This document shows positions 1 through 64,000 of a stretch of 64,000 nucleotides of DNA, piece by piece. Below the pieces are notes generated by a model that saw only the letters and a list, made by a program, of their open reading frames with translations, was not told the DNA's origin and ran no database searches. Position 1 is the stretch's first letter. The number at the start of each line of letters is the position of its first letter. The position numbers were made by a program, and so were the translations under genes. Location of the stretch: contig OU342634.1 of assembly GCA_910589415.1 (NCBI GenBank), positions 1,302,001 through 1,366,000 of the forward strand, in the 5' to 3' direction. This DNA comes from Malachius bipustulatus. Lineage: Eukaryota > Arthropoda > Insecta > Coleoptera > Melyridae.

Positions 1-1
1 C

Positions 2-316
2 CAGTGGCTCAAACTTGATAATAATTTTAGATACCGCATGTCGGCGACAGTTTTCCGCATATTATTGTCTTCTACACCATCTTATTTAAGGGAAAAATTG
101 ATATTTCGTGGGGATGTACACAATCTATTTATTAGGCATCGTTCTAAGCTTATGCTTCCCGAATATAATTTGGCTGTGTTTCGGCGCTCGTTCACCTACA
201 ATGCAGTCTGCACAGTGTTCCTTCAGAACTTAAAACTCGATCATCAAACTATTTTAAAAAGCATCTCAAGTTATCTTTACTGGCTGAAGAGGAAGGACAA
301 AAATAATATATGCTGA
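2..316 (+). pseudogene. C-terminal tail of a non-LTR retrotransposon RT ORF (partial)
   Basis: The frame is open from base 2 to a stop at 316 and enters from outside the window, so the first ATG at 38 is not a real start. The encoded tail has basic and hydrophobic residues ending in a Lys/Arg-rich, Asn-containing C-terminus. This resembles the region after the thumb of CR1/Jockey-type reverse transcriptases, where a basic stretch precedes a short SF-containing segment (here around RRSFTYNA). It is followed by about 200 bp of 3' UTR, an AATAAA signal at 511-516 and an ATT microsatellite tail, which is a typical non-LTR 3' end. No catalytic motif lies in this fragment, so the family assignment is tentative. 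Confidence 0.45.
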
Positions 317-523
317 ATTAGGTATTCATACAACTTGAAACTTTGAAAGTAGATAACTTTTGATTTTTGTTAATTCTTCTTGTTGGGACCATTTTTGGCT
401 AATGTTGGGTAATATTTATTCAATAGATTATAAAGGGGTTAAGTAGAGTAGCGCAAGCTAGACTTCGCCTCTTTCAATGTAATTAGTACTGTATGTGTAT
501 TACCGTACTAAATAAAGACACTT

Positions 524-542
524 TATTATTATTATTATTATA
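524..542 (+). repeat. (ATT)n tail of the non-LTR element
   Basis: About six ATT units follow directly after AATAAAG (511-517) and close the element whose ORF ends at 316. Several non-LTR clades end in a microsatellite rather than in poly(A). Confidence 0.6.
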
Positions 543-1210
543 AAGTCGGTCGTTTCAAGCAACCATTTTTTGAGCCCTTCGATGAATTGCAGAAAAAGTA
601 CCTTTCGCATAACGTCTACGATTAGGGAAAGTTTCTCTGTAGAGTCGTTGAGCTTTTTTAGTATTGCCATTTACTCTGCCATATACATGAAATGAATATC
701 GGCTAATTCATTATTAGTGTACATAATTCAAACCGAGAAAATGGGACCATGAAAATGATCTCGATATCATTAATGACAGAAAATTTATTATATTATTAGT
801 TTCCATGGTTACTGTTATACTTTTGTAACTGCATTGTCGCAGAATATAAGTACATTATTGTATTTCATCATTAGTAACCATAGCCTCCGAGATTATTTTT
901 ATCGTATCATAAATTTTTTAAATGAAATTCTTGAAACTTTGAAGGCGTATACCTTTCTTGGTAAGTGTTCCCGGACACTCTTGTATATACATTTTTTTTA
1001 TTACTTTAGTCTGAAGCATCAGCCTGTGAAGTTTGGCCAACCTTACAAATTTGGGGTCAAATGTCACGCCCAAAAACTAGACCCATAGAACTATAACCAC
1101 AAAGGACCTGTTCGGGCGTCAAATTTCACGGCTCAAATCCCGGTGACGTTTTATTTGGTGATATACAAGTGTGTTCTATTAGTCGTACTAACCCACAGAC
1201 TGAACGCTCT
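543..1210. other. AT-rich intergenic DNA, nothing recognised
   Basis: The stretch is AT-rich, with short frames that show no family resemblance and no codon structure. I see no gene, RNA gene or terminal-repeat structure here. Confidence 0.5.
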
Positions 1211-1892
1211 TTTGAATAAAACAATAAGTCAGGTCAAATGAGTATAAATTATATTACCAAAGCCGTCTGTCAACCGGTTCCGTGTAGTTGACCCATCATC
1301 AAGCAAGTTGTCACCTTACAATGTCCGCAGTCTCACGATGTAACAACATGGATGGTAGAAATGTTGATGAAACTACTATATGTACATATGGGGAGAGATA
1401 AGCTCAACTTTGGTTAAAATTTATTCAGACATACAGAAAAACAGGACGAAAAAATATTTGAAAAGTTAAAACGCTCTCCAAAAATAGAAAGGGAGTGGCG
1501 TTTAAAAAAGTTGAAGACTTGGGGGCTGGTCATGAACCCAGTTAATGGTTAAAATCATAAAAAGTTATATAAGAGCAAAAAAAACAGTCGATCGATTTGA
1601 AGCGTCGGCTCTTTGTGATGTGAAAAACTCTTAATTCTTAATTATTTTTTCGTCTTGTGTTTCTGTACGTATGAATGAATTTTAACCAAAATTATAGTCA
1701 TATCATAGTTTGATCACGTCTTTTCATCATCCGCATTGTTACATCTTACGGATGGCAAGAAAGGTTGCGGAACCTGTAAGCTGACAACGGTCCTGATGAT
1801 GGGTTAACTACCCGAAACCGGTCGACAGATCACTTTCTTTGGTAATATGTATATTTAATACTCATTTGACCTGACTTATTGTTTTATTCAAA
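1211..1892. mobile_element. Foldback element with long inverted arms
   Basis: The left arm starts at 1211 (TTTGAATAAAACAATAAGTC) and its reverse complement closes the element at 1892. The arms can be followed inward through the CCGGTT/AACCGG-bearing segment, the ATGATGGGT segment, the CGCAGT...ATGTAACA segment and the AACTTTGGTTAAAAT segment. Each arm is therefore roughly 250 bp, around a centre near 1550. No ORF lies inside. Both termini are AT-rich and I see no clear target-site duplication. It is a non-autonomous foldback/MITE-type element, or an inverted duplication of an older repeat. Confidence 0.7.
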
Positions 1893-3120
1893 TTCCATTG
1901 AATATTCCATGATCCAATCACATTCATTCTCACTTTGTCGCACGTGGCACAGAGCGGAGAGATACGAGATGTGCGACAACTAGAAACCCAGTCACTACTT
2001 TTAACATTGGGAAAAATTCTTTTGTCAATCTTTCTTGTAGTCTAAATTAAATATCACGACCAGATTCGAGATGCGCTTCAGTCCGCCGTTTTGGTGTGTT
2101 GCCGTCATGTTTCTAAAATTGTGACTCGACGTTCCAGATGTTGAAGATTTTCCAAGAAAAACAAGAGAAAAATTAATTTCGAAAATTCACTATATTAAAA
2201 ACTAAAAAAAATAAAAACTCACTAACAACTAAATCTCGTTTAAAGCTAAAGGTCACAAGAAATAGTAAGTAGCAGTTTTAAATGTTTATTTTGCGTGAGA
2301 AGGCCTGAGGTTACTTTAATTCACATGTTTTTTCGTATGATATCCAAGGTCTGTTCAAATTGCATGAGGCACTCTAGGGCCACCAGTTGTTTCACGCCCT
2401 GGGAGGTTGAAAGGACCCCGCACGGATCATATGTAAATCAGCACTCGGTTATAATTGCTGAAATTGAATTATGTTATTCAACTGTTTATGGTGATCAAAA
2501 GCCTCCATGGGCATGAAGTGAATATAAATACTAGGTGACAAAATACCGGCGATTTTCTATTTTTGCTGTTAACAATCGCTAACTTTGTTATTATTTGAGC
2601 TACGAACTCGCCTAAATTAACAAATTAGCATAATTGGCAAAAGTTAAGAATTTTCACCGCTTATTACAGTGTCGTAAAGTCTATTGAAAATAAGCGGGTA
2701 GTCTTATTAGTCTGACCTTTCGTGGTTTTCTTAGGAAAAGACTAGGGAATACTGTAAGCATCGAAAAGTTGCACCGATCGGGCTGAAATTTGGTTGGAGG
2801 GTCCTCGACACCCCCAATATATCTGTCATAATATAAAAATCGCATTTTTGGCACAGAAATTAATTTTTTCCTCGTAATTTTACACACATATCGCAATACT
2901 AATAGAAGGGTGTTATAGAGACGTTCGTTGTCTATAAGATAAGGTAAAAAGGTTCGTCAAACTTAAATAATCGGAGAAGACTTCAGATTTTTAATTCTTT
3001 TTTTTAATTTAATTTTTTTTACTGTATAGAAAAACTGTAGATTTTTTTAACCATACTTCATAATTTGACTTTCCGATTTCGATGGAACTACTGATGGTTG
3101 TTCTAGGTGTGTCAGTAATA
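1893..3120. other. AT-rich intergenic DNA, nothing recognised
   Basis: No ORF here resembles a known family. The short frame near 2295-2516 has no supporting motif. Homopolymer T runs occur around 2998-3022. Confidence 0.45.
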
Positions 3121-3678
3121 GGGTGATCAGTAACTCGCGCACTCCGAATACAGGGCGATATAGAGCCCATTAAAATTAAGGATATTCTGCAAAAAAAAAA
3201 GAATCCAACGGTTGGTTTTCATGTTACATAATAGTTTCCCTCATCCGAGTTTGAAGATAATTTTTTCAATAACCTTGATAAAAATTAATGAAAAATTCAG
3301 GTTACTGTAATGTCTGAAACATTTACCATTAATTCATCAATTTTTTTTTTCCACAAAACCTCTTTACAGAGGAATTGAGAATGTTGGAAATGATACCATA
3401 CCTAAATCTGAACGAAATTTTAAGTTTGGCAACCGCCTAAACTCAACTTAGAATATAAAATATTCAAATGGCTTCGTTGCTATGGAAATAAAAATATTAA
3501 CAATACCATCTAAACCGAACTTATTCACATGTTCAGTGCAGTGTTGCCACCTTTTTTTACACAAATTGTCATAGCTTTGGAAGAAAAGAACTTACAATAC
3601 TGCAGTAAGAAAATTTACCACTCTTAAAAAATGAAGTTTACCGCAGTATGCTCTGAGTGCGCGAGTTACTGATCACCC
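3121..3678. mobile_element. 558-bp TIR element (MITE-like)
   Basis: A 24-bp terminal inverted repeat is visible: GGGTGATCAGTAACTCGCGC... at 3121-3144 and its exact complement at 3655-3678. TA precedes the left end (3119-3120), but the right flank is TTTATA, so a TA duplication is not clean. The interior is AT-rich with no transposase frame. The size and the TA-like context fit a non-autonomous Tc1/mariner-like derivative, although the superfamily is an inference. Confidence 0.7.
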
Positions 3679-4650
3679 TTTATATGCACTATGTTAATTC
3701 GTGTTGGAGACATAAGGGTATGGCTTGCAAATTGGAACTTTGGTAAATATTACCTCTTTCCATTGTGTTATGGGAGTTCTTCTTACTTATATTGCAATAG
3801 TTAAATTTAAAGTCTGTTGAACCATTTTCGAAAAAATCGAGAAAAATTATTCTATTTGTGACTTTCTGACCTCCTTTCGTCATCTCCTTAACTTTGACAA
3901 ACAAGATTTATCAGATTTTAAATTTGTGATTTTATTTTTGTCATTTTTAAAGTCGCAGAAAAATTGAAGATCGTCAATTAAATAAAATCGTCACAATTAA
4001 ACAGTTTCTCGAAATTTTTTTCAAGAAACAGATTTTCTCGAAAATGGCTTAAAAAAAAAGATTTAAAATGCAAACACAATGCAATGTGAACACCACAATG
4101 CGTTTTCGTTCATTAGAATTTTATTTTTTTTCTGCGACGGGCTAAAATTTTGACCTTTTTTCCCCGTTGTCAGGTAGAAAAATGCCTCATTATATGAGCT
4201 GCATCTTATCGGGGAAAAAAATGAATTAGCAGGGAAATAAATGAGTACTTATTTCCCCGAAATGGCGGCTTAGGTATTTGTTACTATATAGCTACTATTA
4301 ACACTCAGATATCATTAAATTTATATCAAATATACGTAAAGGAAAGTTACCTTATTATCCAAATGGCAATTATTAAGGGAATTTTCATAATAATCACTAT
4401 CCATATTATTAAATTCACTCATCGAAAACTAACTTGCAATCTTTGCAAAACTGTCTTCAATTTTAATTACATTAATATGACGTTTATGTAATAATTAAAT
4501 CGTTTCGTTGCCCAGGCAACGTCAATTACGATAAAAGACAGTTTGAAAATCCAAGTTTAACATAAATCATTTTTCCGACATAATTTTCAGTTATCTAACT
4601 ACGTTTTTCGACATTCTAACACTGATGTTTCTTCTCGCAGAAAAAAATTG
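3679..4650. other. AT-rich intergenic DNA, nothing recognised
   Basis: Nothing beyond short ORFs without motifs. A small dyad with a TTCCCCG/CGGGGAA core occurs near 4210-4260. Confidence 0.45.
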
Positions 4651-4740
4651 TATATTACACACAAGAAAAAAGTGCGATGTGTTTGTCTGACGAAATCACA
4701 TCTCGAGCTAAAATCTATCACTTTTTTCTCTTGTATAATA
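4651..4740. repeat. Short inverted repeat
   Basis: The left arm (about 4651-4677, containing ACAAGAAAAAAGTG) pairs imperfectly with the right arm (about 4717-4740, containing CACTTTTTTCTCTTGT) across a 40-bp loop. It may be a very short MITE or a chance hairpin in AT-rich DNA. Confidence 0.35.
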
Positions 4741-5463
4741 AATAACTATTAATTTAGTGCGCGCCTAGCATAATTCCTCACAATAGAGACAGGATCGACC
4801 ACGAAGATCGTATGATCTGACAGTTTCTGACTTTTTTCAGTGAAGTATTGATCTTCTGCCCACTCCAATAATCCCAACAAAATTCACGAACCTGAAAATG
4901 GGATTAATTATATCAGAGAAAATTTGTTGGAAAATTTATAAGAATGATTCCATATTTGGAACTCCATATTTGTTTGAAAGGTGTGTGCTGTGTGTCTCAA
5001 CGAAAACAAAAAGAATTCCCAAAGTACTGATTATTTTATTATTTATTATTTATTTCTATCAAGTCCGACGTTTCTATTATTGGGCCAACATAATTATAAG
5101 CAAGAGTTTTATGTGCTAACTGAACCCATGGTCGATTTGCATGAATAATATGTAGTTATTTGACTGACATTGGTAGTGATAACGAAGGCATGGAGGGAGC
5201 TGTAAATTGAACTTACATGAAAGCATTCTTCATTCTTAACCTGAAAATATAATGAAGGACATAGAACTTGGCCTATTGATGGATCGATCACTTACATGTT
5301 TCAAGGTTCATGAAAAAAGAAATAGCTACCAGTAATCTGAATATCTGAGCTTTTAATATCTGCATTCACAAATATCAATCTTTTAGAAGTTGATAATGTT
5401 AGAAATTTCCGAGATATCTTCAATACATTTGGACTAAAACAAGCCATTGGAAAAACGCCTACT
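4741..5463. other. AT-rich intergenic DNA, nothing recognised
   Basis: No coding, RNA or repeat structure that I can support. Confidence 0.45.
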
Positions 5464-5560
5464 ATACACTGTGTCCAAGTTAAGAATATACAGCATGGGG
5501 CTCTCGGAAATTATGGGAGATACAGGGTCGCTTAAATAGAGAAAAAGCTGGGCAATCAGA
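5464..5560 (+). repeat. Interspersed repeat, copy 1 of family R-a
   Basis: The core ACAGCATGGGG..CT.GGAAA..ATG.GAGATACAG.GT...TTAAAT is shared, in the same orientation, with 14467-14563. The two copies are diverged by substitutions and small gaps. No ORF or terminal repeat is visible. It is an unclassified dispersed repeat, perhaps part of a larger MITE. Confidence 0.5.
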
Positions 5561-5899
5561 AGGACAATGCAATGGCAGGATAAAATTTCAAAAAATATTT
5601 TTGATTTTTGAGTTATTTTGAAAGAAAACAAAAGTTTTCAATTTCAGTTTTTCTCATTTATAGACGTTACTATTTAAGACTGGTCAAAAATGAAACACCA
5701 TTTTCATTGCAGTTATTGATCAGCTGTATTTTTCGGTAGATCTTTTTGTGTATCTGTCGATTCATATTTGCAGAGCCGGACTTAACTTCGATATTTTGAA
5801 TACAGCCTAGATTTTTTTTATCGCAAACATAGAAGTGATTCTGAATTTAATGATATATGACACCCATAAATGCGGTCTATAATACAAAATACATACATA
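5561..5899. other. AT-rich intergenic DNA, nothing recognised
   Basis: No supported feature. Confidence 0.4.
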
Positions 5900-6749
5900 G
5901 TGTGGAAAACCCAAATGGAATAAATTCGATAATAAATCAATGGAGATGGTTGCGAAAAAACGCTCGGACACGTCGATTAGTATTTTTGGTTGCGCATTTT
6001 TTTCAATGAAAAGTTTTTATACAGGGTGTGTCGTGTAACAGTGCTCATACCAACTTTCTTCTGTTAAATCAAACACCCTATATATTATTACATTTTCAGA
6101 TTGCCTGAAAAATGTAATAATAATGGTGTTTATAATTCAAATTTGTAACGAGTGATTTTTGAGTTATAAGCAAATGAAAATAGCAATTTTTAATTTTCAA
6201 AACAGTGTACACCGATAACGGCTCAAGATGTCGGAAAACGGCTTACATGTCTCTATCCTAATTTTTCATGTAGTATCCTATTGTGTGGATGAAATTTTTA
6301 TACAGGGTGATTAAAAATCTGATAATTTTCATCACCCTGTATAAAAATTTAAACTACCTAATAGAGCTCTAAATGAAAAGTTAAGATAGGGACATGTGAG
6401 TCGTTTTCCGACATCTTGAGCCGTTATCGGTGTACACATTGTTTTGAAAATTAAAAATTGCTATTTTCATTTGTTTATAACTCAAAAATCACTCGTTACA
6501 AATTTGAATTATAAACACCATTATTATTACATTTTTTCAGGCAATCTGAAAATGTAATAATATATAGGGTGTTTGATTTGAAAGAAGAAAGTTGGTATTG
6601 AGCACTGTTACACGACACACCCTGTATAAAAAGTTTTCATTGAAAAAAATGCGCAACCAAAAATACTAATCGACGTGTCCGAGCGTTTTTTAGCACCCAT
6701 CTGCATTGATTTATTATCGAATTTATTCCATTTGGCACTTCCACACTGT
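5900..6749. mobile_element. Near-perfect 850-bp foldback (palindromic) element
   Basis: Almost every segment of the left half recurs as its reverse complement in the right half, around a centre near 6322. The outer ends are AGTGTGGAA..CCAAATGG and CCATTTGG..TTCCACACT. Inner blocks include GCTCGGACACGTCGATTAGT, TACAGGGTGTGTCGTGTAAC, the AATGTAATAAT block and the ACACCGATAACGGCTCAAGA block. At the centre, TACAGGGTGATTAAAAAT faces ATTTTCATCACCCTGTA. The arms are over 400 bp with few mismatches and no ORF. This is either a young foldback element or a recent inverted duplication of a repeat bounded by TACAGGGTG. Confidence 0.85.
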
Positions 6750-6859
6750 ATACTCGTAAATTACATTGGAGTGTGTGGAGTATGTAAAAAATGATCCTGC
6801 ATGTAATAAATAATTTTTTTTACTGAAGTTTTATGTATTAAGTACGTGATAATTTTATT

Positions 6860-7325
6860 CTAACTCCAAAAAAGATTCTGGTTCTCTAGTTCCCAAACAC
6901 TAATACCATTCCATCTCTGAATGGCTGCCGATAGTCGTTGTTTGAACCAAATGCCTTTACTCATGTTGCCGGTCACATCACATAATCGTTTGCAAATGTC
7001 ATTGATTAATATTTCTGCACTTGGGACATAAGAGCCAAATGTTTCGATTGCTATTGGTACAAAAGGATAGTCGTTTGATAGGTTGCGGTATTTGGTTCTT
7101 TTATTACTCTCTGCATTCTCAGCGGCAGAGCCTGGTCGGTCGGCGCTCCTAAGTAGGTGTGACGGAGCTACGGTATCTACTAGACTCTTGCCGTGTCTAA
7201 AGGGAACTAATGTCATTCCGTCTGGGCATTTACCATCACTACGAGCTAGAAGACCAGGTAGCTCAAGGATAGGTTGGAGACCAATTGTACACAAGGCTCA
7301 TTTGATTATATCTTGATCCAAGTCT
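6860..7325 (-). pseudogene. TE-encoded nuclease-like C-terminal domain (fragment)
   Basis: The 144-residue open frame carries a pattern that I know from the C-termini of many transposable-element RT polyproteins in invertebrates: RPDGMT, a short basic loop, D-x-x-APSHL, AGxAAxxAExxK, KYxxL, FxPxAxExxG, and finally QRxSxAIQRxN. Visible here are CPDGMTLVPFRHGK, DTVAPSHL, GSAAENAESNKRTKY, FVPIAIETFG and QRLSAAIQRWN. The spacing of D and E/K residues suggests a PD-(D/E)XK restriction-like fold, which is an inference. The usual WDxT block before DT(L/V)APS is absent, probably through a short in-frame deletion. A stop interrupts the upstream frame near 7290. No RT is next to it, so it is an isolated fragment. 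Confidence 0.5.
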
Positions 7326-8758
7326 GAGACTCATTGCTATTCTGATCATATGTCGATTTAACCCGCGAGTGGTCGATAGGTGAGCTCACCATTGTCTTTA
7401 AGCTGTAATTATTATGTTATTTGAACTCGTACAATTTTGTAGATTTTTCTAGCTTAGTTTGTAGCCTTAAGAAGAAAAATAGAAAGGATTTTGTAACGAA
7501 AATCGGGTAAATTTATTTTCTATGGACACTTCATTCACCGCAGTTGCAGCAGCGCAGGCTAAACGCTTATTAGCGACCACCCGCGTCACTCAACTGCTCT
7601 TATGTTTAGGTCTGCTAGCCATATGCAAGGGTTGCTGTAATTTCTTTATCTGAAGTTATTTGTTGTTTTTGTGGTATACCGAGCATTTATGGCTGTTAGT
7701 TTAGTTCAGAATCAAATCAGTTTGTATTATCTAATGCAAAAAATCCTATAGTTATATCTACCAAAAAATGTATATTGGCAAGTTAACATTATTCCCCTTC
7801 ATTTTAAAATACCTACAACAAATATTGCTAATACGGTCATCGGACAGCCAAAATAAAATTTCACATACAAAACGGCATCATAAGCATAAAAAGAATAACT
7901 TTTTTCTGATCGGGCTTCATTCAGGAAATATTTCCAAAAATGTAGAACTAAATCATCTATATTTTTTTTCAGTAGGTACCTACTTAGTTCAGTAACCTAC
8001 TTAGACAGCCAAATTGAAATTTCATCAAAAATTTAATTAAAATATAAATTTGTATTTGTTTTATTAAAAAATAATAACTTTTTTCAGGTAGGGCTTTGTT
8101 TAGGAAATACTCAAATACAGGCAAAAAAAAACAACGCCTGATCTGGAAAATCCTTTTTTATGCTTCTAATGCGGTTTTGTAAATTTAATTTTAGATGTCC
8201 GATCACCAAACACCCTGCATTGTAATTCATAGTGCTTTTTATTGAACATTTGTTAAGAGAGTTCCAAGGCTTGACACCGGTAAAGTATTTAGCCAATGGA
8301 TTGAATACTTTTGAGTTATCGCTGATAGTCGACTTGATCCTTTGTATTAGTGGCGTTTTCAATTTATTGGTTTGTGGCCATCTTAACTACGGGATCATCC
8401 CAATTTCGTTGATTACAACTATTCTGTATGTCAGTGAAATGTGTCTTGGCTTTCCATGAATCTATCGCATCATTTAAACCGTAAATGTTTAGATCATCAA
8501 AATCATCAAAATTTGATGATATGATTTTAAAAAGATCTGTTGATGAATTGCAAGATGAAATAAAACTTGGTAGTGCAACATCAACAGAGCAACGCATTCC
8601 AAGACCACCACGACAGATTGGTTGAGATGTTTAATTTCTTATGTAATAAATTAGGTGTTTTTTAAAATTTAATTTTTTCTCCAAACCCCCCTAACGTGAC
8701 AATATCTCGGTTAGGTACGCGATTTAGCTCGGCAACCTATATATGTGATTTATCAATC
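7326..8758. other. Intergenic DNA, no supported gene
   Basis: A plus-strand reading at about 8490-8625 contains an Asp/Ser-rich stretch followed by RPPRQIG. It could be the C-terminus of a decayed TE polyprotein, but I cannot name it. Opposite-strand frames over the same bases lack motifs. Confidence 0.35.
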
Positions 8759-9309
8759 TATACAGGGTGTTAGTTAAGTACGGGGCCAAACTCCAAGGGG
8801 TGCTTCTTTGAGTGATTTTAAGAAGAAAAGTTCAAAGAAACATGGGTCCGAAAATGCATATTTTTCAAGATACAGAGTGTCAAACTTTTATTTTTTTTTC
8901 TCGAAAACAAAGCAAGATATGAAAAAAACTCAAGAGATAAAATAGTTGTATTTCTAGTTGCTCAATTCGAAAAAAATACAAAATTAAAAAAAAAGTCAGT
9001 GGCGCCCAATTTTTCAATCAAAAATATTAGTTAGACTGTCTTCCGGGACGCCACTGGAATTAATAATTTTAATCTAATTGGGGCTAAATTACCCTCTTGT
9101 TATTACAAACAGAACTGCCAAATTTCAACAAAATTTATAGAAAGAGTTTAGAGATATTCACGAACATTCGAATTTTTTTTTAAGTTTGACACCCTGTATC
9201 TTGAAAAATATGCATTTTCGGACCCATGTTTATTTGAACTTTTCTTCTTAAATTACTCAAGGAAGCACTCCTTGGAGTTTCGCCCCGTACTTAACTAACA
9301 CCCTGTATA
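8759..9309. mobile_element. Foldback element with TACAGGGTGTTAG ends
   Basis: The ends are TATACAGGGTGTTAGTTAAG at 8759 and its complement at 9309. The arms match inward through GTACGGGGC, CTCCAAGGGGTGCTTC, AAGAAGAAAAGTTC, CATGGGTCCGAAAATGCATA, TTTTTCAAGATACAG and GTGTCAAACTT, giving about 130 bp per arm around a central AT-rich spacer of roughly 280 bp. No ORF is present. It shares the TACAGGGTG edge with the element at 5900-6749 but not the interior. TATA or TA flanks would fit a TA-targeting element. Confidence 0.8.
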
Positions 9310-9818
9310 TTATTGCCTAACATTTAATCTTTGTCTTAATCACATAGGTAACAGATGAGGGTATATATTCCTAATACCGGATCTTGCACTATAAATTAAA
9401 TATCAAGACATTTACTACTTTTTCACGTAAAACTGCTGTGTCAAATGTCAAAAATGACGTTGCAGGCGCTACTGTAAACTACAAACGTACAGACTATAAA
9501 CACAGACTGTAAAAATTGAAAACTAACATACTTTTTATGTAGGGTAATTAAAATACCTTTAAAATGAGACATGATCCCTTGCAACTCAAAATTTTGAAGT
9601 TGACAGGGAAGGGCCCGCAACGTAATTTTTAACATTTCAAAAATCAGTTTTAGTAGGTAACTTCGTCAAAATTAAAAAAACAACCTCATTTTTGTGTAGA
9701 TAGTTGTTCAAATACCTAAAATGGGGTCCCACAAGAAGACACCATTCCTTTTAAAATATTGAAGTTGGCAGTGACTGCAACGTCATATTTGACGTTAACA
9801 CATCAGTTTTAAATCAAA
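9310..9818. other. Intergenic DNA, nothing recognised
   Basis: Two similar phrases, each mentioning AAATGGGGTCCC/AAATGAGACATGATCCC-like sequence and TTGAAGTTG.CAG.GA, occur at about 9550-9630 and 9715-9790. This suggests an old local duplication. No gene is seen. Confidence 0.35.
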
Positions 9819-9910
9819 GAGTAGAGCGGGCGCTATCTAGGCGGGTTAGAGTGCAGAATACTAAACCGTTGAACTGTTTCGGGCTGGGTTCGAATCCCAG
9901 TCTTACTCTG
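9819..9910 (+). repeat. tRNA-like sequence (SINE head or tRNA pseudogene)
   Basis: A perfect T-arm is visible: CTGGG (9884-9888), loop TTCGAAT, CCCAG (9896-9900). It contains a consensus B box, GGTTCGAATCC (9887-9897). The ends AGAGTA (9819) and TACTCT (about 9904-9909) can pair as an acceptor-like stem. The D and anticodon arms do not fold convincingly and no clean A box or anticodon is evident. A real tRNA gene is therefore unlikely, and a tRNA-derived SINE head or decayed tRNA is more probable. It abuts the foldback starting at 9947. Confidence 0.4.
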
Positions 9911-9946
9911 GATGTTTGTGTTCGTCTATTCAACTGTTTATACAGT

Positions 9947-10653
9947 GCCATCCGAAAAGTACGCATCAAATGGGAATTGTTTTTATTAATAAAAAAAAAC
10001 TTGCGCAGAAAGTCAAATACTCTGAAACTCATTTGACACATACTTATTTTAAATTGCGATGCGTAGTATACAGGGTAGGACAAAAAATGTAAAGATTCTA
10101 TAAGAGTAAAGCACAATTTTTTTGTGAAGCTATTAAAAAAATATAGGGAAACGTGGTTTAGAATTAAAATTTAAAGTCTAATATATGAATTTGTAGCTTT
10201 CTTTGAATTTTTTTATTTTTTTATTTTTACTTTTTATTTTTATTGGATTTCGTTTGTCACGAGTTTTTTGAGGTTTAAATAAGATTTTCGCGAAAGATTT
10301 ATCAATTTTTTTTAATTAACAGAAATTTAACTTCGTTAAATTTTTAAAATAACAAATACCTAATAAAAAAAAATCAAACCCTAAAAAATCTACAAATTCA
10401 TATCTGACCGAAAATTTCAATTATTCTAAACCTTTTTTTTTCATATGATTTTTTTTTTATTCTTCACAAACAATGGTACTTTACTGCTATAAAAGTCTTT
10501 TTGTCCTACCCTGTATGCTACTCTTGGTAACTTAAAATTAGGAAGCATATTGTGTTAAATAGGTTTCAGAACATGCACAAACTTTCTGCGCATTTTTTTC
10601 TTTAATACTAATATAAATAATTCCTATTTGGTGGGTAGGTACTTTTCGGGGGC
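9947..10653. mobile_element. Foldback element with a GCCATCCGAAAAGT-type end
   Basis: The left end, GCCATCCGAAAAGTACGCAT (9947), is mirrored imperfectly by GTAGGTACTTTTCGGGGGCG (to 10653). Inner blocks also mirror: AAATGGGAATTGTTT/ATTCCTATTT, TTGCGCAGAAAGT/ACTTTCTGCGCA, TACAGGGTAGGACAAAAA/TTTTTGTCCTACCCTGTA, and AAGTAAAGC...CTTCACAAA-like sequences flanking the AT-rich middle. The arms are about 200 bp each and more diverged than in the element at 5900-6749. No ORF. Confidence 0.65.
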
Positions 10654-10854
10654 GTATGCGAGCTCGACCAAGATACTCAATTTTAATCCTGTAACGTCGA
10701 ACTCAAGGATTAACATTCGTTCCGGTCATAAAACACGAAATTGGAGAATTTCTTGAAATTATGAACTGCTTATCTTCCATAGTTGCCAAACTGACCTTTA
10801 ATAAGAAGGTCTGAATATTTGTGTCAGTCACAAGATATAAAATAACACATAATA

Positions 10855-11004
10855 TGCCCATATTCACAAACGATAATTTCCTATATAATTACGTAATCAA
10901 TTATCTCCATCTCATTCTAATGCTAAAAAACTGTATATCTTCATCCCATTTATTTAATTATTTTGATGATATAACAGGACAGGAATGATTTGTGAATACG
11001 GGCA
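10855..11004. mobile_element. 150-bp MITE, copy 1
   Basis: The terminal inverted repeat is TGCCCATATTCACAAACGAT at the left and ATTTGTGAATACGGGCA at the right. The interior has AATTACGTAATCAATTATC and CATCTCATTCTAAT. A second copy with the same ends and interior motifs lies at 24152-24302 in inverted internal order, so this is a real dispersed MITE family and not a chance hairpin. Confidence 0.75.
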
Positions 11005-12439
11005 TTTTAGGTACTTAAATATAGAGTTGTTACTTCAAATTCAAAGTATGCTTCAATAATTCTTATTTACTTTTACATTTCAGAATTTTTAACTTTCATT
11101 TTCATCACTGGCATGGTGGGATTATTTATGTCTGTCTCATTGAACAGAAAGAGTAACATTGTTTTTCTTCATATCATAAAAAATAATTAGATAGATATTT
11201 CCTCAGGTTTAATAAATTATGCATGAGAAAAAAATAACCGCATACGGTCTTACATAGTAAACAGTAAAATTTTAAGGAACAGTTATTGCGGGTGTCATAA
11301 ATAACATTTCCATTGCCCAAGCACAGCGGGGTATTTTGGTCGAGCTGGTATCCTCCGCTTTTCGGATGGCATTGTATGTACATTGAAGCTAGATAGAATA
11401 ATGAGCAAATTCTCAAAGCCCATAATTGCTGGAATGAAGCGTCTTTGTATTATCTACATAGTTAAGACCGATGTTCCCTCCTTTTTTATGTAAAAATGTG
11501 GAAAAGTTACTACCTAGTAACATGACTAGAAAGACGTGAAACAAACCTTTATTAATAGAATTGAGGTTTGTATAAAGGTTGGTATGTAAACAAAACAAAA
11601 ACATTACTTTTTTGTCAATCTTTCAGGCACGGAATAAAGTCTCTTTGTTTCATTGCATGAAGTAGGTATATTAGGTAGGTTTATAATGTGCGAACATTAA
11701 GTAAGTACCTATATGGTATAGAAAGATACAGAGGAAAAAGAAAAATTATCTGACTGAAAGTTATCATAAAAAGAAATTGGTTTTTGTATAGGTACCACCC
11801 ACTCATAGAAACTGTGTCTATTTCTTTCAAGAAACATATTGTGTAGGTTCAAAGGGTCAATTCCTCTAATCCGCCAAAATAGCTAGAAGATTTACTTTCT
11901 GACAGTGATATTTGGAACAAGGCTAGATGAAATATCGATAGATGAGTTCCGAAGCCTGGAATTACATAAAAATCATTTCCACCTGAAAGCAGTAACGGTC
12001 GTAACGTAATATAATTAGGTCTGTAAATATCATCTTTATATTCACATTATTGTATGAGCACATAATATGTATAATTATGTTTTTCCCACTGTTATTGTAG
12101 AAAAATTTGATTGTACAAATACCTAGGATAATATAAAATAGGTTTAGGTAGGTATGTATTGCCTATTAAAATATAACGCACATGTCATTGTTTTGAACCT
12201 ACATTCGGTACCTACCACGTTTAAAAGGAAATCGAAGTAGGGACACAAAATCTAGGTATTCACAATAATATCTACTAGTTAATCTTTGCTAATGTCTAAC
12301 GCCTTAACTACAAAACTCTAAATCATATCAAACTTTCTTAAACAAAAACTGAGCGAAACTTTCCTCAGTTGTATTCATAATAATCTTCCACACATTCTAG
12401 ACTTGTGAATTAACAATCTAAAACTCTACAGTACCTGAA
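11005..12439. other. AT-rich intergenic DNA, nothing recognised
   Basis: Repeated GTAGGTA/TACCTAC phrases are scattered through the stretch. No coding or RNA feature is supported. Confidence 0.4.
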
Positions 12440-12459
12440 CATGCGGGACTCTTTTTCAG

Positions 12460-12542
12460 AAAACTCTAGCGGGGATCCAGAAGGTCCTGGCAGTCCTAGT
12501 GCTCTCAACCCTATGACGATGACGTGGAGGTTATCCCACTAG
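12460..12542 (+). other. Candidate terminal coding exon in a GC-rich island (uncertain)
   Basis: Within AT-rich DNA, a GC-rich island spans about 12465-12665. It is preceded by a splice-acceptor-like pyrimidine tract ending in AG at 12458-12459 (CTCTTTTTCAG). One frame then reads 26 codons, including GDPEGPGSPSALNP and MTMTWRLSH, to a TAG at 12540-12542. The Gly/Pro/Ser composition resembles the tail of a regulatory protein. I do not recognise the protein and see no partner exon, so this could equally be a CpG island or chance. Confidence 0.25.
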
Positions 12543-12814
12543 TTAAGCCGACGGGCGGGAGCGAAGCAGGCAATGCACTGGCGCCGGCGGCATGCCTCTG
12601 ACGTGACGCCGCCTCCACCGGTGTTGCAATGTCGTTACACGTTGCCGCCGCCGTACGCTACTTCGTAGGTGAAAACTTCAAAGTGGGGCAAAGTTCATAG
12701 CTTTGTGAGTTAAGGTTATTCAGTGCTGAGTACCATAAATTAAAGGGCTTGTAGATAAGCTAAAATATTAAGAAAATTCAATTACATGTTTTTTCGAAAA
12801 TGTATTATAATCGA

Positions 12815-12930
12815 GATACAGCCGGGTGCTTAAGTGTCGATCTGCCTGGATCTGCGGGACTACTATTGTATCTTTCTACAGAGTGGACTAACGATTCTGA
12901 ATTTTCTAGTATATAGGTTTTCTATTTGGA
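12815..12930 (+). repeat. Interspersed repeat, copy 1 of family R-b
   Basis: The motif order GGGTG, AGTGTCGATCTGC, GTATC.TTCTACAGAGTGGAC and GGTTTTCTATTT is found again on the opposite strand at 14860-14970. The copies are clearly related but diverged. The shared GGGTG edge recalls the TACAGGGTG termini of the foldbacks. Confidence 0.5.
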
Positions 12931-14466
12931 AAAACTCTGGGTAGAACCAAAGCACTTAGTGGCGTAAAATCCATGGTCACATGACACCTTTTGCGTCATA
13001 AAAAATCTGAACATTTATTTTTTCTTTTTTATTATGTTTTTAGGAACGTCATAAAAAAGGCACCCTAAAAAAATTTGGATAGCATCGTTTACGAGAAAAA
13101 ATCAATTGTACCGTCTTTCTGTTTTTTTTTATGTTTTAATTTATTGTTTGTCTTCTATTACCATTTTATGACAATCTGGCTTCAATTTTTCCGCACTATC
13201 CACTGCAGATGAATAAACACTGACTCCTATTTGGCGCCAAAGATTATAGTCCAAGAGCCCAGAGCTGCCAGACCTTAGTTATTTTCTAATTAATAAAATG
13301 TGTGGGATAGGGTACCTACTGTTAGTACCTATAGGAAAGTACGCATAGCTGCTAGTTTGGGCTGTGAACCATTTTACAGATACCGGCTGCTAAAGGAAAT
13401 TTTTATTTATATGTTGTAGAATAATTTGACAAGTTAATAATCAAGACTGTCAGACACCTCCCGTAAGCTGTAGTTTCTACCAGACGCTTTAAAGCTCGCA
13501 AAAAAATGACCTCAACAGGCCTCAACAGGCTTAAAATATAACTACAGCAAAGAAGCAGCTTTTCAATCCTAAGCACGGTGAAAGAACGAGTTATGTATTT
13601 TAACAGTAAACAATGGATGAAAACATCAACGTCAGTGTAGGGAGAGAGTCACACCAGCTGTGCTCTGACCTCATGCTCTTACACGTGCAAAGTGTCACTA
13701 TCAGGACGTAATGTGACTCTATTTTATTTTTTTCTGAATAAGTGATAAGCAATAATGGGTATAAAGTGTGTTGTGTATAATTATAGTAGAACTTGATGCG
13801 ATGAAACTATCATGGGTATTTCCTCGACTGGCATACCAACATTTAAATATTAATAAAATTATAACATAAGATCACACGTTTATAGGATATGCGTGAATAA
13901 TTCATGCTAGCGCTTGCCCGAGTGAAGGGCTGTGAAGGGCTCGGAGAACTATAAACAATGTAACGGACTGCGACAAGACTTCTCCCAAAGTTATAACAAA
14001 TTTAACCAGGAGCCAATTTCCGTAACGATTTTGCGGGGTCCTTTGTAAAGAATTTTCCTCGATTACCTAATTACCTACCTGTAATTAATTGACTATTTCA
14101 AATATGAAAAAATTGCATAGGTATAATGCAAATTTGTAGAGAATTTTTTTCTCCTGAAGTAATAATAGTACACTTTTTTCGGTAAAAAGTTAATTAACGT
14201 CGTAAAATGCAAAAAAAAAAATTCATCCACTAAAACCAAAATGACGCCTTTATCACAGGGGGTAGGAGGTCGCATTTTTGGATTTAGACTCACCATCGCT
14301 CATCCAACACCCACCAACATTTGTTTTTTCCCGCTTTGATTGCATAATCAAATACTAATTTTGTAGAACTGAAACAGCGACATAATAATTGTGTCTGGGA
14401 GATGTTTGGCCCCTACGATTGGTCTGACTGTTTACACATGGCATTGAAATAGTTCCCTGAGAATCA
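12931..14466. other. Intergenic DNA, no supported gene
   Basis: A short tandem duplication, CCTCAACAGG x2, lies at about 13511-13530. No ORF with family resemblance is present, and the ORF near 14093-14296 on the minus strand has no motif. Confidence 0.4.
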
Positions 14467-14563
14467 TATTCAGTGTGCCCAGGATAAGAATGAACAGCAT
14501 GGGGATCTGGGAAACAATGAGAGATACAGAGTGGGTTAAATTAGCAAAACGTAGGGCAATTTA
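14467..14563 (+). repeat. Interspersed repeat, copy 2 of family R-a
   Basis: This matches 5464-5560 over ACAGCATGGGG, GGGAAA.AATGAGAGATACAG and TTAAAT. Same orientation. Confidence 0.5.
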
Positions 14564-14859
14564 GGGGTCAATGATATTTCGTTGACAAAACCAGAAAATT
14601 TCACTTAAATCCGGAGATTTTCGAAAAAAAACGTAATCTTTTATTTTGATTCAGTCAACTTTATTTTGCTATAAGGACCCTTAAAATTAATCCACATAAT
14701 TAAAATATAATTAAACTCAAAACGAAAAAGGGTTTCAGACAATTTTTAATCTTTCTGTGGTGCGTCCTACCCAAATTTTATAAATATATACCTGTTTTTT
14801 AGTAATTTAATCTGGCATTACGAAAAAATAGCCGAAATAAAAATGAGAACTACTGATAT

Positions 14860-14970
14860 TAAATAGAAAACCTGTACATAAAAATTCAAAATTATTGGTC
14901 CACTCTGTAGAAGATACCACTTATAATAAAAACCACTTCCGCAGATCGACACTGAAACACCCTGTACTTC
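14860..14970 (-). repeat. Interspersed repeat, copy 2 of family R-b
   Basis: The reverse complement carries TACAGGGTGTTTCAGTGTCG, ATCTGC, GTATCTTCTACAGAGTGGAC and GGTTTTCTATTT in the same order as 12815-12930. Confidence 0.5.
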
Positions 14971-15276
14971 AGTTAAAAATCATTTTCGATATATTTGAAT
15001 TTTCGAAGTATTTTAGCTTAATCTACTCACTTCAATTTGTGGTACTTACCACTGAATCACCTTGTATACAGGGTGTTGTGAAGGCGATACATTTTTTAGT
15101 GTGTATAGAATTCATTAAGACAAACAACTTTTTCAAATAACTTTTCTTAAAAAAGTCAAAAATAAACGAATTTTTATGTATTTATGAAACGATATGATTC
15201 CAAAGGCTGTAGGTACGAGTATGCCTTTCCTTATGTTTTCCCTATGTTACCTTTCCTATGCAACACAGTGTATATC
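14971..15276. other. Intergenic DNA, nothing recognised
   Basis: It contains one further TACAGGGTGTTGTGAAGG edge motif at about 15066, but I could not find the other end of an element. Confidence 0.35.
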
Positions 15277-15362
15277 TCAACCACTAGGTGGTCTTCTTCA
15301 CAGCTATGGTACAACTACAACTAGTTGTATCATAGATCTGAAGAAGACCACTTAAGAGTTGA
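15277..15362. repeat. 86-bp hairpin (inverted repeat)
   Basis: The arms CAACCACTAGGTGGTCTTCT... and its near-complement AGAAGACCACTTAAGAGTTG pair over about 40 bp with a tiny CAACTAGTTG centre. This is a stable stem-loop of unknown origin, possibly a MITE core. Confidence 0.55.
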
Positions 15363-16424
15363 AGAGCCTTTATAAATAAATGTGCGAAGAAAGGAGACAA
15401 CTTTTATTTTAATATTAATTATCTTAATCTGATTTGTGTTGTCTATTTTTTCACAAAATTTGTCGTATGATATTCTCAAGAATTTGAATTCTCAAGAAGC
15501 TGGAGAAACAAGTATTTGAGCTTAGAATCTTTAATCCACCTTGAATGCTGTGGTACTTTCCGGTCGCCATTTCGGGGTCATCTTGTATATGTTTCGATCT
15601 AATCTTATTTCCTTAGACGAGGATAAATTTAGCTGCCCTGGAATCCTGAGATTTTTGATTCATGTATTTATTTTTTGTTCAAAGTGCAACAGTGGATATT
15701 ATAGAGACCCCTAGGTTAACGGAAACATTTATGTGGCCGTTTTTGAAGCTAATATCGACGTCAATTTACTTCTATGTTAACATGTTTGCATCACTTCCGT
15801 GTCATGAAGAACTAAATTGCTATATCTTCCGCGTAGAGTCGCTTCTTCAAACACGGTCACAGAAATCAGCCCTTTAGGATCGTTGTTCATGTCGTCAACT
15901 GAGTGGTACGTTTTTTTTTTTCAGCATATTGGTCAGGATCCAATAATTCATTTATTTATTTATTTTCTTTTTTTGAATAAATATTACAATTTTTAACGTA
16001 CTGAATTCTGTTATAACAGTTCCTTGTGTACACCTGATTAAGAGCTGTTATAGGCCATAGACCATTATAATGAGTTTTTTTTATAGATTGACTGTTGTCC
16101 TGTTGTGTATGTCCTTTTGAGACAGGATAAACAGAATGCCTATCGTGGTGCCGCAATTTATCCAAACGAGAATTTAAAATATACTAGAATTCGATAACGC
16201 GATTGAGCAGTTATGCTCAGTTATTTATCGTCTTGCTGAGAGTGTTCGGGAATATTTCCATCCTGTGAAGAGTGAGTATGTGTTGGAGACCGAAATATTG
16301 ATATTTTGAAACAGAATTCACCGGCCATTGATAAATTTTATTCTTTTTGTGGCAATTTTTGATTATCATAGATACTTGACTTTCCCACTTGTGGTACTAG
16401 TCTTTTAGACCACATGTTTTAGGG
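15363..16424. other. Intergenic DNA, nothing recognised
   Basis: Short ORFs near 15662-15877 (+) and 15956-16165 (-) carry no family motif. Confidence 0.4.
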
Positions 16425-16907
16425 ATTTTAGAGCAATAAGTATTACCTGTGCTTCCTAAAATCCTTGAAAAAGTAATATGTGAGCAGCTGTCTACATTTC
16501 TTGATAAGCACATTATTCTGCCACTAAGACAGTGGGTTTTTGACCGAAATATGATTTCATGAAGTGCTGCTCTTTCTGATATCAAAGACGATATTTTAGA
16601 CGCTAAGGATACAGATCTGGCTACGCCACTGGTTCTTTTTGATTTCAGTAGAGCTTTCCATACCATTTCCCATGTATTGTTGCTTGCCATTTGTCAGCTT
16701 GTGGGATTAGGTGTGGAAGTTTGCGATGTATGTTGTTCAGATGGATGATAAAATTTCGACTCGAGGTATGTTACGTCGGGGGTACCGCAGGGTTCGATAC
16801 TTGGACCCCTGTTCATATTGTTGTATATACGTTATAACTTTGAGCTGCCAAAATGTATTAAAACCCGCTCTTTGCATTATATGCAGATGACACCCAAATA
16901 TTTACCC
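16425..16907 (+). pseudogene. Reverse transcriptase fragment, CR1/Jockey-like
   Basis: With frameshifts allowed, the plus strand reads through the palm of a non-LTR RT in order: a RPIS-like start, PVLPKILEKVICEQL, LATPLVLFDFSRAFHTI (motif A; the usual DKAFDT is changed to AFHT), VTSGVPQGSILGPL (motif B), and ALYADDTQIF (motif C, YADD near 16880). A stop follows NMIS, and at least two frame changes separate the motifs. The endonuclease and thumb are missing. Sequence after about 16907 is a reversed transposase fragment, so the element is truncated on both sides. Confidence 0.7.
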
Positions 16908-17432
16908 ATATGTGGTAATTATGAAAATTAATAATCTCGTCCCGAGAAAAACTACATTCGTCTGTGAATACGATCGTCTTCAGAAAATCACGATTTCTTC
17001 TAATCATTTCCAGCATCCAATTACAAAATTCAAGACGGTTCGGAAAGTCTCGCGGTAACAGTGCCTGTACTCGTTGCAGATGGTAAGGGTATAAGAGTTG
17101 TTCCCTTAAAATTCGAAATACCGTCATATGATCAACATTTAGCTAGAAAGCAATCTTTCTAGTACTGGTATAGGTTGTTCTTCAATCAAATTAAGTACTG
17201 CTTGCTCAAGCTGTGGTGTTCTTACTTCTCGATGGCGACCACAATCCTGCGTTCTTTTGTCGAATGAACCATATTCTCGTAATCGTTGATGAAGTCGGGT
17301 AAATATTCTATGTGAAGGATGCTGCCGTTGAGGATACATTTCAGCATATCTTCTAGAAGCTTCTAACCCATTCCCCTGCGACAGACCGTAAACGTAATGC
17401 ATATCAGCTATTTCCTCATTTGTGAATGCCAT
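16908..17432 (-). pseudogene. DDE transposase fragment (IS630/Tc1-mariner-like, insect type)
   Basis: The N-terminal part begins at the Met complementary to 17430-17432 (MAFTNEEIADM). It continues with a helix-turn-helix region, YAEMYPQRQHPSHRIFTRLHQRLREYGSF, which matches the DUF4817-type N-terminus common in insect transposases. After a gap and frameshift near 17130, a second piece reads REQLLYPYHLQRVQALLPRDF, FCNWMLEM and then IVFTDECSFSRD, which contains the second catalytic Asp. The frame degenerates after HNYHIW, and the third catalytic acidic residue is missing, cut by the RT fragment. Non-functional remnant. Confidence 0.65.
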
Positions 17433-18528
17433 TTTAATAACAAGTGAATTATTAAGGTAACAAATTAAGAACAGAACAACAATACACAATTAGTATTACC
17501 TCGATTTCAAAAATTTACAAACAGACAGCTTGATACCAATTTCATTGTCACTATCGCTAATAGCGGCCTACTAAATAAATTAGTTTCGTATTTTCGTTTT
17601 ATGGCGATATGCATCTTGGTCGTAAGATAATTTTTTGCTGCAAACTGGTTTATTTTGTGCAAAAAATTCAAGAGACGTTTTTTGTTTAGAATGAAACAGG
17701 CTATCGGATATAAATTTTTAAATGGTAAACAAATTATTGCAGACAAAAAAACAGACAAAAAGTTGCATTGGAAATAAATTTTTGGGGGTTGCGTGTCTTT
17801 TTGGTAGTAGAAAATGTCAGGTTGGTTTCAATATTGTAACTTTTTTAGTGCTTGTGAAAAAAATTGTTAAACAAATTCTATGTACCCCCTTTAAGGGGCT
17901 GTATCTTAACAAGGGATGCTCCAATGAAGTTTCTTTATATGAAAGATCCTATCTTTTTTTCGATGAGGAATCACCCCCTTAAATGTTTTACACTTATTTA
18001 GTTATACCCTGTATTGTGTCCTAGAGTGGCAATATTTATTACCAGAAACACAGCCAGTGTTGAGTCTAATAAAATGAACTGTCATATTTGGGGAATGTCA
18101 ATTACAATTTAATAATTTTGTTACGAACATCATTACCAATATTAGTTATACTTTTTCGTTATTATAAAGCAGTTAATTTATTCTTCTGTGTGTTTAATTT
18201 ACCTACAAGAGCTGAGCATACGACAATACATAACACCCTGTATAAATAGGTATAGATTTGATAGATAGATAAATAGGCGGTAAGTTAAATAAAAATAGGT
18301 CTACAATAGAAGTTAATAGAACTCATACTTACTTTAAAAACCTAAATTCGAGAGATTTTCACATTCCCAGTGTACCTTGACTCTTGTTCTTGTAAATTAA
18401 ATTTCTCTTATTGCACAAAATGTTTCGCTTTGGCACGAAGGCAATCGAAATTCAAAAAAGTTCCTGCCCGCCGTAAAAATCGCACGATTTTGACAGATGA
18501 AAAAACTAAATATTGAAATTTAAAACAA
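17433..18528. other. Intergenic DNA, nothing recognised
   Basis: It contains TACCCTGTA (about 18005) and ACACCCTGTATAAATAGGTA (about 18232) edge motifs like those of the foldbacks, but no paired element could be traced. No gene. Confidence 0.35.
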
Positions 18529-18660
18529 TGCGTGCGTTGCGGTGTCGTCTTATCATACGACTTTTGCGGGCAACGCTTCTACTGAGGACACTCCCATTGT
18601 GTTTTATTTTAATCGTTCACCGCAACGCACGCACGCAACGCACGCAACGCAGTCCACGGA
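18529..18660. repeat. GCAACG-rich inverted and tandem repeat
   Basis: ATGCGTGCGTTGCGGTG at 18529 is mirrored by CACCGCAACGCACGCACG about 75 bp later. It continues as ACGCAACGCACGCAACGC, a short tandem of GCAACGCAC units. This resembles a terminal plus subterminal repeat cluster of a hAT-like DNA transposon end. It sits at the 3' boundary of the reversed RT remnant that follows. Confidence 0.45.
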
Positions 18661-18714
18661 TGCAGCTAGGACGCGGCGTAACTGTTGTAATTGTGGTCGC
18701 GTTGATGTGTGGAT

Positions 18715-20060
18715 TTTAATGTCGTCTATATACATTAGATGATTTATGATGTAAATAACCTGTTTGTTATGTTTGATTTTGTAGCCAAGTTTGGTGTTAT
18801 TGAGAGTGTTTCATAATGGATTCAGAGAGAGGCAAAACCATAAGGCACTCAATGCGTCTCCCTGGAAAATACCACGTCGGATATTTATCTGGTCCGTTTG
18901 TATGATTTCTGAATATGTGGTTAGGATGATTTTTGTTCTCGAATTATTCATGATTGTTAAGAATTGTTCGATTACGGGGTGTATTTTGTAGATCTGCAGG
19001 ATTTTCGAAAGCCAGCTGTGTGGTATCATGTCGAAAGCTTTTTTATAGTCTATGTAGGCAATGTGGATATTTCTCTTATCTTTTTCTGCTTGTTTCATTA
19101 TGGTCGTGTCTATTATTAGTTGTTCTTTACATCCTTTGCTGCCCCTTCGGCATCCCTTCTGTTCTCCGGTGAGAATGTTGTTTGTAGTAAGGTGATTCTC
19201 TATTTTATCACATACGATGGCTGTAATTATTTTGTATAAGGTGGATAGACACGTGATGGGTTTGTAGTTGGCTGGGTTTTCTGTTTGTTGGTTTTTAGGT
19301 TTTATGTATGTTGTGCCCTCTGTGAGGAAGTGTGGTGTGAGATGTGGGTTCTGGATTATGTTGTTTATTTGGTTGGCAAGGTTTGTGTGCACTGAAGTGA
19401 ACTGTTTATACCAGTAGTTGTGTTGTTTGTCTGGACCTGGGCACTTCCAGTTTTGTGTTTTTCTGATTATGTGGCTTAGTTCTTCTTGAGTGATTTCGTA
19501 GTCTGTTTGTTGAGGTGTGTTCTGCTGTTTGCGTATTTCCTGTTTCATCCATTTTTTTTTCATTATGATGGGTTGGGTTTGACCAAAATGTTGCTCAAAA
19601 ATTTTGTTATTTGTTCTTTGGATGGTGGTTTTATATTGATGTCTGTTGCCTTGTTGCACACATTATGATAAAATGTTTTCTCTCTCTTTTTAAAAATATT
19701 GTTTTGATTTTTCCTGTCATTTGATCGGGTGTAACGTTTTAGTCTGGCTACGTAGAGTGCAAGTTTTTGTTTTAATGATTCTAGTGTTTCTATTGTAACA
19801 TTTGTTTTGTTGGAACTTGACTGAGTGAAGTGTTTTATTAGTTTTTTGCTGTTGTTTCCATTAAGATATTGTGTCGTTCTACCGATTTCTTTTCTGAGGA
19901 ATTCTATTTTTTCTCCAGTCTGATTTTCCAGTTTGGCTTTTTGAATGTTTTAGGTTTATTGTTGTGGTTGTTTATTATCTTCTGTTTGTTAAGAGTTAGA
20001 ATTGCGGTGGCATAGGCATATATGACGAGGTGTAGTTCTTCTAGATTTGTATCTACTTTT
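18715..20060 (-). pseudogene. R2/R4-like non-LTR reverse transcriptase (restriction-like-endonuclease group), decayed
   Basis: Read from right to left, an N-terminal region is recognisable (WKIRLEKKIEFLRKEIGR near 19900, then LYVARLKRYTRSNDRKNQ near 19700), followed by a frameshift near 19650. The palm then includes CPGPD, NPANYKPITCLSTLYKI, EQKGCRRGSKGCKEQLI, IAYIDYKKAFDMIPHSWL (motif A) and RRGIFQGDALSALWFCLSLN (motif B). Past an in-frame TGA near 18808, the frame continues to MYIDDIKIHT, with YIDD at 18721-18732 (motif C). The CRRGSKGC and GIFQGD..S.LWFC blocks typify the R2/R4/Dong-like group rather than Jockey or R1. The C-terminal restriction-like endonuclease is missing, cut off at the GCAACG repeat. 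Confidence 0.75.
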
Positions 20061-21711
20061 CATTTTTTTTATTATTATTTATTTATTATTAATTAGATTA
20101 TTATTATTAATATTATTTTTATGATTATTTATTATAATAGCAATAGCCACTAGGTATAAACCAAGAATACCGCAAATTTAATGTATTTTGTTTTAACTTG
20201 GGTATTTACTAGATTCTGATACAAAACGAGCAATCGTGGCAAGTATGGACGACAACTGAGCTCTGTGACGTGAAAATGTGTCCACTAGCTGCATGCACTA
20301 AAGCCAAAGCGCGCCATCGTATTGGAAACAATGCATTTTACTCACGGAGGGGGAGGAATTTTAACGAGGAGAATTATTAACGAAGAGGGGTTTATTGTAA
20401 ATGGATAAACTGGCAACCGTACAGCGCTCTTCTCCAACCTGGCAGAAATTAACTTATCATCCTGGCACTTACAGTTGCCATGGATAATTTACTATAGAGA
20501 GCAATATTGCAAAACAATCAAATCGTGAAAAGAACAGCAGTTCATAGCATTCAAATCTGATCAATGAAGTTGAAAAATATCTATATATCATGTAGATGTA
20601 TTTTGTTTTGAGATTGTTGTTGGCAATGAATTTTTGTTCTTTTGACACAGATGCGCTATATTTTGTTCTTAGCTATTTAATTCATTATAACATTAAATTT
20701 TAATTCCAGTGTTTTGAAAAAATTCGACTAGAATATCGAATAATTATTTTTTTTTTGTACTCAGGAGGGACAGTAAATTAGCAGGGAGTGGTGTATTTAA
20801 TTTCACTAATTTTTTGATCATTCTAGCTGTATGTTGTTGATTTTATTTGCATTGGAAGAATAATATATGATTCAGGTCGGCAACTTACCTATCGTATTCA
20901 CAAATTGGTGAGTCAATAATTCCAATTTTGTGTAGACGTGCGGGGAATTTTCCGTAATTTATTTTAAGCCTGGAGATGGTAGATAATATGTAATGCCTAT
21001 TTTCGATGAGGTAGTAGGTCTGTGTTATTTGCCCAGAAATAGTAGGATGTAATAGGACGTATTATTGGTTGGTGGAGAGCGACGCGCATTCCCTCTCCCA
21101 GACTTCAGTCTTGTCTTTTTTTATTTCACCTAGTAACTCGTAAAATACTCCCGTTAAACGGATGATTGTTAAATAGTGCAGTTTTATGAGCTTAGTTTGA
21201 GGCAACTTTTCTTCTTTTTCAAAATCTTCATGGGTGTCTAGATAGTTATTTGATAAAAACAAAATTTCATCAATTTCTTTACACTGAGATAGCGCTCTAA
21301 TTATTGGGATTAGAGAACAATACCTACTAAGAAAAAATGTTTTAAATGATTTTAAAACAAATAAAACGGTGCTATAATTTTCTTTATTTGGCATGACATT
21401 TTCGAGTTATGACATAAACATGTGTTATTTTTAAGTGTAAAAATCGTCCTAACTTCTTATTTTTAGGAAAAACCATATCAAGTTTCATATCGTCGTATTT
21501 AGAAAAAAAAAAACATATCGAATGATGTCATAGCCAACTATGACTTACATTTAAAAAAACACAAGTTTATGTCATTGCTCGCAAATAAAAGGACAAATAA
21601 AAAAATGTAACGCCGTTTTATTGGTTATAAAATCGTCTAAAATGTTTTTCTTTACAACTTTTCTCTAATCTCAATAATAAGACTGCTATATCAGTACAAA
21701 GAAATTTCCGG
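20061..21711. other. AT-rich intergenic DNA; low-complexity TTA/ATT near 20065-20150
   Basis: The first 90 bases are simple ATT/TTA sequence. A 110-codon minus-strand frame at 21062-21394 is open but has no recognisable domain, and I do not call it a gene. No inverted-repeat element is traced. Confidence 0.4.
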
Positions 21712-23090
21712 AATTAGCTTTATGTTAAATATCTAGGAACCCATAACACTTGATAAGAAGCTAATGTGGAGCACTTGAATGCAACAGTTAGTAAGGCGAC
21801 ATCCGTACTCATGATGTGCAGGAGAATAGCGGGGAATGCATGGGGCTGCAACGCATCCATTTTATGCTGGATGTACATCATGCTAGTGATACCAATCATC
21901 ACATAGGGAGCGGTCGTCTGGTACAAGCGGACCAAGATAATAACAGCGAGGAAAACACTCGAGAAGATCCAGAGACTTGCATGCCTCTTCATCACAGAAG
22001 CAACGAGAACATGCCCAACAGCAGCGTTGGAAGTAATCCTAGATCTCACACCACTGCACTTAGTGATTGAGAGAAGTGCCGCAGAGGCTCAACTCAGAAT
22101 GTCAAGAATGGGAATCAGGTGGGGACTACGGACCGAGGGGAATCAACCCCTGAACATCTGTAAGAACCTCGTGATAATGCCAAAAGACAAAACTGTCAAG
22201 AAATTCAGCTTCAAGAGAAACTTCATCATGGTCTACGAAAGAGAAATGGACCAACATATCCATTCACACTCTCAAAGAAGGTACAATAAGATGGTACACA
22301 GACGGCTCCAAGGCCACCGCGGGAACTGGGACAGGAGTATATGGGCCAGGCACCAACTACTCCGAGCCGATGGGAACATCCCCAAGCATACTTCAAGCCT
22401 AACTGTACGCAATAGAAGTATGCGCCCAAATAAACCTCGACAGAAACTATAAAAATAGGGACATAGTAATACTGACAGACAATCAAGCAGCCATGAAGAT
22501 GCTGAGTTCTCCTATCATCAACTCAAAAATGGCATGGAATTGCCATTTACGATTGGCATGGAATTGCCAATACAAAAACTCAACAAACTAGGCAGAGAGA
22601 ATAAAATTCACCTCAAATGGATACCAGGACACACTGGGATTGAGGGAAACGAACGTGCCCACTCACTTGCAAGAAAAGGAGCATCGACACCCTTCATAGG
22701 ACCAGAACCATTCTGTAGCCTCGAAGACACGTTCTTCAAGCCAGAACGTGAAAGGATGAAAGTAAGCCAGAAAGGAAGAAGAACAACTGAGAGGAATCCA
22801 TTGGAATAACCTCTCAGGATTGATAAAATCCAAGGAGCTCCTCGGGAACTTTAACCGAGAAAGGTCAAGAAAACTCATGACCCTCAACAAAGGAAGTCTC
22901 AGAATGCTAACAGGATTCCTAACAGGTCATTACAAGCTCAATGAACACCTGAGGAAACTTGTCATAGAAAAAGATGGCGTTACAGATTCTGCAGGGAAGA
23001 AAACGAGACGCCTCGTCACTACTGATGAACTGCGAAGCACTAGAACGCGAAAGAATGTTCTGGGCTAACACCAACTCAACGGAAGGGGGG
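21712..23090 (+). pseudogene. RNase H-bearing non-LTR retrotransposon, C-terminal half of ORF2 (decayed)
   Basis: After a KYLG remnant, one frame reads the post-RT thumb: LNATVSKATSVLMMCRRIAG, YGAVVWYKR, LEKIQRLACLFITEA, and DLTPLHLVIERSAAEAQLR (about 22040). A frameshift follows, then an RNase H domain: TDGSKA near 22298, QA*LYAIEV with the catalytic Glu position next to a stop, ILTDNQAAMKML, and WIPGHTGIEGNERAHSLA near 22620. After that come FIGPEPFC, LTGHYKLNEHL and a Cys-rich RFCREENETPRH tail near 22985. Domain order RT-RNase H-Cys/His tail fits I/LOA-type clades. Several frameshifts and stops are present, and the 5' half is absent. Confidence 0.7.
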
Positions 23091-23404
23091 GGGGGGGCTC
23101 TGCCTCGGCCTTGATCCCCTTCAAATCCTGAAATTCCTAAGGGAAGCGGAGTTGGAGAGGCTGCTGCAATGAAGGGAATATACACCAAAGAAGCAGAGAA
23201 GATGTGGCACAATAGATCTGTAATAGGTCGCAGCGCATCTGACACCCTCATTATCAATATCATCATTATCTAGGAACCCATGGCGATTTTCAAAAAAACG
23301 AAAGCGGTTTGGAATTAAGTTCATAAAGCTGCACTACTTTCCCAATTGAACCCTTCCTCTAACTCCAGTAGTTTACGAGATACCTGTACTAAACATTGAA
23401 AAAA

Positions 23405-23810
23405 AACTCACCCTGTAGAGTGGGAAACTATGCAGGTAGTCTAGTTTGCTCGCACTTTTTGCAGTTGGATCAGCTTTCTCGTTTCCTTCTATACCTGAAT
23501 GTTCCCTATTCCAAACAAAAGCCAGATCGTTGATTATTGTGAATTCTAGTACTGATTTTTAATGCTTTCTAGTACTGATTTTGAATCACTTGTTATTATG
23601 GGGGTCGAAATATTATTATCGATACTAAACTCGAGATCTTTTTTGATTGCGAAGGCCTCTTCAACAAAGAAATTACAAAAATTATGAATTTGGAATTGGG
23701 ATTCAAGATTTAGTCCGTGGATATAGATCAGACCCACGCCATTCTGATCTTTGGATCCGTCTGTATAAATCTCAGTTTTGGGATTCAGTTGTTCCAGAAC
23801 TCGTTTTAAT
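23405..23810 (-). pseudogene. RNase H domain fragment of another non-LTR element
   Basis: The reverse strand reads LKRVLEQLNPKTEIYTDGSK near 23750-23800, then VEEAFAIKK (catalytic Glu), ITSDSKSVLESI (catalytic Asp), and after a frameshift WNREHSGIEGNEKAD near 23490. These are the canonical TDGS, E, SDS and H-x-G-x-x-GNExAD positions of RNase H in Jockey/I-related elements. It is opposite in strand to the element ending at 23090 and separated from it by GGGGGG-containing junk. The two are therefore different insertions. Confidence 0.65.
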
Positions 23811-24151
23811 AATTTAGGGCGATAGTTTAGGTTTTCTAGGTAGGTATTTGGGGAATATAACTCTCGGTTTTATTAGTCATACTTCGTATTCATGTCCATG
23901 TAGGGGAAATTTTTTTAGGCTGCAGGCTAAATTTTGATATTTTGAGGTATCCACAAAAGCTTCTGCAAGTGGGAGCGAGTTCTTTTTTTTCAGTTAGGAT
24001 TTGTTAGGTTTTCAGTACAAATTAATATGCTATGTATTAATAATGCAACCCAAGTTAAATGGGCAGTCCACTTTATTCAATAAAGTTTTTTTCTTTCTCT
24101 TTTGTAAGTTGTATTCCTGAACTTCATTACTATAACTTATCTGCTAGATAT
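23811..24151. other. Intergenic DNA, nothing recognised
   Basis: Contains AATAAAG (about 24080) but no linked ORF. Confidence 0.35.
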
Positions 24152-24302
24152 TTGCCCGTATTCACAAACGATAATTTCCTAAATAATTACGTAATTATTT
24201 AAATGAGTGAGATGGAGAAATGCAGTTTTTTGGCAATAGAATGAGATGGGGATAATTGATTACGTAATTATTCAGGAAATTAATGTTTGTGAATACGGGC
24301 AA
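24152..24302. mobile_element. 150-bp MITE, copy 2
   Basis: Its terminal inverted repeats TTGCCCGTATTCACAAAC and GTTTGTGAATACGGGCAA are perfect. Interior AATTACGTAATTA, GAATGAGATGGGGATAATTG and GATTACGTAATTATT match the copy at 10855-11004. It lies immediately beside the outer end of the Gypsy 3' LTR candidate. Confidence 0.8.
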
Positions 24303-24310
24303 TTGTGTAC

Positions 24311-24719
24311 TATAACAACGCGCGGGAGCTTGTCATTAATAAAATAAAAAGAGTTCGGTTATCTAGCTGTATTTCGTCTAGTAAGTAATAATTACAGTGA
24401 TTGATGGAAAAGGTGCACTTATGTAAATAATAATAATAATAAAAGGAAGTCCGTACACGGCGATACAATGAACAATTTCCTATAACCGAGAAGACAAATA
24501 ATGCAGGCCGCGGGGTAAATAGAAATCACACCGATGCGTCCGACTGCTTAGAAATCTCATGGAATACTACCCAGTACTAGTGGGTACCTACTGACTGCGG
24601 GTGGCTCGTCTGGTCTTGGGCCCTCGCCGGCAGGCAGCGGGGTGAAGGGTCTCGCGCTGGACCGATCGATGAAGGCAGAAGTGAATGAATACAGCTAGTG
24701 GTGTCGATGTTCTGTTATA
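24311..24719 (-). repeat. Candidate 3' LTR of the Gypsy element
   Basis: Directly after the purine tract AGAGGGGGAGG (minus strand, about 24721-24731), the sequence begins TATAACA. About 400 bp later it ends in TGTTATA (complement of 24311-24317), giving 7-bp inverted termini. The pol stop codon TAA falls inside the first bases. No second copy is found at the other end of the element, so the LTR boundaries are inferred from purine tract and termini only. Confidence 0.4.
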
Positions 24720-27700
24720 GCCTCCCCCTCTGGCTTCGAGTTCGTCCCGAAGAGGAGCCAGAAAGAGTTGAGTCATTTTTCTTGGGTCTCCCACGACGTC
24801 GAATTCCAACAACAGGTGGCGGGGGCACATCGTCACCAACGTAGGGAGTAAGACCGGAAATATGGTAGACTCCAAGGGGAGTGTCTAGATGAGCTTCCTC
24901 AGCGATCTCGAAGGTGGTGGGGGATACCTGGCGAAGTATCACATAGGGCCCATCTCGGCGAGGGTGCAGCTTGCTCGTTACACGTTTAGCAGCACTGCTA
25001 CGGGTGTGCGTCTCCACCAAGACCCGATCTCCAACGGCGTAGGTCTCCACATCTCTTCGATGGCTGTCAGCGTACAGTTTTTGTCGATCCTGCTGCTTCT
25101 CATGCACTTCTTTACACTCTTTGAAAGTAGTCAGCATTCTTCTCAAATACGGGGTTATCTGGGGTACGAAATTCTCGCTTTCAACAATGGTTCGTATATC
25201 ATGGGTCACATCGTCAGGAGTCCTCAAGTCACGTCCAAAAGTCAGATAGGAAGCGTTGTGACCTGTAGTCTCGCTGCGAGCGGTATTCATTGCGAATCTA
25301 ATAAAAGGCAGCTTGTCAACCCATCCTTCATGATTCTGACCGACCAATATGGCTAATCTAGGTTTAAGATCTCTATTCTTTCGTTCAACCATATTCGCTT
25401 GGGGATGATAGACTGCGGTGAAAGATTGCTTGATATCGAGGCAATAACACACCTTCTGCATGACACTGCTGATGAACTGAGTACCGTTATCGGAGATCAA
25501 CTTCCTGGGCAGTCCAAACCTTAGGAAAACCTCATTAATTAACGTCTTGGCACATTCTTCAGCAGTAGCTTGCTTCAAACTAAATAGTTCAACCCATTTA
25601 CTAGAGGTGTCTTCTACAATGAGAATCCATTTTTCTCCAGTTGTAGCTTCTGGTAGGGGTCCAAAGAGATCAATGGCTAGAATCTCGAAACGTTGGTTGT
25701 AGATTGGGGTTTGTACAAGACCTGCGGGCTTCTGATTGGTCGCTTTATAGCGTTGGCAATCTGGGCATTTGCTAACATATTCAGAAATATAACGTCTCAT
25801 ACCTGTCCAATAATAACGACTGGCGATTCTATGGTACGTGCGTTCAGCACCATAATGAGCAGCAGTGTCCTTGTCATGATACTCCTTCATCACCCGTTCT
25901 CGGTCGTGGCTAGGAACAACAATTTGGGCTTCCTCGGAATCTTCCTCGGAGGAATATCGATACAGGACTCCACTGGAAAGTATAAAACCTCTCTCCGTCC
26001 ACATGGAGACATCAGAGCTGTTAACGTCTTCAAAACTATTTATGATTTTGGCAACCTCAGGGTCCTTCAACTGTTCACATCTGAGATCAGCTGCAGAATA
26101 ACCAGGAATAGCAATCTCGATGAGAGATACATCCACAGTATCTGTAGCAGATATTTCTTGGGGTGGTCTGGACAGAGTGTCGGCTACAACATTGAGTTTT
26201 CCGGGCAAATATTCAATAGTGGCATTGTACCCCTGAATTTTCAACGCCCACCTTGCTAGTCTTCCGGTAGGTGACTTCATAGTCATAAGCCACTTCAATG
26301 GTTGATGATCGCTAGCAACGGTTACATGACAACCTTCAGTGTAGCCTCTAAAACGCTCTAAAGCCCAAATGACAGCTAAAGCTTCCCTTTCCGTAGCATG
26401 CCAATTTCGTTCGGATGGGGTGAGAAGTCGACTGGCGTACTCAATCGGATGTTCGTCAGCTTTTTCTCCTTGCAGCAGCACTGCTCCAATAGCATAATTA
26501 CTACTATCCGTTCTTATGACATAAGGTTTCGTTTCATCGCTCTGTTGCAGAATGGGTGCGGTGACTAATAAACGTTTCAAGTGATCGAAGGCTTCTTGAT
26601 GAATATTCTCCCATCTAAAGACAGCGTTCTTCTTGGTTAGATCACTCAACGGACGCGCCACGTTCGCGAAATCCGGTATAAACCGACGGTACCACGAACA
26701 AGTTTGCAAAAACGAAATCACTTCACGAGCATTTCGCGGTTCAGCGCGATTTGCAATAGCGGAGGTTTTGTCCGGATCGACCTCGATCCCCTCACTTGTA
26801 ATAAGATGTCCAAGGTACTTCACACTTGACCGACAAAATGTACATTTTTCACGATTCGCGCGCAACTTGAACACTCTAAGTCGATCAAAGACCTTTTGTA
26901 AATCGTTCATATGTGACTCAAACGAGTCAGATAACACTATTAAATCGTCAAGGTAAGCGAGAACAAGAACTTCACCAATACCCGCCCGAAATCTGTCCAT
27001 AAGTCTCTGGAAAGTCATCGGCGCGGTCTTCAAACCCATCGGTAAACGCAGGAACCTGAATGTCCCAAATGGAGTGACGAACGCAGTTTTGTCCCGATCT
27101 TGCTTGCGCACACTCACTTGATGATAACCGGCGCGGAGGTCGATGGTGGTCATGAAAAAAGTTCTTTTCGCGGCATGTAATAGGTCATCCATACGCGGCA
27201 AAGGATAACTAGAGTTCACAGTAATTTTATTCAACGCGCGGTAGTCTATGCAGCATCGCATTTTTCCGTCCTTTTTTGGAACCATGAGGACAGGTGCTGA
27301 TCAAGGACTCTCACATTCCTCGATTATTTCTTCATGCAGCATCCGGTCCAATTCAGTTCGAAGAATTTCTTTCCTTGCTGGCGACAGTCGATATGGGGGT
27401 ACTGATATAGGTGGGTGGTCTCCCGTATCAATGACGTGTTCGGCAAAAGGAGTCGGTTCTCCCCCTAGTTTGAAGATATCTTCGTTAGAGGTCAATAATT
27501 GTTCTAGACGACCTTTTTCCTCTGTTGAGAGAGTCTGTGCTTCATCAGACCTCAAAGAAGTAACAAAGTCAATGTCTAATGTTTTCGGGTTGGGTGCTTC
27601 AAACTGGAGTTCATACACTTGATCAGGCGAATCCAAAAAGCACCAAGATCTGGTTACAACGTTGAACATCAGTTTAGCATTCTCAATAAAGTCAATCCCA

Positions 27701-28838
27701 AACAATGTGTTGTTGTGGACGGATTCGGGAAAAATCAGGAATTTTGTAGGAATAGATCTTCCTTGAAGAAAAACATTGGCTTCCGTAACCAAGACCTTCG
27801 AAGATTTAGTTATTCCATCAGCAAGTTTGACGTCAATACATTGGGTGTCAAAGTGCTGACCTCTTTCTTGAAAAATTTTGTATAACGTGTAACCTGCTAC
27901 ACTCTGTCTTGATCCTGTGTCAATAAATCCCGTTCCATGGGCACCTAAGATGTCAACATACAACAGCGGACGAGGTTTGGGCTCCAAACAAGATTTTCCA
28001 TCCACACTCATAACACAAAAATCGACAGACGATGAGGCGACTGAAGCTTTATTACAATCAGGACATTTTGCTCGCGTAAATCCCGGTTTACCACAACCAT
28101 AGCAATTAATTGTGGAGGGACGATTAGAAGCAGTAGAAGCTTGTGAAGACTGGGTAATCCTTGAAACTGTTTCTGTGGGTTTCGTTGTCTTGGACAAAAG
28201 TTTACGGCATTCATCCTTAGTATGACCAACAGTCCGACAATAGACACAGCGAAGACGTTTAGGATTATCTTGTACTTCATCAGAGTTAAAATTATCTTGA
28301 AAGGTTTCTTCAACCATACGTGCAATGTCCAAAAGTTCAGAAAAACTTGAAAACTTTTCTCGAGAAATTTTTTCTCTAATTCGTTTATGTAACAAACCAT
28401 AAACCATGTCAAGTTGAACTTCCTCACTTAATTTGTAAGTTGGTAACTGTGCAAATAAGGCACGTGATTTGCAGATAAAAACATCCGTGGGTGTCCTCAT
28501 ATCTTGCTCTGTGGAGAACAGCTCACGATAAATTCGATAAGACGGCTTTTTTGGACCATAGGTACTACGTAACAAATCTACAGCTTGGTCCCATGTAGCA
28601 ATAGTAGCTTTGACACCTTGCCACCAAGGTGCTGCAAAGCCATCTAATAAAATCGGCAAGCCTTTCAATGCATTTTGATCCGACATTTGCACACAATCCT
28701 TATAGATCTCAATTGCATCAATGAAAGCCGTGACATCCGACTGTTTGTCCCCATTAAATCGATTAGAACATCTTGAAAAATTACCTTGCAAAGTATTGGT
28801 ATGTTGTGACTGTTGCTGGCTGCTCGCTATCAAACAGA
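24715..28838 (-). pseudogene. Ty3/Gypsy gag-pol polyprotein (one in-frame stop, 5' end truncated)
   Basis: One reading frame of about 1,370 codons is broken only by TGA at 27301-27303, at a position where such elements usually have Trp before SAPV. Domains run in order. First is a retroviral-type gag (AAPWWQGVK, YGPKKPSYRIYRELF). Next are zinc knuckles CVYCRTVGHTKDEC and CYGCGKPGFTRAKC; the second has F where His is normal. The protease follows with DTGS (near 27900), then RT with YLDDLIVLS (YLDD about 26941-26952). RNase H shows RTDSS, EREALAV and SDHQPLKWL. Integrase shows the H2C2 motif (HYGAERTYH...CPDCQ), D, DNGTQF and VERKNRDLK, ending in a GPY-type segment. The apparent Met at 28866 belongs to the neighbouring R1-like element. 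No 5' LTR is present. Confidence 0.85.
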
Positions 28839-30567
28839 TTTTAAAACATTCTGAAGAGGCAGACAAAGGAACGTATCAACACAAAAAACTTTGTGTAATG
28901 GTCACACTGGATATAAAAAATGCCTTCAATACAGCCACATGGAGGAAAATTGTCACAAGCTTAGAATACCGAGGAATCAGCCAGTATATCTGTAATGTCA
29001 TTCTAACGAAATCCAAGGCTTTCGTTGGTAATTATTATTTATTTCATTATTAGAGGGGTTTATCTGGAGTGATACAGTTTTTACGGCGGCGATAAACACG
29101 TTATCTCCGCCAGCACCGGCTATATAAAGAGTGCCAACTGAAGGACTGACCAGAGGATCCGAGGTACTGACTCGCGAACAACTCTCTCTCCTGGGTGAAA
29201 TGAGCTCGGAGATCAGCTGGGGCATGTAGTGAGTGCACCCATCCAGTTTACATAGCCGGCTACAGTAGGTCGATGAACTGAGTTGACCCTAACTGTAACC
29301 CGGCATCGGAAGCTCGACCAGAGTGGAGTGAACTCTGGCCGGCAACCGATCAGTATAGGGAAACAACCGGCGCTGTATTGAGGTACCGGCTGATCCCTTT
29401 AGTCCCGACCCGGCCTGTATCGAGGGCCGGATCCAGTAACAGCCGTCCCGAGGTCATATTGAGGCATCGGGAGCGGACTTCGTTTCAGGTAGCCCCGCCG
29501 TCGGAGAATATTTTCCCAGATATCTCCCCGGCGCGTGTTCCGGAGACTACAGCGATCGACACGCACGGTGCGACTGCGAGCGGACTACTGGCGCTGAAGA
29601 TTCGGCCGTGAACTGATCGAGGGTGGCAGCAGAGAACAACCAATCAGCTTAGCGCGCCTCGACGCGGCTATCTGTGGCCAATTAGACTAACCGTGGAGAA
29701 CGAGCACCGCATCACTCAAGAATACAGGACACATTCGTCATCAATATTCGCATTGCCAAAATATACATGTGTAAATAGATATAATTATAAATAAAGATTT
29801 TAAATTTTAATTGACTTGTCGCGGGTACAAAGGGGCAGATATCCATTCCTGGGAACTCACCTCTACCTTCAGAAAATCCCGTTACATCATCAAAAGTTAT
29901 TTTAGCAACCGGGAACTCATTATCGGGGTTCCGCAGGGTTCGGTCATAGGGCCGACCCTGTAGAACCACTACTACGATGATATACTGAGAATAAAAACGC
30001 CTGTCGGAATCGACCTAGTTGCGTATGCAGATGACCTTGCAATTGTGGCAGTGATGAAGGATGAGGAACTTTTGGTCATGGAACTTGAACGCACCATTAA
30101 TATTATTCAGGAAAAAATGGAAGAAATAGGACTTACACTGGCGGAAGAAAAGACAGAGTTAATAATCCTCAGAGGTAGATACAAGACAAAGACGATCACG
30201 GTGAAATGTGGGGACGCCAAACATCGAGAGCCGTGAGCACATCCAGTACCTGAGAGTGACTTTGAGGAGAAACTTAAACTTTAAACATCATATAACACAG
30301 ATTTGCAGCAGAGCGACCGTAACAGCCGGTGCACTATGCAGACTGATACTTAATCAACGCGGACCAACGACGGGAAAACAGATTGTGCTGAACTCGGTGG
30401 TACAGAACATAATTCTATATGCATCCCCGGTCTGGAAGCACGCATTGAAGGTCAAGGTACGGCGTCAACAATTACAGAGGGTACAGCGGATGATGCTCCT
30501 AAGAATCTGCGGTCCATACAGGACGGCACTCACCGAGGCCCTGCAGGCCTCGGTGGGTGCCGTCCTG
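28838..30567 (+). pseudogene. Element A: R1-clade (SART/TRAS-like) ORF2 fragment, RT region
   Basis: The frame enters from the Gypsy junction as ILKHSEEADKG, then VMVTLDIKNAFNTATW (motif A, about 28901) and GISQYICNVI. A solo LTR (29002-29886) interrupts it. It resumes as KSYFSNRELI, GVPQGSVIGPTL followed by a TAG where Trp is expected (motif B), and VAYADDLAIV at 30021-30036 (motif C). After a frameshift near 30210 the thumb reads YLRVTLRRNL, LYASPVW, RVQRMMLLRICGPYRT and TEALQ. LDIKNAFN and the TEALQ block are typical of R1-clade elements. The 5' part (endonuclease) and the 3' part (Cys/His, 3' UTR) are missing; the right end fuses into a palindrome. Confidence 0.8.
29002..29886 (+). mobile_element. 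Solo LTR, 885 bp, with TCAT target duplication
   Basis: The insert is flanked by TCAT (28998-29001 and 29887-29890). Removing it and one TCAT restores an uninterrupted RT frame across NVI/KSYF. The termini TCTAACG...CGTTACA are inverted with one mismatch to a TGTAACG...CGTTACA pattern. A TATATAAAG box at 29121-29129 and AATAAAG at about 29790 sit in the expected order for an LTR read on the plus strand. The four-base duplication fits Ty3/Gypsy-type integration. No internal ORF has domain support, including the 77-codon frame at 29378-29611. Confidence 0.75.
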
Positions 30568-30569
30568 TA
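30517..30569. repeat. 53-bp palindrome at the A/E1 fusion
   Basis: The arm TACAGGACGGCACTCACCGA plus GGCC is followed by CTGCA and then its complement with a single mismatch. The left arm is native RT sequence (YRTALTEA), so the right arm is an inverted copy of it. Element A ends here and the E1 ORF1 begins a few bases later. Confidence 0.85.
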
Positions 30570-30585
30570 GTCATCCCAAGTAAGG

Positions 30586-32203
30586 ATGCTCAGCAAAATC
30601 ATGGAGAAAACGTATCATCCAAAAAAAGAAGTGAAAGATGCCTCGGACATACTGTATGGCTTAATGGAGCAAATAGAGGAAATTAAAATCAATGACTGGA
30701 TAGATGAACGGCAACAGGAAACAGAGAAAATCTCACTGGCCAGGAAACAGATCGACTCTCTGCAAAATGAGAAAAAACAAATAGAATACGAAGATGAGAG
30801 GAAGCTCAAAATGCCTAGAAAAGATATAGAAAGTAGGTGCGAGGAGTGTGAGAAGAAATGGAGAAAACAAACACTCAGAAGGGAGTTGAAAATAAGAAGA
30901 GGACTACCGAAAACTGAGTGAAGATGATTGGAGGATGGAAGTCATACCTGATATGGCTAGCGTTAAACAACACTTGTGGGACCCGCAAGACGACTTTTAC
31001 GTGGTCATACCCTGTGACAGTGAAAGTAATACTGGTCATCCTCACATAAGACAGGCGATAGAACACCTTGGGAATCGAGAAAAACTCGTGAAACAAAAGA
31101 AAAATCTTGGGGAAGTGGCCATGATGATCCTAAATATGGGATTCCCTGATGAGAATGGATCCTTCCGGTATGCGCAGAGGCACATTTACTACCCAGTCAT
31201 GATACATAAGTAGTGGAGAATACACCAGAGGAGCAAGAGATGTTTAAATCCCTCAACAGCATTAAGAAGCTAATGATGGAGAGGAAGAGGACAAAGTTGA
31301 CAGTCCCCAGAATAAGTGCAGTTGAAGGAGCTCTGCTGGACAGGATATGCCGATTCATATTTTGGGAGACGGGCATAGAAGTGGTGGCACTGCAGCCACC
31401 GGCAACTAGCTATGCCAGTGCAACACGGCAGAAAAAACAGGACACTGCTAAAAGGAAGCGCACCACAACTGCGACAGAAATCCCGAATAAAGGAAAGGGG
31501 AACGCACTGCTAATAGAAGTGAAAGATGGAGTTTTCAACGACATCCTCAAGGAAATAAAAGCCAAAATTGATCCCAAACAAATTGGCGTGGAAATAAAGG
31601 AGATTAGGAAGACAAAAAAGGGTGACATCCTGATAGCTGTAAAAAAAGGCAAGGAAGACCTAGACCGACTCAAAAAAGAAGTAAATGAAAAGGTACCCGC
31701 AGTAACCTCAAGAATACTCCAAAACGCAATCATAGTACACGTCAAGGGACTTGATGGTGTGACAACGGAAGAGGAAGTCAGGGCGAAAATAGCTGAAAGC
31801 GCGGCACTAAAACAAGAAGACATAGAAGTCAGGTCAATGAGACCGGCGCATGGAGGTAAACAAAATGTGACACTATTCATCACGGTCCCCGGGGCCAACA
31901 AAATCACCCAACTTGGAGAAGTTGGTAGCGGGTGGAATCGATGGAATGTCGCAGAGAGAAAAAGGGAGCAGAAATGTTACCGATGCTGGGAGCTGGGACA
32001 TACGAGAGACCGATGCAAAGGGATCGACAGAACTGGGCTGTGCCTGGTCTGTGGAAAAGAGGGCCACAGGGCGGCGCAGTGTAAAACTTAGCACACTGCG
32101 TCATGTGTGACCAGGATGGCCATACGTCCGGGAGTAAAGTATGCCGATTAAGGAGGCCAACAAGGACGGCCACAATGGAATCAGAGTCGGACTCGGTCTT
32201 TAC
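30586..32203 (+). pseudogene. E1 ORF1: gag-like protein with zinc knuckles (truncated, frameshifted)
   Basis: Three open pieces in changing frames (30586-30921, about 30935-31212, 31213-32091) align in order with the intact ORF1 of E2. The first is a Lys/Glu-rich coiled-coil starting MEKTYHPKKEVKDAS, which corresponds to MYHPKRVLLKVTS in E2. The second is a central region (DDFYVVIPC, RQAIEHLG). The third is a YASATR/KPKQIGVEIKEIR/IVHVKGLD segment. The knuckles are CYRCWELGHTRDRC and CLVCGKEGHRAAQC, and a third, CDQDGHTSGSKVC, is reached after a frameshift near 32085. The N-terminal 200 or so residues are missing. The protein would package element RNA; it is not intact. Confidence 0.75.
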
Positions 32204-32397
32204 TATTTTAATAATATCTTTATTAACCCGCTCAATATATTACATATTATACAAGGTTGAGATCATAAGTATTTAAAGGAACTTAAATTAAATTATCACA
32301 GTTTGATATGGTGAAAAGAAGGAAAATGGGGTACCTAACAGGGTTGCATAATTGTGTGTCCAGCATAGCCGGAGAAATAATAATAAATAAGCAGATA

Positions 32398-33383
32398 AAT
32401 ACCGAGTGACAAGTTTCAAAGCAGAACATAGGCGAATAGCATGGGAAATCACATATTTGCAGTTTATTTCTCACCACTTTTATCTATAAGAACGGTAATG
32501 GTGTCTATCGAAAGAAAATTGTTTTCTGAGCATGCTGATACCAAATACTTAATGATTAACAGCTTTTTTATCATGCCAGAAGAATTTAAACATTTTCAAA
32601 ATTAAAAGATGAGTAGCCATGACATGCTAAATTCGGATAAATTTTTCGCTGTCAAAGTAAATATTTTCAATTATTTAATTTATTTTAATTCTGATTGAAC
32701 ATCACTAAAAATTACGAAATTCCTCATTTACCATCTTTTGTTTTACCAGAAATTGACTATGAAAAATAAACACGTAAAATAATTGAACTAAAACGATAAC
32801 TAAGTACAACAAATATTCAAATAGCCCTTCATTTTGAAATTAATATCCCACCCTTTTATAAATTATTGTGCTTCGAACTTGTCCGAGTAATTGGTTATTA
32901 ACGAGTGCACATTCGGCAATGACTAGCTCTATAAATTTTGTTTTTGGTAACCCCAAGATCCCAAGAAAAATCACAACAAGGATAAGCTGCTAAATCGGGA
33001 GATCTGGCCGGCCAGTTAATATACCATGGCGATAAAAACGCGTCCCGCATTAGAATAGCCATTATTTTTATTCATTGACAATCTTTTCAGGGAAACGCGT
33101 ATTCGTAATTGAAAATGTTTGTTTTGACAGTAACAAAATTATTCTAATTAGGCATATCATGGCCGCTCACACTTTTAATTTTGGAAATGTTTAAGTTCTT
33201 CTGGCATGATAAAAAAGCTGTTAATTATTAAGTATTTGGTATCAGCATGCTCAGAAAACAATTCTCTTTCGATAGACACCATTACTGTTCTTGTAGATAA
33301 AAGTGGTGAGAAATAAACTGCAAATATGTGATTTCCCATGCTATTCGCCTATGTTCTGCTTTGAAACTTGTCACACGGTATAT
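32398..33383. mobile_element. Foldback element nested in the Jockey-like insert
   Basis: The left arm ATACCGAGTGACAAGTTTC (from 32398) pairs with GAAACTTGTCACACGGTAT (to 33383). The match continues inward through GCAGAACATAGGCGAATAGC, CATGGGAAATCACATATTTG, TTTCTCACCACTTTTATCTA, GATACCAAATACTTAATGAT and CATGCCAGAAGAA for about 225 bp, and then more weakly for 60 bp. The central 400 bp are AT-rich and non-coding. Confidence 0.85.
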
Positions 33384-33441
33384 GGATGGATGCAATATAA
33401 CAATGATTGGTAACAATGTTGATATCAGCAGTTTTCATGTG

Positions 33442-34930
33442 TTATCTTACGTGTTGACAGGCGTCATATTCATTGTCATCAGAATCGCTGGATAAATAAA
33501 GATCTTGTGGTAGGCGTTTCTTAAGTCTTCTTTGTTGGGTTTTGTTCCCTAGTCTATAGAGTTCGGTTGCTGGGCATTTGTGTAGATCTTTAAGGAATTT
33601 CTTGGTAATTTTAGAAATGTAATCTGAGATATATGGGGTTGACGTCTCTCTGTGGATCTGGGTACTCCGTATAAACCAAGCTGCGTGCTTTGCTATTCTC
33701 AGTACTTTGTTTTGGAATGTTTGGATCTTCTTTACGTTCGTTTTACAGGTTGTGCTCCAAACGGGACAGGCATACATAATCATAGGTCTTAGGATTGATT
33801 TGTATATTAGAACTGCACATTCAAGTTTCAGTTCGGATTTCTTGTTTAGGATCGGGTACAGCATCACAAGACGTGCATATGCTTCGTTGAGTTTCTTATT
33901 TACATGAGCTCTAAAACTTAGTTTCCTGTCCAAATGGAGTCCAAGGTATCTGACTGTGGTATCTGATGGATTCCGTGGTATTGGATGGTCGTTTAATATT
34001 ATTAGGGGAGGATGGTCTTCTTAGCGTGAAGATTTTGGCTTCGCATTTGCTTGCATTGAGTTTTATTTTCCACTTATCATAATATGTGCTAAGCCTGTTG
34101 ATGGCTATCTGTAGGGTGGTAGCAGCAATATTAATATCTGAATCTTGTGATATGAGAGCCGTGTCATCAGCATACATTGAAATGATGGTGTCACCCGGTT
34201 GTGGCATGTCCGATAGATACAAATTGAAAAGTATGGGTCCTAGAATTGATCCTTGTGGTACTCCAGCCCTAATATTTTTAACTTCTGAGTGCTCGCCATT
34301 TATTCTGACATTGAATGTTCGTTCGCTTAAAAATGAGATAAGGACATGGAGTAGGTAAGTAGGTATTCTTAGCTTAATTAGTTTATAAATTAATCCATTT
34401 ATCCATACTTTATCAAATGCCTGTTGTATGTCTAAGAAGACAATAATTGTATGTTTCTTCGCTTCAAAGCCTCTCTGGATTAGTTCCGTTAAACTCAAAA
34501 GTTGGTGAGTTGTGGAGTGATTGGATTTAAAACCAAACTGGTAGGGAGGGATTATTGATTGGTCCGTGGCAAACTCAGATAAGCGAGTGTAAGTAATTCT
34601 TTCAAATACTTTGGACAGAGTGGTTAATAGGCTTATTGGTCTATAGCTGCTTGCACTGGATTTTGGCTTCCCTGGTTTGTGAAAGAGAATGATTTCGGCG
34701 TGTTTCCCGAGTTTTGGAAAATACCCAACTGATAGACATCGATTGAAGATGATGGACAGATACTCCAGTGCTTTTCCACTTAGGTGTTTGAATACCATAT
34801 TAGGAATCAAATCGTATCCGGGAGTTTTCTTCAATTGGAGATTACTAATTATTTCTTGGACTTCATCTGCTGAGGTTGTTTTGACATTTGCTAGATCTAC
34901 GCGAGCTAAGGTCGAAATTGTTTCATTTAC
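33442..34930 (-). pseudogene. Jockey-clade reverse transcriptase (partial ORF2)
   Basis: The RT reads KKTPGYDLIPNMVFKHL (motif 1), GKPKSSASSYRPISLLTTLSK, YQFGFKSNHSTTHQL, IIVFLDIQQAFDKVW (motif A), IRAGVPQGSILGPILFNLYL (motif B) and ISMYADDTALIS (motif C, about 34161-34180). A frameshift near 33915-33930 leads into the thumb: KLSFRAHVNKKL, LRPMIMYACPVW, FQNKVLRIAKHAAWF. The C-terminus ends in QDLYLSSDSDDNEYDACQH before the stop at 33442. Motif order and the LDIQQAFD and YACPVW blocks fit the Jockey clade. Upstream endonuclease sequence is absent. Confidence 0.8.
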
Positions 34931-35947
34931 ATGTCTGGTAAATTAATAAAAAAAATAAATAAAAAATTAATAAATTCACTTAATGCGCTGTTCGATACGT
35001 CCGATACGTTCGACCTCTCGCACCGGAATCGGTCTTTACGTAGCCGACGTACAAAAGAAAGGAAACATATCGGTAAGGAATTAACCAACATGGACCAATG
35101 CTGGGATGAAGGAACCGGAAACTGCGACACGAACTGTGATGTTGTATATATTAGGCTGTGAAGTTAAGGCTGTGAAATGGAAACTGTGATAATAATGACT
35201 GTGATAGACACTATTGTGTACTGTGAAAGGACTGTGATAGCGACTGTAATATCATACGGGTTTTGTGGTGACTTTGAGAGTGTGTTGGTCATACTGGACT
35301 TGCTTGTACCTGGCGCAATGATAAAGGCATGAAGTTGAAAATACTGCAAATCAACACCGACAGAGTAAGGGCAGCGCATGACCTGGCACTCAAGCATGCT
35401 AGAGAGATGGAGGCGGACCTATTACTGGTCTCGGAGCCAAACCTGGGAGTAACCCGAAATACAGATTGGCTGTTTGATGAAGAGAAGGATGCGGCAATCA
35501 AAGTGCTAAACAGGACGATCGACATAAGTGAGACGGGAAGAGGGAAAGGTTATGTCTATATCAGGCTGCAGGATGTGCTTGTGTACTCCTGCTACTTCTC
35601 TCCTAATAGAGGCGACCAGCAGTTTGCCACTTTCCTGCAGAACATTGGCGACAGTGCACGGGGTGAGAGGTGCATAATCGCAGGCGATATGAATGCCAAA
35701 TCCCCACAATGGGGGGGACATGGTACAGGACTCAAGGGGGGACATTATGTGTGACTGGATCGCGGCCTCGCGGCTGGTAGTCTTAAACGATGGATTAACA
35801 CCCACATTTGTCAGAAGAGGAGCCAAACATATATAGACGTGACACTGATGTCTGAGGAAATGAGTGGCAGACTCCACGAATGGATGGTGGTACAAGTGGA
35901 GACTATGAGCCACCACCAGTACATCCAGTATTTGCTGGACATGGGGT

Positions 35948-36180
35948 GGAGTGCTAGAACGCTAATTAAAGATTTGTCAGATAATTATTGATTTTAAATT
36001 TCAAATTTTGAAAATAGGGTGAATATTTTGAATTGTCTTTCATTTTTTATCAGTAATTCAAATCTACCCCCAAGGGGGTAGAGTTTATCTACAGCAATAT
36101 CAGACCAACATTTTGACAATACAGGGCATTTTAAAATCAGTAATTATCCGGCAGATCTGTAATTAACGTTCTAGCACTCC
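35948..36180. mobile_element. 233-bp TIR element (MITE) in E1 ORF2
   Basis: The ends GGAGTGCTAGAACG and CGTTCTAGCACTCC are perfect inverted repeats. The match extends inward as AATTA.AGAT.TG.C.GATAATTA..GATTTTAAA over about 45 bp. It interrupts the reading frame between the endonuclease and RT halves of ORF2. A target duplication is not obvious. Confidence 0.7.
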
Positions 36181-36854
36181 TCCGATTGAAGGGAGGACCA
36201 GGAAACCATACACAGAATATATTAAGACCGTGGACTATAGAAAGATGAAAGAGATCCTGGAGGCACAGGGAGAAGCAGGGGAACACACGACTGACGTCCT
36301 TGTGGCGAGTATTCAAAGAGCACAACGAGACGCGACAAGCAGAAGGTCCGTCAAGAAAGATAATACATACTGGTGGAATGAAGACCTGGAAATGGCAAGA
36401 CGTGAGTTTACGAAACAACATAGGAAGCTACAAAGATGCAGACGAAGCTCAAGTGTGACAGATGATCATCATGCCACAGAAGTAGTCTACAAAGAAATGA
36501 AAATAAACCTCAGGTTGATGATCAGAAGGTCGAAGAGAAATAGCTGGAATGCACTTTGCGAGGACATTGACAACGACGTTTGGGGTCAAGGATACAAGCT
36601 GGTTATGAAACAATATAAACAGAATGCACCACCATACCGTCCAACAGGAAAAACCAGATTGAAAATTATCAAAGAACTATTCCCGAAATGCAGTAGAGAC
36701 TCGCTGTCCGAGTATGGAATAAGAGAACCGCAACCGTTCACACTCGCTGAACTAGAAGGAGCAAAAATAAGGATAAAGTCGGGAAAGTCCCCTGGGCCTG
36801 ATGATATTACTCCAGAGGCGCTCAGAGTGTCCATTGAAACCATCCCAGAGCATA

Positions 36855-38794
36855 CCCAAGTAGCATCAGAGGGTACAACCACCTTCTCATTTTATACCGG
36901 AACTTTGAGAAAGTGTTTATCACTTATTTTCCATTCAGTTTAAAACTTTACAGTAGAAAAAACTGTATATCCTATATTCATAGTGGTAATCACGGTGCAT
37001 TCATACCAGCGTGGCCACTTGATAGTTTCATAACATCTTGGTGCTACTTTAGGTGCTCAAAACGTTATTTTTCCTCCTAATAACCACTTGAAAGTTCTAC
37101 AACTATGAAGTGGAAAGTGAAAGCTGCAGTCACCAACAAAGAGCACTAAAATATCACTTAAAAGTGGCGACAGCTTTGAAGTGATATATTAAGTGGCCGC
37201 ATCGTTCTCAAAACTTCTGTAATATCTTTGAAGATTCATCACACTCTAGTGGCATGCAACACCGATCGTCACAATTCTGCCACCAAGAAAAGTAACTTTG
37301 ATAATTTGAATAAGATTTGAGTCACCAAAATGTGGCAAGAACTTGCGAAAATAACTTTTAAGAAAAAATAACCTACTGGTGACTGTTTAGGGTTAGAATC
37401 AGACTAAATAGGGTTAGGTAGGTATATTGTAGAAAAGTGTCAGTGTTGGTTTTAAAATCCTTTTCAACATTATTATAATAATGGATAATAAAATCTCAGG
37501 CGAGAAAAGGAGTTTTCGACATTCAACAACGTTTTATAGAAAATAAAAACAACAGTTGGAAAAATACATCGGCTAAAATGGTGGTCTTGTAAACAAACCA
37601 CGATCACCTAAACAATTTCAACCATCATGTAGTACTTCGACCATTCATTTCGTTTATTTAAAGTAGAACACGGAGAACCTAAACTTACCTATACCTACGT
37701 AAATTATTTTCATTCATTTTTCAAGTTCCATTATTATCAACGACAGTAATTATTGTAGGTAGGTATACTATTGCAAATAAATTGGAAATCAATGGCTTCC
37801 TATAGTGACAGAACGGTTTAAATAACTGTTCGAAATCACTTTCATGTGACGAAGAAATCGATTGGCTTGTTCTTTAGTTCATATAGTTCCCTTGGCCACT
37901 TGTTATTCGAAAGCCACCTAGAAGTGAAATATTTTCAGTTTTGCCACTACGGTTTGAGTGATGAACCCTTTATAGTCGTAAAATGTGACAAATGCCACTT
38001 ATAAGTTATATTCTCCTAGGGCGGCCATATTTACGGATAAACCTCTTGCCGCCATTACCGCAAAGATTATGTAAACGATCTGATAAATAGTAAATTTTGA
38101 TCAATATGGCACAGAATTAAAAAAAAAATTGCTTTTGCGTATCTTGTTGGTAATAATTATCGATAAAAAAAAACTTCTTGCTGCAGACAGCTTATCACAC
38201 ACTTACCGTACGTGAAATTACGTTTCAAGTTTTTTTTTAAATGTCGTTTTTATGGCGGCGCTTAGTAAGATTTCGATTTATTACATAAATGTTTCACAAT
38301 AAAGTTGCGTTCGTTTGTAATTTGTTGGGCGAGTGCAGACGCACGCTCCTCCGTAATAATTTTTGAATACCTATGTAGATTCAAGGATGAGTTGAGTTCT
38401 TCATTTTCCATGCCGTCCCGATCTTGTTTTGTTTAGCAAGACTAGAAATACAATAGGAATAGGAAGGTAAAAATATGACATTGCGGCTGTAAGACAGAGA
38501 TCGAAAACCCAACAACTAGTATGTGCGCGGACTGCGCGAAGATACAAGGGATAGAGCCCGCCACCATACATCCACGGTGTGGCCACGTGACCGTGATGTG
38601 GCCAAACCGTGGCAAGGTCAGATCTAATCACGTCGCCGGAACTAGATAACCACTTAAAAATTGTTCCCCATTTTAGTGGTAACCACGTAATAGAACCGTT
38701 GCTTTCTTTCATGTGGCCACCACTCGTGGCGGGAACTTTTAATGTATCTTCTGCAGTGACCCTCACGTTGTCTCCACTAAAAATGCTACTTGGG
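36855..38794. mobile_element. 1.94-kb non-autonomous DNA transposon with TA duplication
   Basis: The ends CCCAAGTAGCAT and ATGCTACTTGGG are 12-bp inverted repeats, flanked by TA at 36853-36854 and 38795-38796. Removing the insert and one TA rejoins the ORF2 frame. Both subterminal regions are crowded with short AAGTGG/CCACTT and GTGGCCAC motifs (about 37000-37250 and 38570-38780), a pattern typical of transposase-binding clusters. The 121-codon minus-strand frame at 38401-38766 overlaps these motifs and has no transposase features. TA duplication is compatible with several superfamilies, so I do not name one. Confidence 0.8.
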
Positions 38795-40470
38795 TATACT
38801 AGGAGTGATGAACAGACTCTTGAAAGAAGAAACCTTTCCCAAGAGATGGAAAAGGGCCAAGGTTACACTCATATGGAAGAGAAAGGGCGACATACAGACC
38901 CATATGTCTCATTGACGTATTAGGGAAGCTACTAGAGAGACTCGTACTCTCGAGACTGCAGCATGCCATTGAGGAAGGGGGAGACTTTAGCCCTCAACAA
39001 TACGGGTTCCGGAAAGGACTGTCCACTGTGGATGCACTCGGGCGAGTACTGACAGAAATAAAATCCCCAATTATGGGAAGCCAAAGAAGATCCTCAGTCT
39101 GCGCGCTGATAGCGATTGACATTAGGAATGCATTTAACACAGCACGTTGGAATAAAATACAGGAGGCGCTAACACGATACTCGGTCCCATTATATTTAAG
39201 AAAAATTATAGACAGTTACCTTTCTGACAGGACGATCATCGAAGATGGCAAGGAAATATCAGTCACTCAGGGGGTGCCGCAGGGATCAGTGCTCGGCCCC
39301 ACCCTGTGGAATGCATTGTATGATGGCCTGCTCCACGTCGAACGTCGAGATGCCCAGGGGTGTGACACTGATAGCATATGCGGATGACCTCATGATGATC
39401 ATCAAAGCTGAGACAGACGGAGGAATAGAGAGGAATCTCAGAGGAATGAACCTAGAGATGGCGCCGGAAAAGACTGAGGCGGCAATATTCACCAATTCGT
39501 GGAAGAGAAGGGATATTAGGTTCAGTATTGACGGCATAGAGATCCTGACAAGAAAAGATATAAGCTACCTAGGGGTCACACTTGACCAGAGACTCACATT
39601 TGGGGAGCACGTCACGAGGGCTGTGAATAAGGCAAGAAAGACCTGGAGAGCGATAAGTGGCCTCATGCAAAAGACAGTTGGCCCTAGGACAATGAAAAGA
39701 AAGATCTTGGCCAATGTGGTGTACTCGGTGGCCCTATATGCAGCACCGGTATGGTATCAGGCGATAAACACCAGAAAGTATGAAAACAAGCTAGGGGGTT
39801 TGCAGAGACAGGCATTGATAGGGGTTACCTCGGCGTATCGCACAGTGTCACTAGCCGCACTGCATGTGATATGCGGAACGCTGCCAATAAAGGAACAGAT
39901 CCACATCAGATAGAGGGATATGAGACAGCGCGGGCGGGACAAAAGAAAACGAAGGCCTTACTTAGGAAGGAGGCTATGGGTCGCTGGCAGAACGACTGGG
40001 ATCGGAGTGAGGATGGAAGGTGAACTAAGAGGTTAATAACAGACATGGGCGGATAGAGATGGCGGAGACGTCGATTATTATATAACACAATGTCTCACAG
40101 GACACGGGGTGTTTTGCTCTTATCTCCACCGTATAGGGAAAAGGGACACCGAGGAATGCTGGTACTGTGGTGAGAAGGATACGCCTGAGCACACCCTGTT
40201 TGTATGCAAGAGATGGGAGATAGAGAAACGAACGTGGAAGCCCACATCGGCACAGAGCTGGGAGTGGATAACCTGATCTCGAAGATGATGGAGAACCGAC
40301 AGAGATGGGAGGTGATTGCAGACTATATGAGGACGATTATGAAACAGAAGGGAGAAGACGAGAGAGAGGTCAGGATGCTGCCATGAGTTAAGAAGACAGG
40401 CCAATGTTCTCGTGTCGAGGTAAGCTGCAATGCAGCATTGGTTCCTACACCAGAACGAAGATCGGAGGGG

Positions 40471-40528
40471 GTTTAGTCGGTAGGAGTCCGACACTACTTC
40501 GGGCGGGAGGAACCATACCAGAAGTGTC
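40471..40528 (+). other. E1 3' UTR two-stem structure
   Basis: GTTTAGTCGG pairs through GTCGG with CCGAC (TCCGACACTACTTC), and ACTTC pairs with GAAGT in CCAGAAGTGTCCATGAGG. The same two-stem layout with compensatory changes recurs in E3, E5 and E6. It probably guides the reverse transcriptase to the RNA 3' end (inference). Confidence 0.6.
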
Positions 40529-40557
40529 CATGAGGATTCCGCCTCCTCAAAAAAAAA

Positions 40558-40571
40558 GGTCGGGTCAGGTT
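40558..40571 (+). repeat. TCAGG telomeric-type repeats between E1 and E2
   Basis: After the A-tract the sequence is GGTCGGGTCAGGT, about two and a half units with one substituted base, then the 5' end of E2 (GGGGGCC at 40572). Confidence 0.75.
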
Positions 40572-41094
40572 GGGGGCCAAAGTGTGGCATGGGATCCCAA
40601 GGTGCTGCAGCGGCCGTCTTGGTACCGCTGCGGTTACACAAATCTTGCGGCATAGCCCACTGAAGGTGCACTATGCTCAATTCAACGAGCGTGTACACAG
40701 CTCTGTCATCAAATGCTACTCTCACGTCCACGTCGTGGTCCCTGGAAACGCCACCGATTCAAAGGTAAGCGGCTAACGAGAGAGGGTGAAAGGCGAACAC
40801 CAGCGCCTTAAAACTGGTAAATCCCGACCTCCAAAGGACACACATCCGGAGTGTAAGGGTACGGCAACCCCTGGGTACCTAGCTGAGTCTCGCTCCTCTC
40901 GACCTTCTCTCTGATCTTGGACGAGCCTCCTACAACTTTCTTCTGTCTATTCTTTGGTCTTCTGTGCCGTCGGCTATCTTGCCAAGAAACTTTCTACTTT
41001 CATTTCGCCTCACCTCAGGGTTCATACGTATCGTGTATGAAACGGGAATGGCACACCCGAGGTACCCTAGCCATGATAAACGACAGATAATGAA
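40572..41094 (+). promoter_or_regulatory. E2 5' UTR with probable internal promoter
   Basis: About 520 bp matches the E6 5' UTR (55957-56461) closely: TGCTGCAGCGGCCGTC, AAATCTTGCGGC, CACGTCCACGTCGTGGTCCC, GGCGAACACCAGCGCCT and ATCTTGGACGAGCCTCC. Two copies keeping the same start point suggest that transcription begins at the first base, as with internal promoters of non-LTR elements (inference). An AAAGGTAAGC donor-like site is present at about 40759. Short upstream frames are probably not translated genes. Confidence 0.5.
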
Positions 41095-43362
41095 ATGGAT
41101 CAGGATACGGAAAACAAGTCTACGGTGCAGGGGAGGGATACCCCCGTACCGGTCGGGGATGGGAGAGAGCGAGCAGGCTCCCGCCGATCGTCATCTGGCG
41201 ACTGCTCAGTAGCCACGGTGGAAAATCAGGCCGTGGACTACAGGCCAGTTACTGGAAAAGACCAGACGGGTCAACGTGATGGTGAAAGAAGTGAGAGGAT
41301 AGAGCCCCTCATAACATCACCCTTAACGTCGGAGATCGGCGGTAGAACAGATGTTTTTTCCACCCCGGGAGACGAGAAGTGGGCGGAGGAAGAGGAAGGA
41401 TTCCATAGTTTCATTTACCAGCTGACCTCCCCGGAGGACAACATGGAAGAGAAGACGAAAAAACCGGAAATGAAAACAAAGGAATTTACTTTCGACATTT
41501 TGATGGCACAACAACTGGAGAATGAGATATCATTGGAGACGATCATCCCTCCAAGGAGAACGCCATCCCTGCCTGATATCCAGGCAGGAAATAGCATTAG
41601 ACATCTGAGACACGGATATTGGGGCCCGGAAGGGGAAGGAGAAGAAGAGACGGTAGACCTCACAATGACCCCCAGAAACTCTACAAAGAGGAGGCGGACA
41701 AATAGTTTACCCGAGATGGTCGAGACCGAAATTACCATAAGAAAAAAGAACCACGCCAAAATATTAAGAGCGATACAAGAAAACATCCAGCTCCTAGAAG
41801 AGACGGTTAAAGGTATGTACCACCCAAAAAGGGTACTTCTTAAAGTGACATCCAACCTGAGTCAACTTAAGACAAAACTATACATGAGGAACTCAACAGA
41901 CGTACACTCAAACACAATCGAAGAAACAGAGGACCGAGCAGAGCTAGAAAGCGAAAACTCTGTCCTAACGAGAAGAGTTGAGGAGCTAGAGGACATCATT
42001 AAAGGCACGGAACAAGCGAGATGTCAGCAGTGTGAGGACGCGCAGTGGAAGAGAATGAGACGTGCAGAGCTCACCGGCGAACTGAATTATGGCAATTACT
42101 TGAAGACCACCAAGGAGGACTGGGACAAGGGAGTGATCACACTCCCGAAGGAAATAAAAGGGCATGTTTGGAATGCTCCAAAATACAGAACGATAGTCCT
42201 GCCATGCACAAAGGAACTTAAAAGCAACCACAGAGAAACTGCCAGGGCCATCGGCAAAGTCGGAGGGATGGAGATGCTCCTGCAACAACAGATAGAGGTG
42301 GCTCGACTCCCGAGATTACTACACTCTTTAAATTCTCCAAAGAAAGACGGGAGTTACGAAAAAGTAGAAAAGGAAATATGCTACCCAATTGTAGCGGAAG
42401 AGGGACGGATGGAGAACGCAAGGGACGAAGACGTTTTCAAGGCTTTTATGGTCGTCAGATTGCACGCCCTACGAAACAGGAGAAAGGCGATTGCGATCTC
42501 AAAATTTGAGGATCCAAATGAGAGGCAGGAAAAAATTCTGGGCTATATCTTTTGGCGGAGAGTGCTGGTGGAGAGATACGCCCCAGAAGACACCAAAACA
42601 TACGTTAATATGGCAAGGACAAGGAAGAAATCCAGAGCCAGCACAAGCATGCCCACAGGGACGGGAAACAGAGCAGAGAGAAGGGAGGCGATAAAAATGT
42701 CGGTGGCAGAGAAATCATATGCTGAAGTCCTGGGAGACCTTAAAAGAGAACTCCAGCTAGATCAACTGGGGGTGAGTGTTGACAAGGTGACGAAGACTAG
42801 GGCAGGAGAGGTTCTGATAACAATCAAGGAGGATAGGGATAAATTAAAGTCCCTACAGACAGAGATTACCAACAAAATTCTGGGAGTAAACGCCGCCATA
42901 CTCACGGATAAGAAAATCGTCCATGTCAAGGGATTGGAGATCATGGCCACAAGGAAGGAAGTAAAATCCCAAATGGCCAAATGCCTAGGGATTGATCCGA
43001 CCGTGGTCGAGGTCGTAAACATTCGCCCAGCATATGGGGACCGACAGAACGCAACGGTAAAGATGCCCTCGAAGTGGGCACAGGAAATCTGCAGCATTGG
43101 TGTGCTGCAGATAAGATGGGCCCTTGCCAAGGTCACGGAAACAGCAAAGGCCAACAAGTGCTTCCGATGCTGGATGGTGGGCCACAGCAGAGCGGAGTGC
43201 AAAGGACCAGACCGCTCTACCCTCTGTATGAGGTGCGGTAAAGCGGGACACCAGGTTAAGGACTGTACCGAAGAGGCACACTGCTTAATATGCAAGAAGA
43301 ACGGACATGCGACCGGGGCGAAGGGATGTGGTGTAGGAACACACCACCAACCAACCCAATGA
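41095..43362 (+). CDS. E2 ORF1: gag-like RNA-binding protein, intact (755 aa)
   Basis: This is the only fully open ORF1 in the array. It begins at ATG 41095 (MDQDTENKSTVQGRDTPVPV), aligned with the start in E6. Residues 1-200 are polar and probably disordered. A coiled-coil/charged region lies around 215-310 (VEELEDIIKGTEQ). A central conserved block spans roughly 330-480 (VITLPKEIKGHVW, RTIVLPC, YPIVAEEGR, ILGYIFWRR). A YAEVLGDLKREL...IVHVKGLEI...VEVVNIRPAYG region lies around 540-660. Three CCHC knuckles follow at about 689-735: CFRCWMVGHSRAEC, CMRCGKAGHQVKDC, CLICKKNGHATGAKGC. The role is RNP formation and, for telomeric elements, chromosome-end targeting (known for SART1 ORF1; inferred here). 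Its stop TGA overlaps an ATG (ATGA). Confidence 0.85.
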   Translation: MDQDTENKSTVQGRDTPVPVGDGRERAGSRRSSSGDCSVATVENQAVDYRPVTGKDQTGQRDGERSERIEPLITSPLTSEIGGRTDVFSTPGDEKWAEEEEGFHSFIYQLTSPEDNMEEKTKKPEMKTKEFTFDILMAQQLENEISLETIIPPRRTPSLPDIQAGNSIRHLRHGYWGPEGEGEEETVDLTMTPRNSTKRRRTNSLPEMVETEITIRKKNHAKILRAIQENIQLLEETVKGMYHPKRVLLKVTSNLSQLKTKLYMRNSTDVHSNTIEETEDRAELESENSVLTRRVEELEDIIKGTEQARCQQCEDAQWKRMRRAELTGELNYGNYLKTTKEDWDKGVITLPKEIKGHVWNAPKYRTIVLPCTKELKSNHRETARAIGKVGGMEMLLQQQIEVARLPRLLHSLNSPKKDGSYEKVEKEICYPIVAEEGRMENARDEDVFKAFMVVRLHALRNRRKAIAISKFEDPNERQEKILGYIFWRRVLVERYAPEDTKTYVNMARTRKKSRASTSMPTGTGNRAERREAIKMSVAEKSYAEVLGDLKRELQLDQLGVSVDKVTKTRAGEVLITIKEDRDKLKSLQTEITNKILGVNAAILTDKKIVHVKGLEIMATRKEVKSQMAKCLGIDPTVVEVVNIRPAYGDRQNATVKMPSKWAQEICSIGVLQIRWALAKVTETAKANKCFRCWMVGHSRAECKGPDRSTLCMRCGKAGHQVKDCTEEAHCLICKKNGHATGAKGCGVGTHHQPTQ

Positions 43363-46308
43363 CCCATACACTTGCAACAAGATCTGCAGCACCTTTAAGT
43401 TTGCTGCATCTAAGATCCAGAACACCGACAGAGTCAGATCGGCACACGATCTGACTCTGAAAAAGGCAAGGGATATACATGCCGACATCCTGATCATGGC
43501 GGAACCGAATAAGAATAACTCGACTCGGCTACGGATGCGGCGATCATGGTAAAATAAAAATAATAAAAATAATAATAAAAATCTGGACATCGGCAAATCG
43601 GGTGGAGGAGAGGGGTTTGTATACGTGGAGGTAGACGGCGTCCGCGTGTACAGCTGCTACTTGTCCCCCAACAAGAGCCTAGCACAATTCGAAAACTTCC
43701 TGCAGCGCCTGGGAGACAGCCTCGAGGGAGCGAGGTGCGTCATAGCCAAGGATTTTAACGCCAAATCCCAATTGTGGGGAGGAACAGCCCAGGACAGGAG
43801 AGGTGACATTCTCTGCGCCTGGATGATGGCCATGGACCTACGAACGGTGAACCGGGGGACATGCCTACTTTCGTCAGGGGAAGGCAGAAATCCTTCCTTG
43901 ACCTTACGATAGCCGGAGTGAGGGCAGACCTCGTGGATAACCGGAAGTTCTGGGCGAGGAAACCATGAGCCATCACCAGTACCTGTCCTTTGAGATCAGA
44001 TCTACGCGGGGCGGAGGCAGGGCTGATAACCTCCTCACAGTGACAATCAATTACGCGGAAATGGCAGAACACCTGAAGAGGCTGGAAACCAGGCGAGGCA
44101 CACATGAGGAGGAGTGCGAACACATTAAAGAAGCTTAGGAGAAGGCGACGGTTCGGAGATTTGCGAAAAGGGGCAACACTAAATGTTGGTCTGAGGAGCT
44201 AGAGGAAGCAAGGAGGAAATGCACGAAAATACGTAGAAGTATCCAAAAATCCAGGAGAGCGCGCTCACATACAATCGGAAGCGACACCGAGAAAACTGGC
44301 TACAAATACATGAAAAAAACAACTTAGAAACGCCATACGGAGGGCAAAAAGAGCAAGATGGCTCAAGGTATGTGAGGAACTCGACAATGACATATGGGGA
44401 GAAGGGTTCCAAATAGTAAAAAGGCAGCTGGCGAGTCCGACTCCCCCCTTCATTCCAAGGGGCGAGGCCAGGCTGCGGGTACTAAGGGAACTCTTCCCCC
44501 AACAGCGGACGGGCATATTAAGGAACAGAGCACCCAGGGAGCGTATAACTCCTCCCATCACCCAACAGGAACTTGACGCGGCGGTCAAACGCATGAAGAC
44601 CCGCAAGGCCCCAGGACCAGACGGAATCACCCCGGATTCCGTTAGGGTTTCAGCAATCGTGCACCCGGATGACCTCCTGAACCTGCTTAATGCACTCCTC
44701 GAGGAGGGCCGCTTCCCGGACATCTGGAAGGAGGCAAAGGTCGTCCTCATCTGGAAGAGGAAAGGGGATACCCATGAGGCAAAATCCTACAGGCCAATTT
44801 GCCTCATCAACACGATGGGAAAGCTTTTTGAGATAATCATCCTCAATAGGACGAACCAGGAGCTGGAGGAGAGACAGACCATCAGCCCCAGGCAGTTCGG
44901 TTTCCGAAGCGGGTGCTCGACGACAAACGCAGTCCAGCGCGTTCTGGACGACATAAGGGCTCCGAACGAACGGGGCGGGAGAAGGGCCCCCGTGAGTGCG
45001 GTGATCGCCCTGGACGTCGGTAACGCATTTAACACCGCATCGTGGGAAAAGATCCTAACTGCGGCAGCTGGGATCCCCCTCCCGGTATATCTGATCCGGA
45101 TTCTGAGCTCCTATTTGTCAGATAGGACAATTAGAGAGAGAGGAACAACACTTCCCGTCACGGGTGGAGCCCCGCAAGGATCAATCCTGGGCCCCACCCT
45201 GTGGAATATCGTGTACGATGGGGTGCTTCGTCTGGCCATGACATCCGAGGTAAGCATGGTGGCTTACGCGGACGACCTCATGTTAATAATTAAAAATAGA
45301 GACGTACAAGAGATAGAGAGCAGGGGTAATGAGGCGGTATCCAGGGTGTCCCTCTGGATGACGTAGACCGGACTCGGGCTGGCGGCGGAGAAAACACAGG
45401 CTGCAATTTTCACGAATTCCTGGAAAAAGCGGGATATAGAGTTCAGGGTGAGAGGGCTGAGGATAAAGGCAGCCAATTCAATTAAATACCTGGGGGTAAC
45501 CCTCGACAAGGGACTTATGCTCGGGGCACACATCGGAGAAGCGACTGCGAAGGCCCACCGAGCATGGAACGGCATCAGCGGGCTCATGTCCAGAGTGGGT
45601 GGATCTGCGGCGACCAGAAGAAAAGTTCTGGCCGCCGCAGTCATGTCGGTCGCACTATATGCTGCACCTGTTTGGTACGGTGCACTGAGAATAAAGAAAT
45701 ATAGAAACATGATGACTGGTCTCCAACGTCAGACGCTGATCGGAGTTACCTCAGGATACAGGGCGGTATCCGCAGAGGCCTTACAGGTAATTGCGGGAGC
45801 ACTTCCTGTAGAGGAAACAATACGCCTGAGAAGCGAGCAGTTCTCCGGGAGAGACCGGAAAAGAAGTGATCTTCAAAAAGAAGCAAGAATACGGTGGTAG
45901 GCCTCGTGGAACACCACAGCAAACGGGGCCTGGACAAGAAGACTTATCCCGACACTAGAGAAATGGTTGGACCGCAAGTGTGGTGAGGTGGACTTTCACC
46001 TCACACAGTGCCTCTCGGGACATGGAGTGTTCGGGGAGTACCTCCACCGAATAGGGAAGGCTGAAACACCGAAGTGCTGGTATTGCTCGGAGGGGGATAC
46101 TCTCGAGCACACCATTTTCCACTGCCCGAGGCGAAGCACTGATAGACTCGACTTAGAGCTAAAAACAGGAGTTGAACTGAACGCCGACAACATGATCAAC
46201 ACCATGTTAAAAAAAGAGGAGTCCTGGAAGCAAATCGCCTCCTACCTGCGGCGGATAATGCTACAAAAGGAGGAGGACGAAAAGAAAAGGATTTGGATGG
46301 ATAGCTAA
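43359..46308 (+). pseudogene. E2 ORF2: endonuclease-RT (frameshifts, two stops)
   Basis: The endonuclease starts in a shifted frame as KFAASKIQNTDRVRSAHDL (about 43397) and MAEPNKN. It is broken by an A/T microsatellite at about 43549-43582, then VYSCYLSPNK and FNAKSQLWGG, in which the catalytic GD is changed to KD. After further frame changes near 43900-44330, a single frame carries the rest: RKAPGPDGI, EAKVVLIWKRKGD, QFGFRSGCST, ALDVGNAFNTASW, GGAPQGSILGPTLWN, VAYADDLMLII (45262-), YLGVTLDKGL, LYAAPVWYG, TSGYRAVSAEALQ. The tail CWYCSEGDTLEHTIFHC starts at about 46077 and the stop is at 46308. TAG stops at 45364-45366 and 45898-45900 interrupt that frame. Domain order is that of R1-clade ORF2. 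Confidence 0.85.
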
Positions 46309-46380
46309 ACAATGGCACCCGAGTCGATGAAAGACCCAACAGGGTCCTTAGTACCGGCTCGGGCGCAGAAGAACGAAGGG

Positions 46381-46438
46381 TTTTTAGTAGGTGCAAGCCC
46401 CACAGTCCCCTACGATTGAGCTAGCGTAGGGGCTGCGT
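46381..46438 (+). other. E2 3' UTR stem structure
   Basis: AGTCCCCTACG pairs with CGTAGGGGCT across a 10-base loop. The first stem seen in the other copies is degenerate here (TAGTAGGTGCAAGCCCCAC). Confidence 0.5.
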
Positions 46439-46468
46439 TAGGCATTTTTACTCCATTAAAAAAAAAAA

Positions 46469-46493
46469 GGTCAGGTCAGGTCAGGTCAGGTCA
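46469..46493 (+). repeat. TCAGG telomeric repeats between E2 and E3
   Basis: Five GGTCA units follow the A-tract without a mismatch. E3 begins at 46494. Confidence 0.9.
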
Positions 46494-47910
46494 CCTCTGA
46501 TATGGAAGGGTAAAGGGAGCCCGGAGGACCCGAGGGCGTACAGACCGATCTGCCTGATAGACACGCTGGGAAAACTCTTCGAGAAGGTACTGCTTAGCAG
46601 AATATCTACCGAGATCGAAGACAGAAGGGCAATAAGCCAAAACAAGTACGGGTTCAGGAAGGGAGCATCGACGGTGATAGCGATAAAAAGACTAATAGAT
46701 GAAATCCGGACCTAGGACGCAGGCAGAGCAAGGAGGGCACAGTTGAGTGCAATTATTGCTCTGGACATCAGGAACGCATTCAACACGGCGAATTGGAGCG
46801 AAATTGAGGATGCCCTGGAGGCGGTCCCGGTGTCCGGATACCTTAGGAGGATCGTGGGCAGCTACTTTTCGGAGAGGGTCCTTCTGGAAGAAAGAAGAGA
46901 GGAACAAGTGACGGGGGAGTCCCCCAGGGGTTGATTCTGGGACCTACCCTATGGAATGTCTTTTATGACGGTCCCCTGCGTCTTCCAATGTCGCCGGGCG
47001 TAAGCCTGGTGGCATACGCGGATGACGTCGTGATAATAGTGAAGGGGAAGACCAACGTTCAAATCGAGAAGAAGGGGAATGAGGCCATCAAAAAAGCCAA
47101 GAACTGGCTTGAGAGAGTGGGTCTACGACTGACACCGGAGAAGAGTGAGGCTTTGGTCGTGACCAATTCATGGAAGACACAGTCTATAAGGTTGGGGTGA
47201 CGCTTGACCGGCGGATGGGGTTCGGGAAACACATGGAGGAGGTCACGACCAAGGCCAGGAAAATTTGGAAAGCCCTGGCAGGACTGATGCCCAGAATCGG
47301 AGGACCCAGTCACCGAAGACGACGCATACTGGCGGGAGTGATCAATTCGGTTGTGCTATATGCGGCCCCCATATGGTACAAGACGATGTTGGTCCAAAGG
47401 CACAAAGACACGCATATCAGGCTGCAAAGACAGACCCTCATCGGGGTGACTGCGGCATATAGAACTGTTTCCACAGAGGCCCTGCAAGTCATTGCAGGCG
47501 CCATGCCAATTGATGAGCAGGAACTATACCGAAGTTTATGTTTCGAACAAAGAGCAACGGCAGAGGGTAGAACAAGACGACAGCTGCTTGAAGAATCTAC
47601 GGAAAGGTGGCAGGACAGGATGGGACCAAACCCCGAACGGAGGGTGGACCAGACGACTGATCCCAAACATAAAAAAGTGGGTAAAAACTCAAACCTAGAA
47701 TGCAGGTTTTCGCGTCACCCAGTGCCTCTCCGGGCATGGGGTATTTGGAACGTACCTGCTAAGAATTGGAACAGTGGAAGACGATAAGTGTTGGTACTGC
47801 GAAAACAGAGATGACCGAAACACACACTGTTTAGATGTTCCAGATGGCTCCCAGAAGAACAAAACTGGAGGCCATAATAGGAAAAAAGATTGAGCCACAT
47901 AACATCATAG
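46494..47910 (+). pseudogene. E3 ORF2 fragment: RT and C-terminal Cys/His region
   Basis: The order is LIWKGKG, RAYRPICLIDTLGKLFEKV, KYGFRKGASTV, then a TAG near 46714, and IALDIRNAFNTANW. After a frameshift at about 46920 comes LILGPTLWNVFYDG, then VAYADDVVIIV (about 47012), TPEKSEALVVTNSW, and after a further shift GVTLDRRMGFG, LYAAPIWY, LQRQTLIGVTAAYRT and TEALQVIAG. The end carries a degraded CWYCENRD...H zinc motif near 47790-47830. The endonuclease and ORF1 are absent because of 5' truncation. At least three frame changes make it non-functional. Confidence 0.8.
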
Positions 47911-48002
47911 ACATAATGACGGAGGATAAGGTCAAGGGTAACAACATAGCAACATACTTGAGGGAAATAATGAAGGAAAAGGAGAGAGAGGAGAAGAGAA
48001 GG

Positions 48003-48412
48003 TGTTCCGTCCTCATTTCCCGTTCCTACACCCGCCTGTGGTCCGGACGGCAGAGTGCACTACGACGCATCGATACTCGCCCCGCACCCCTGAAGGAAGA
48101 ACCTACAGGTGAAAAAAGAGTGAAGATTAACCCTTCGAGACGGTCGCACGCAAAAGATATCGCTCCGCGCTCCGCTATATTCGCACGCTCGCTGTTGTCA
48201 TCCAATTGTAAGTACCCGCTTGTTTTTTCCTAATTATTTCTTATCCTTATCAATATATAATTCTTTACCCGCATTTATCGCTACACCGCCACTATTCATT
48301 AATCCGCGTTTATTGGGAATTACAGGAACTAAAGCTGTTTTCTGTACCCTACCGCCGGCGTCTTAGACAGGTCGTAAAAATATAATTGCGTCTGTGATAA
48401 GAACCCCAAACA
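48003..48412 (+). repeat. 5' LTR of the BEL/Pao element
   Basis: It starts TGTTCCGTCC and ends CCCCAAACA. It is the same length as the 3' LTR and I found no base difference between them by line-by-line comparison. Confidence 0.9.
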
Positions 48413-48413
48413 T

Positions 48414-48431
48414 TGGTCCTTCGAGCCGGAT
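48414..48431 (+). promoter_or_regulatory. tRNA primer-binding site
   Basis: TGGTCCTTCGAGCCGGAT begins one base after the 5' LTR. It is complementary to the 3' end of a tRNA with acceptor strand TCGAAGGA plus CCA. This matches animal tRNA-Tyr as I remember it (mature 5' end CCTTCGATAGC). Confidence 0.65.
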
Positions 48432-49165
48432 TTAAGTAATTAATTGAAATCAGATCAATTAATCACATTTCAAAAAAAATCATTCGCATTTCACTTTGTC
48501 AAAATTTCAATGCAATAAGTTACTTTGCATTGATTATTTACTTTCCGCACTTGTTATTCGCAAAAATAAGCTATAGATACTTGTTTTTCATTTTTTCGAA
48601 GTCACGAAGTTATTAATTAAAGAACTTCATCGCGAAATTACAGCATTTGTTAACTTGCTACAAATTTGTAAATTTCATCATTCTTTAATTGTAATTGTGT
48701 TTAGAATATTTCATTCTAGAAAATAATTACCGCATGTAATAACTATTCGATCGATCTTAATTAATTAGGTACCTATACGTATTGCTGAAAAATATTTGGT
48801 GAATATTTTGTACCCACACCCCTTGCTTGAAAAGTGTAGTCTGCCTTGGGGTAATAAAAACCCGTCCTCGTCTCACCTCACACCACTACGTTTTATTCTC
48901 TCTCGCTACTGTGTTTGCACCTTGCACGTGCAGGCAACTTTTAACAATTTTACTAATCCCGGTCTCCGGAAATATTACGTCGAGGTGGTATCCTGGTTTG
49001 GAAATTATTGATTATTTTCAAGCTGAGTTGGTGTTGGTGTCGGTAGGTATATACTTATATACCTATAAGTTCAGAGAAGAATAATTCTATTATTCACGCA
49101 TCATCCTTCTTTTACTCGCATTTTCAATTGAGAAAATTTAACTTTTATTAATTCGCTAATTCGCT

Positions 49166-52100
49166 ATGTCTCTCACAATGGAAAAGGCTTTGTCTACCGG
49201 CAAAATTATGTTGTCTAGGCTACAGTCGATTTTAGATTTAGGTTCGAATGCAGGTACATCTGTTGACGAAAAATTTAAATTTCTCGCAGCTTTAGACTCA
49301 GCAGAAAGTCTATACAGGGGGTTTCATTTAGTCATTACAGACACGCTAGTTGATGAAACATCAGATCAGTGGAAATTGTTCTGCGATCAAATCGCTCAAA
49401 TTGATGGGGTATATTTTGGAATTAAAGGTATTCAGTTACGTCTATCGCAATCAGAACCTAAGGTTAAAGATTCTGACTCCTTGGTTGGGAAACCTGACGC
49501 TGTCTTGCCAGATGGGCGAGGTTCGAATGGGTCGCTAGAGTCAGTGGGTGGAACTCGATGCAATGTGCGTCTTCCTAAAATTGATCTTCCCCGTTTTGAT
49601 GGAGACCTTAAATTATGGCATTCTTTCTATGACATTTTTAACTCGCTTATCCATAATAATTCCGATTTATCCTCAATAGATAAATTCCAATATCTAATTT
49701 CTACGCTGTCAAAGGAACCTCTGGATCTCGTTCGTCACTTGCCTTTAACCGAAGAAAATTATGTCATCGCTTATCGTACTTTGATTGATCGCTATCAGAA
49801 TGACAGAATCTTAGCTACCTATTATTGGAATGCTATTGCTAATGCGCCCAAGTGTCGTCCAGACTCAACGCACTCCATGAGAGATCTTCTCAATTCTTTT
49901 ACCGAGAATACCGCCGCGCTCCAGAAATTCCCGCAAGTTGATTTGTGGAATTTCACTATGCTAAATTGGCTTCTTCAGAAGACCGATGACTCGACTCGCA
50001 AGCGATTTGAATTGAAATTCGCGCAAGAAGACTTCCCTCTTTATGAGGATCTTTTTACTTTTTTGACCAATCAGTGTCGAGCACTGGAGACACATGCCTT
50101 GAGTTCTCCAGCCACATCTTCTTTCAAGCAACAGCCATCACATTCCAATAAAGGGAAGGTGAACTGGGGCACTGAGGACAGACGTAGTCCTCACGTGATG
50201 ATGGTGTCTACCACTCGCGAGTCTCCCAACGCCGCTCATTTTATTTATTGTTCGCATTGTCGCTCCAAGTCGCACACACTTCAAAGGTGTACCGCATTTT
50301 TAGGATTATCTCCTCATAATAGATTTACATTTGTCAAATCCGCTAACCTATGCACGAACTGCCTGAGTTCGGTGCATTCGTTCTCCTCTTGTCGCTCTAC
50401 ATCCACATGCAGACATTGCTCAAGTAAGCACCACACTCTACTGCATTTCTTTAAGGAAAATGACGACAGAATTTCTAACAAAGAAGTTCAAACTCCAAAT
50501 GAGTCTTCCGCAACAAGTTCTTTTAATCCGCATTCTTCGCCACCACTTGCCATGTCTTCCATTGGCGAAGCTTTAGGTACTCCTCAATCGATATTACTGG
50601 CCACGGTGCGGTTCCAGGTCCGTGATAAGTGGGGAAATTACCAATCTGTTCGAGCCCTCTGTGATTCGGGCAGTCAAACTAGCTTCATGACAGAAAGATG
50701 TCGTAAGCGTCTCGCTCTTGAACTCATTCCATCTTCATCGTCCATAACTGGAGTGGGTCATTCCGCTATCTCCTCTGCGCACGGATATGTAAATTGTTCA
50801 ATCCGTCCGGATGGATCTTCTACCAATTTGGGTGTCGCTGCCATGGTGTTACCCTCTATCTGCTCGGAGTTACCGACTAGTCCGCTTTCAAATATTCATT
50901 GTTTCGAAAACTTGAAACTCGCTGATCCCTTGTGGCATTCTCCCGGTCCCGTGGATATGCTCCTCGGGGCTGAAGTCTTTTCCCGCATAGTCAAAGAGGG
51001 TGTCATATCTGGCGATGGTACGAGACCTGCTGCTATGAACACAATCTTTGGTTGGATACTTTTAGGTCCCACTTCTTCCAGCACAACGCATAAGGTGCAT
51101 TCTTTTTTTGTCTCGACCGAATCTTGTCTTAATGACACGTTGAGAGAATTCTGGAAGTTGGAGGACATCCCCAATCGCTCAATCCTGTCGCCTGAAGATA
51201 AACAGGCGGAGGATCATTTCACAAATACGCACTACCGTGCGCCCTCTGGTCGTTTCGGAGTCTGTCTCCCCTTTAAGGAGTCTAAGTCGTCGCCGCCGTC
51301 GTTTCCTGGGTCACTCAAAATGGCCGATCGCCGATTATTGGCACTTGAACGTCGACTATCGAAGCAACCTTCGGTACGTGATCTTTATCACAACTTTATG
51401 CGCGACTACTTAGATGCTGGTCACATGACTAAGCTTTCTACTCCACCGCCGCCTGATAACTGCTATTTTATCCCGCATCACTGCGTTCTGAAAACAGAAG
51501 GCAGCACCGCAAAGATACGCGTAGTTTTCGACGCGTCTGCCAACGCCGAAAACGGAACTTCATTGAACGCATGTTTGCTCACTGGAAGCAAGCTTCAATC
51601 AGATATTTCAGTTAAACTCTTACGCTTTCGCTTGTACAACTATGTTTTTACATGCGACATCCGCCAAATGTATAGACAAATTTTAGTCTCTCCGCCTCAT
51701 CGCGTATTTCAAATGATTCGCTGGAGATTTTCGCCGCAGGATCCCGTCGAGACTTATTCCTTGAATACCGTCACCTATGGGGTGTCAAGTAGTCCTTACT
51801 TGGCGATTCGCTGGTTGCTACAATTAGCAAAAGAAGGTCAAAATCAATTCCCGCTAGCCTCTTGTGCCATTAATAATAGTCTTTACGTGGATGATTTGGC
51901 ATTGGGTGCCGATGACATCGCTTCCGCCATAAAACTTAGGGACGAGATTGTCCAGTTATTGAGTTCAGGTGGCTTTGAGCTCCGTAAGTGGGCGTCTAAT
52001 CACGCAGCTGTGTTGGATGGTATTCCTGAGGATCATCGTCAGACCAGTTCGTCTAATTTTGATCCAGACGCAGAAATGATTTTTAAAATTCTTGGCCTCC

Positions 52101-53047
52101 AGTGGCAGTCCAATCCGGACGTTTTCACCTTTCATATCAACGCCGTCCACACACAGTGCTCCAAGAGATCTATTTTATCGGAAGTTACCCGTATCTATGA
52201 TCCTCTGGGGTTTCTGTCACCTTTAACATTCTTCGCTAAACATCTCATCCAGCGCCTATGGTCTTTGGCATTGGGCTGGGATGAATTACCGCCGGCTGAA
52301 ATATGTTCTCAATGGCAGAACTATAAGGCCTCTTTATCGCAGCTGTCTCACGTAAAGATAAATCGGTGTCTTAGACCGCAATCTTTCGTCGAGTGTCAAC
52401 TGCCCGCATTCTGCGACGCCTCTTGGCGCCATGTCAGGTCAGCTGACAATCCCGCTGATCCCGCTTCTCGAGGTCTTTCGCAAGAGCTGTTGTTGTCATG
52501 TTCCCGTTGGTGGGCGGGGCCTCCTTGGCTTAAAGAACCGCCATCCATGTGGCCTGACGATCTTCTCGTTTCCGCTGTCTCCGCTGACTCTCTGCCTGAG
52601 GGCAAGGTCGTCTCTTTAGTCGCAGAAGTAAGTACTTCTATTGTAGATCATTTACTTCTTCAACATTCTTCGCTACTAAAAATACAACGCATCCTGGCAT
52701 ATTGGTTTCGATTTGTCCAGAACGCTCGAGGACACGATCGAAAGTCACTCATTTTAACTGATGCTGATTTACACCAAGCCTTAATGGTCATGGTCAAGGA
52801 CGTTCAGTCCTCATATTTCAAATCTGAAACTGCTCAGATACGCAAGGGACAGTTGTGCCCAAAATATTTACAGAAATTATCGCCTTTCATTGATGCTGAC
52901 AGGATATTTCGAGCAGGTGGTCGTTTGGTTCATTCCCCTTTGTCTATGGAAGCCAAGCATCCTGATCTACTTCCGCAGAAACATAAACTCGCCGACAAGG
53001 TTCTACGAAGACCCTTAGTCAAGCTCTGCCCATTACCCTGTCAGTAA
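49166..53047 (+). CDS. BEL/Pao gag-pol polyprotein, RNase H and integrase deleted (1,293 aa)
   Basis: A single open frame starts at MSLTMEKALSTGKI. The gag part (residues 1-330) holds the DUF1759-like block LPRFDGDLKLWHSFYDIF and KFQYLISTLSKEPLDLV. Cys/His knuckles (CSHCRSKSHTLQRC, CTNCLSSVHSFSSC, CRHCSSKHHTLLH) cover about 365-430. The aspartic protease has LCDSGSQTSFM at about 498 and the DUF1758-like LGAEVFSRIV. RT runs from about 750 (RVVFDASAN), with YVDDLALGA at about 907. At 1082-1087 FCDAS jumps directly to WRHVRSADNPADPASRGL, which omits the RNase H core. The end, at HPDLLPQKHKLADKVL (about 1265) and a stop, lies inside the integrase zinc-binding region, so the DDE core is absent. 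Complete family members are several hundred residues longer. Confidence 0.85.
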   Translation: MSLTMEKALSTGKIMLSRLQSILDLGSNAGTSVDEKFKFLAALDSAESLYRGFHLVITDTLVDETSDQWKLFCDQIAQIDGVYFGIKGIQLRLSQSEPKVKDSDSLVGKPDAVLPDGRGSNGSLESVGGTRCNVRLPKIDLPRFDGDLKLWHSFYDIFNSLIHNNSDLSSIDKFQYLISTLSKEPLDLVRHLPLTEENYVIAYRTLIDRYQNDRILATYYWNAIANAPKCRPDSTHSMRDLLNSFTENTAALQKFPQVDLWNFTMLNWLLQKTDDSTRKRFELKFAQEDFPLYEDLFTFLTNQCRALETHALSSPATSSFKQQPSHSNKGKVNWGTEDRRSPHVMMVSTTRESPNAAHFIYCSHCRSKSHTLQRCTAFLGLSPHNRFTFVKSANLCTNCLSSVHSFSSCRSTSTCRHCSSKHHTLLHFFKENDDRISNKEVQTPNESSATSSFNPHSSPPLAMSSIGEALGTPQSILLATVRFQVRDKWGNYQSVRALCDSGSQTSFMTERCRKRLALELIPSSSSITGVGHSAISSAHGYVNCSIRPDGSSTNLGVAAMVLPSICSELPTSPLSNIHCFENLKLADPLWHSPGPVDMLLGAEVFSRIVKEGVISGDGTRPAAMNTIFGWILLGPTSSSTTHKVHSFFVSTESCLNDTLREFWKLEDIPNRSILSPEDKQAEDHFTNTHYRAPSGRFGVCLPFKESKSSPPSFPGSLKMADRRLLALERRLSKQPSVRDLYHNFMRDYLDAGHMTKLSTPPPPDNCYFIPHHCVLKTEGSTAKIRVVFDASANAENGTSLNACLLTGSKLQSDISVKLLRFRLYNYVFTCDIRQMYRQILVSPPHRVFQMIRWRFSPQDPVETYSLNTVTYGVSSSPYLAIRWLLQLAKEGQNQFPLASCAINNSLYVDDLALGADDIASAIKLRDEIVQLLSSGGFELRKWASNHAAVLDGIPEDHRQTSSSNFDPDAEMIFKILGLQWQSNPDVFTFHINAVHTQCSKRSILSEVTRIYDPLGFLSPLTFFAKHLIQRLWSLALGWDELPPAEICSQWQNYKASLSQLSHVKINRCLRPQSFVECQLPAFCDASWRHVRSADNPADPASRGLSQELLLSCSRWWAGPPWLKEPPSMWPDDLLVSAVSADSLPEGKVVSLVAEVSTSIVDHLLLQHSSLLKIQRILAYWFRFVQNARGHDRKSLILTDADLHQALMVMVKDVQSSYFKSETAQIRKGQLCPKYLQKLSPFIDADRIFRAGGRLVHSPLSMEAKHPDLLPQKHKLADKVLRRPLVKLCPLPCQ

Positions 53048-53252
53048 TGAGCAGTCTCTTATCAATTTATAATTTGTAAATATCGCAACTGCTGTAAGTT
53101 TTAGGAAATTCACATTTAATTCGCATTCTTCGCTTATTATTCGCTACGCAAGTGCTGCAAAGTAAATCTTTATTTTAATAGTCTTTTTTCAAATTCGCAA
53201 ATTCGCTTCACTTTTTTTCGGAAAATTACATTGTAATTTTGGTGGGCGGTAA

Positions 53253-53662
53253 TGTTCCGTCCTCATTTCCCGTTCCTACACCCGCCTGTGGTCCGGACGG
53301 CAGAGTGCACTACGACGCATCGATACTCGCCCCGCACCCCTGAAGGAAGAACCTACAGGTGAAAAAAGAGTGAAGATTAACCCTTCGAGACGGTCGCACG
53401 CAAAAGATATCGCTCCGCGCTCCGCTATATTCGCACGCTCGCTGTTGTCATCCAATTGTAAGTACCCGCTTGTTTTTTCCTAATTATTTCTTATCCTTAT
53501 CAATATATAATTCTTTACCCGCATTTATCGCTACACCGCCACTATTCATTAATCCGCGTTTATTGGGAATTACAGGAACTAAAGCTGTTTTCTGTACCCT
53601 ACCGCCGGCGTCTTAGACAGGTCGTAAAAATATAATTGCGTCTGTGATAAGAACCCCAAACA
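53253..53662 (+). repeat. 3' LTR of the BEL/Pao element
   Basis: Exact copy of 48003-48412. A purine-rich GGTGGGCGG tract lies immediately upstream (about 53241-53249). Confidence 0.9.
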
Positions 53663-53772
53663 GAAGGAATACAAGAAACCAGGACGACAATGGAGAAGAG
53701 ATAAGAGACAGGCGTGTCGCTGTGATGTAAGTCGACATGACATTGGTCCCACGCGGCACGCATAAAGGAGGG

Positions 53773-53830
53773 GTTTTAGCCGGTAGAACTCCGGCACTAC
53801 CCTGGAAGGGCAGAACCACACCAGGGTGTC
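53773..53830 (+). other. E3 3' UTR two-stem structure
   Basis: TTTTAGCCGGTAGAACTCCGGC forms stem 1 (GCCGG with CCGGC). ACCCTGG pairs with CCAGGGT as stem 2. The positions match E1, E5 and E6. Confidence 0.65.
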
Positions 53831-53865
53831 CTATGAGGATTTCCCCTCCCCCCCCTAAAAAAAGA

Positions 53866-53875
53866 GGTCAGGTCA
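53866..53875 (+). repeat. TCAGG repeats between E3 and E4
   Basis: Two GGTCA units after AAAAAAAGA; E4 begins at 53876. Confidence 0.75.
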
Positions 53876-54884
53876 CCTAACCAGTAGAAAGATTCTTACA
53901 GGCACTGGTAAAGGAATGAGCATAAACGCGGGAGTCCCTCAGGGCTCAGTACGGGGACCGACCCTCTGGAACGTCCTATACGACGACCTTCTGAAGCAGA
54001 CATTGTGCGACGGCTGCACCATGACCGCATTTGCGGACGACTTAGCAGTCACAGAATGAAATTGTGAAAAAGTGAAAGAATCCGCGAAGATGGTGCAGAC
54101 GTGGATGACAGATCACGATCTCCAGCTGGCACAACAAAAACCCGAGATAATATTGGTGAAGGGCCCTAGAAAGAAGGACATAGAATTTGAAAGAGAGACC
54201 AAAACGATCCATCACGTACCTCGGTGTGGTAATAGATGATAAACTAATGTTCGGGCACCACGTGCGACATTTAGTAAGGAAAGCAGATGAGTGGCTCTCT
54301 TCCCTCTCGAAATTAATGCCAAATATCGGTGGACCCGGAAGCCTTAAACGTAGGGCACTATAGGGAGTAATAGAATCGATAATTTTGTACGCGTCCTCCG
54401 TATGGAGAAAGGTGATGGCTATCTGCAAATATAGAACCATGCTGGAGAGCATCCAGAGAAGAGTATTGTTAAGGGTAGCAAGCGGATACCGCACTATCTC
54501 AACGCGGGCGACCGGGGTGATAGCCGGGGTACCCCCCTCCACCTCATCATTGAGAAAAGAACGCGGATATATACCAGACGATCGGAGGGAAAAACGACGA
54601 CGCGAAAAACAGAAAGGATCGAAACCATAAGAAAATGGCAAGAGGAGTGGGACAGAGAACAAACAACAAGCAAGACTTCTACCTGACCCAATTTCTCTCT
54701 GGGCACGGTAGTTTTGGCAAATACCTAAAACATATAGGAAAACGTGATGAAGCCGGATGCCCTTACTGTGATGAAACATGTGACGACCCAGAACCCGCAG
54801 TGCTACAGTGCAATAGATGGGAGGCGGAGATACACACCACCAAGATCCTGAGAAGTCTAGGAGTAGTGATTAATAGGTCCTTCA
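53876..54884 (+). pseudogene. Element E4: 5'- and 3'-truncated SART-like ORF2 fragment
   Basis: It begins in the RT directly after TCAGG units: NAGVPQGSVRGPTLWNVLYDD, then TAFADDLAVTE (about 54025-54045) with a stop just after. Frames shift into YLGVVIDDKLMFGHHV, MPNIGGPGSLKRRAL, LYASSVWRKV and LLRVASGYRTISTRAT. A Cys/His tail, CPYCDETCDDPEPAVLQC, lies near 54759. Its sequence is closest to E6 (FADDLVII, KYLGVVIDDQLIFGQHV, MPNIDGPGS). The 3' UTR is absent: after INRSFTW it runs straight into E5. Confidence 0.75.
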
Positions 54885-55901
54885 CATGGCCGTAGGGAGA
54901 GCACTAAAGAGCGCCACTGCCATAGGTAGGCTACTGCCAAACGTAGGCGGATCCAGAGACAGCCGAAGGAGAATACTAGCCTCGAATGTCAGCTCAGCTA
55001 TATTGTACGGATCGGAAATATGGGGCACGACCCTTAAAATAAAATGGGTTAGCGAAAAACTCCTGAGGACCCAAAGAAGGATTGCCATAATGGTTACCTG
55101 GGGATATAAAACAATATCCACGGAAGCACTGTCGGCCATAGGATCAATCATTCCAGTAGACCTCTTTATAACGAAAAGACAGGATATATTTCGATAGAGC
55201 GAAACTAATCCTAGTAAACCTGTGAGAAAGATCAAACTAAGTGCAAGAGATAAGACCATCAGGAGATGGCAGGGGAGGTGGAACATGGGAACACACGACG
55301 ATGGACAGTCAAGCTTATACCCGACATCAGACGATGGCTTAAGAGGAAACATGAATGACACTTTTGGACAACACAAGCACTCTCAAGACACGGATGCTTT
55401 AACAGCTACCGAGTGAGCATAGGAAAGACCTTCTCAGGGGCCTGCTGGCACTGCAAAGGAGGTCATGAAGATACTCCCCAACATACTCTATTTGCCTGCG
55501 AAGGGTGGAGAGAAGCCAGAGAGAAGCCAACAAGCCAGAGAGGCCCAAAAAGAGCTGGGAGGCAAAAAACTGGTTGGGGATAACATGGTTGAGTGCATGC
55601 TGACATCGGGAGAAGGATGGACTGCAGTGACCAGATACATCTCGAAGATCCTTAAAGAAAAGATGACGGGGGAGACAAGGAGAGAGGTTCCTACACCTTT
55701 AGATATCAACTAGATATCAAACGACAAGTGAAAGACAAACACTCCTATCCTGAAGTAATATCTGCGACGGTCCCGGGATAGGAGGGCAGGCTGAGGGGAA
55801 TGGGTTTAGTCGGTAGGCGCTGGAGTGAATCCGACACTCCCCGAGGAACCCTGTTCCTCGGGGATCTTTTGAAGATTCCTAGTCCCCTCAATAAAAAAAA
55901 A
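54885..55901 (+). pseudogene. Element E5: C-terminal ORF2 fragment with 3' UTR
   Basis: It opens inside the post-RT thumb (RALKSATAIGRLLPNVGG, ILYGSEIWGTTLK, LLRTQRRIAIMVTWGYKTISTEALSAI). Past a stop at 55197 and frameshifts it shows CWHCKGGHEDTPQHTLFAC (about 55450), the C-terminal zinc motif. The 3' UTR has the two-stem structure at 55803-55864 and an A-tract at 55893-55901, followed by the longest TCAGG run in the window. Confidence 0.75.
55803..55864 (+). other. E5 3' UTR two-stem structure
   Basis: GTTTAGTCGG pairs with CCGAC (stem 1). CCCCGAGGAAC pairs perfectly with GTTCCTCGGGG across CCT (stem 2). Confidence 0.65.
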
Positions 55902-55902
55902 T

Positions 55903-55956
55903 GGTCAGGGCAGGCCAGGCCAGGTCAGGTCAGGTCAGGTCAGGTCAGGTCAGGTC
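55903..55956 (+). repeat. TCAGG telomeric repeat array (54 bp)
   Basis: About eleven units, the first few imperfect (GGTCAGGGCAGGCCAGGCCA), then seven clean GGTCA units ending CAGGTC at the 5' terminus of E6. TCAGG is the beetle telomeric unit. Confidence 0.9.
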
Positions 55957-56461
55957 GGGGGCCAAAGGGTGGCATGGGGTCCCAAGGTACCGCAGCGGCC
56001 GTCAGGGTACCGCTGCGATTACACAAATCTTGCGGCAAGCCCACTGAAGGTGTACAATGCTCAATTCAACGAGGGTGCACACAGCTCTGTCACCAAATCT
56101 CTCACGTCCACGTCGTGGTCCCTGGAAACGCCACCGATTCAAAGGTAAGCGGCTAACGAGAGAGGGTGAAAGGCGAACACCAGCGCCTCTAAACTGGTAA
56201 ATCCCGACCCCCAAAGGACACACATCTGGTGTGGAAGGGAATGGCAACTCCTGGGTACCTAGTTGAGGCTCGCTTCACTCAATCTTTTTCCTGATCTTGG
56301 ACGAGCCTCCTAAACTTTCAACTTCCTTACTTTTGGCCTTCTGTGAAGTCGGCAACCTTGCCAAGATCTTTAAATTTCCTTTCGCCTCACCTCAGGGTTC
56401 ATACTTTTGTATGAAACGGGAATGGCAAACCCGAGGTACCTCAGCCAAACCCAAGATTAGA
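55957..56461 (+). promoter_or_regulatory. E6 5' UTR with probable internal promoter
   Basis: Collinear with the E2 5' UTR, with scattered substitutions and small indels (for example GGTACCGCAGCGGCCGTC against GGTGCTGCAGCGGCCGTC). Confidence 0.5.
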
Positions 56462-58640
56462 ATGGAAATGGAAAACATAGGAAAAGAAATTACGGAGCAG
56501 GGGAGGGATACCCCAGTTCCGGTCGGCAGTGTGGGTGGTGGAGCAGGCCCTGGTCGACCGTCAGCAAGCGACTGTGATGCAAGAGAGGTGGAAGCCCAGG
56601 CCTCCTTGCGAGTAGCTACTGGACACCCCGAGGGAAACTACCGGGGAAAGAATAAGGACTTCCTTCTACGATCTGGACTCTCCAGATCCTTTCAAGAGGG
56701 CTTCGGCCCTGAAGAGATCACCCATCACGGGTCAGAACGAACAGGCAAACCAGGTTGAAATACAGACGGAGGCAGATCCAGGGATAGAGGATGAAGCGAC
56801 TGAGATGGATGTCAGCTCGGAGGTAACACCAGAAGGGCTGGTGAGGCCACTACAACCAGCTCTAATAGATCTGACCACACCAATAGGCAGGAAGAATAAG
56901 AGAAAAAAATGGAGCTCCTCACCTGACATCACAGGACAGGATGGAGACACAGCTGAGGGTGATGAGGCAATAAAAAACGAGGCCATAGAAGAAATGAAAG
57001 AAATAAAACAAGAAATCCGGAAACTGATGAGTATGAACAAGGAAATGATGAAACTAATGTCAGAAAACCCTAACACAAAACGGGAAATTAAAAGACAAGC
57101 CGAAGACATGAACAGAGCCATAACAACCTTAAACAGAAAATGGAACGAAAGGGAAAACCGGATTGAAACATACGAAAAGAAGCTTGCCTCCTTGACTAAA
57201 GAGGCCCAACAAATTGAGACGGCGAAAGGAAACACCATGAAAAGTACAGGAACCCAGGCTACCCCAGAAGATATTGAAAGGGAAACAAAAGAAAAAATAC
57301 GAAAACAGCAAGTTGAAATTGAAGCTGCCATTAATGGCGAAAAAAACTAGAAAAAATGAAAAACATACTGGACATAGAGTGGCCGGAGGGAGTCTTCAAA
57401 AACACCAAAAGGACTAGGATAAGATGGAGTGAAAAGGACAGCGACCGGAATGTTGCACTGATCTTCGATCGAGCGAGACAGGGCGAAGTGGAGCAACATA
57501 TTACAGACAAATTCCCGCAAATAAAAATGCTGCTGGAAGAACAACTCGAGAAAGATAGAGTGGAACACACCACTTCCAAAATAGAACAAACCTTTAGTAG
57601 AGGAAGATACACAGTGAAAACAAATACAGCGTTTGTACTGCCAATAGATATAGATCAGGAAGAGCCTGATGAAGTTAAAATGATGTATCAAATAATCAAA
57701 AAACTCGGAGAAAAAAACACCGAAATGGGTATAAAGGACTTACTCCTGCTGACCAGCGGCCAATTAGAAACAAAATACATAAGGAAATGCGCAGAGCAAA
57801 TATTCAGGGGCACAGACACTACTGTAGAGGTGGAAGATCAAAGGAACAAAACAAGACACCAGAGCACTGGGGGAGGGATCCCACAGAGGAAGAAAACGGA
57901 CAGCAACAAGCTGGTAATAAAGAGTGACGGAAGAAATTATGCTGACATCATTAAAATAATGAAAAAAGATGTCGATATACAAAAAGAAGGAATAAAAATA
58001 AGATCAATGAAGTCGACAGTAGCCGGACACCTTCTGGTGGAGGTAGACGGAGACAAAAAAAACTTGATGAAACTCAAAGAACAAATTGATAAAAACTCAC
58101 AGAACCTGAAAGCTTTCGAAGCTAGAAACAGCGAAACGTTATACATATACGACATCGAACCGGATATAGATGAGGAAACGCTAATGACAGAACTCGCTAA
58201 AAATCTACCAAATGTTGCGAATAGTGACGCGAAGGTGGTGTCTCTGAGAGAGGCCAGAAATGGCAACAAAACTGCCATAATTACGATGAGGAAACATACG
58301 GCAGAAGATATCGCGAAACTCGGCAAAAGTACAGATAGGATGGACGAGCGTGAGAGTTAGGAAAAAAGTTAGTATTCTGAGGTGCTACAGGTGCCTGGAA
58401 TATGGCCACCACGTTACTAACTGCAGCGGTACTGACAGGACGGGTAATTGCTTAAACTGCATGCAACCGGGACACAGGGCTAAGGACTGCAAGAATACAC
58501 CATACTGCAACAAATGCAACAAAAACGATCACAGGGCGGATTCTGCCAAATGTCCCATATTTAGGAGACTCTTCCGAATGACAAGCAACACAGGGCAGGA
58601 AGAGAGAAGAAGAGTAAATACGGGCTCTACATCAGCATAA
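56462..58640 (+). pseudogene. E6 ORF1: gag-like protein (frameshifted)
   Basis: The start ATG 56462 (MEMENIGKEITEQGRDTPVPV) matches E2 ORF1. A frame change between about 56700 and 56805 leads to ALIDLTTPIGRKNKRKKW and a long Lys/Glu coiled coil (to 57350). Another shift leads to 57356-58360 with NVALIFDRARQGEV, NYADIIKIMKKDVD and IRSMKSTVAGHLLVEVDG. A last shift reaches the knuckles CYRCLEYGHHVTNC, CLNCMQPGHRAKDC and CNKCNKNDHRADSAKC (58383-58553). The stop is at 58640. Three single-base changes therefore separate it from an open frame. Beyond the knuckles and N-terminus it is much diverged from E2 ORF1, so E2 and E6 are different subfamilies. Confidence 0.8.
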
Positions 58641-58642
58641 AC

Positions 58643-61545
58643 ATGACAATAAACATCCTACAAACGAACCTAGGACGCTCCAGGGCGGCTCACGACATGG
58701 CATACTCTATGGCACTCGAAAGAGGAGTGGATATCATCGCCATTAGCGAACCTAACAAGACACTACTAAAGAATCCCTCCTATGTAGTAGATAAGGCCGG
58801 GAATGTGGCAATACAGGTGATTAACAGGAACGTCGGGATAACAGAACATAGGCAAAGGGTGGTCTCCCTTGATAAATGGAGAATATACTGTTTGTACCTC
58901 TCACCGAACATAACAATCCAACAATATAGAGATACAATAGACCGCATGAAGTTGAGAGTAATAGAACACAGGAAGCAATCATCATGGGAGACTTCAACAA
59001 CGCCAAGTCACCATTATGGGGAGCACCGATCACAGATAGGAGAGGGGAGTATCTGGCCGAATGGGTATCCAAATTAAACCTGATAGTAATGAACACCGGC
59101 GAGGCCACATTCGTGAGAGAGGCAAGTAGAACACACATAGATGTGACGATGGCGACCTCCAAGATCGCAAAGCGAATAACAGACTGGAGGGTACTGGACG
59201 AAGAGTGCTTCACACACCACAAGCACATATTCGTGAGCGTGCTGGAGCGCCCAGTAAAAGACCGAAATAAAGACCGGCAAACCGAAATAACAGACACGGA
59301 AAAACTAGCAAGAAACCTTAAGATTTTGAAACGGGGAAACTATAACGCTAAAACCCTGACAAATACTATCCGGAAATGCATTAAAGACAGCAGCGTCCAG
59401 AAACAACCAGAAAGAAGGATACCATATTGGTGGAACAAGGAGATCGAGGCGGCCAAAGCAAAATACATCAAAGCAAGGCGAAAATCCACTAGAGGCAACA
59501 GAGGAAACGGAAATCAAAAGAGAGAAGAAGATAACACCGGAAATCTGCGGGAACTAGGCGAGCTGAAAAAGCACCTCAGGAAAAGGATAAGACAAGCTAA
59601 GAGAGACTGCTGGAAGGGGCTCTGCAGAGAACTGGAGAATGATCTGTGGGGAAGGGGTTACCAAATAGTAACCAAGTACTTTGGTAAACAGGGTGGACTT
59701 CCCTATGATCCAACCAGCGACCAAAAAATAAAATGGTGTAAGGAGCTATTTCCATCAGGAAGAGGGAGAGCCACGAAGTGGAAGGAGGACAGGACCAAAC
59801 CCAGTTTGTTCACAAGAGAGGAACTGGAAGTAGCGACGGGCAGTATGAAGACAAAAAAGGCCCCTGGCCCTTATCGGATACCTCCTGAAGTGATAAAGTT
59901 GGCCGTTAAAATATCACCAGATACCTTCCTGGTGATATTTAACAAACATCTGTTAGAACAAAGCTTCCCGCTCGAATGGAAGGAGGCAAAGGTGGTGCTG
60001 GTGTGGAAGGGGAAAGACATGCTAAGGGCGACATCATATAGGCCGATTTGTTTACTAAATACTACGGCGAAACTGTATGAGACGATGATTAGAAACAGAC
60101 TCGAGGTGGAGATGAATGAAGGGGGGGGACTCTCAACAGAACAATACGGTTTCCGCAAGGGAAAGTCCACCATAATGGCGGTCGACAGGCTACTGAGGAA
60201 AGTTGAGGCATCAAAGGGAGTATGGGTCACAGCAGTGACCTTCGATATAAGAAACGCCTTCAACACTGCCTCATGGACGCACATAATCGACGCTCTGGAA
60301 AGAAAGGGCATTCCTACCTATATGGTCAACATCATAGACAGCTACCTCACGAACCGGAATATTCTGATAGGAACAAACAAAAGCATGAGTATCACAGCGG
60401 AAGTCCCACAGGGTTCTATATTGGGTCCGACGCTGTGGAACATAATATATGACGAACTGCTGCGACAAAAACTGATAACAGGCAGCTCAATGCTTGCCTT
60501 CGCAGATGACCTAGTCATAATCACCGAGGCACCGGATGCAAGGGAACTGAGGTACAGGGTGGAGGAATCTGCAAGACAGATCGAAGTGTGGCTGAGGGAA
60601 CACGACCTCAAGCTAGCGGAAGAAAAAACAGAGGCGATAGTCCTAAAGGGGCCCAGGAAAAGAGATTTCCTCAAATTCAGTATTGCGGGGAAATTGATTG
60701 CACCAACGAAGAAATTGAAATACCTCGGGGTCGTCATAGACGATCAGCTGATCTTCGGCCAACATGTTAGACACGTGGTGAAGAAGGCAGAGGAAAGACT
60801 GGCGACACTATCGAGAATGATGCCAAATATTGATGGACCAGGAAGCATCAAGAGGAGACTGCTGTACAACGTAATGGAGTCGGTTGTCCTGTATGCGGCG
60901 CCCATATGGAAAGGGGTAACCCGGATAAAAAGATATGATAGTATGCTTGGCGGAATACAAAGGAAAGGACTCCTGAGAGTGGCTAGTGGTTACCGAACGG
61001 TATCCACAGCGGCGATCAGGGTCATTACCGGAATACCCCCGATTAGTCTTATAATAGATGAACGAGCGAGACTGCACAGAATGGAGGGGAGAATAACGAG
61101 AGCGGAATGACTGGCCCAACGGACAGAGACAATAAAGAGTTGGCAGAGGGAGTGGGAGAGGGAGACGCATGGCGAGTGGACGAGGAGACTGATAGGGAAA
61201 ATAGAGGACTGGGTCAATTGTGATTTTCGCAGAGTGGACTACCACTTGACGCAATTTCTGTCAGGCCATGGTAGCTTCGGCAATTACTTGAAGAGAATAG
61301 GGAAAAGAGAGGATGATAACTGCCCCCACTGTAGGGAAAAAGACGATCCGGAGCATGCAGTGCTCGGATGTAATAGATGGCTAAGGGAAAGACGGGAGGT
61401 GGAGGAAAAGATCGGAGAGAAACTAAGCGTGAGAGGACTGGTGGAATCAATTACAAGATCCGAAGAAAGCTGGAACACAATCCATGATTTCATAACCCAG
61501 GTTATGAAAGAAAGGCAGAGGCTAGAGCAAACCAGAGAAAGCTGA
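58643..61545 (+). pseudogene. E6 ORF2: endonuclease-RT, nearly intact (one frameshift, one stop)
   Basis: ATG 58643 opens MTINILQTNLGRSRAAHDM and ISEPNK (endonuclease). Near 58976 one base is missing, and the other frame continues with IIMGDFNNAKSPLWGAP (catalytic GDFN), THIDVTMAT and H-H residues. Then WWNKEIEAAKAKY, KTKKAPGPYRIP, EAKVVLVWKGKD, YGFRKGKSTIMAVD, VTFDIRNAFNTASW (about 60237), EVPQGSILGPTLWN (about 60401), LAFADDLVIITE (about 60494), KYLGVVIDDQL, LYAAPIWKG, LLRVASGYRTVSTAA. A TGA at 61108-61110 interrupts the same frame, which goes on to LTQFLSGHGSFGNYL and CPHCREKDDPEHAVLGC (61321-61370). This is R1-clade telomeric type, by repeat context. Confidence 0.9.
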
Positions 61546-61623
61546 GGAAATTAACAACGACACTGGCACCGAGGCAAACCACATTCATGGTGTTTCCGGT
61601 GTCAGTGAGAGCGACGAGGAGGG

Positions 61624-61702
61624 GGTTTAGCCGGTAAGTACCCTAGCCGTAAGACTGGGTAAGTCCGGCACTACCCGGGGAGGGGGGAACCACCCCGGGT
61701 GT
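61624..61702 (+). other. E6 3' UTR two-stem structure
   Basis: GTTTAGCCGG pairs with CCGGC (GTCCGGCACTACC) around a 35-base loop. ACCCGGGG pairs with CCCCGGGT. Same layout as E1, E3 and E5. Confidence 0.65.
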
Positions 61703-61736
61703 CCATGAGATTCCCCCTCCATCACAAAAAAAAAAA

Positions 61737-61758
61737 CAGGTCAGGTCAGGCCAGGTCA
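61737..61758 (+). repeat. TCAGG repeats between E6 and E7
   Basis: CAGGTCAGGTCAGGCCAGGT plus CA, four and a half units with one substitution. Confidence 0.85.
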
Positions 61759-63060
61759 TTCTTCACAGGACTTCTGTGTTATTCCAAATGGTTTGTATCA
61801 TTTTCTTTAGATATCCTCCTTCTGTAATGTTTGTATTATGTGTAACAAGGGTTTCTATTCCTTGGTCAATTGTGAGTCTTTTAATTTCGGTTAGCTTCTC
61901 CCACATATCTTGTCTGTTTCCAATTACTGCCTTTATTAGCACTGTATTATTTTCTATTATTTCGTTTCCTTCTCTCCTCTTCGTGCTAACCGTTAGAGAG
62001 TCTATTTCCCTGTTTGATAGGTCCTGCAATTCTGGGTACCTATTTATCCTGAAATTTTCTTTGTATATTCTTATCCATCTCCTTATCGCTCTCCTCTACT
62101 AGTACGACTATATACTTTGCCTCCCTTGACGCCACTGGATTTCCAGCCACCGTTTCAACGTTCTTGAAGACGTCTTCCTTCCATTCTTTTCCGCACATAT
62201 TTTCAAAATCTTGGAAGTTCTCGATTCCTGCTAATTCCCTCTGCCCTATTGCTTCCTATACATTTCCGGAGTTCCCTCTCGTGTATTTCATCCTTTCTTT
62301 TATCATTTCTTCCTCCATTCTATTTTTTCCATTCTTCATCTCATCTAGTTTTATTCTGAGCTCCTTTCTTTCTGAGTTTTCTTTCTGTAATTTCATCAGT
62401 TCAATCTTTTCTATCTGGGTTGTCTGATCTTTATTTTCTGTTTCAGGTTCATGCTGTGTCTTCACTTCCAGTTCTTGGATTCTTTGTTCCTGTTATTTAA
62501 TTTTCCCTCTCAGTGCCTCGTTTTCTAATTCGTGCTGCAACATGTTATTAGTCTTTTCTCCCTCCTCGTAGAACACCGTATCGTTCAATTCCTCATATCT
62601 GTCATAAACTTTGTTATATTCATTTTGCATCAGGAACATCTCTCCCCTGAGTTTTTTCTGCACCTTGGTTACCTCTTCTGTTAAGGTTGATATACACTTG
62701 CTCCATTATTTTATTTCTTTGTGTACATTATTGGTATTCGTGCAGAATTTGAGTAGTTCTGAAACGTTCGCCTTTAGTTTCTCCACTGCATTTATTGGCC
62801 TGATATCCAAAGTTGACCTCGGGCTGTAATTTAGCCTCCTTTTCTTTGTTCTGTTGCCCTTTTTCGTCAGGTCAACGACCTGTTCCGTCTGACCTTCCTT
62901 GCTTTGTTCCGGGACCGAAGCCGATCTTTCCTTCGTTTGAGGGGACCTAACTAAGCTCCTTCTTCCCATGAAAGGATCTGCTATATCTTCTTTCCGTTGA
63001 TCAGACCCTTGGGCTCTATTATCTCCGACCTTCTGTCTTCTATATCTTATAAAAAAAGAC
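61759..63060 (-). pseudogene. E7 ORF1 N-terminal portion, inverted
   Basis: On the minus strand, from 63060 downwards, the sequence reads an ORF1 N-terminal half. It has a basic low-complexity region (RSLVRSPQTKERSASVPEQSK), VVDLTKKGNRTKKRRL, then a long coiled coil (LQKENSERKELRIKLDEMKN, MIKERMKYTRG) with several stops. The middle region is VASREAKYIVVLVEESDKEM and, after a shift near 62030, LIKAVIGNRQDMWEKL and MIQTIWNNTEVL. This corresponds to E6 ORF1 from VVDL/LIDLTTP through IIKKLGEKNTEM to EQIFRGTDTTVEV. The rest of E7 is on the plus strand, so this piece is inverted relative to it. Confidence 0.75.
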
Positions 63061-63387
63061 ACCATTAGAGTAGGACTTTCAATAGCGGAGATAGAAGAAA
63101 GGCAGGAAGTCGTGAGGTGTTATAGATGCTGGGGATACGCCCACTCTGCCAAGGACTGTAAGAACGTGGACAGATCAAAAGACTGTTTTAGATGTGGAAA
63201 GACGGGACACCAAGCAAAGGACTGCGAGGAGGATGAAATCTGTCAAGCATGTGGCATCTCGGGCCACAGAATGGGGAGTAGGGAGTGTAAAATACATAGG
63301 AGGGAGATAAACCTCCTGAGAACAAACTCTAGGGAAGAAAAAAAGAGAATGTCAGGGGACACTCAAACTCAATTTTCACGACAATAA
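63061..63387 (+). pseudogene. E7 ORF1 C-terminal portion with three zinc knuckles
   Basis: It enters at the inversion junction as TIRVGLSIAEIEERQEVV. It then reads CYRCWGYAHSAKDC (Gly-His changed to Ala-His), CFRCGKTGHQAKDC and CQACGISGHRMGSREC, and stops at 63385-63387. These match the three knuckles of E2 and E6 in spacing. The region between WNNTEVL (in the inverted piece) and this start is missing. Confidence 0.8.
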
Positions 63388-63413
63388 TTATCGACAATAA
63401 TTACCCAATTCTC

Positions 63414-64000
63414 ATGTTTAAGTTCCTCCAACTAAATTTAGACAGATGTCACGCAGCTCTTGATGCTCTAACACAAAAGCTGCACGGAGATAGTATAGAC
63501 GTGTTTATAGGACAGGAGCCAAATAAAAAAAGACCACTCACATGTTATGTGACCTCAGCCTGGACTGCTGTATCATGGTTCGAAAAGGCATCAGTATAGC
63601 CAGCTACAAAAGGGGTACAGGGTATGTCAAGATAGAAATGCCACAAGCAGTGATATATTCCTGCTATTTTTCACCAAACAAGACTATTCATGAATTTGAG
63701 ACATACTTGGATGAACTAAGCGACCAAATTAGAGCAGATAAAAGAAAACAGAAACAGGTCATAATTGGCGGAGACATGAACTCAAAGAGTGGCATCTTTG
63801 GATCCATGGTTACCAACGACAAGGGAAATATTCTCGAAGAATGGCTTGACTCCCTCGACCTGATACCGATAAATAAAGGCAACACGCCTACGTTTGCTAA
63901 CCATTCTGGAACATCCATAATAGACATCACGATGGCAAGTCGGTAGAAACATTACAAATTGGAGAGTCGAAATAGGAAGTGAGAACACGAGCCAACATAA
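63414..64000 (+). pseudogene. E7 ORF2: endonuclease domain (frameshifted, runs off the window)
   Basis: ATG 63414 gives MFKFLQLNLDRCHAALDAL and IGQEPNKK, an R1-clade endonuclease start distinct from E1, E2 and E6. A frameshift near 63535-63590 is followed by GTGYVKIEMPQAVIYSCYFSPN, IIGGDMNSKSGIFGS (catalytic GDMN), NKGNTPTFANHSGTSIIDITMAS and a TAG at 63944-63946. A continuing frame then reads RNITNWRVE-like sequence to the window edge. The RT lies beyond 64000. Confidence 0.8.

What the first reader, a model, noticed from the sequence alone, without database searches (positions are those of the whole stretch)
40549..61758. Tandem SART-like retrotransposons separated by TCAGG: beetle-type telomeric or subtelomeric domain
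Seen directly: five A-tract/TCAGG junctions (40549-40571, 46458-46493, 53857-53875, 55893-55956, 61726-61758), each joining the 3' end of one R1-clade element to the 5' side of the next in the same orientation. Known: TCAGG is the telomeric repeat of Tribolium and many beetles, and SART/TRAS elements insert site-specifically in insect telomeric repeats. Inference: this window belongs to a telomere or subtelomere of a beetle whose chromosome ends are built from both short repeats and these elements.
Basis: partly seen in the sequence, partly recalled or inferred. Interest (0 to 1): 0.85.

Follow-up and report, generated by a model that had tools for sequence, protein, structure and literature searches.

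The report
Relic interstitial SART retrotransposon array
This stretch holds worn-out jumping genes that insert into the chromosome-tip repeat TCAGG, stacked head to tail, but they sit inside a chromosome rather than at its tip, while better-preserved copies of the same kind sit next to long tip repeats elsewhere in the same genome.

Summary
The five A-tract/TCAGG junctions are real and share one orientation. They join SART-type, R1-like LINEs: poly(A) meets AGG and 5'-complete copies start after TC (TT at one drifted spacer), so insertion falls at TC^AGG, like SART1Bm's TT^AGG. The 5' ends fit an HDV-like ribozyme; the 3' UTR has a covarying RNA structure. The location claim fails. The window is C6:1,302,001-1,366,000 of a 51.1-Mb contig whose TCAGG telomere is at the far end. 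The array lies in a domain of about 180-200 kb, points away from the near contig end, is decayed, and runs without a gap into non-array DNA. In the listed part of a genome search, (TCAGG)40 occurs on C1-C25 only at three contig ends. Four small contigs carry stop-free SART-like ORF2 matches with long TCAGG. SART in beetle telomeres and interstitial SART are in print: new member of a known kind. Side findings: a 5' module 81-96% identical between elements 36-53% alike in protein; junctions concentrated near non-telomeric contig ends.

The parts
28826..30543 (+). E0: degraded R1-like RT fragment, interrupted between about 29.0 and 29.9 kb
   Evidence: tblastn
30902..40548 (+). E1: degraded SART-like element (ORF1 30902-32144, EN 35341-35973, RT 36281-36850 and 38808-40219) split by nested inserts
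   Evidence: tblastn with ORF1/ORF2 of relatives; weak EN match to TRAS1 1wdu (E 0.00035); inverted repeats in inserts
40549..40571 (+). Junction 1: poly(A) + AGG TCGGG TCAGG TT
40572..46457 (+). E2: 5'-complete SART-like element; ORF1 still open 41080-43359; ORF2 broken over several frames
40572..40782 (+). E2 candidate HDV-like ribozyme: P1 40572-40578/40737-40743, P2 40719-40723/40778-40782
46458..46493 (+). Junction 2: poly(A) + AGG(TCAGG)4TCA
46494..53856 (+). E3: 5'-truncated SART-like element split by a BEL/Pao LTR element
48003..53662 (+). Nested BEL/Pao LTR retrotransposon (LTRs 48003-48412 and 53253-53662, 100% identical; ORF 49166-53047)
53857..53875 (+). Junction 3: A-tract (one G inside) + AGGTCAGGTCA
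53876..55892 (+). E4: 5'-truncated SART-like element, apparently a fusion of two 3' halves
   Evidence: two successive matches to the same RT C-terminal region
55794..55887 (+). E4 3'-UTR RNA structure, match to RF00524 (R2 RNA element)
   Evidence: 39.8 bits, gathering 38, the only gathering-level match in the window; structure across copies
55893..55956 (+). Junction 4: A-tract + TGG + about 11 units of TCAGG and variants
55957..61725 (+). E5: 5'-complete SART-like element; ORF1 in three frames; ORF2 58565-61542 with a frame break and a stop
55957..56162 (+). E5 candidate HDV-like ribozyme: P1 55957-55963/56117-56123, P2 56099-56103/56158-56162
61726..61758 (+). Junction 5: poly(A) + CAGGTCAGGTCAGGCCAGGTCA
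61759..64000 (+). E6 (continues past the window to about 66496): inverted 5' ORF1 piece 62043-62249 on -, zinc-knuckle ORF1 63046-63363 and EN from 63596 on +
   Evidence: its poly(A) at window-extended 66497 and TCAGG tract at C6:1368507

Best explanation
It is a decayed interstitial array of SART-type non-LTR retrotransposons. Each element's endonuclease nicks the strand opposite TCAGG between TC and AGG, and reverse transcription is primed there, leaving element-poly(A)-AGG(TCAGG)n on one side and (TCAGG)nTC on the other (inferred from junction anatomy and SART1Bm experiments). Since insertion keeps TCAGG on both sides, the array is its own target and grows head to tail in one polarity. A 5' HDV-like ribozyme would free each unit from read-through transcripts; a structured 3' UTR would mark its RNA (both inferred). 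Better-preserved arrays of this kind lie beside long TCAGG on unplaced contigs. The copy in the window is internal and no longer terminal; it began either on an internalised telomere or on a short interstitial TCAGG tract.
For: Junction anatomy. SART1Bm joins poly(A) to AGG at TT^AGG (PMC7265360 passages). EN/RT match TRAS1 EN 1wdu (E5, E1, E2) and, through a homologue, R1Bm EN. Ribozyme fold: P1 pairs 7 of 7 in 6 of 6 copies, at no other place in the first 230 nt; 98.1% of cells paired against 43.5-58.3% in slid controls. 3'-UTR structure: 8 of 17 pairs with double changes, 0 of 500 shuffles as good on four of five measures. Listed (TCAGG)40 on C1-C25 only at C6 right, C14 left, C17 right. 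C33, C49 and C51 begin with CCTGA repeats, C51 ends with TCAGG repeats. ORF2 matches without stops: 19 of 19 on C26/C33/C49/C51 versus 27 of 45 elsewhere (counted from its list). Seven of seven strict junctions and six of six 5'-UTR matches at C6:1.17-1.37 Mb are +. No N in C6:1298001-1378000.
Against: The left end of C6 shows neither a telomere nor a satellite, so what lies beyond it is unknown; a gap-free misassembly cannot be excluded. No RT tree with named SART/TRAS/R1 references was possible. Ribozyme cleavage is untested: no pair shows a double change and the shuffle control says nothing (500 of 500 as good, columns nearly invariant); Rfam gives no ribozyme at gathering level in the window and only sub-threshold matches. 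One downstream junction (E7) lacks the 3'-UTR motif and was left out of the structure count. E2's ORF1 is still open, so not every part is decayed.
Confidence: 0.82

Rival explanations
1. The window is a true telomere or subtelomere, the left end of C6 being misassembled or misoriented.
For: SART/TCAGG arrays that fit composite telomeres exist in this genome; the array is only 1.3 Mb from a contig end that lacks a telomere.
Against: Wrong polarity for the left end; no (TCAGG)40 listed there; no N in 80 kb and non-array DNA follows; elements decayed; the telomeric ends read show a 66-bp satellite and no match to E1-E5 in 2-10 kb.
Confidence: 0.1
2. Internalised telomere: a whole composite telomere was buried by a fusion or inversion and then decayed.
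For: About 180-200 kb, one polarity, elements of several lineages, as in C26. The review PMC12036569 reports an interstitial TRAS/SART telomere in a butterfly.
Against: Neither the 66-bp nor the roughly 170-bp satellite found beside terminal arrays occurs in the 80 kb examined.
Confidence: 0.45
3. ITS-seeded colony: one element landed in a short interstitial TCAGG tract and the array grew in place.
For: Short interstitial tracts are common: about 52 separate tracts of four or more units in the listed part of C1 (1.95-51.83 Mb, counted), with only 2 strict junctions on C1. Dispersed copies sit in tracts of 4 and 8 units (L050, L053).
Against: Needs many successive insertions at one locus while most tracts hold none.
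Confidence: 0.4

Closest known systems
SART1Bm (Bombyx mori)
   Same: Element sense strand on the G-rich telomere strand; poly(A) joined to AGG; insertion between the two pyrimidines and AGG (PMC7265360, passages)
   Different: Target TCAGG instead of TTAGG; copies in the window are broken and internal
SARTTc1-7 (Tribolium castaneum)
   Same: Prefer TCAGG, several types, also mapped beside short TCAGG arrays that might lie within centromeric regions (PMC7598501, passages)
Interstitial TRAS/SART telomere of Lysandra bellargus chromosome 38
   Same: Telomere-like repeat/retrotransposon block inside a chromosome (PMC12036569, passages and section 7)
   Different: Butterfly, TTAGG with TRAS and SART; here TCAGG, SART-type polarity only, decayed
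HDV-like ribozymes of non-LTR elements (R2, RTE, SART)
   Same: P1 strand at the exact 5' end with a long J1/2 (layout of R2 ribozymes recalled); SART named among carriers (PMC11620745 passage citing Ruminski 2011; Ruminski itself not held)
   Different: Same 5' module present on strongly diverged elements; activity untested

Membership tests
SART (telomere-specific R1-clade LINE) | R1-type APE endonuclease plus RT, zinc-knuckle ORF1 | tested here: met
   RVT_1 and Exo_endo_phos_2; matches to TRAS1 EN 1wdu in E5, E1 (weak) and E2; a 47%-identical homologue of E5 also matches R1Bm 2ei9; CCHC motifs in ORF1 of E2 and E5 (read by eye) and Pfam zf-CCHC in E1
SART (telomere-specific R1-clade LINE) | Insertion in the telomeric repeat, sense strand on the G-rich strand, poly(A)-AGG junction | tested here: met
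   (exact at E2 and two downstream junctions, one base or one unit changed at the others); 84 strict junctions genome-wide, reversed control 0. Off-target copies with target duplications also exist
SART (telomere-specific R1-clade LINE) | RT phylogeny groups with SART1/SARTTc | not tested
   no named SART/TRAS reference among the 120 listed of 939 hits
SART (telomere-specific R1-clade LINE) | 5' HDV-like ribozyme (reported for SART) | tested here: inconclusive
   fold matches but shuffle control uninformative; Rfam scores below gathering; no activity test
Telomere/subtelomere domain | Terminal position, G-rich strand pointing to the near end, long terminal repeat | tested here: not met
TRAS | Sense strand on the C-rich strand | tested here: not met
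   0 of 9 TCAGGTCAGG matches in the window and 0 of 7 strict C6 cluster junctions in that polarity

The most novel reading that the evidence does not exclude
In this beetle, telomere-repeat LINEs keep two niches: live arrays beside long TCAGG, and self-sustaining interstitial arrays concentrated near the non-telomeric, probably centromere-proximal, chromosome ends, which act as reservoirs and mark former chromosome ends; diverged lineages sharing these arrays exchange one ribozyme-bearing 5' module.
Probability: 0.3. Interest if true: 0.65.

Novelty: new member of a known kind. Interest (0 to 1): 0.4.

Why it matters
It shows in one assembly both the terminal and the interstitial state of the same telomere-repeat retrotransposons, so it can be tested whether such arrays record chromosome fusions or grow in place. 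The 5' module shared by strongly diverged elements is a clean case for asking whether LINEs in tandem arrays swap their 5' ends.

Tried and rejected
Telomere/subtelomere: rejected by position, polarity and repeat length. Scaffolding misjoin at a gap: no N in C6:1298001-1378000. Subtelomeric satellite beside the array: none found in 80 kb. Naming the species: the BEL/Pao protein search gave at most 48% identity. TERT fits a beetle (a near full-length match to PDB 3du5, which I recall as Tribolium; Zophobas morio 32%), but gives no species. MFE folding of the first 94 nt of E5 showed nothing unusual (z -0.27); the ribozyme needs pairing over about 165 nt, so this does not test it. Gypsy LTRs beside E0: no direct repeats found. 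Two fetched stretches were uninformative: L051 (3' end of a C2 copy not reached) and L060 (5' end of a C16 copy not reached). The roughly 170-bp satellite of C33 could not be located genome-wide (unanswered).
Full report
Observation. The window has 9 matches of TCAGGTCAGG, all on +, against 0.08 expected. The spacers run from a degenerate tract with one perfect TCAGG (40549-40571) to about 11 units with variants (55893-55956). The array is longer than stated: E1 extends back to about 30.9 kb with nested inserts and a further RT fragment lies at 28.8-30.5 kb; no SART-like match was found left of that in the window. To the right it continues past the window with TCAGG tracts at C6:1368507, 1369274 and 1370297, and its last recognisable coding match ends near C6:1372745.

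What the elements are. The RT and endonuclease domains are recognised by Pfam. E5, E2 and (weakly) E1 match the TRAS1 endonuclease structure 1wdu, and a homologue of E5 (P0001, 47% identical) also matches R1Bm 2ei9. Protein matches between elements of the array range from about 28% to 65% identity, so several lineages share the array. ORF2 of E1-E6 is broken by frameshifts, stops or truncation, while E2's ORF1 is still open over 760 codons. E3 was split by a BEL/Pao element whose LTRs are still identical. E6 has an inverted 5' part, as expected of twin priming (established for L1; recalled).

Insertion site. Poly(A) is followed exactly by AGG TCAGG at E2 and at the two junctions at C6:1369274 and 1370297; E1 has AGG and then a variant unit, and E3, E4, E5 and E6 each differ by one changed, added or lost base. 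The 5'-complete copies begin after TC (E5; also L041 and L043) or TT (E2). SART1Bm joins poly(A) to the AGG of TTAGG after a nick between TT and AGG (PMC7265360, passages). The site here is therefore TC^AGG in SART polarity. TRAS polarity was not seen in the array. Genome-wide, A7GGTCAGGTCAGG occurs 84 times and its reversed control 0 times. Specificity is not absolute. Of five other E5-family copies whose 3' side was fetched, three have TCAGG (L050, L053, L054, the last inside the C16 cluster), one has none (L052) and for one the end was not reached (L051). The L052 copy (C4:39.8 Mb) lies between repeats AAGATAGATCTATC, with some filler on the 5' side. A full-length copy at C17:16.7 Mb is flanked by a repeat of about 14-15 bp, (A)GGTTGCGGGGACAA, with no TCAGG array, and a copy at C17:24.55 Mb has poly(A)-AGGTCGAATC on its 3' side.

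RNA features. In six of six copies examined, the first seven bases of the element pair, G-U included, with alignment columns 166-172, and no other 7-mer in the first 230 nt does so. With P2, P3, P4 and a CUAA segment this is the layout of an HDV-like ribozyme with a long J1/2: 98.1% of cells paired against 43.5-58.3% when slid. L043 has three changes in its first eight bases and all keep pairing. Limits: the structure was drawn from these same sequences, no pair shows a double change, all 500 shuffles do as well because the columns hardly vary, the window has no ribozyme at Rfam's gathering level, and the partial matches stay below it (RF01787 24.6 of 37 bits in L041; RF02682 16 of 44 bits in E5). 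It is a strong candidate and not a proof. HDV-like ribozymes in telomere-specific SART are in print (PMC11620745 passage). The 3' UTR has a conserved three-helix structure in 16 sequences: 93.4% of cells paired against 51.5-67.3% when slid, 8 of 17 pairs with changes on both sides, 0 of 500 shuffles as good on four of five measures (the fifth, pair types, 72 of 500). The structure was predicted on the same alignment, several rows are close relatives, and E7, which lacks the motif, was left out. E4's 3' end reaches the gathering score of RF00524, the R2 RNA element; the other elements in the window do not.

Shared 5' module. E2, E5 and four copies from other loci were compared. In 14 of 15 pairs the coding parts are 36-53% identical in protein, yet the first 215 nt are 82-96% and the next 215 nt 81-91% identical; the fifteenth pair, L042/L043, is 97% in all three. 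For E2/E5 the drop is sharp near nt 630/590, just inside ORF1. Exchange of 5' modules is the simplest reading. Constraint on the ribozyme explains part of it: the first 215 nt are the better conserved half in 9 of the 10 pairs without L044 (equal in the tenth), but not in 4 of the 5 pairs with L044.

Where it lies. The window is C6:1302001-1366000 of a 51,110,408-base contig. The right end of C6 ends in about 95 TCAGG units next to a 66-bp satellite. The same layout is found at C17 right and C14 left, and the satellite alone at C16 right. None of these four ends shows a match to E1-E5 in the 2-10 kb read. Of 30 contig ends read by then (20 left, 10 right), three carry TCAGG arrays. In the list, which runs in contig order and stops inside C26, perfect (TCAGG)40 occurs before C26 only at C6 right, C14 left and C17 right. 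The array is thus 49.7 Mb from the assembled telomere of its contig. Its 7 of 7 strict junctions between 1.19 and 1.37 Mb and 6 of 6 5'-UTR matches between 1.17 and 1.36 Mb are +, away from the near contig end. There is no N in the 80 kb examined and non-array DNA follows, including a 273-codon open frame with a weak kinase match just below the Pfam cut-off. The left end of C6 shows no telomere and no satellite, so its nature is open.

Where the better-preserved arrays are. C33, C49 and C51 begin with CCTGA repeats, and C51 also ends in TCAGG repeats; C26 has (TCAGG)40 from about base 1098. C26 and C33 end at their right in a satellite of about 170 bp. On these four contigs 19 of 19 scored ORF2 matches have no stop in the matched part, against 27 of 45 elsewhere, the window's own E5 included (counted from its list; 63 of 13270 candidates were scored; ORF1 was not checked). 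So this genome has SART/TCAGG blocks that fit composite telomeres, and a telomerase gene: PF12009 at C16:24.9 Mb, a near full-length match to PDB 3du5, 32% identity to a Zophobas morio protein.

Distribution. Of the 84 junctions, 24 are on C26/C33/C49/C51, 3 on C18 and 57 on chromosome-scale contigs. On the four contigs with a recognised telomeric side (C6, C14, C16, C17; C16 by satellite only) 0 of 45 lie within 6 Mb of that side, 36 within 6 Mb of the other end and 9 between. Merged into 22 events this is 0, 14 and 8, with 14% expected per side; binomial P 1.4e-7. The 6-Mb limit was chosen after seeing the data and C16 alone gives 26 of the 45. The other ends of C14 and C16, though not of C6 and C17, carry a GC-rich satellite shared among contigs, which suggests but does not show centromere-proximal regions. 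This fits the report of SARTTc beside short TCAGG arrays that might lie within centromeric regions in Tribolium (PMC7598501, passages).

Origin. Two origins stay open: an internalised telomere (length, polarity, mixture of lineages) or a colony grown from a short interstitial tract. Such tracts are common (about 52 in the listed part of C1), and dispersed copies are seen in tracts of 4 and 8 units (L050, L053). Absence of both subtelomeric satellites in 80 kb leans slightly to the second; size and polarity lean slightly to the first.

Novelty. Composite SART telomeres in most studied Coleoptera and an interstitial TRAS/SART telomere are in print (PMC12036569, passages and section 7). A search joining SART, interstitial telomere and beetle returned 5 papers and SARTTc 4. 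Of these I read passages in PMC7598501, PMC12036569 and PMC5537684; the others were seen as listings only. The array is a new member of a known kind.

Noticed in passing
C51 (133,651 bases), L048 and L058: Contig with CCTGA repeats at its start and TCAGG repeats at its end, strict SART junctions facing outward on both sides (3 - then 6 +): two telomeres joined in assembly, or a very small chromosome.
   Followed up: partly
L022:221-1220, L029, L037, L038: A 66-bp satellite adjoins terminal TCAGG at C6, C14 and C17 and is the last sequence at C16 right.
   Followed up: partly
55794-55887; L063:303-399: SART-like 3' UTRs score against the R2 RNA element RF00524 (39.8 bits, above gathering; 29 bits, below): possible shared 3'-UTR architecture between R1-clade and R2 elements.
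   Followed up: partly
24715-28866: Ty3/gypsy pol and gag open frames on the minus strand abutting the E0 fragment, without LTR repeats detected.
   Followed up: partly
62043-62249: 5' inversion in E6, twin-priming-like, in an R1-clade element.
   Followed up: no
C16:3.60-3.89 Mb: Thirteen strict junctions, all minus, with 4 of 7 ORF2 matches free of stops (4 of 5 at 3.61-3.64 Mb) inside a chromosome-scale contig: an interstitial array that looks young; two of its matches score nearly the same as matches on C26.
   Followed up: no
L054 and L065, 3' of the TCAGG tract: Both continue, after TCAGG, into the same different 5' sequence (CTCAAGGGTGCCACCTTG...), which looks like the 5' end of another SART-like lineage without the shared 5' module.
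   Followed up: no
L001-L008: Short TCAGG tracts at dispersed places on C1 (1.95-3.52 Mb; eight overlapping stretches covering three places) without a poly(A) SART junction in those read.
   Followed up: partly
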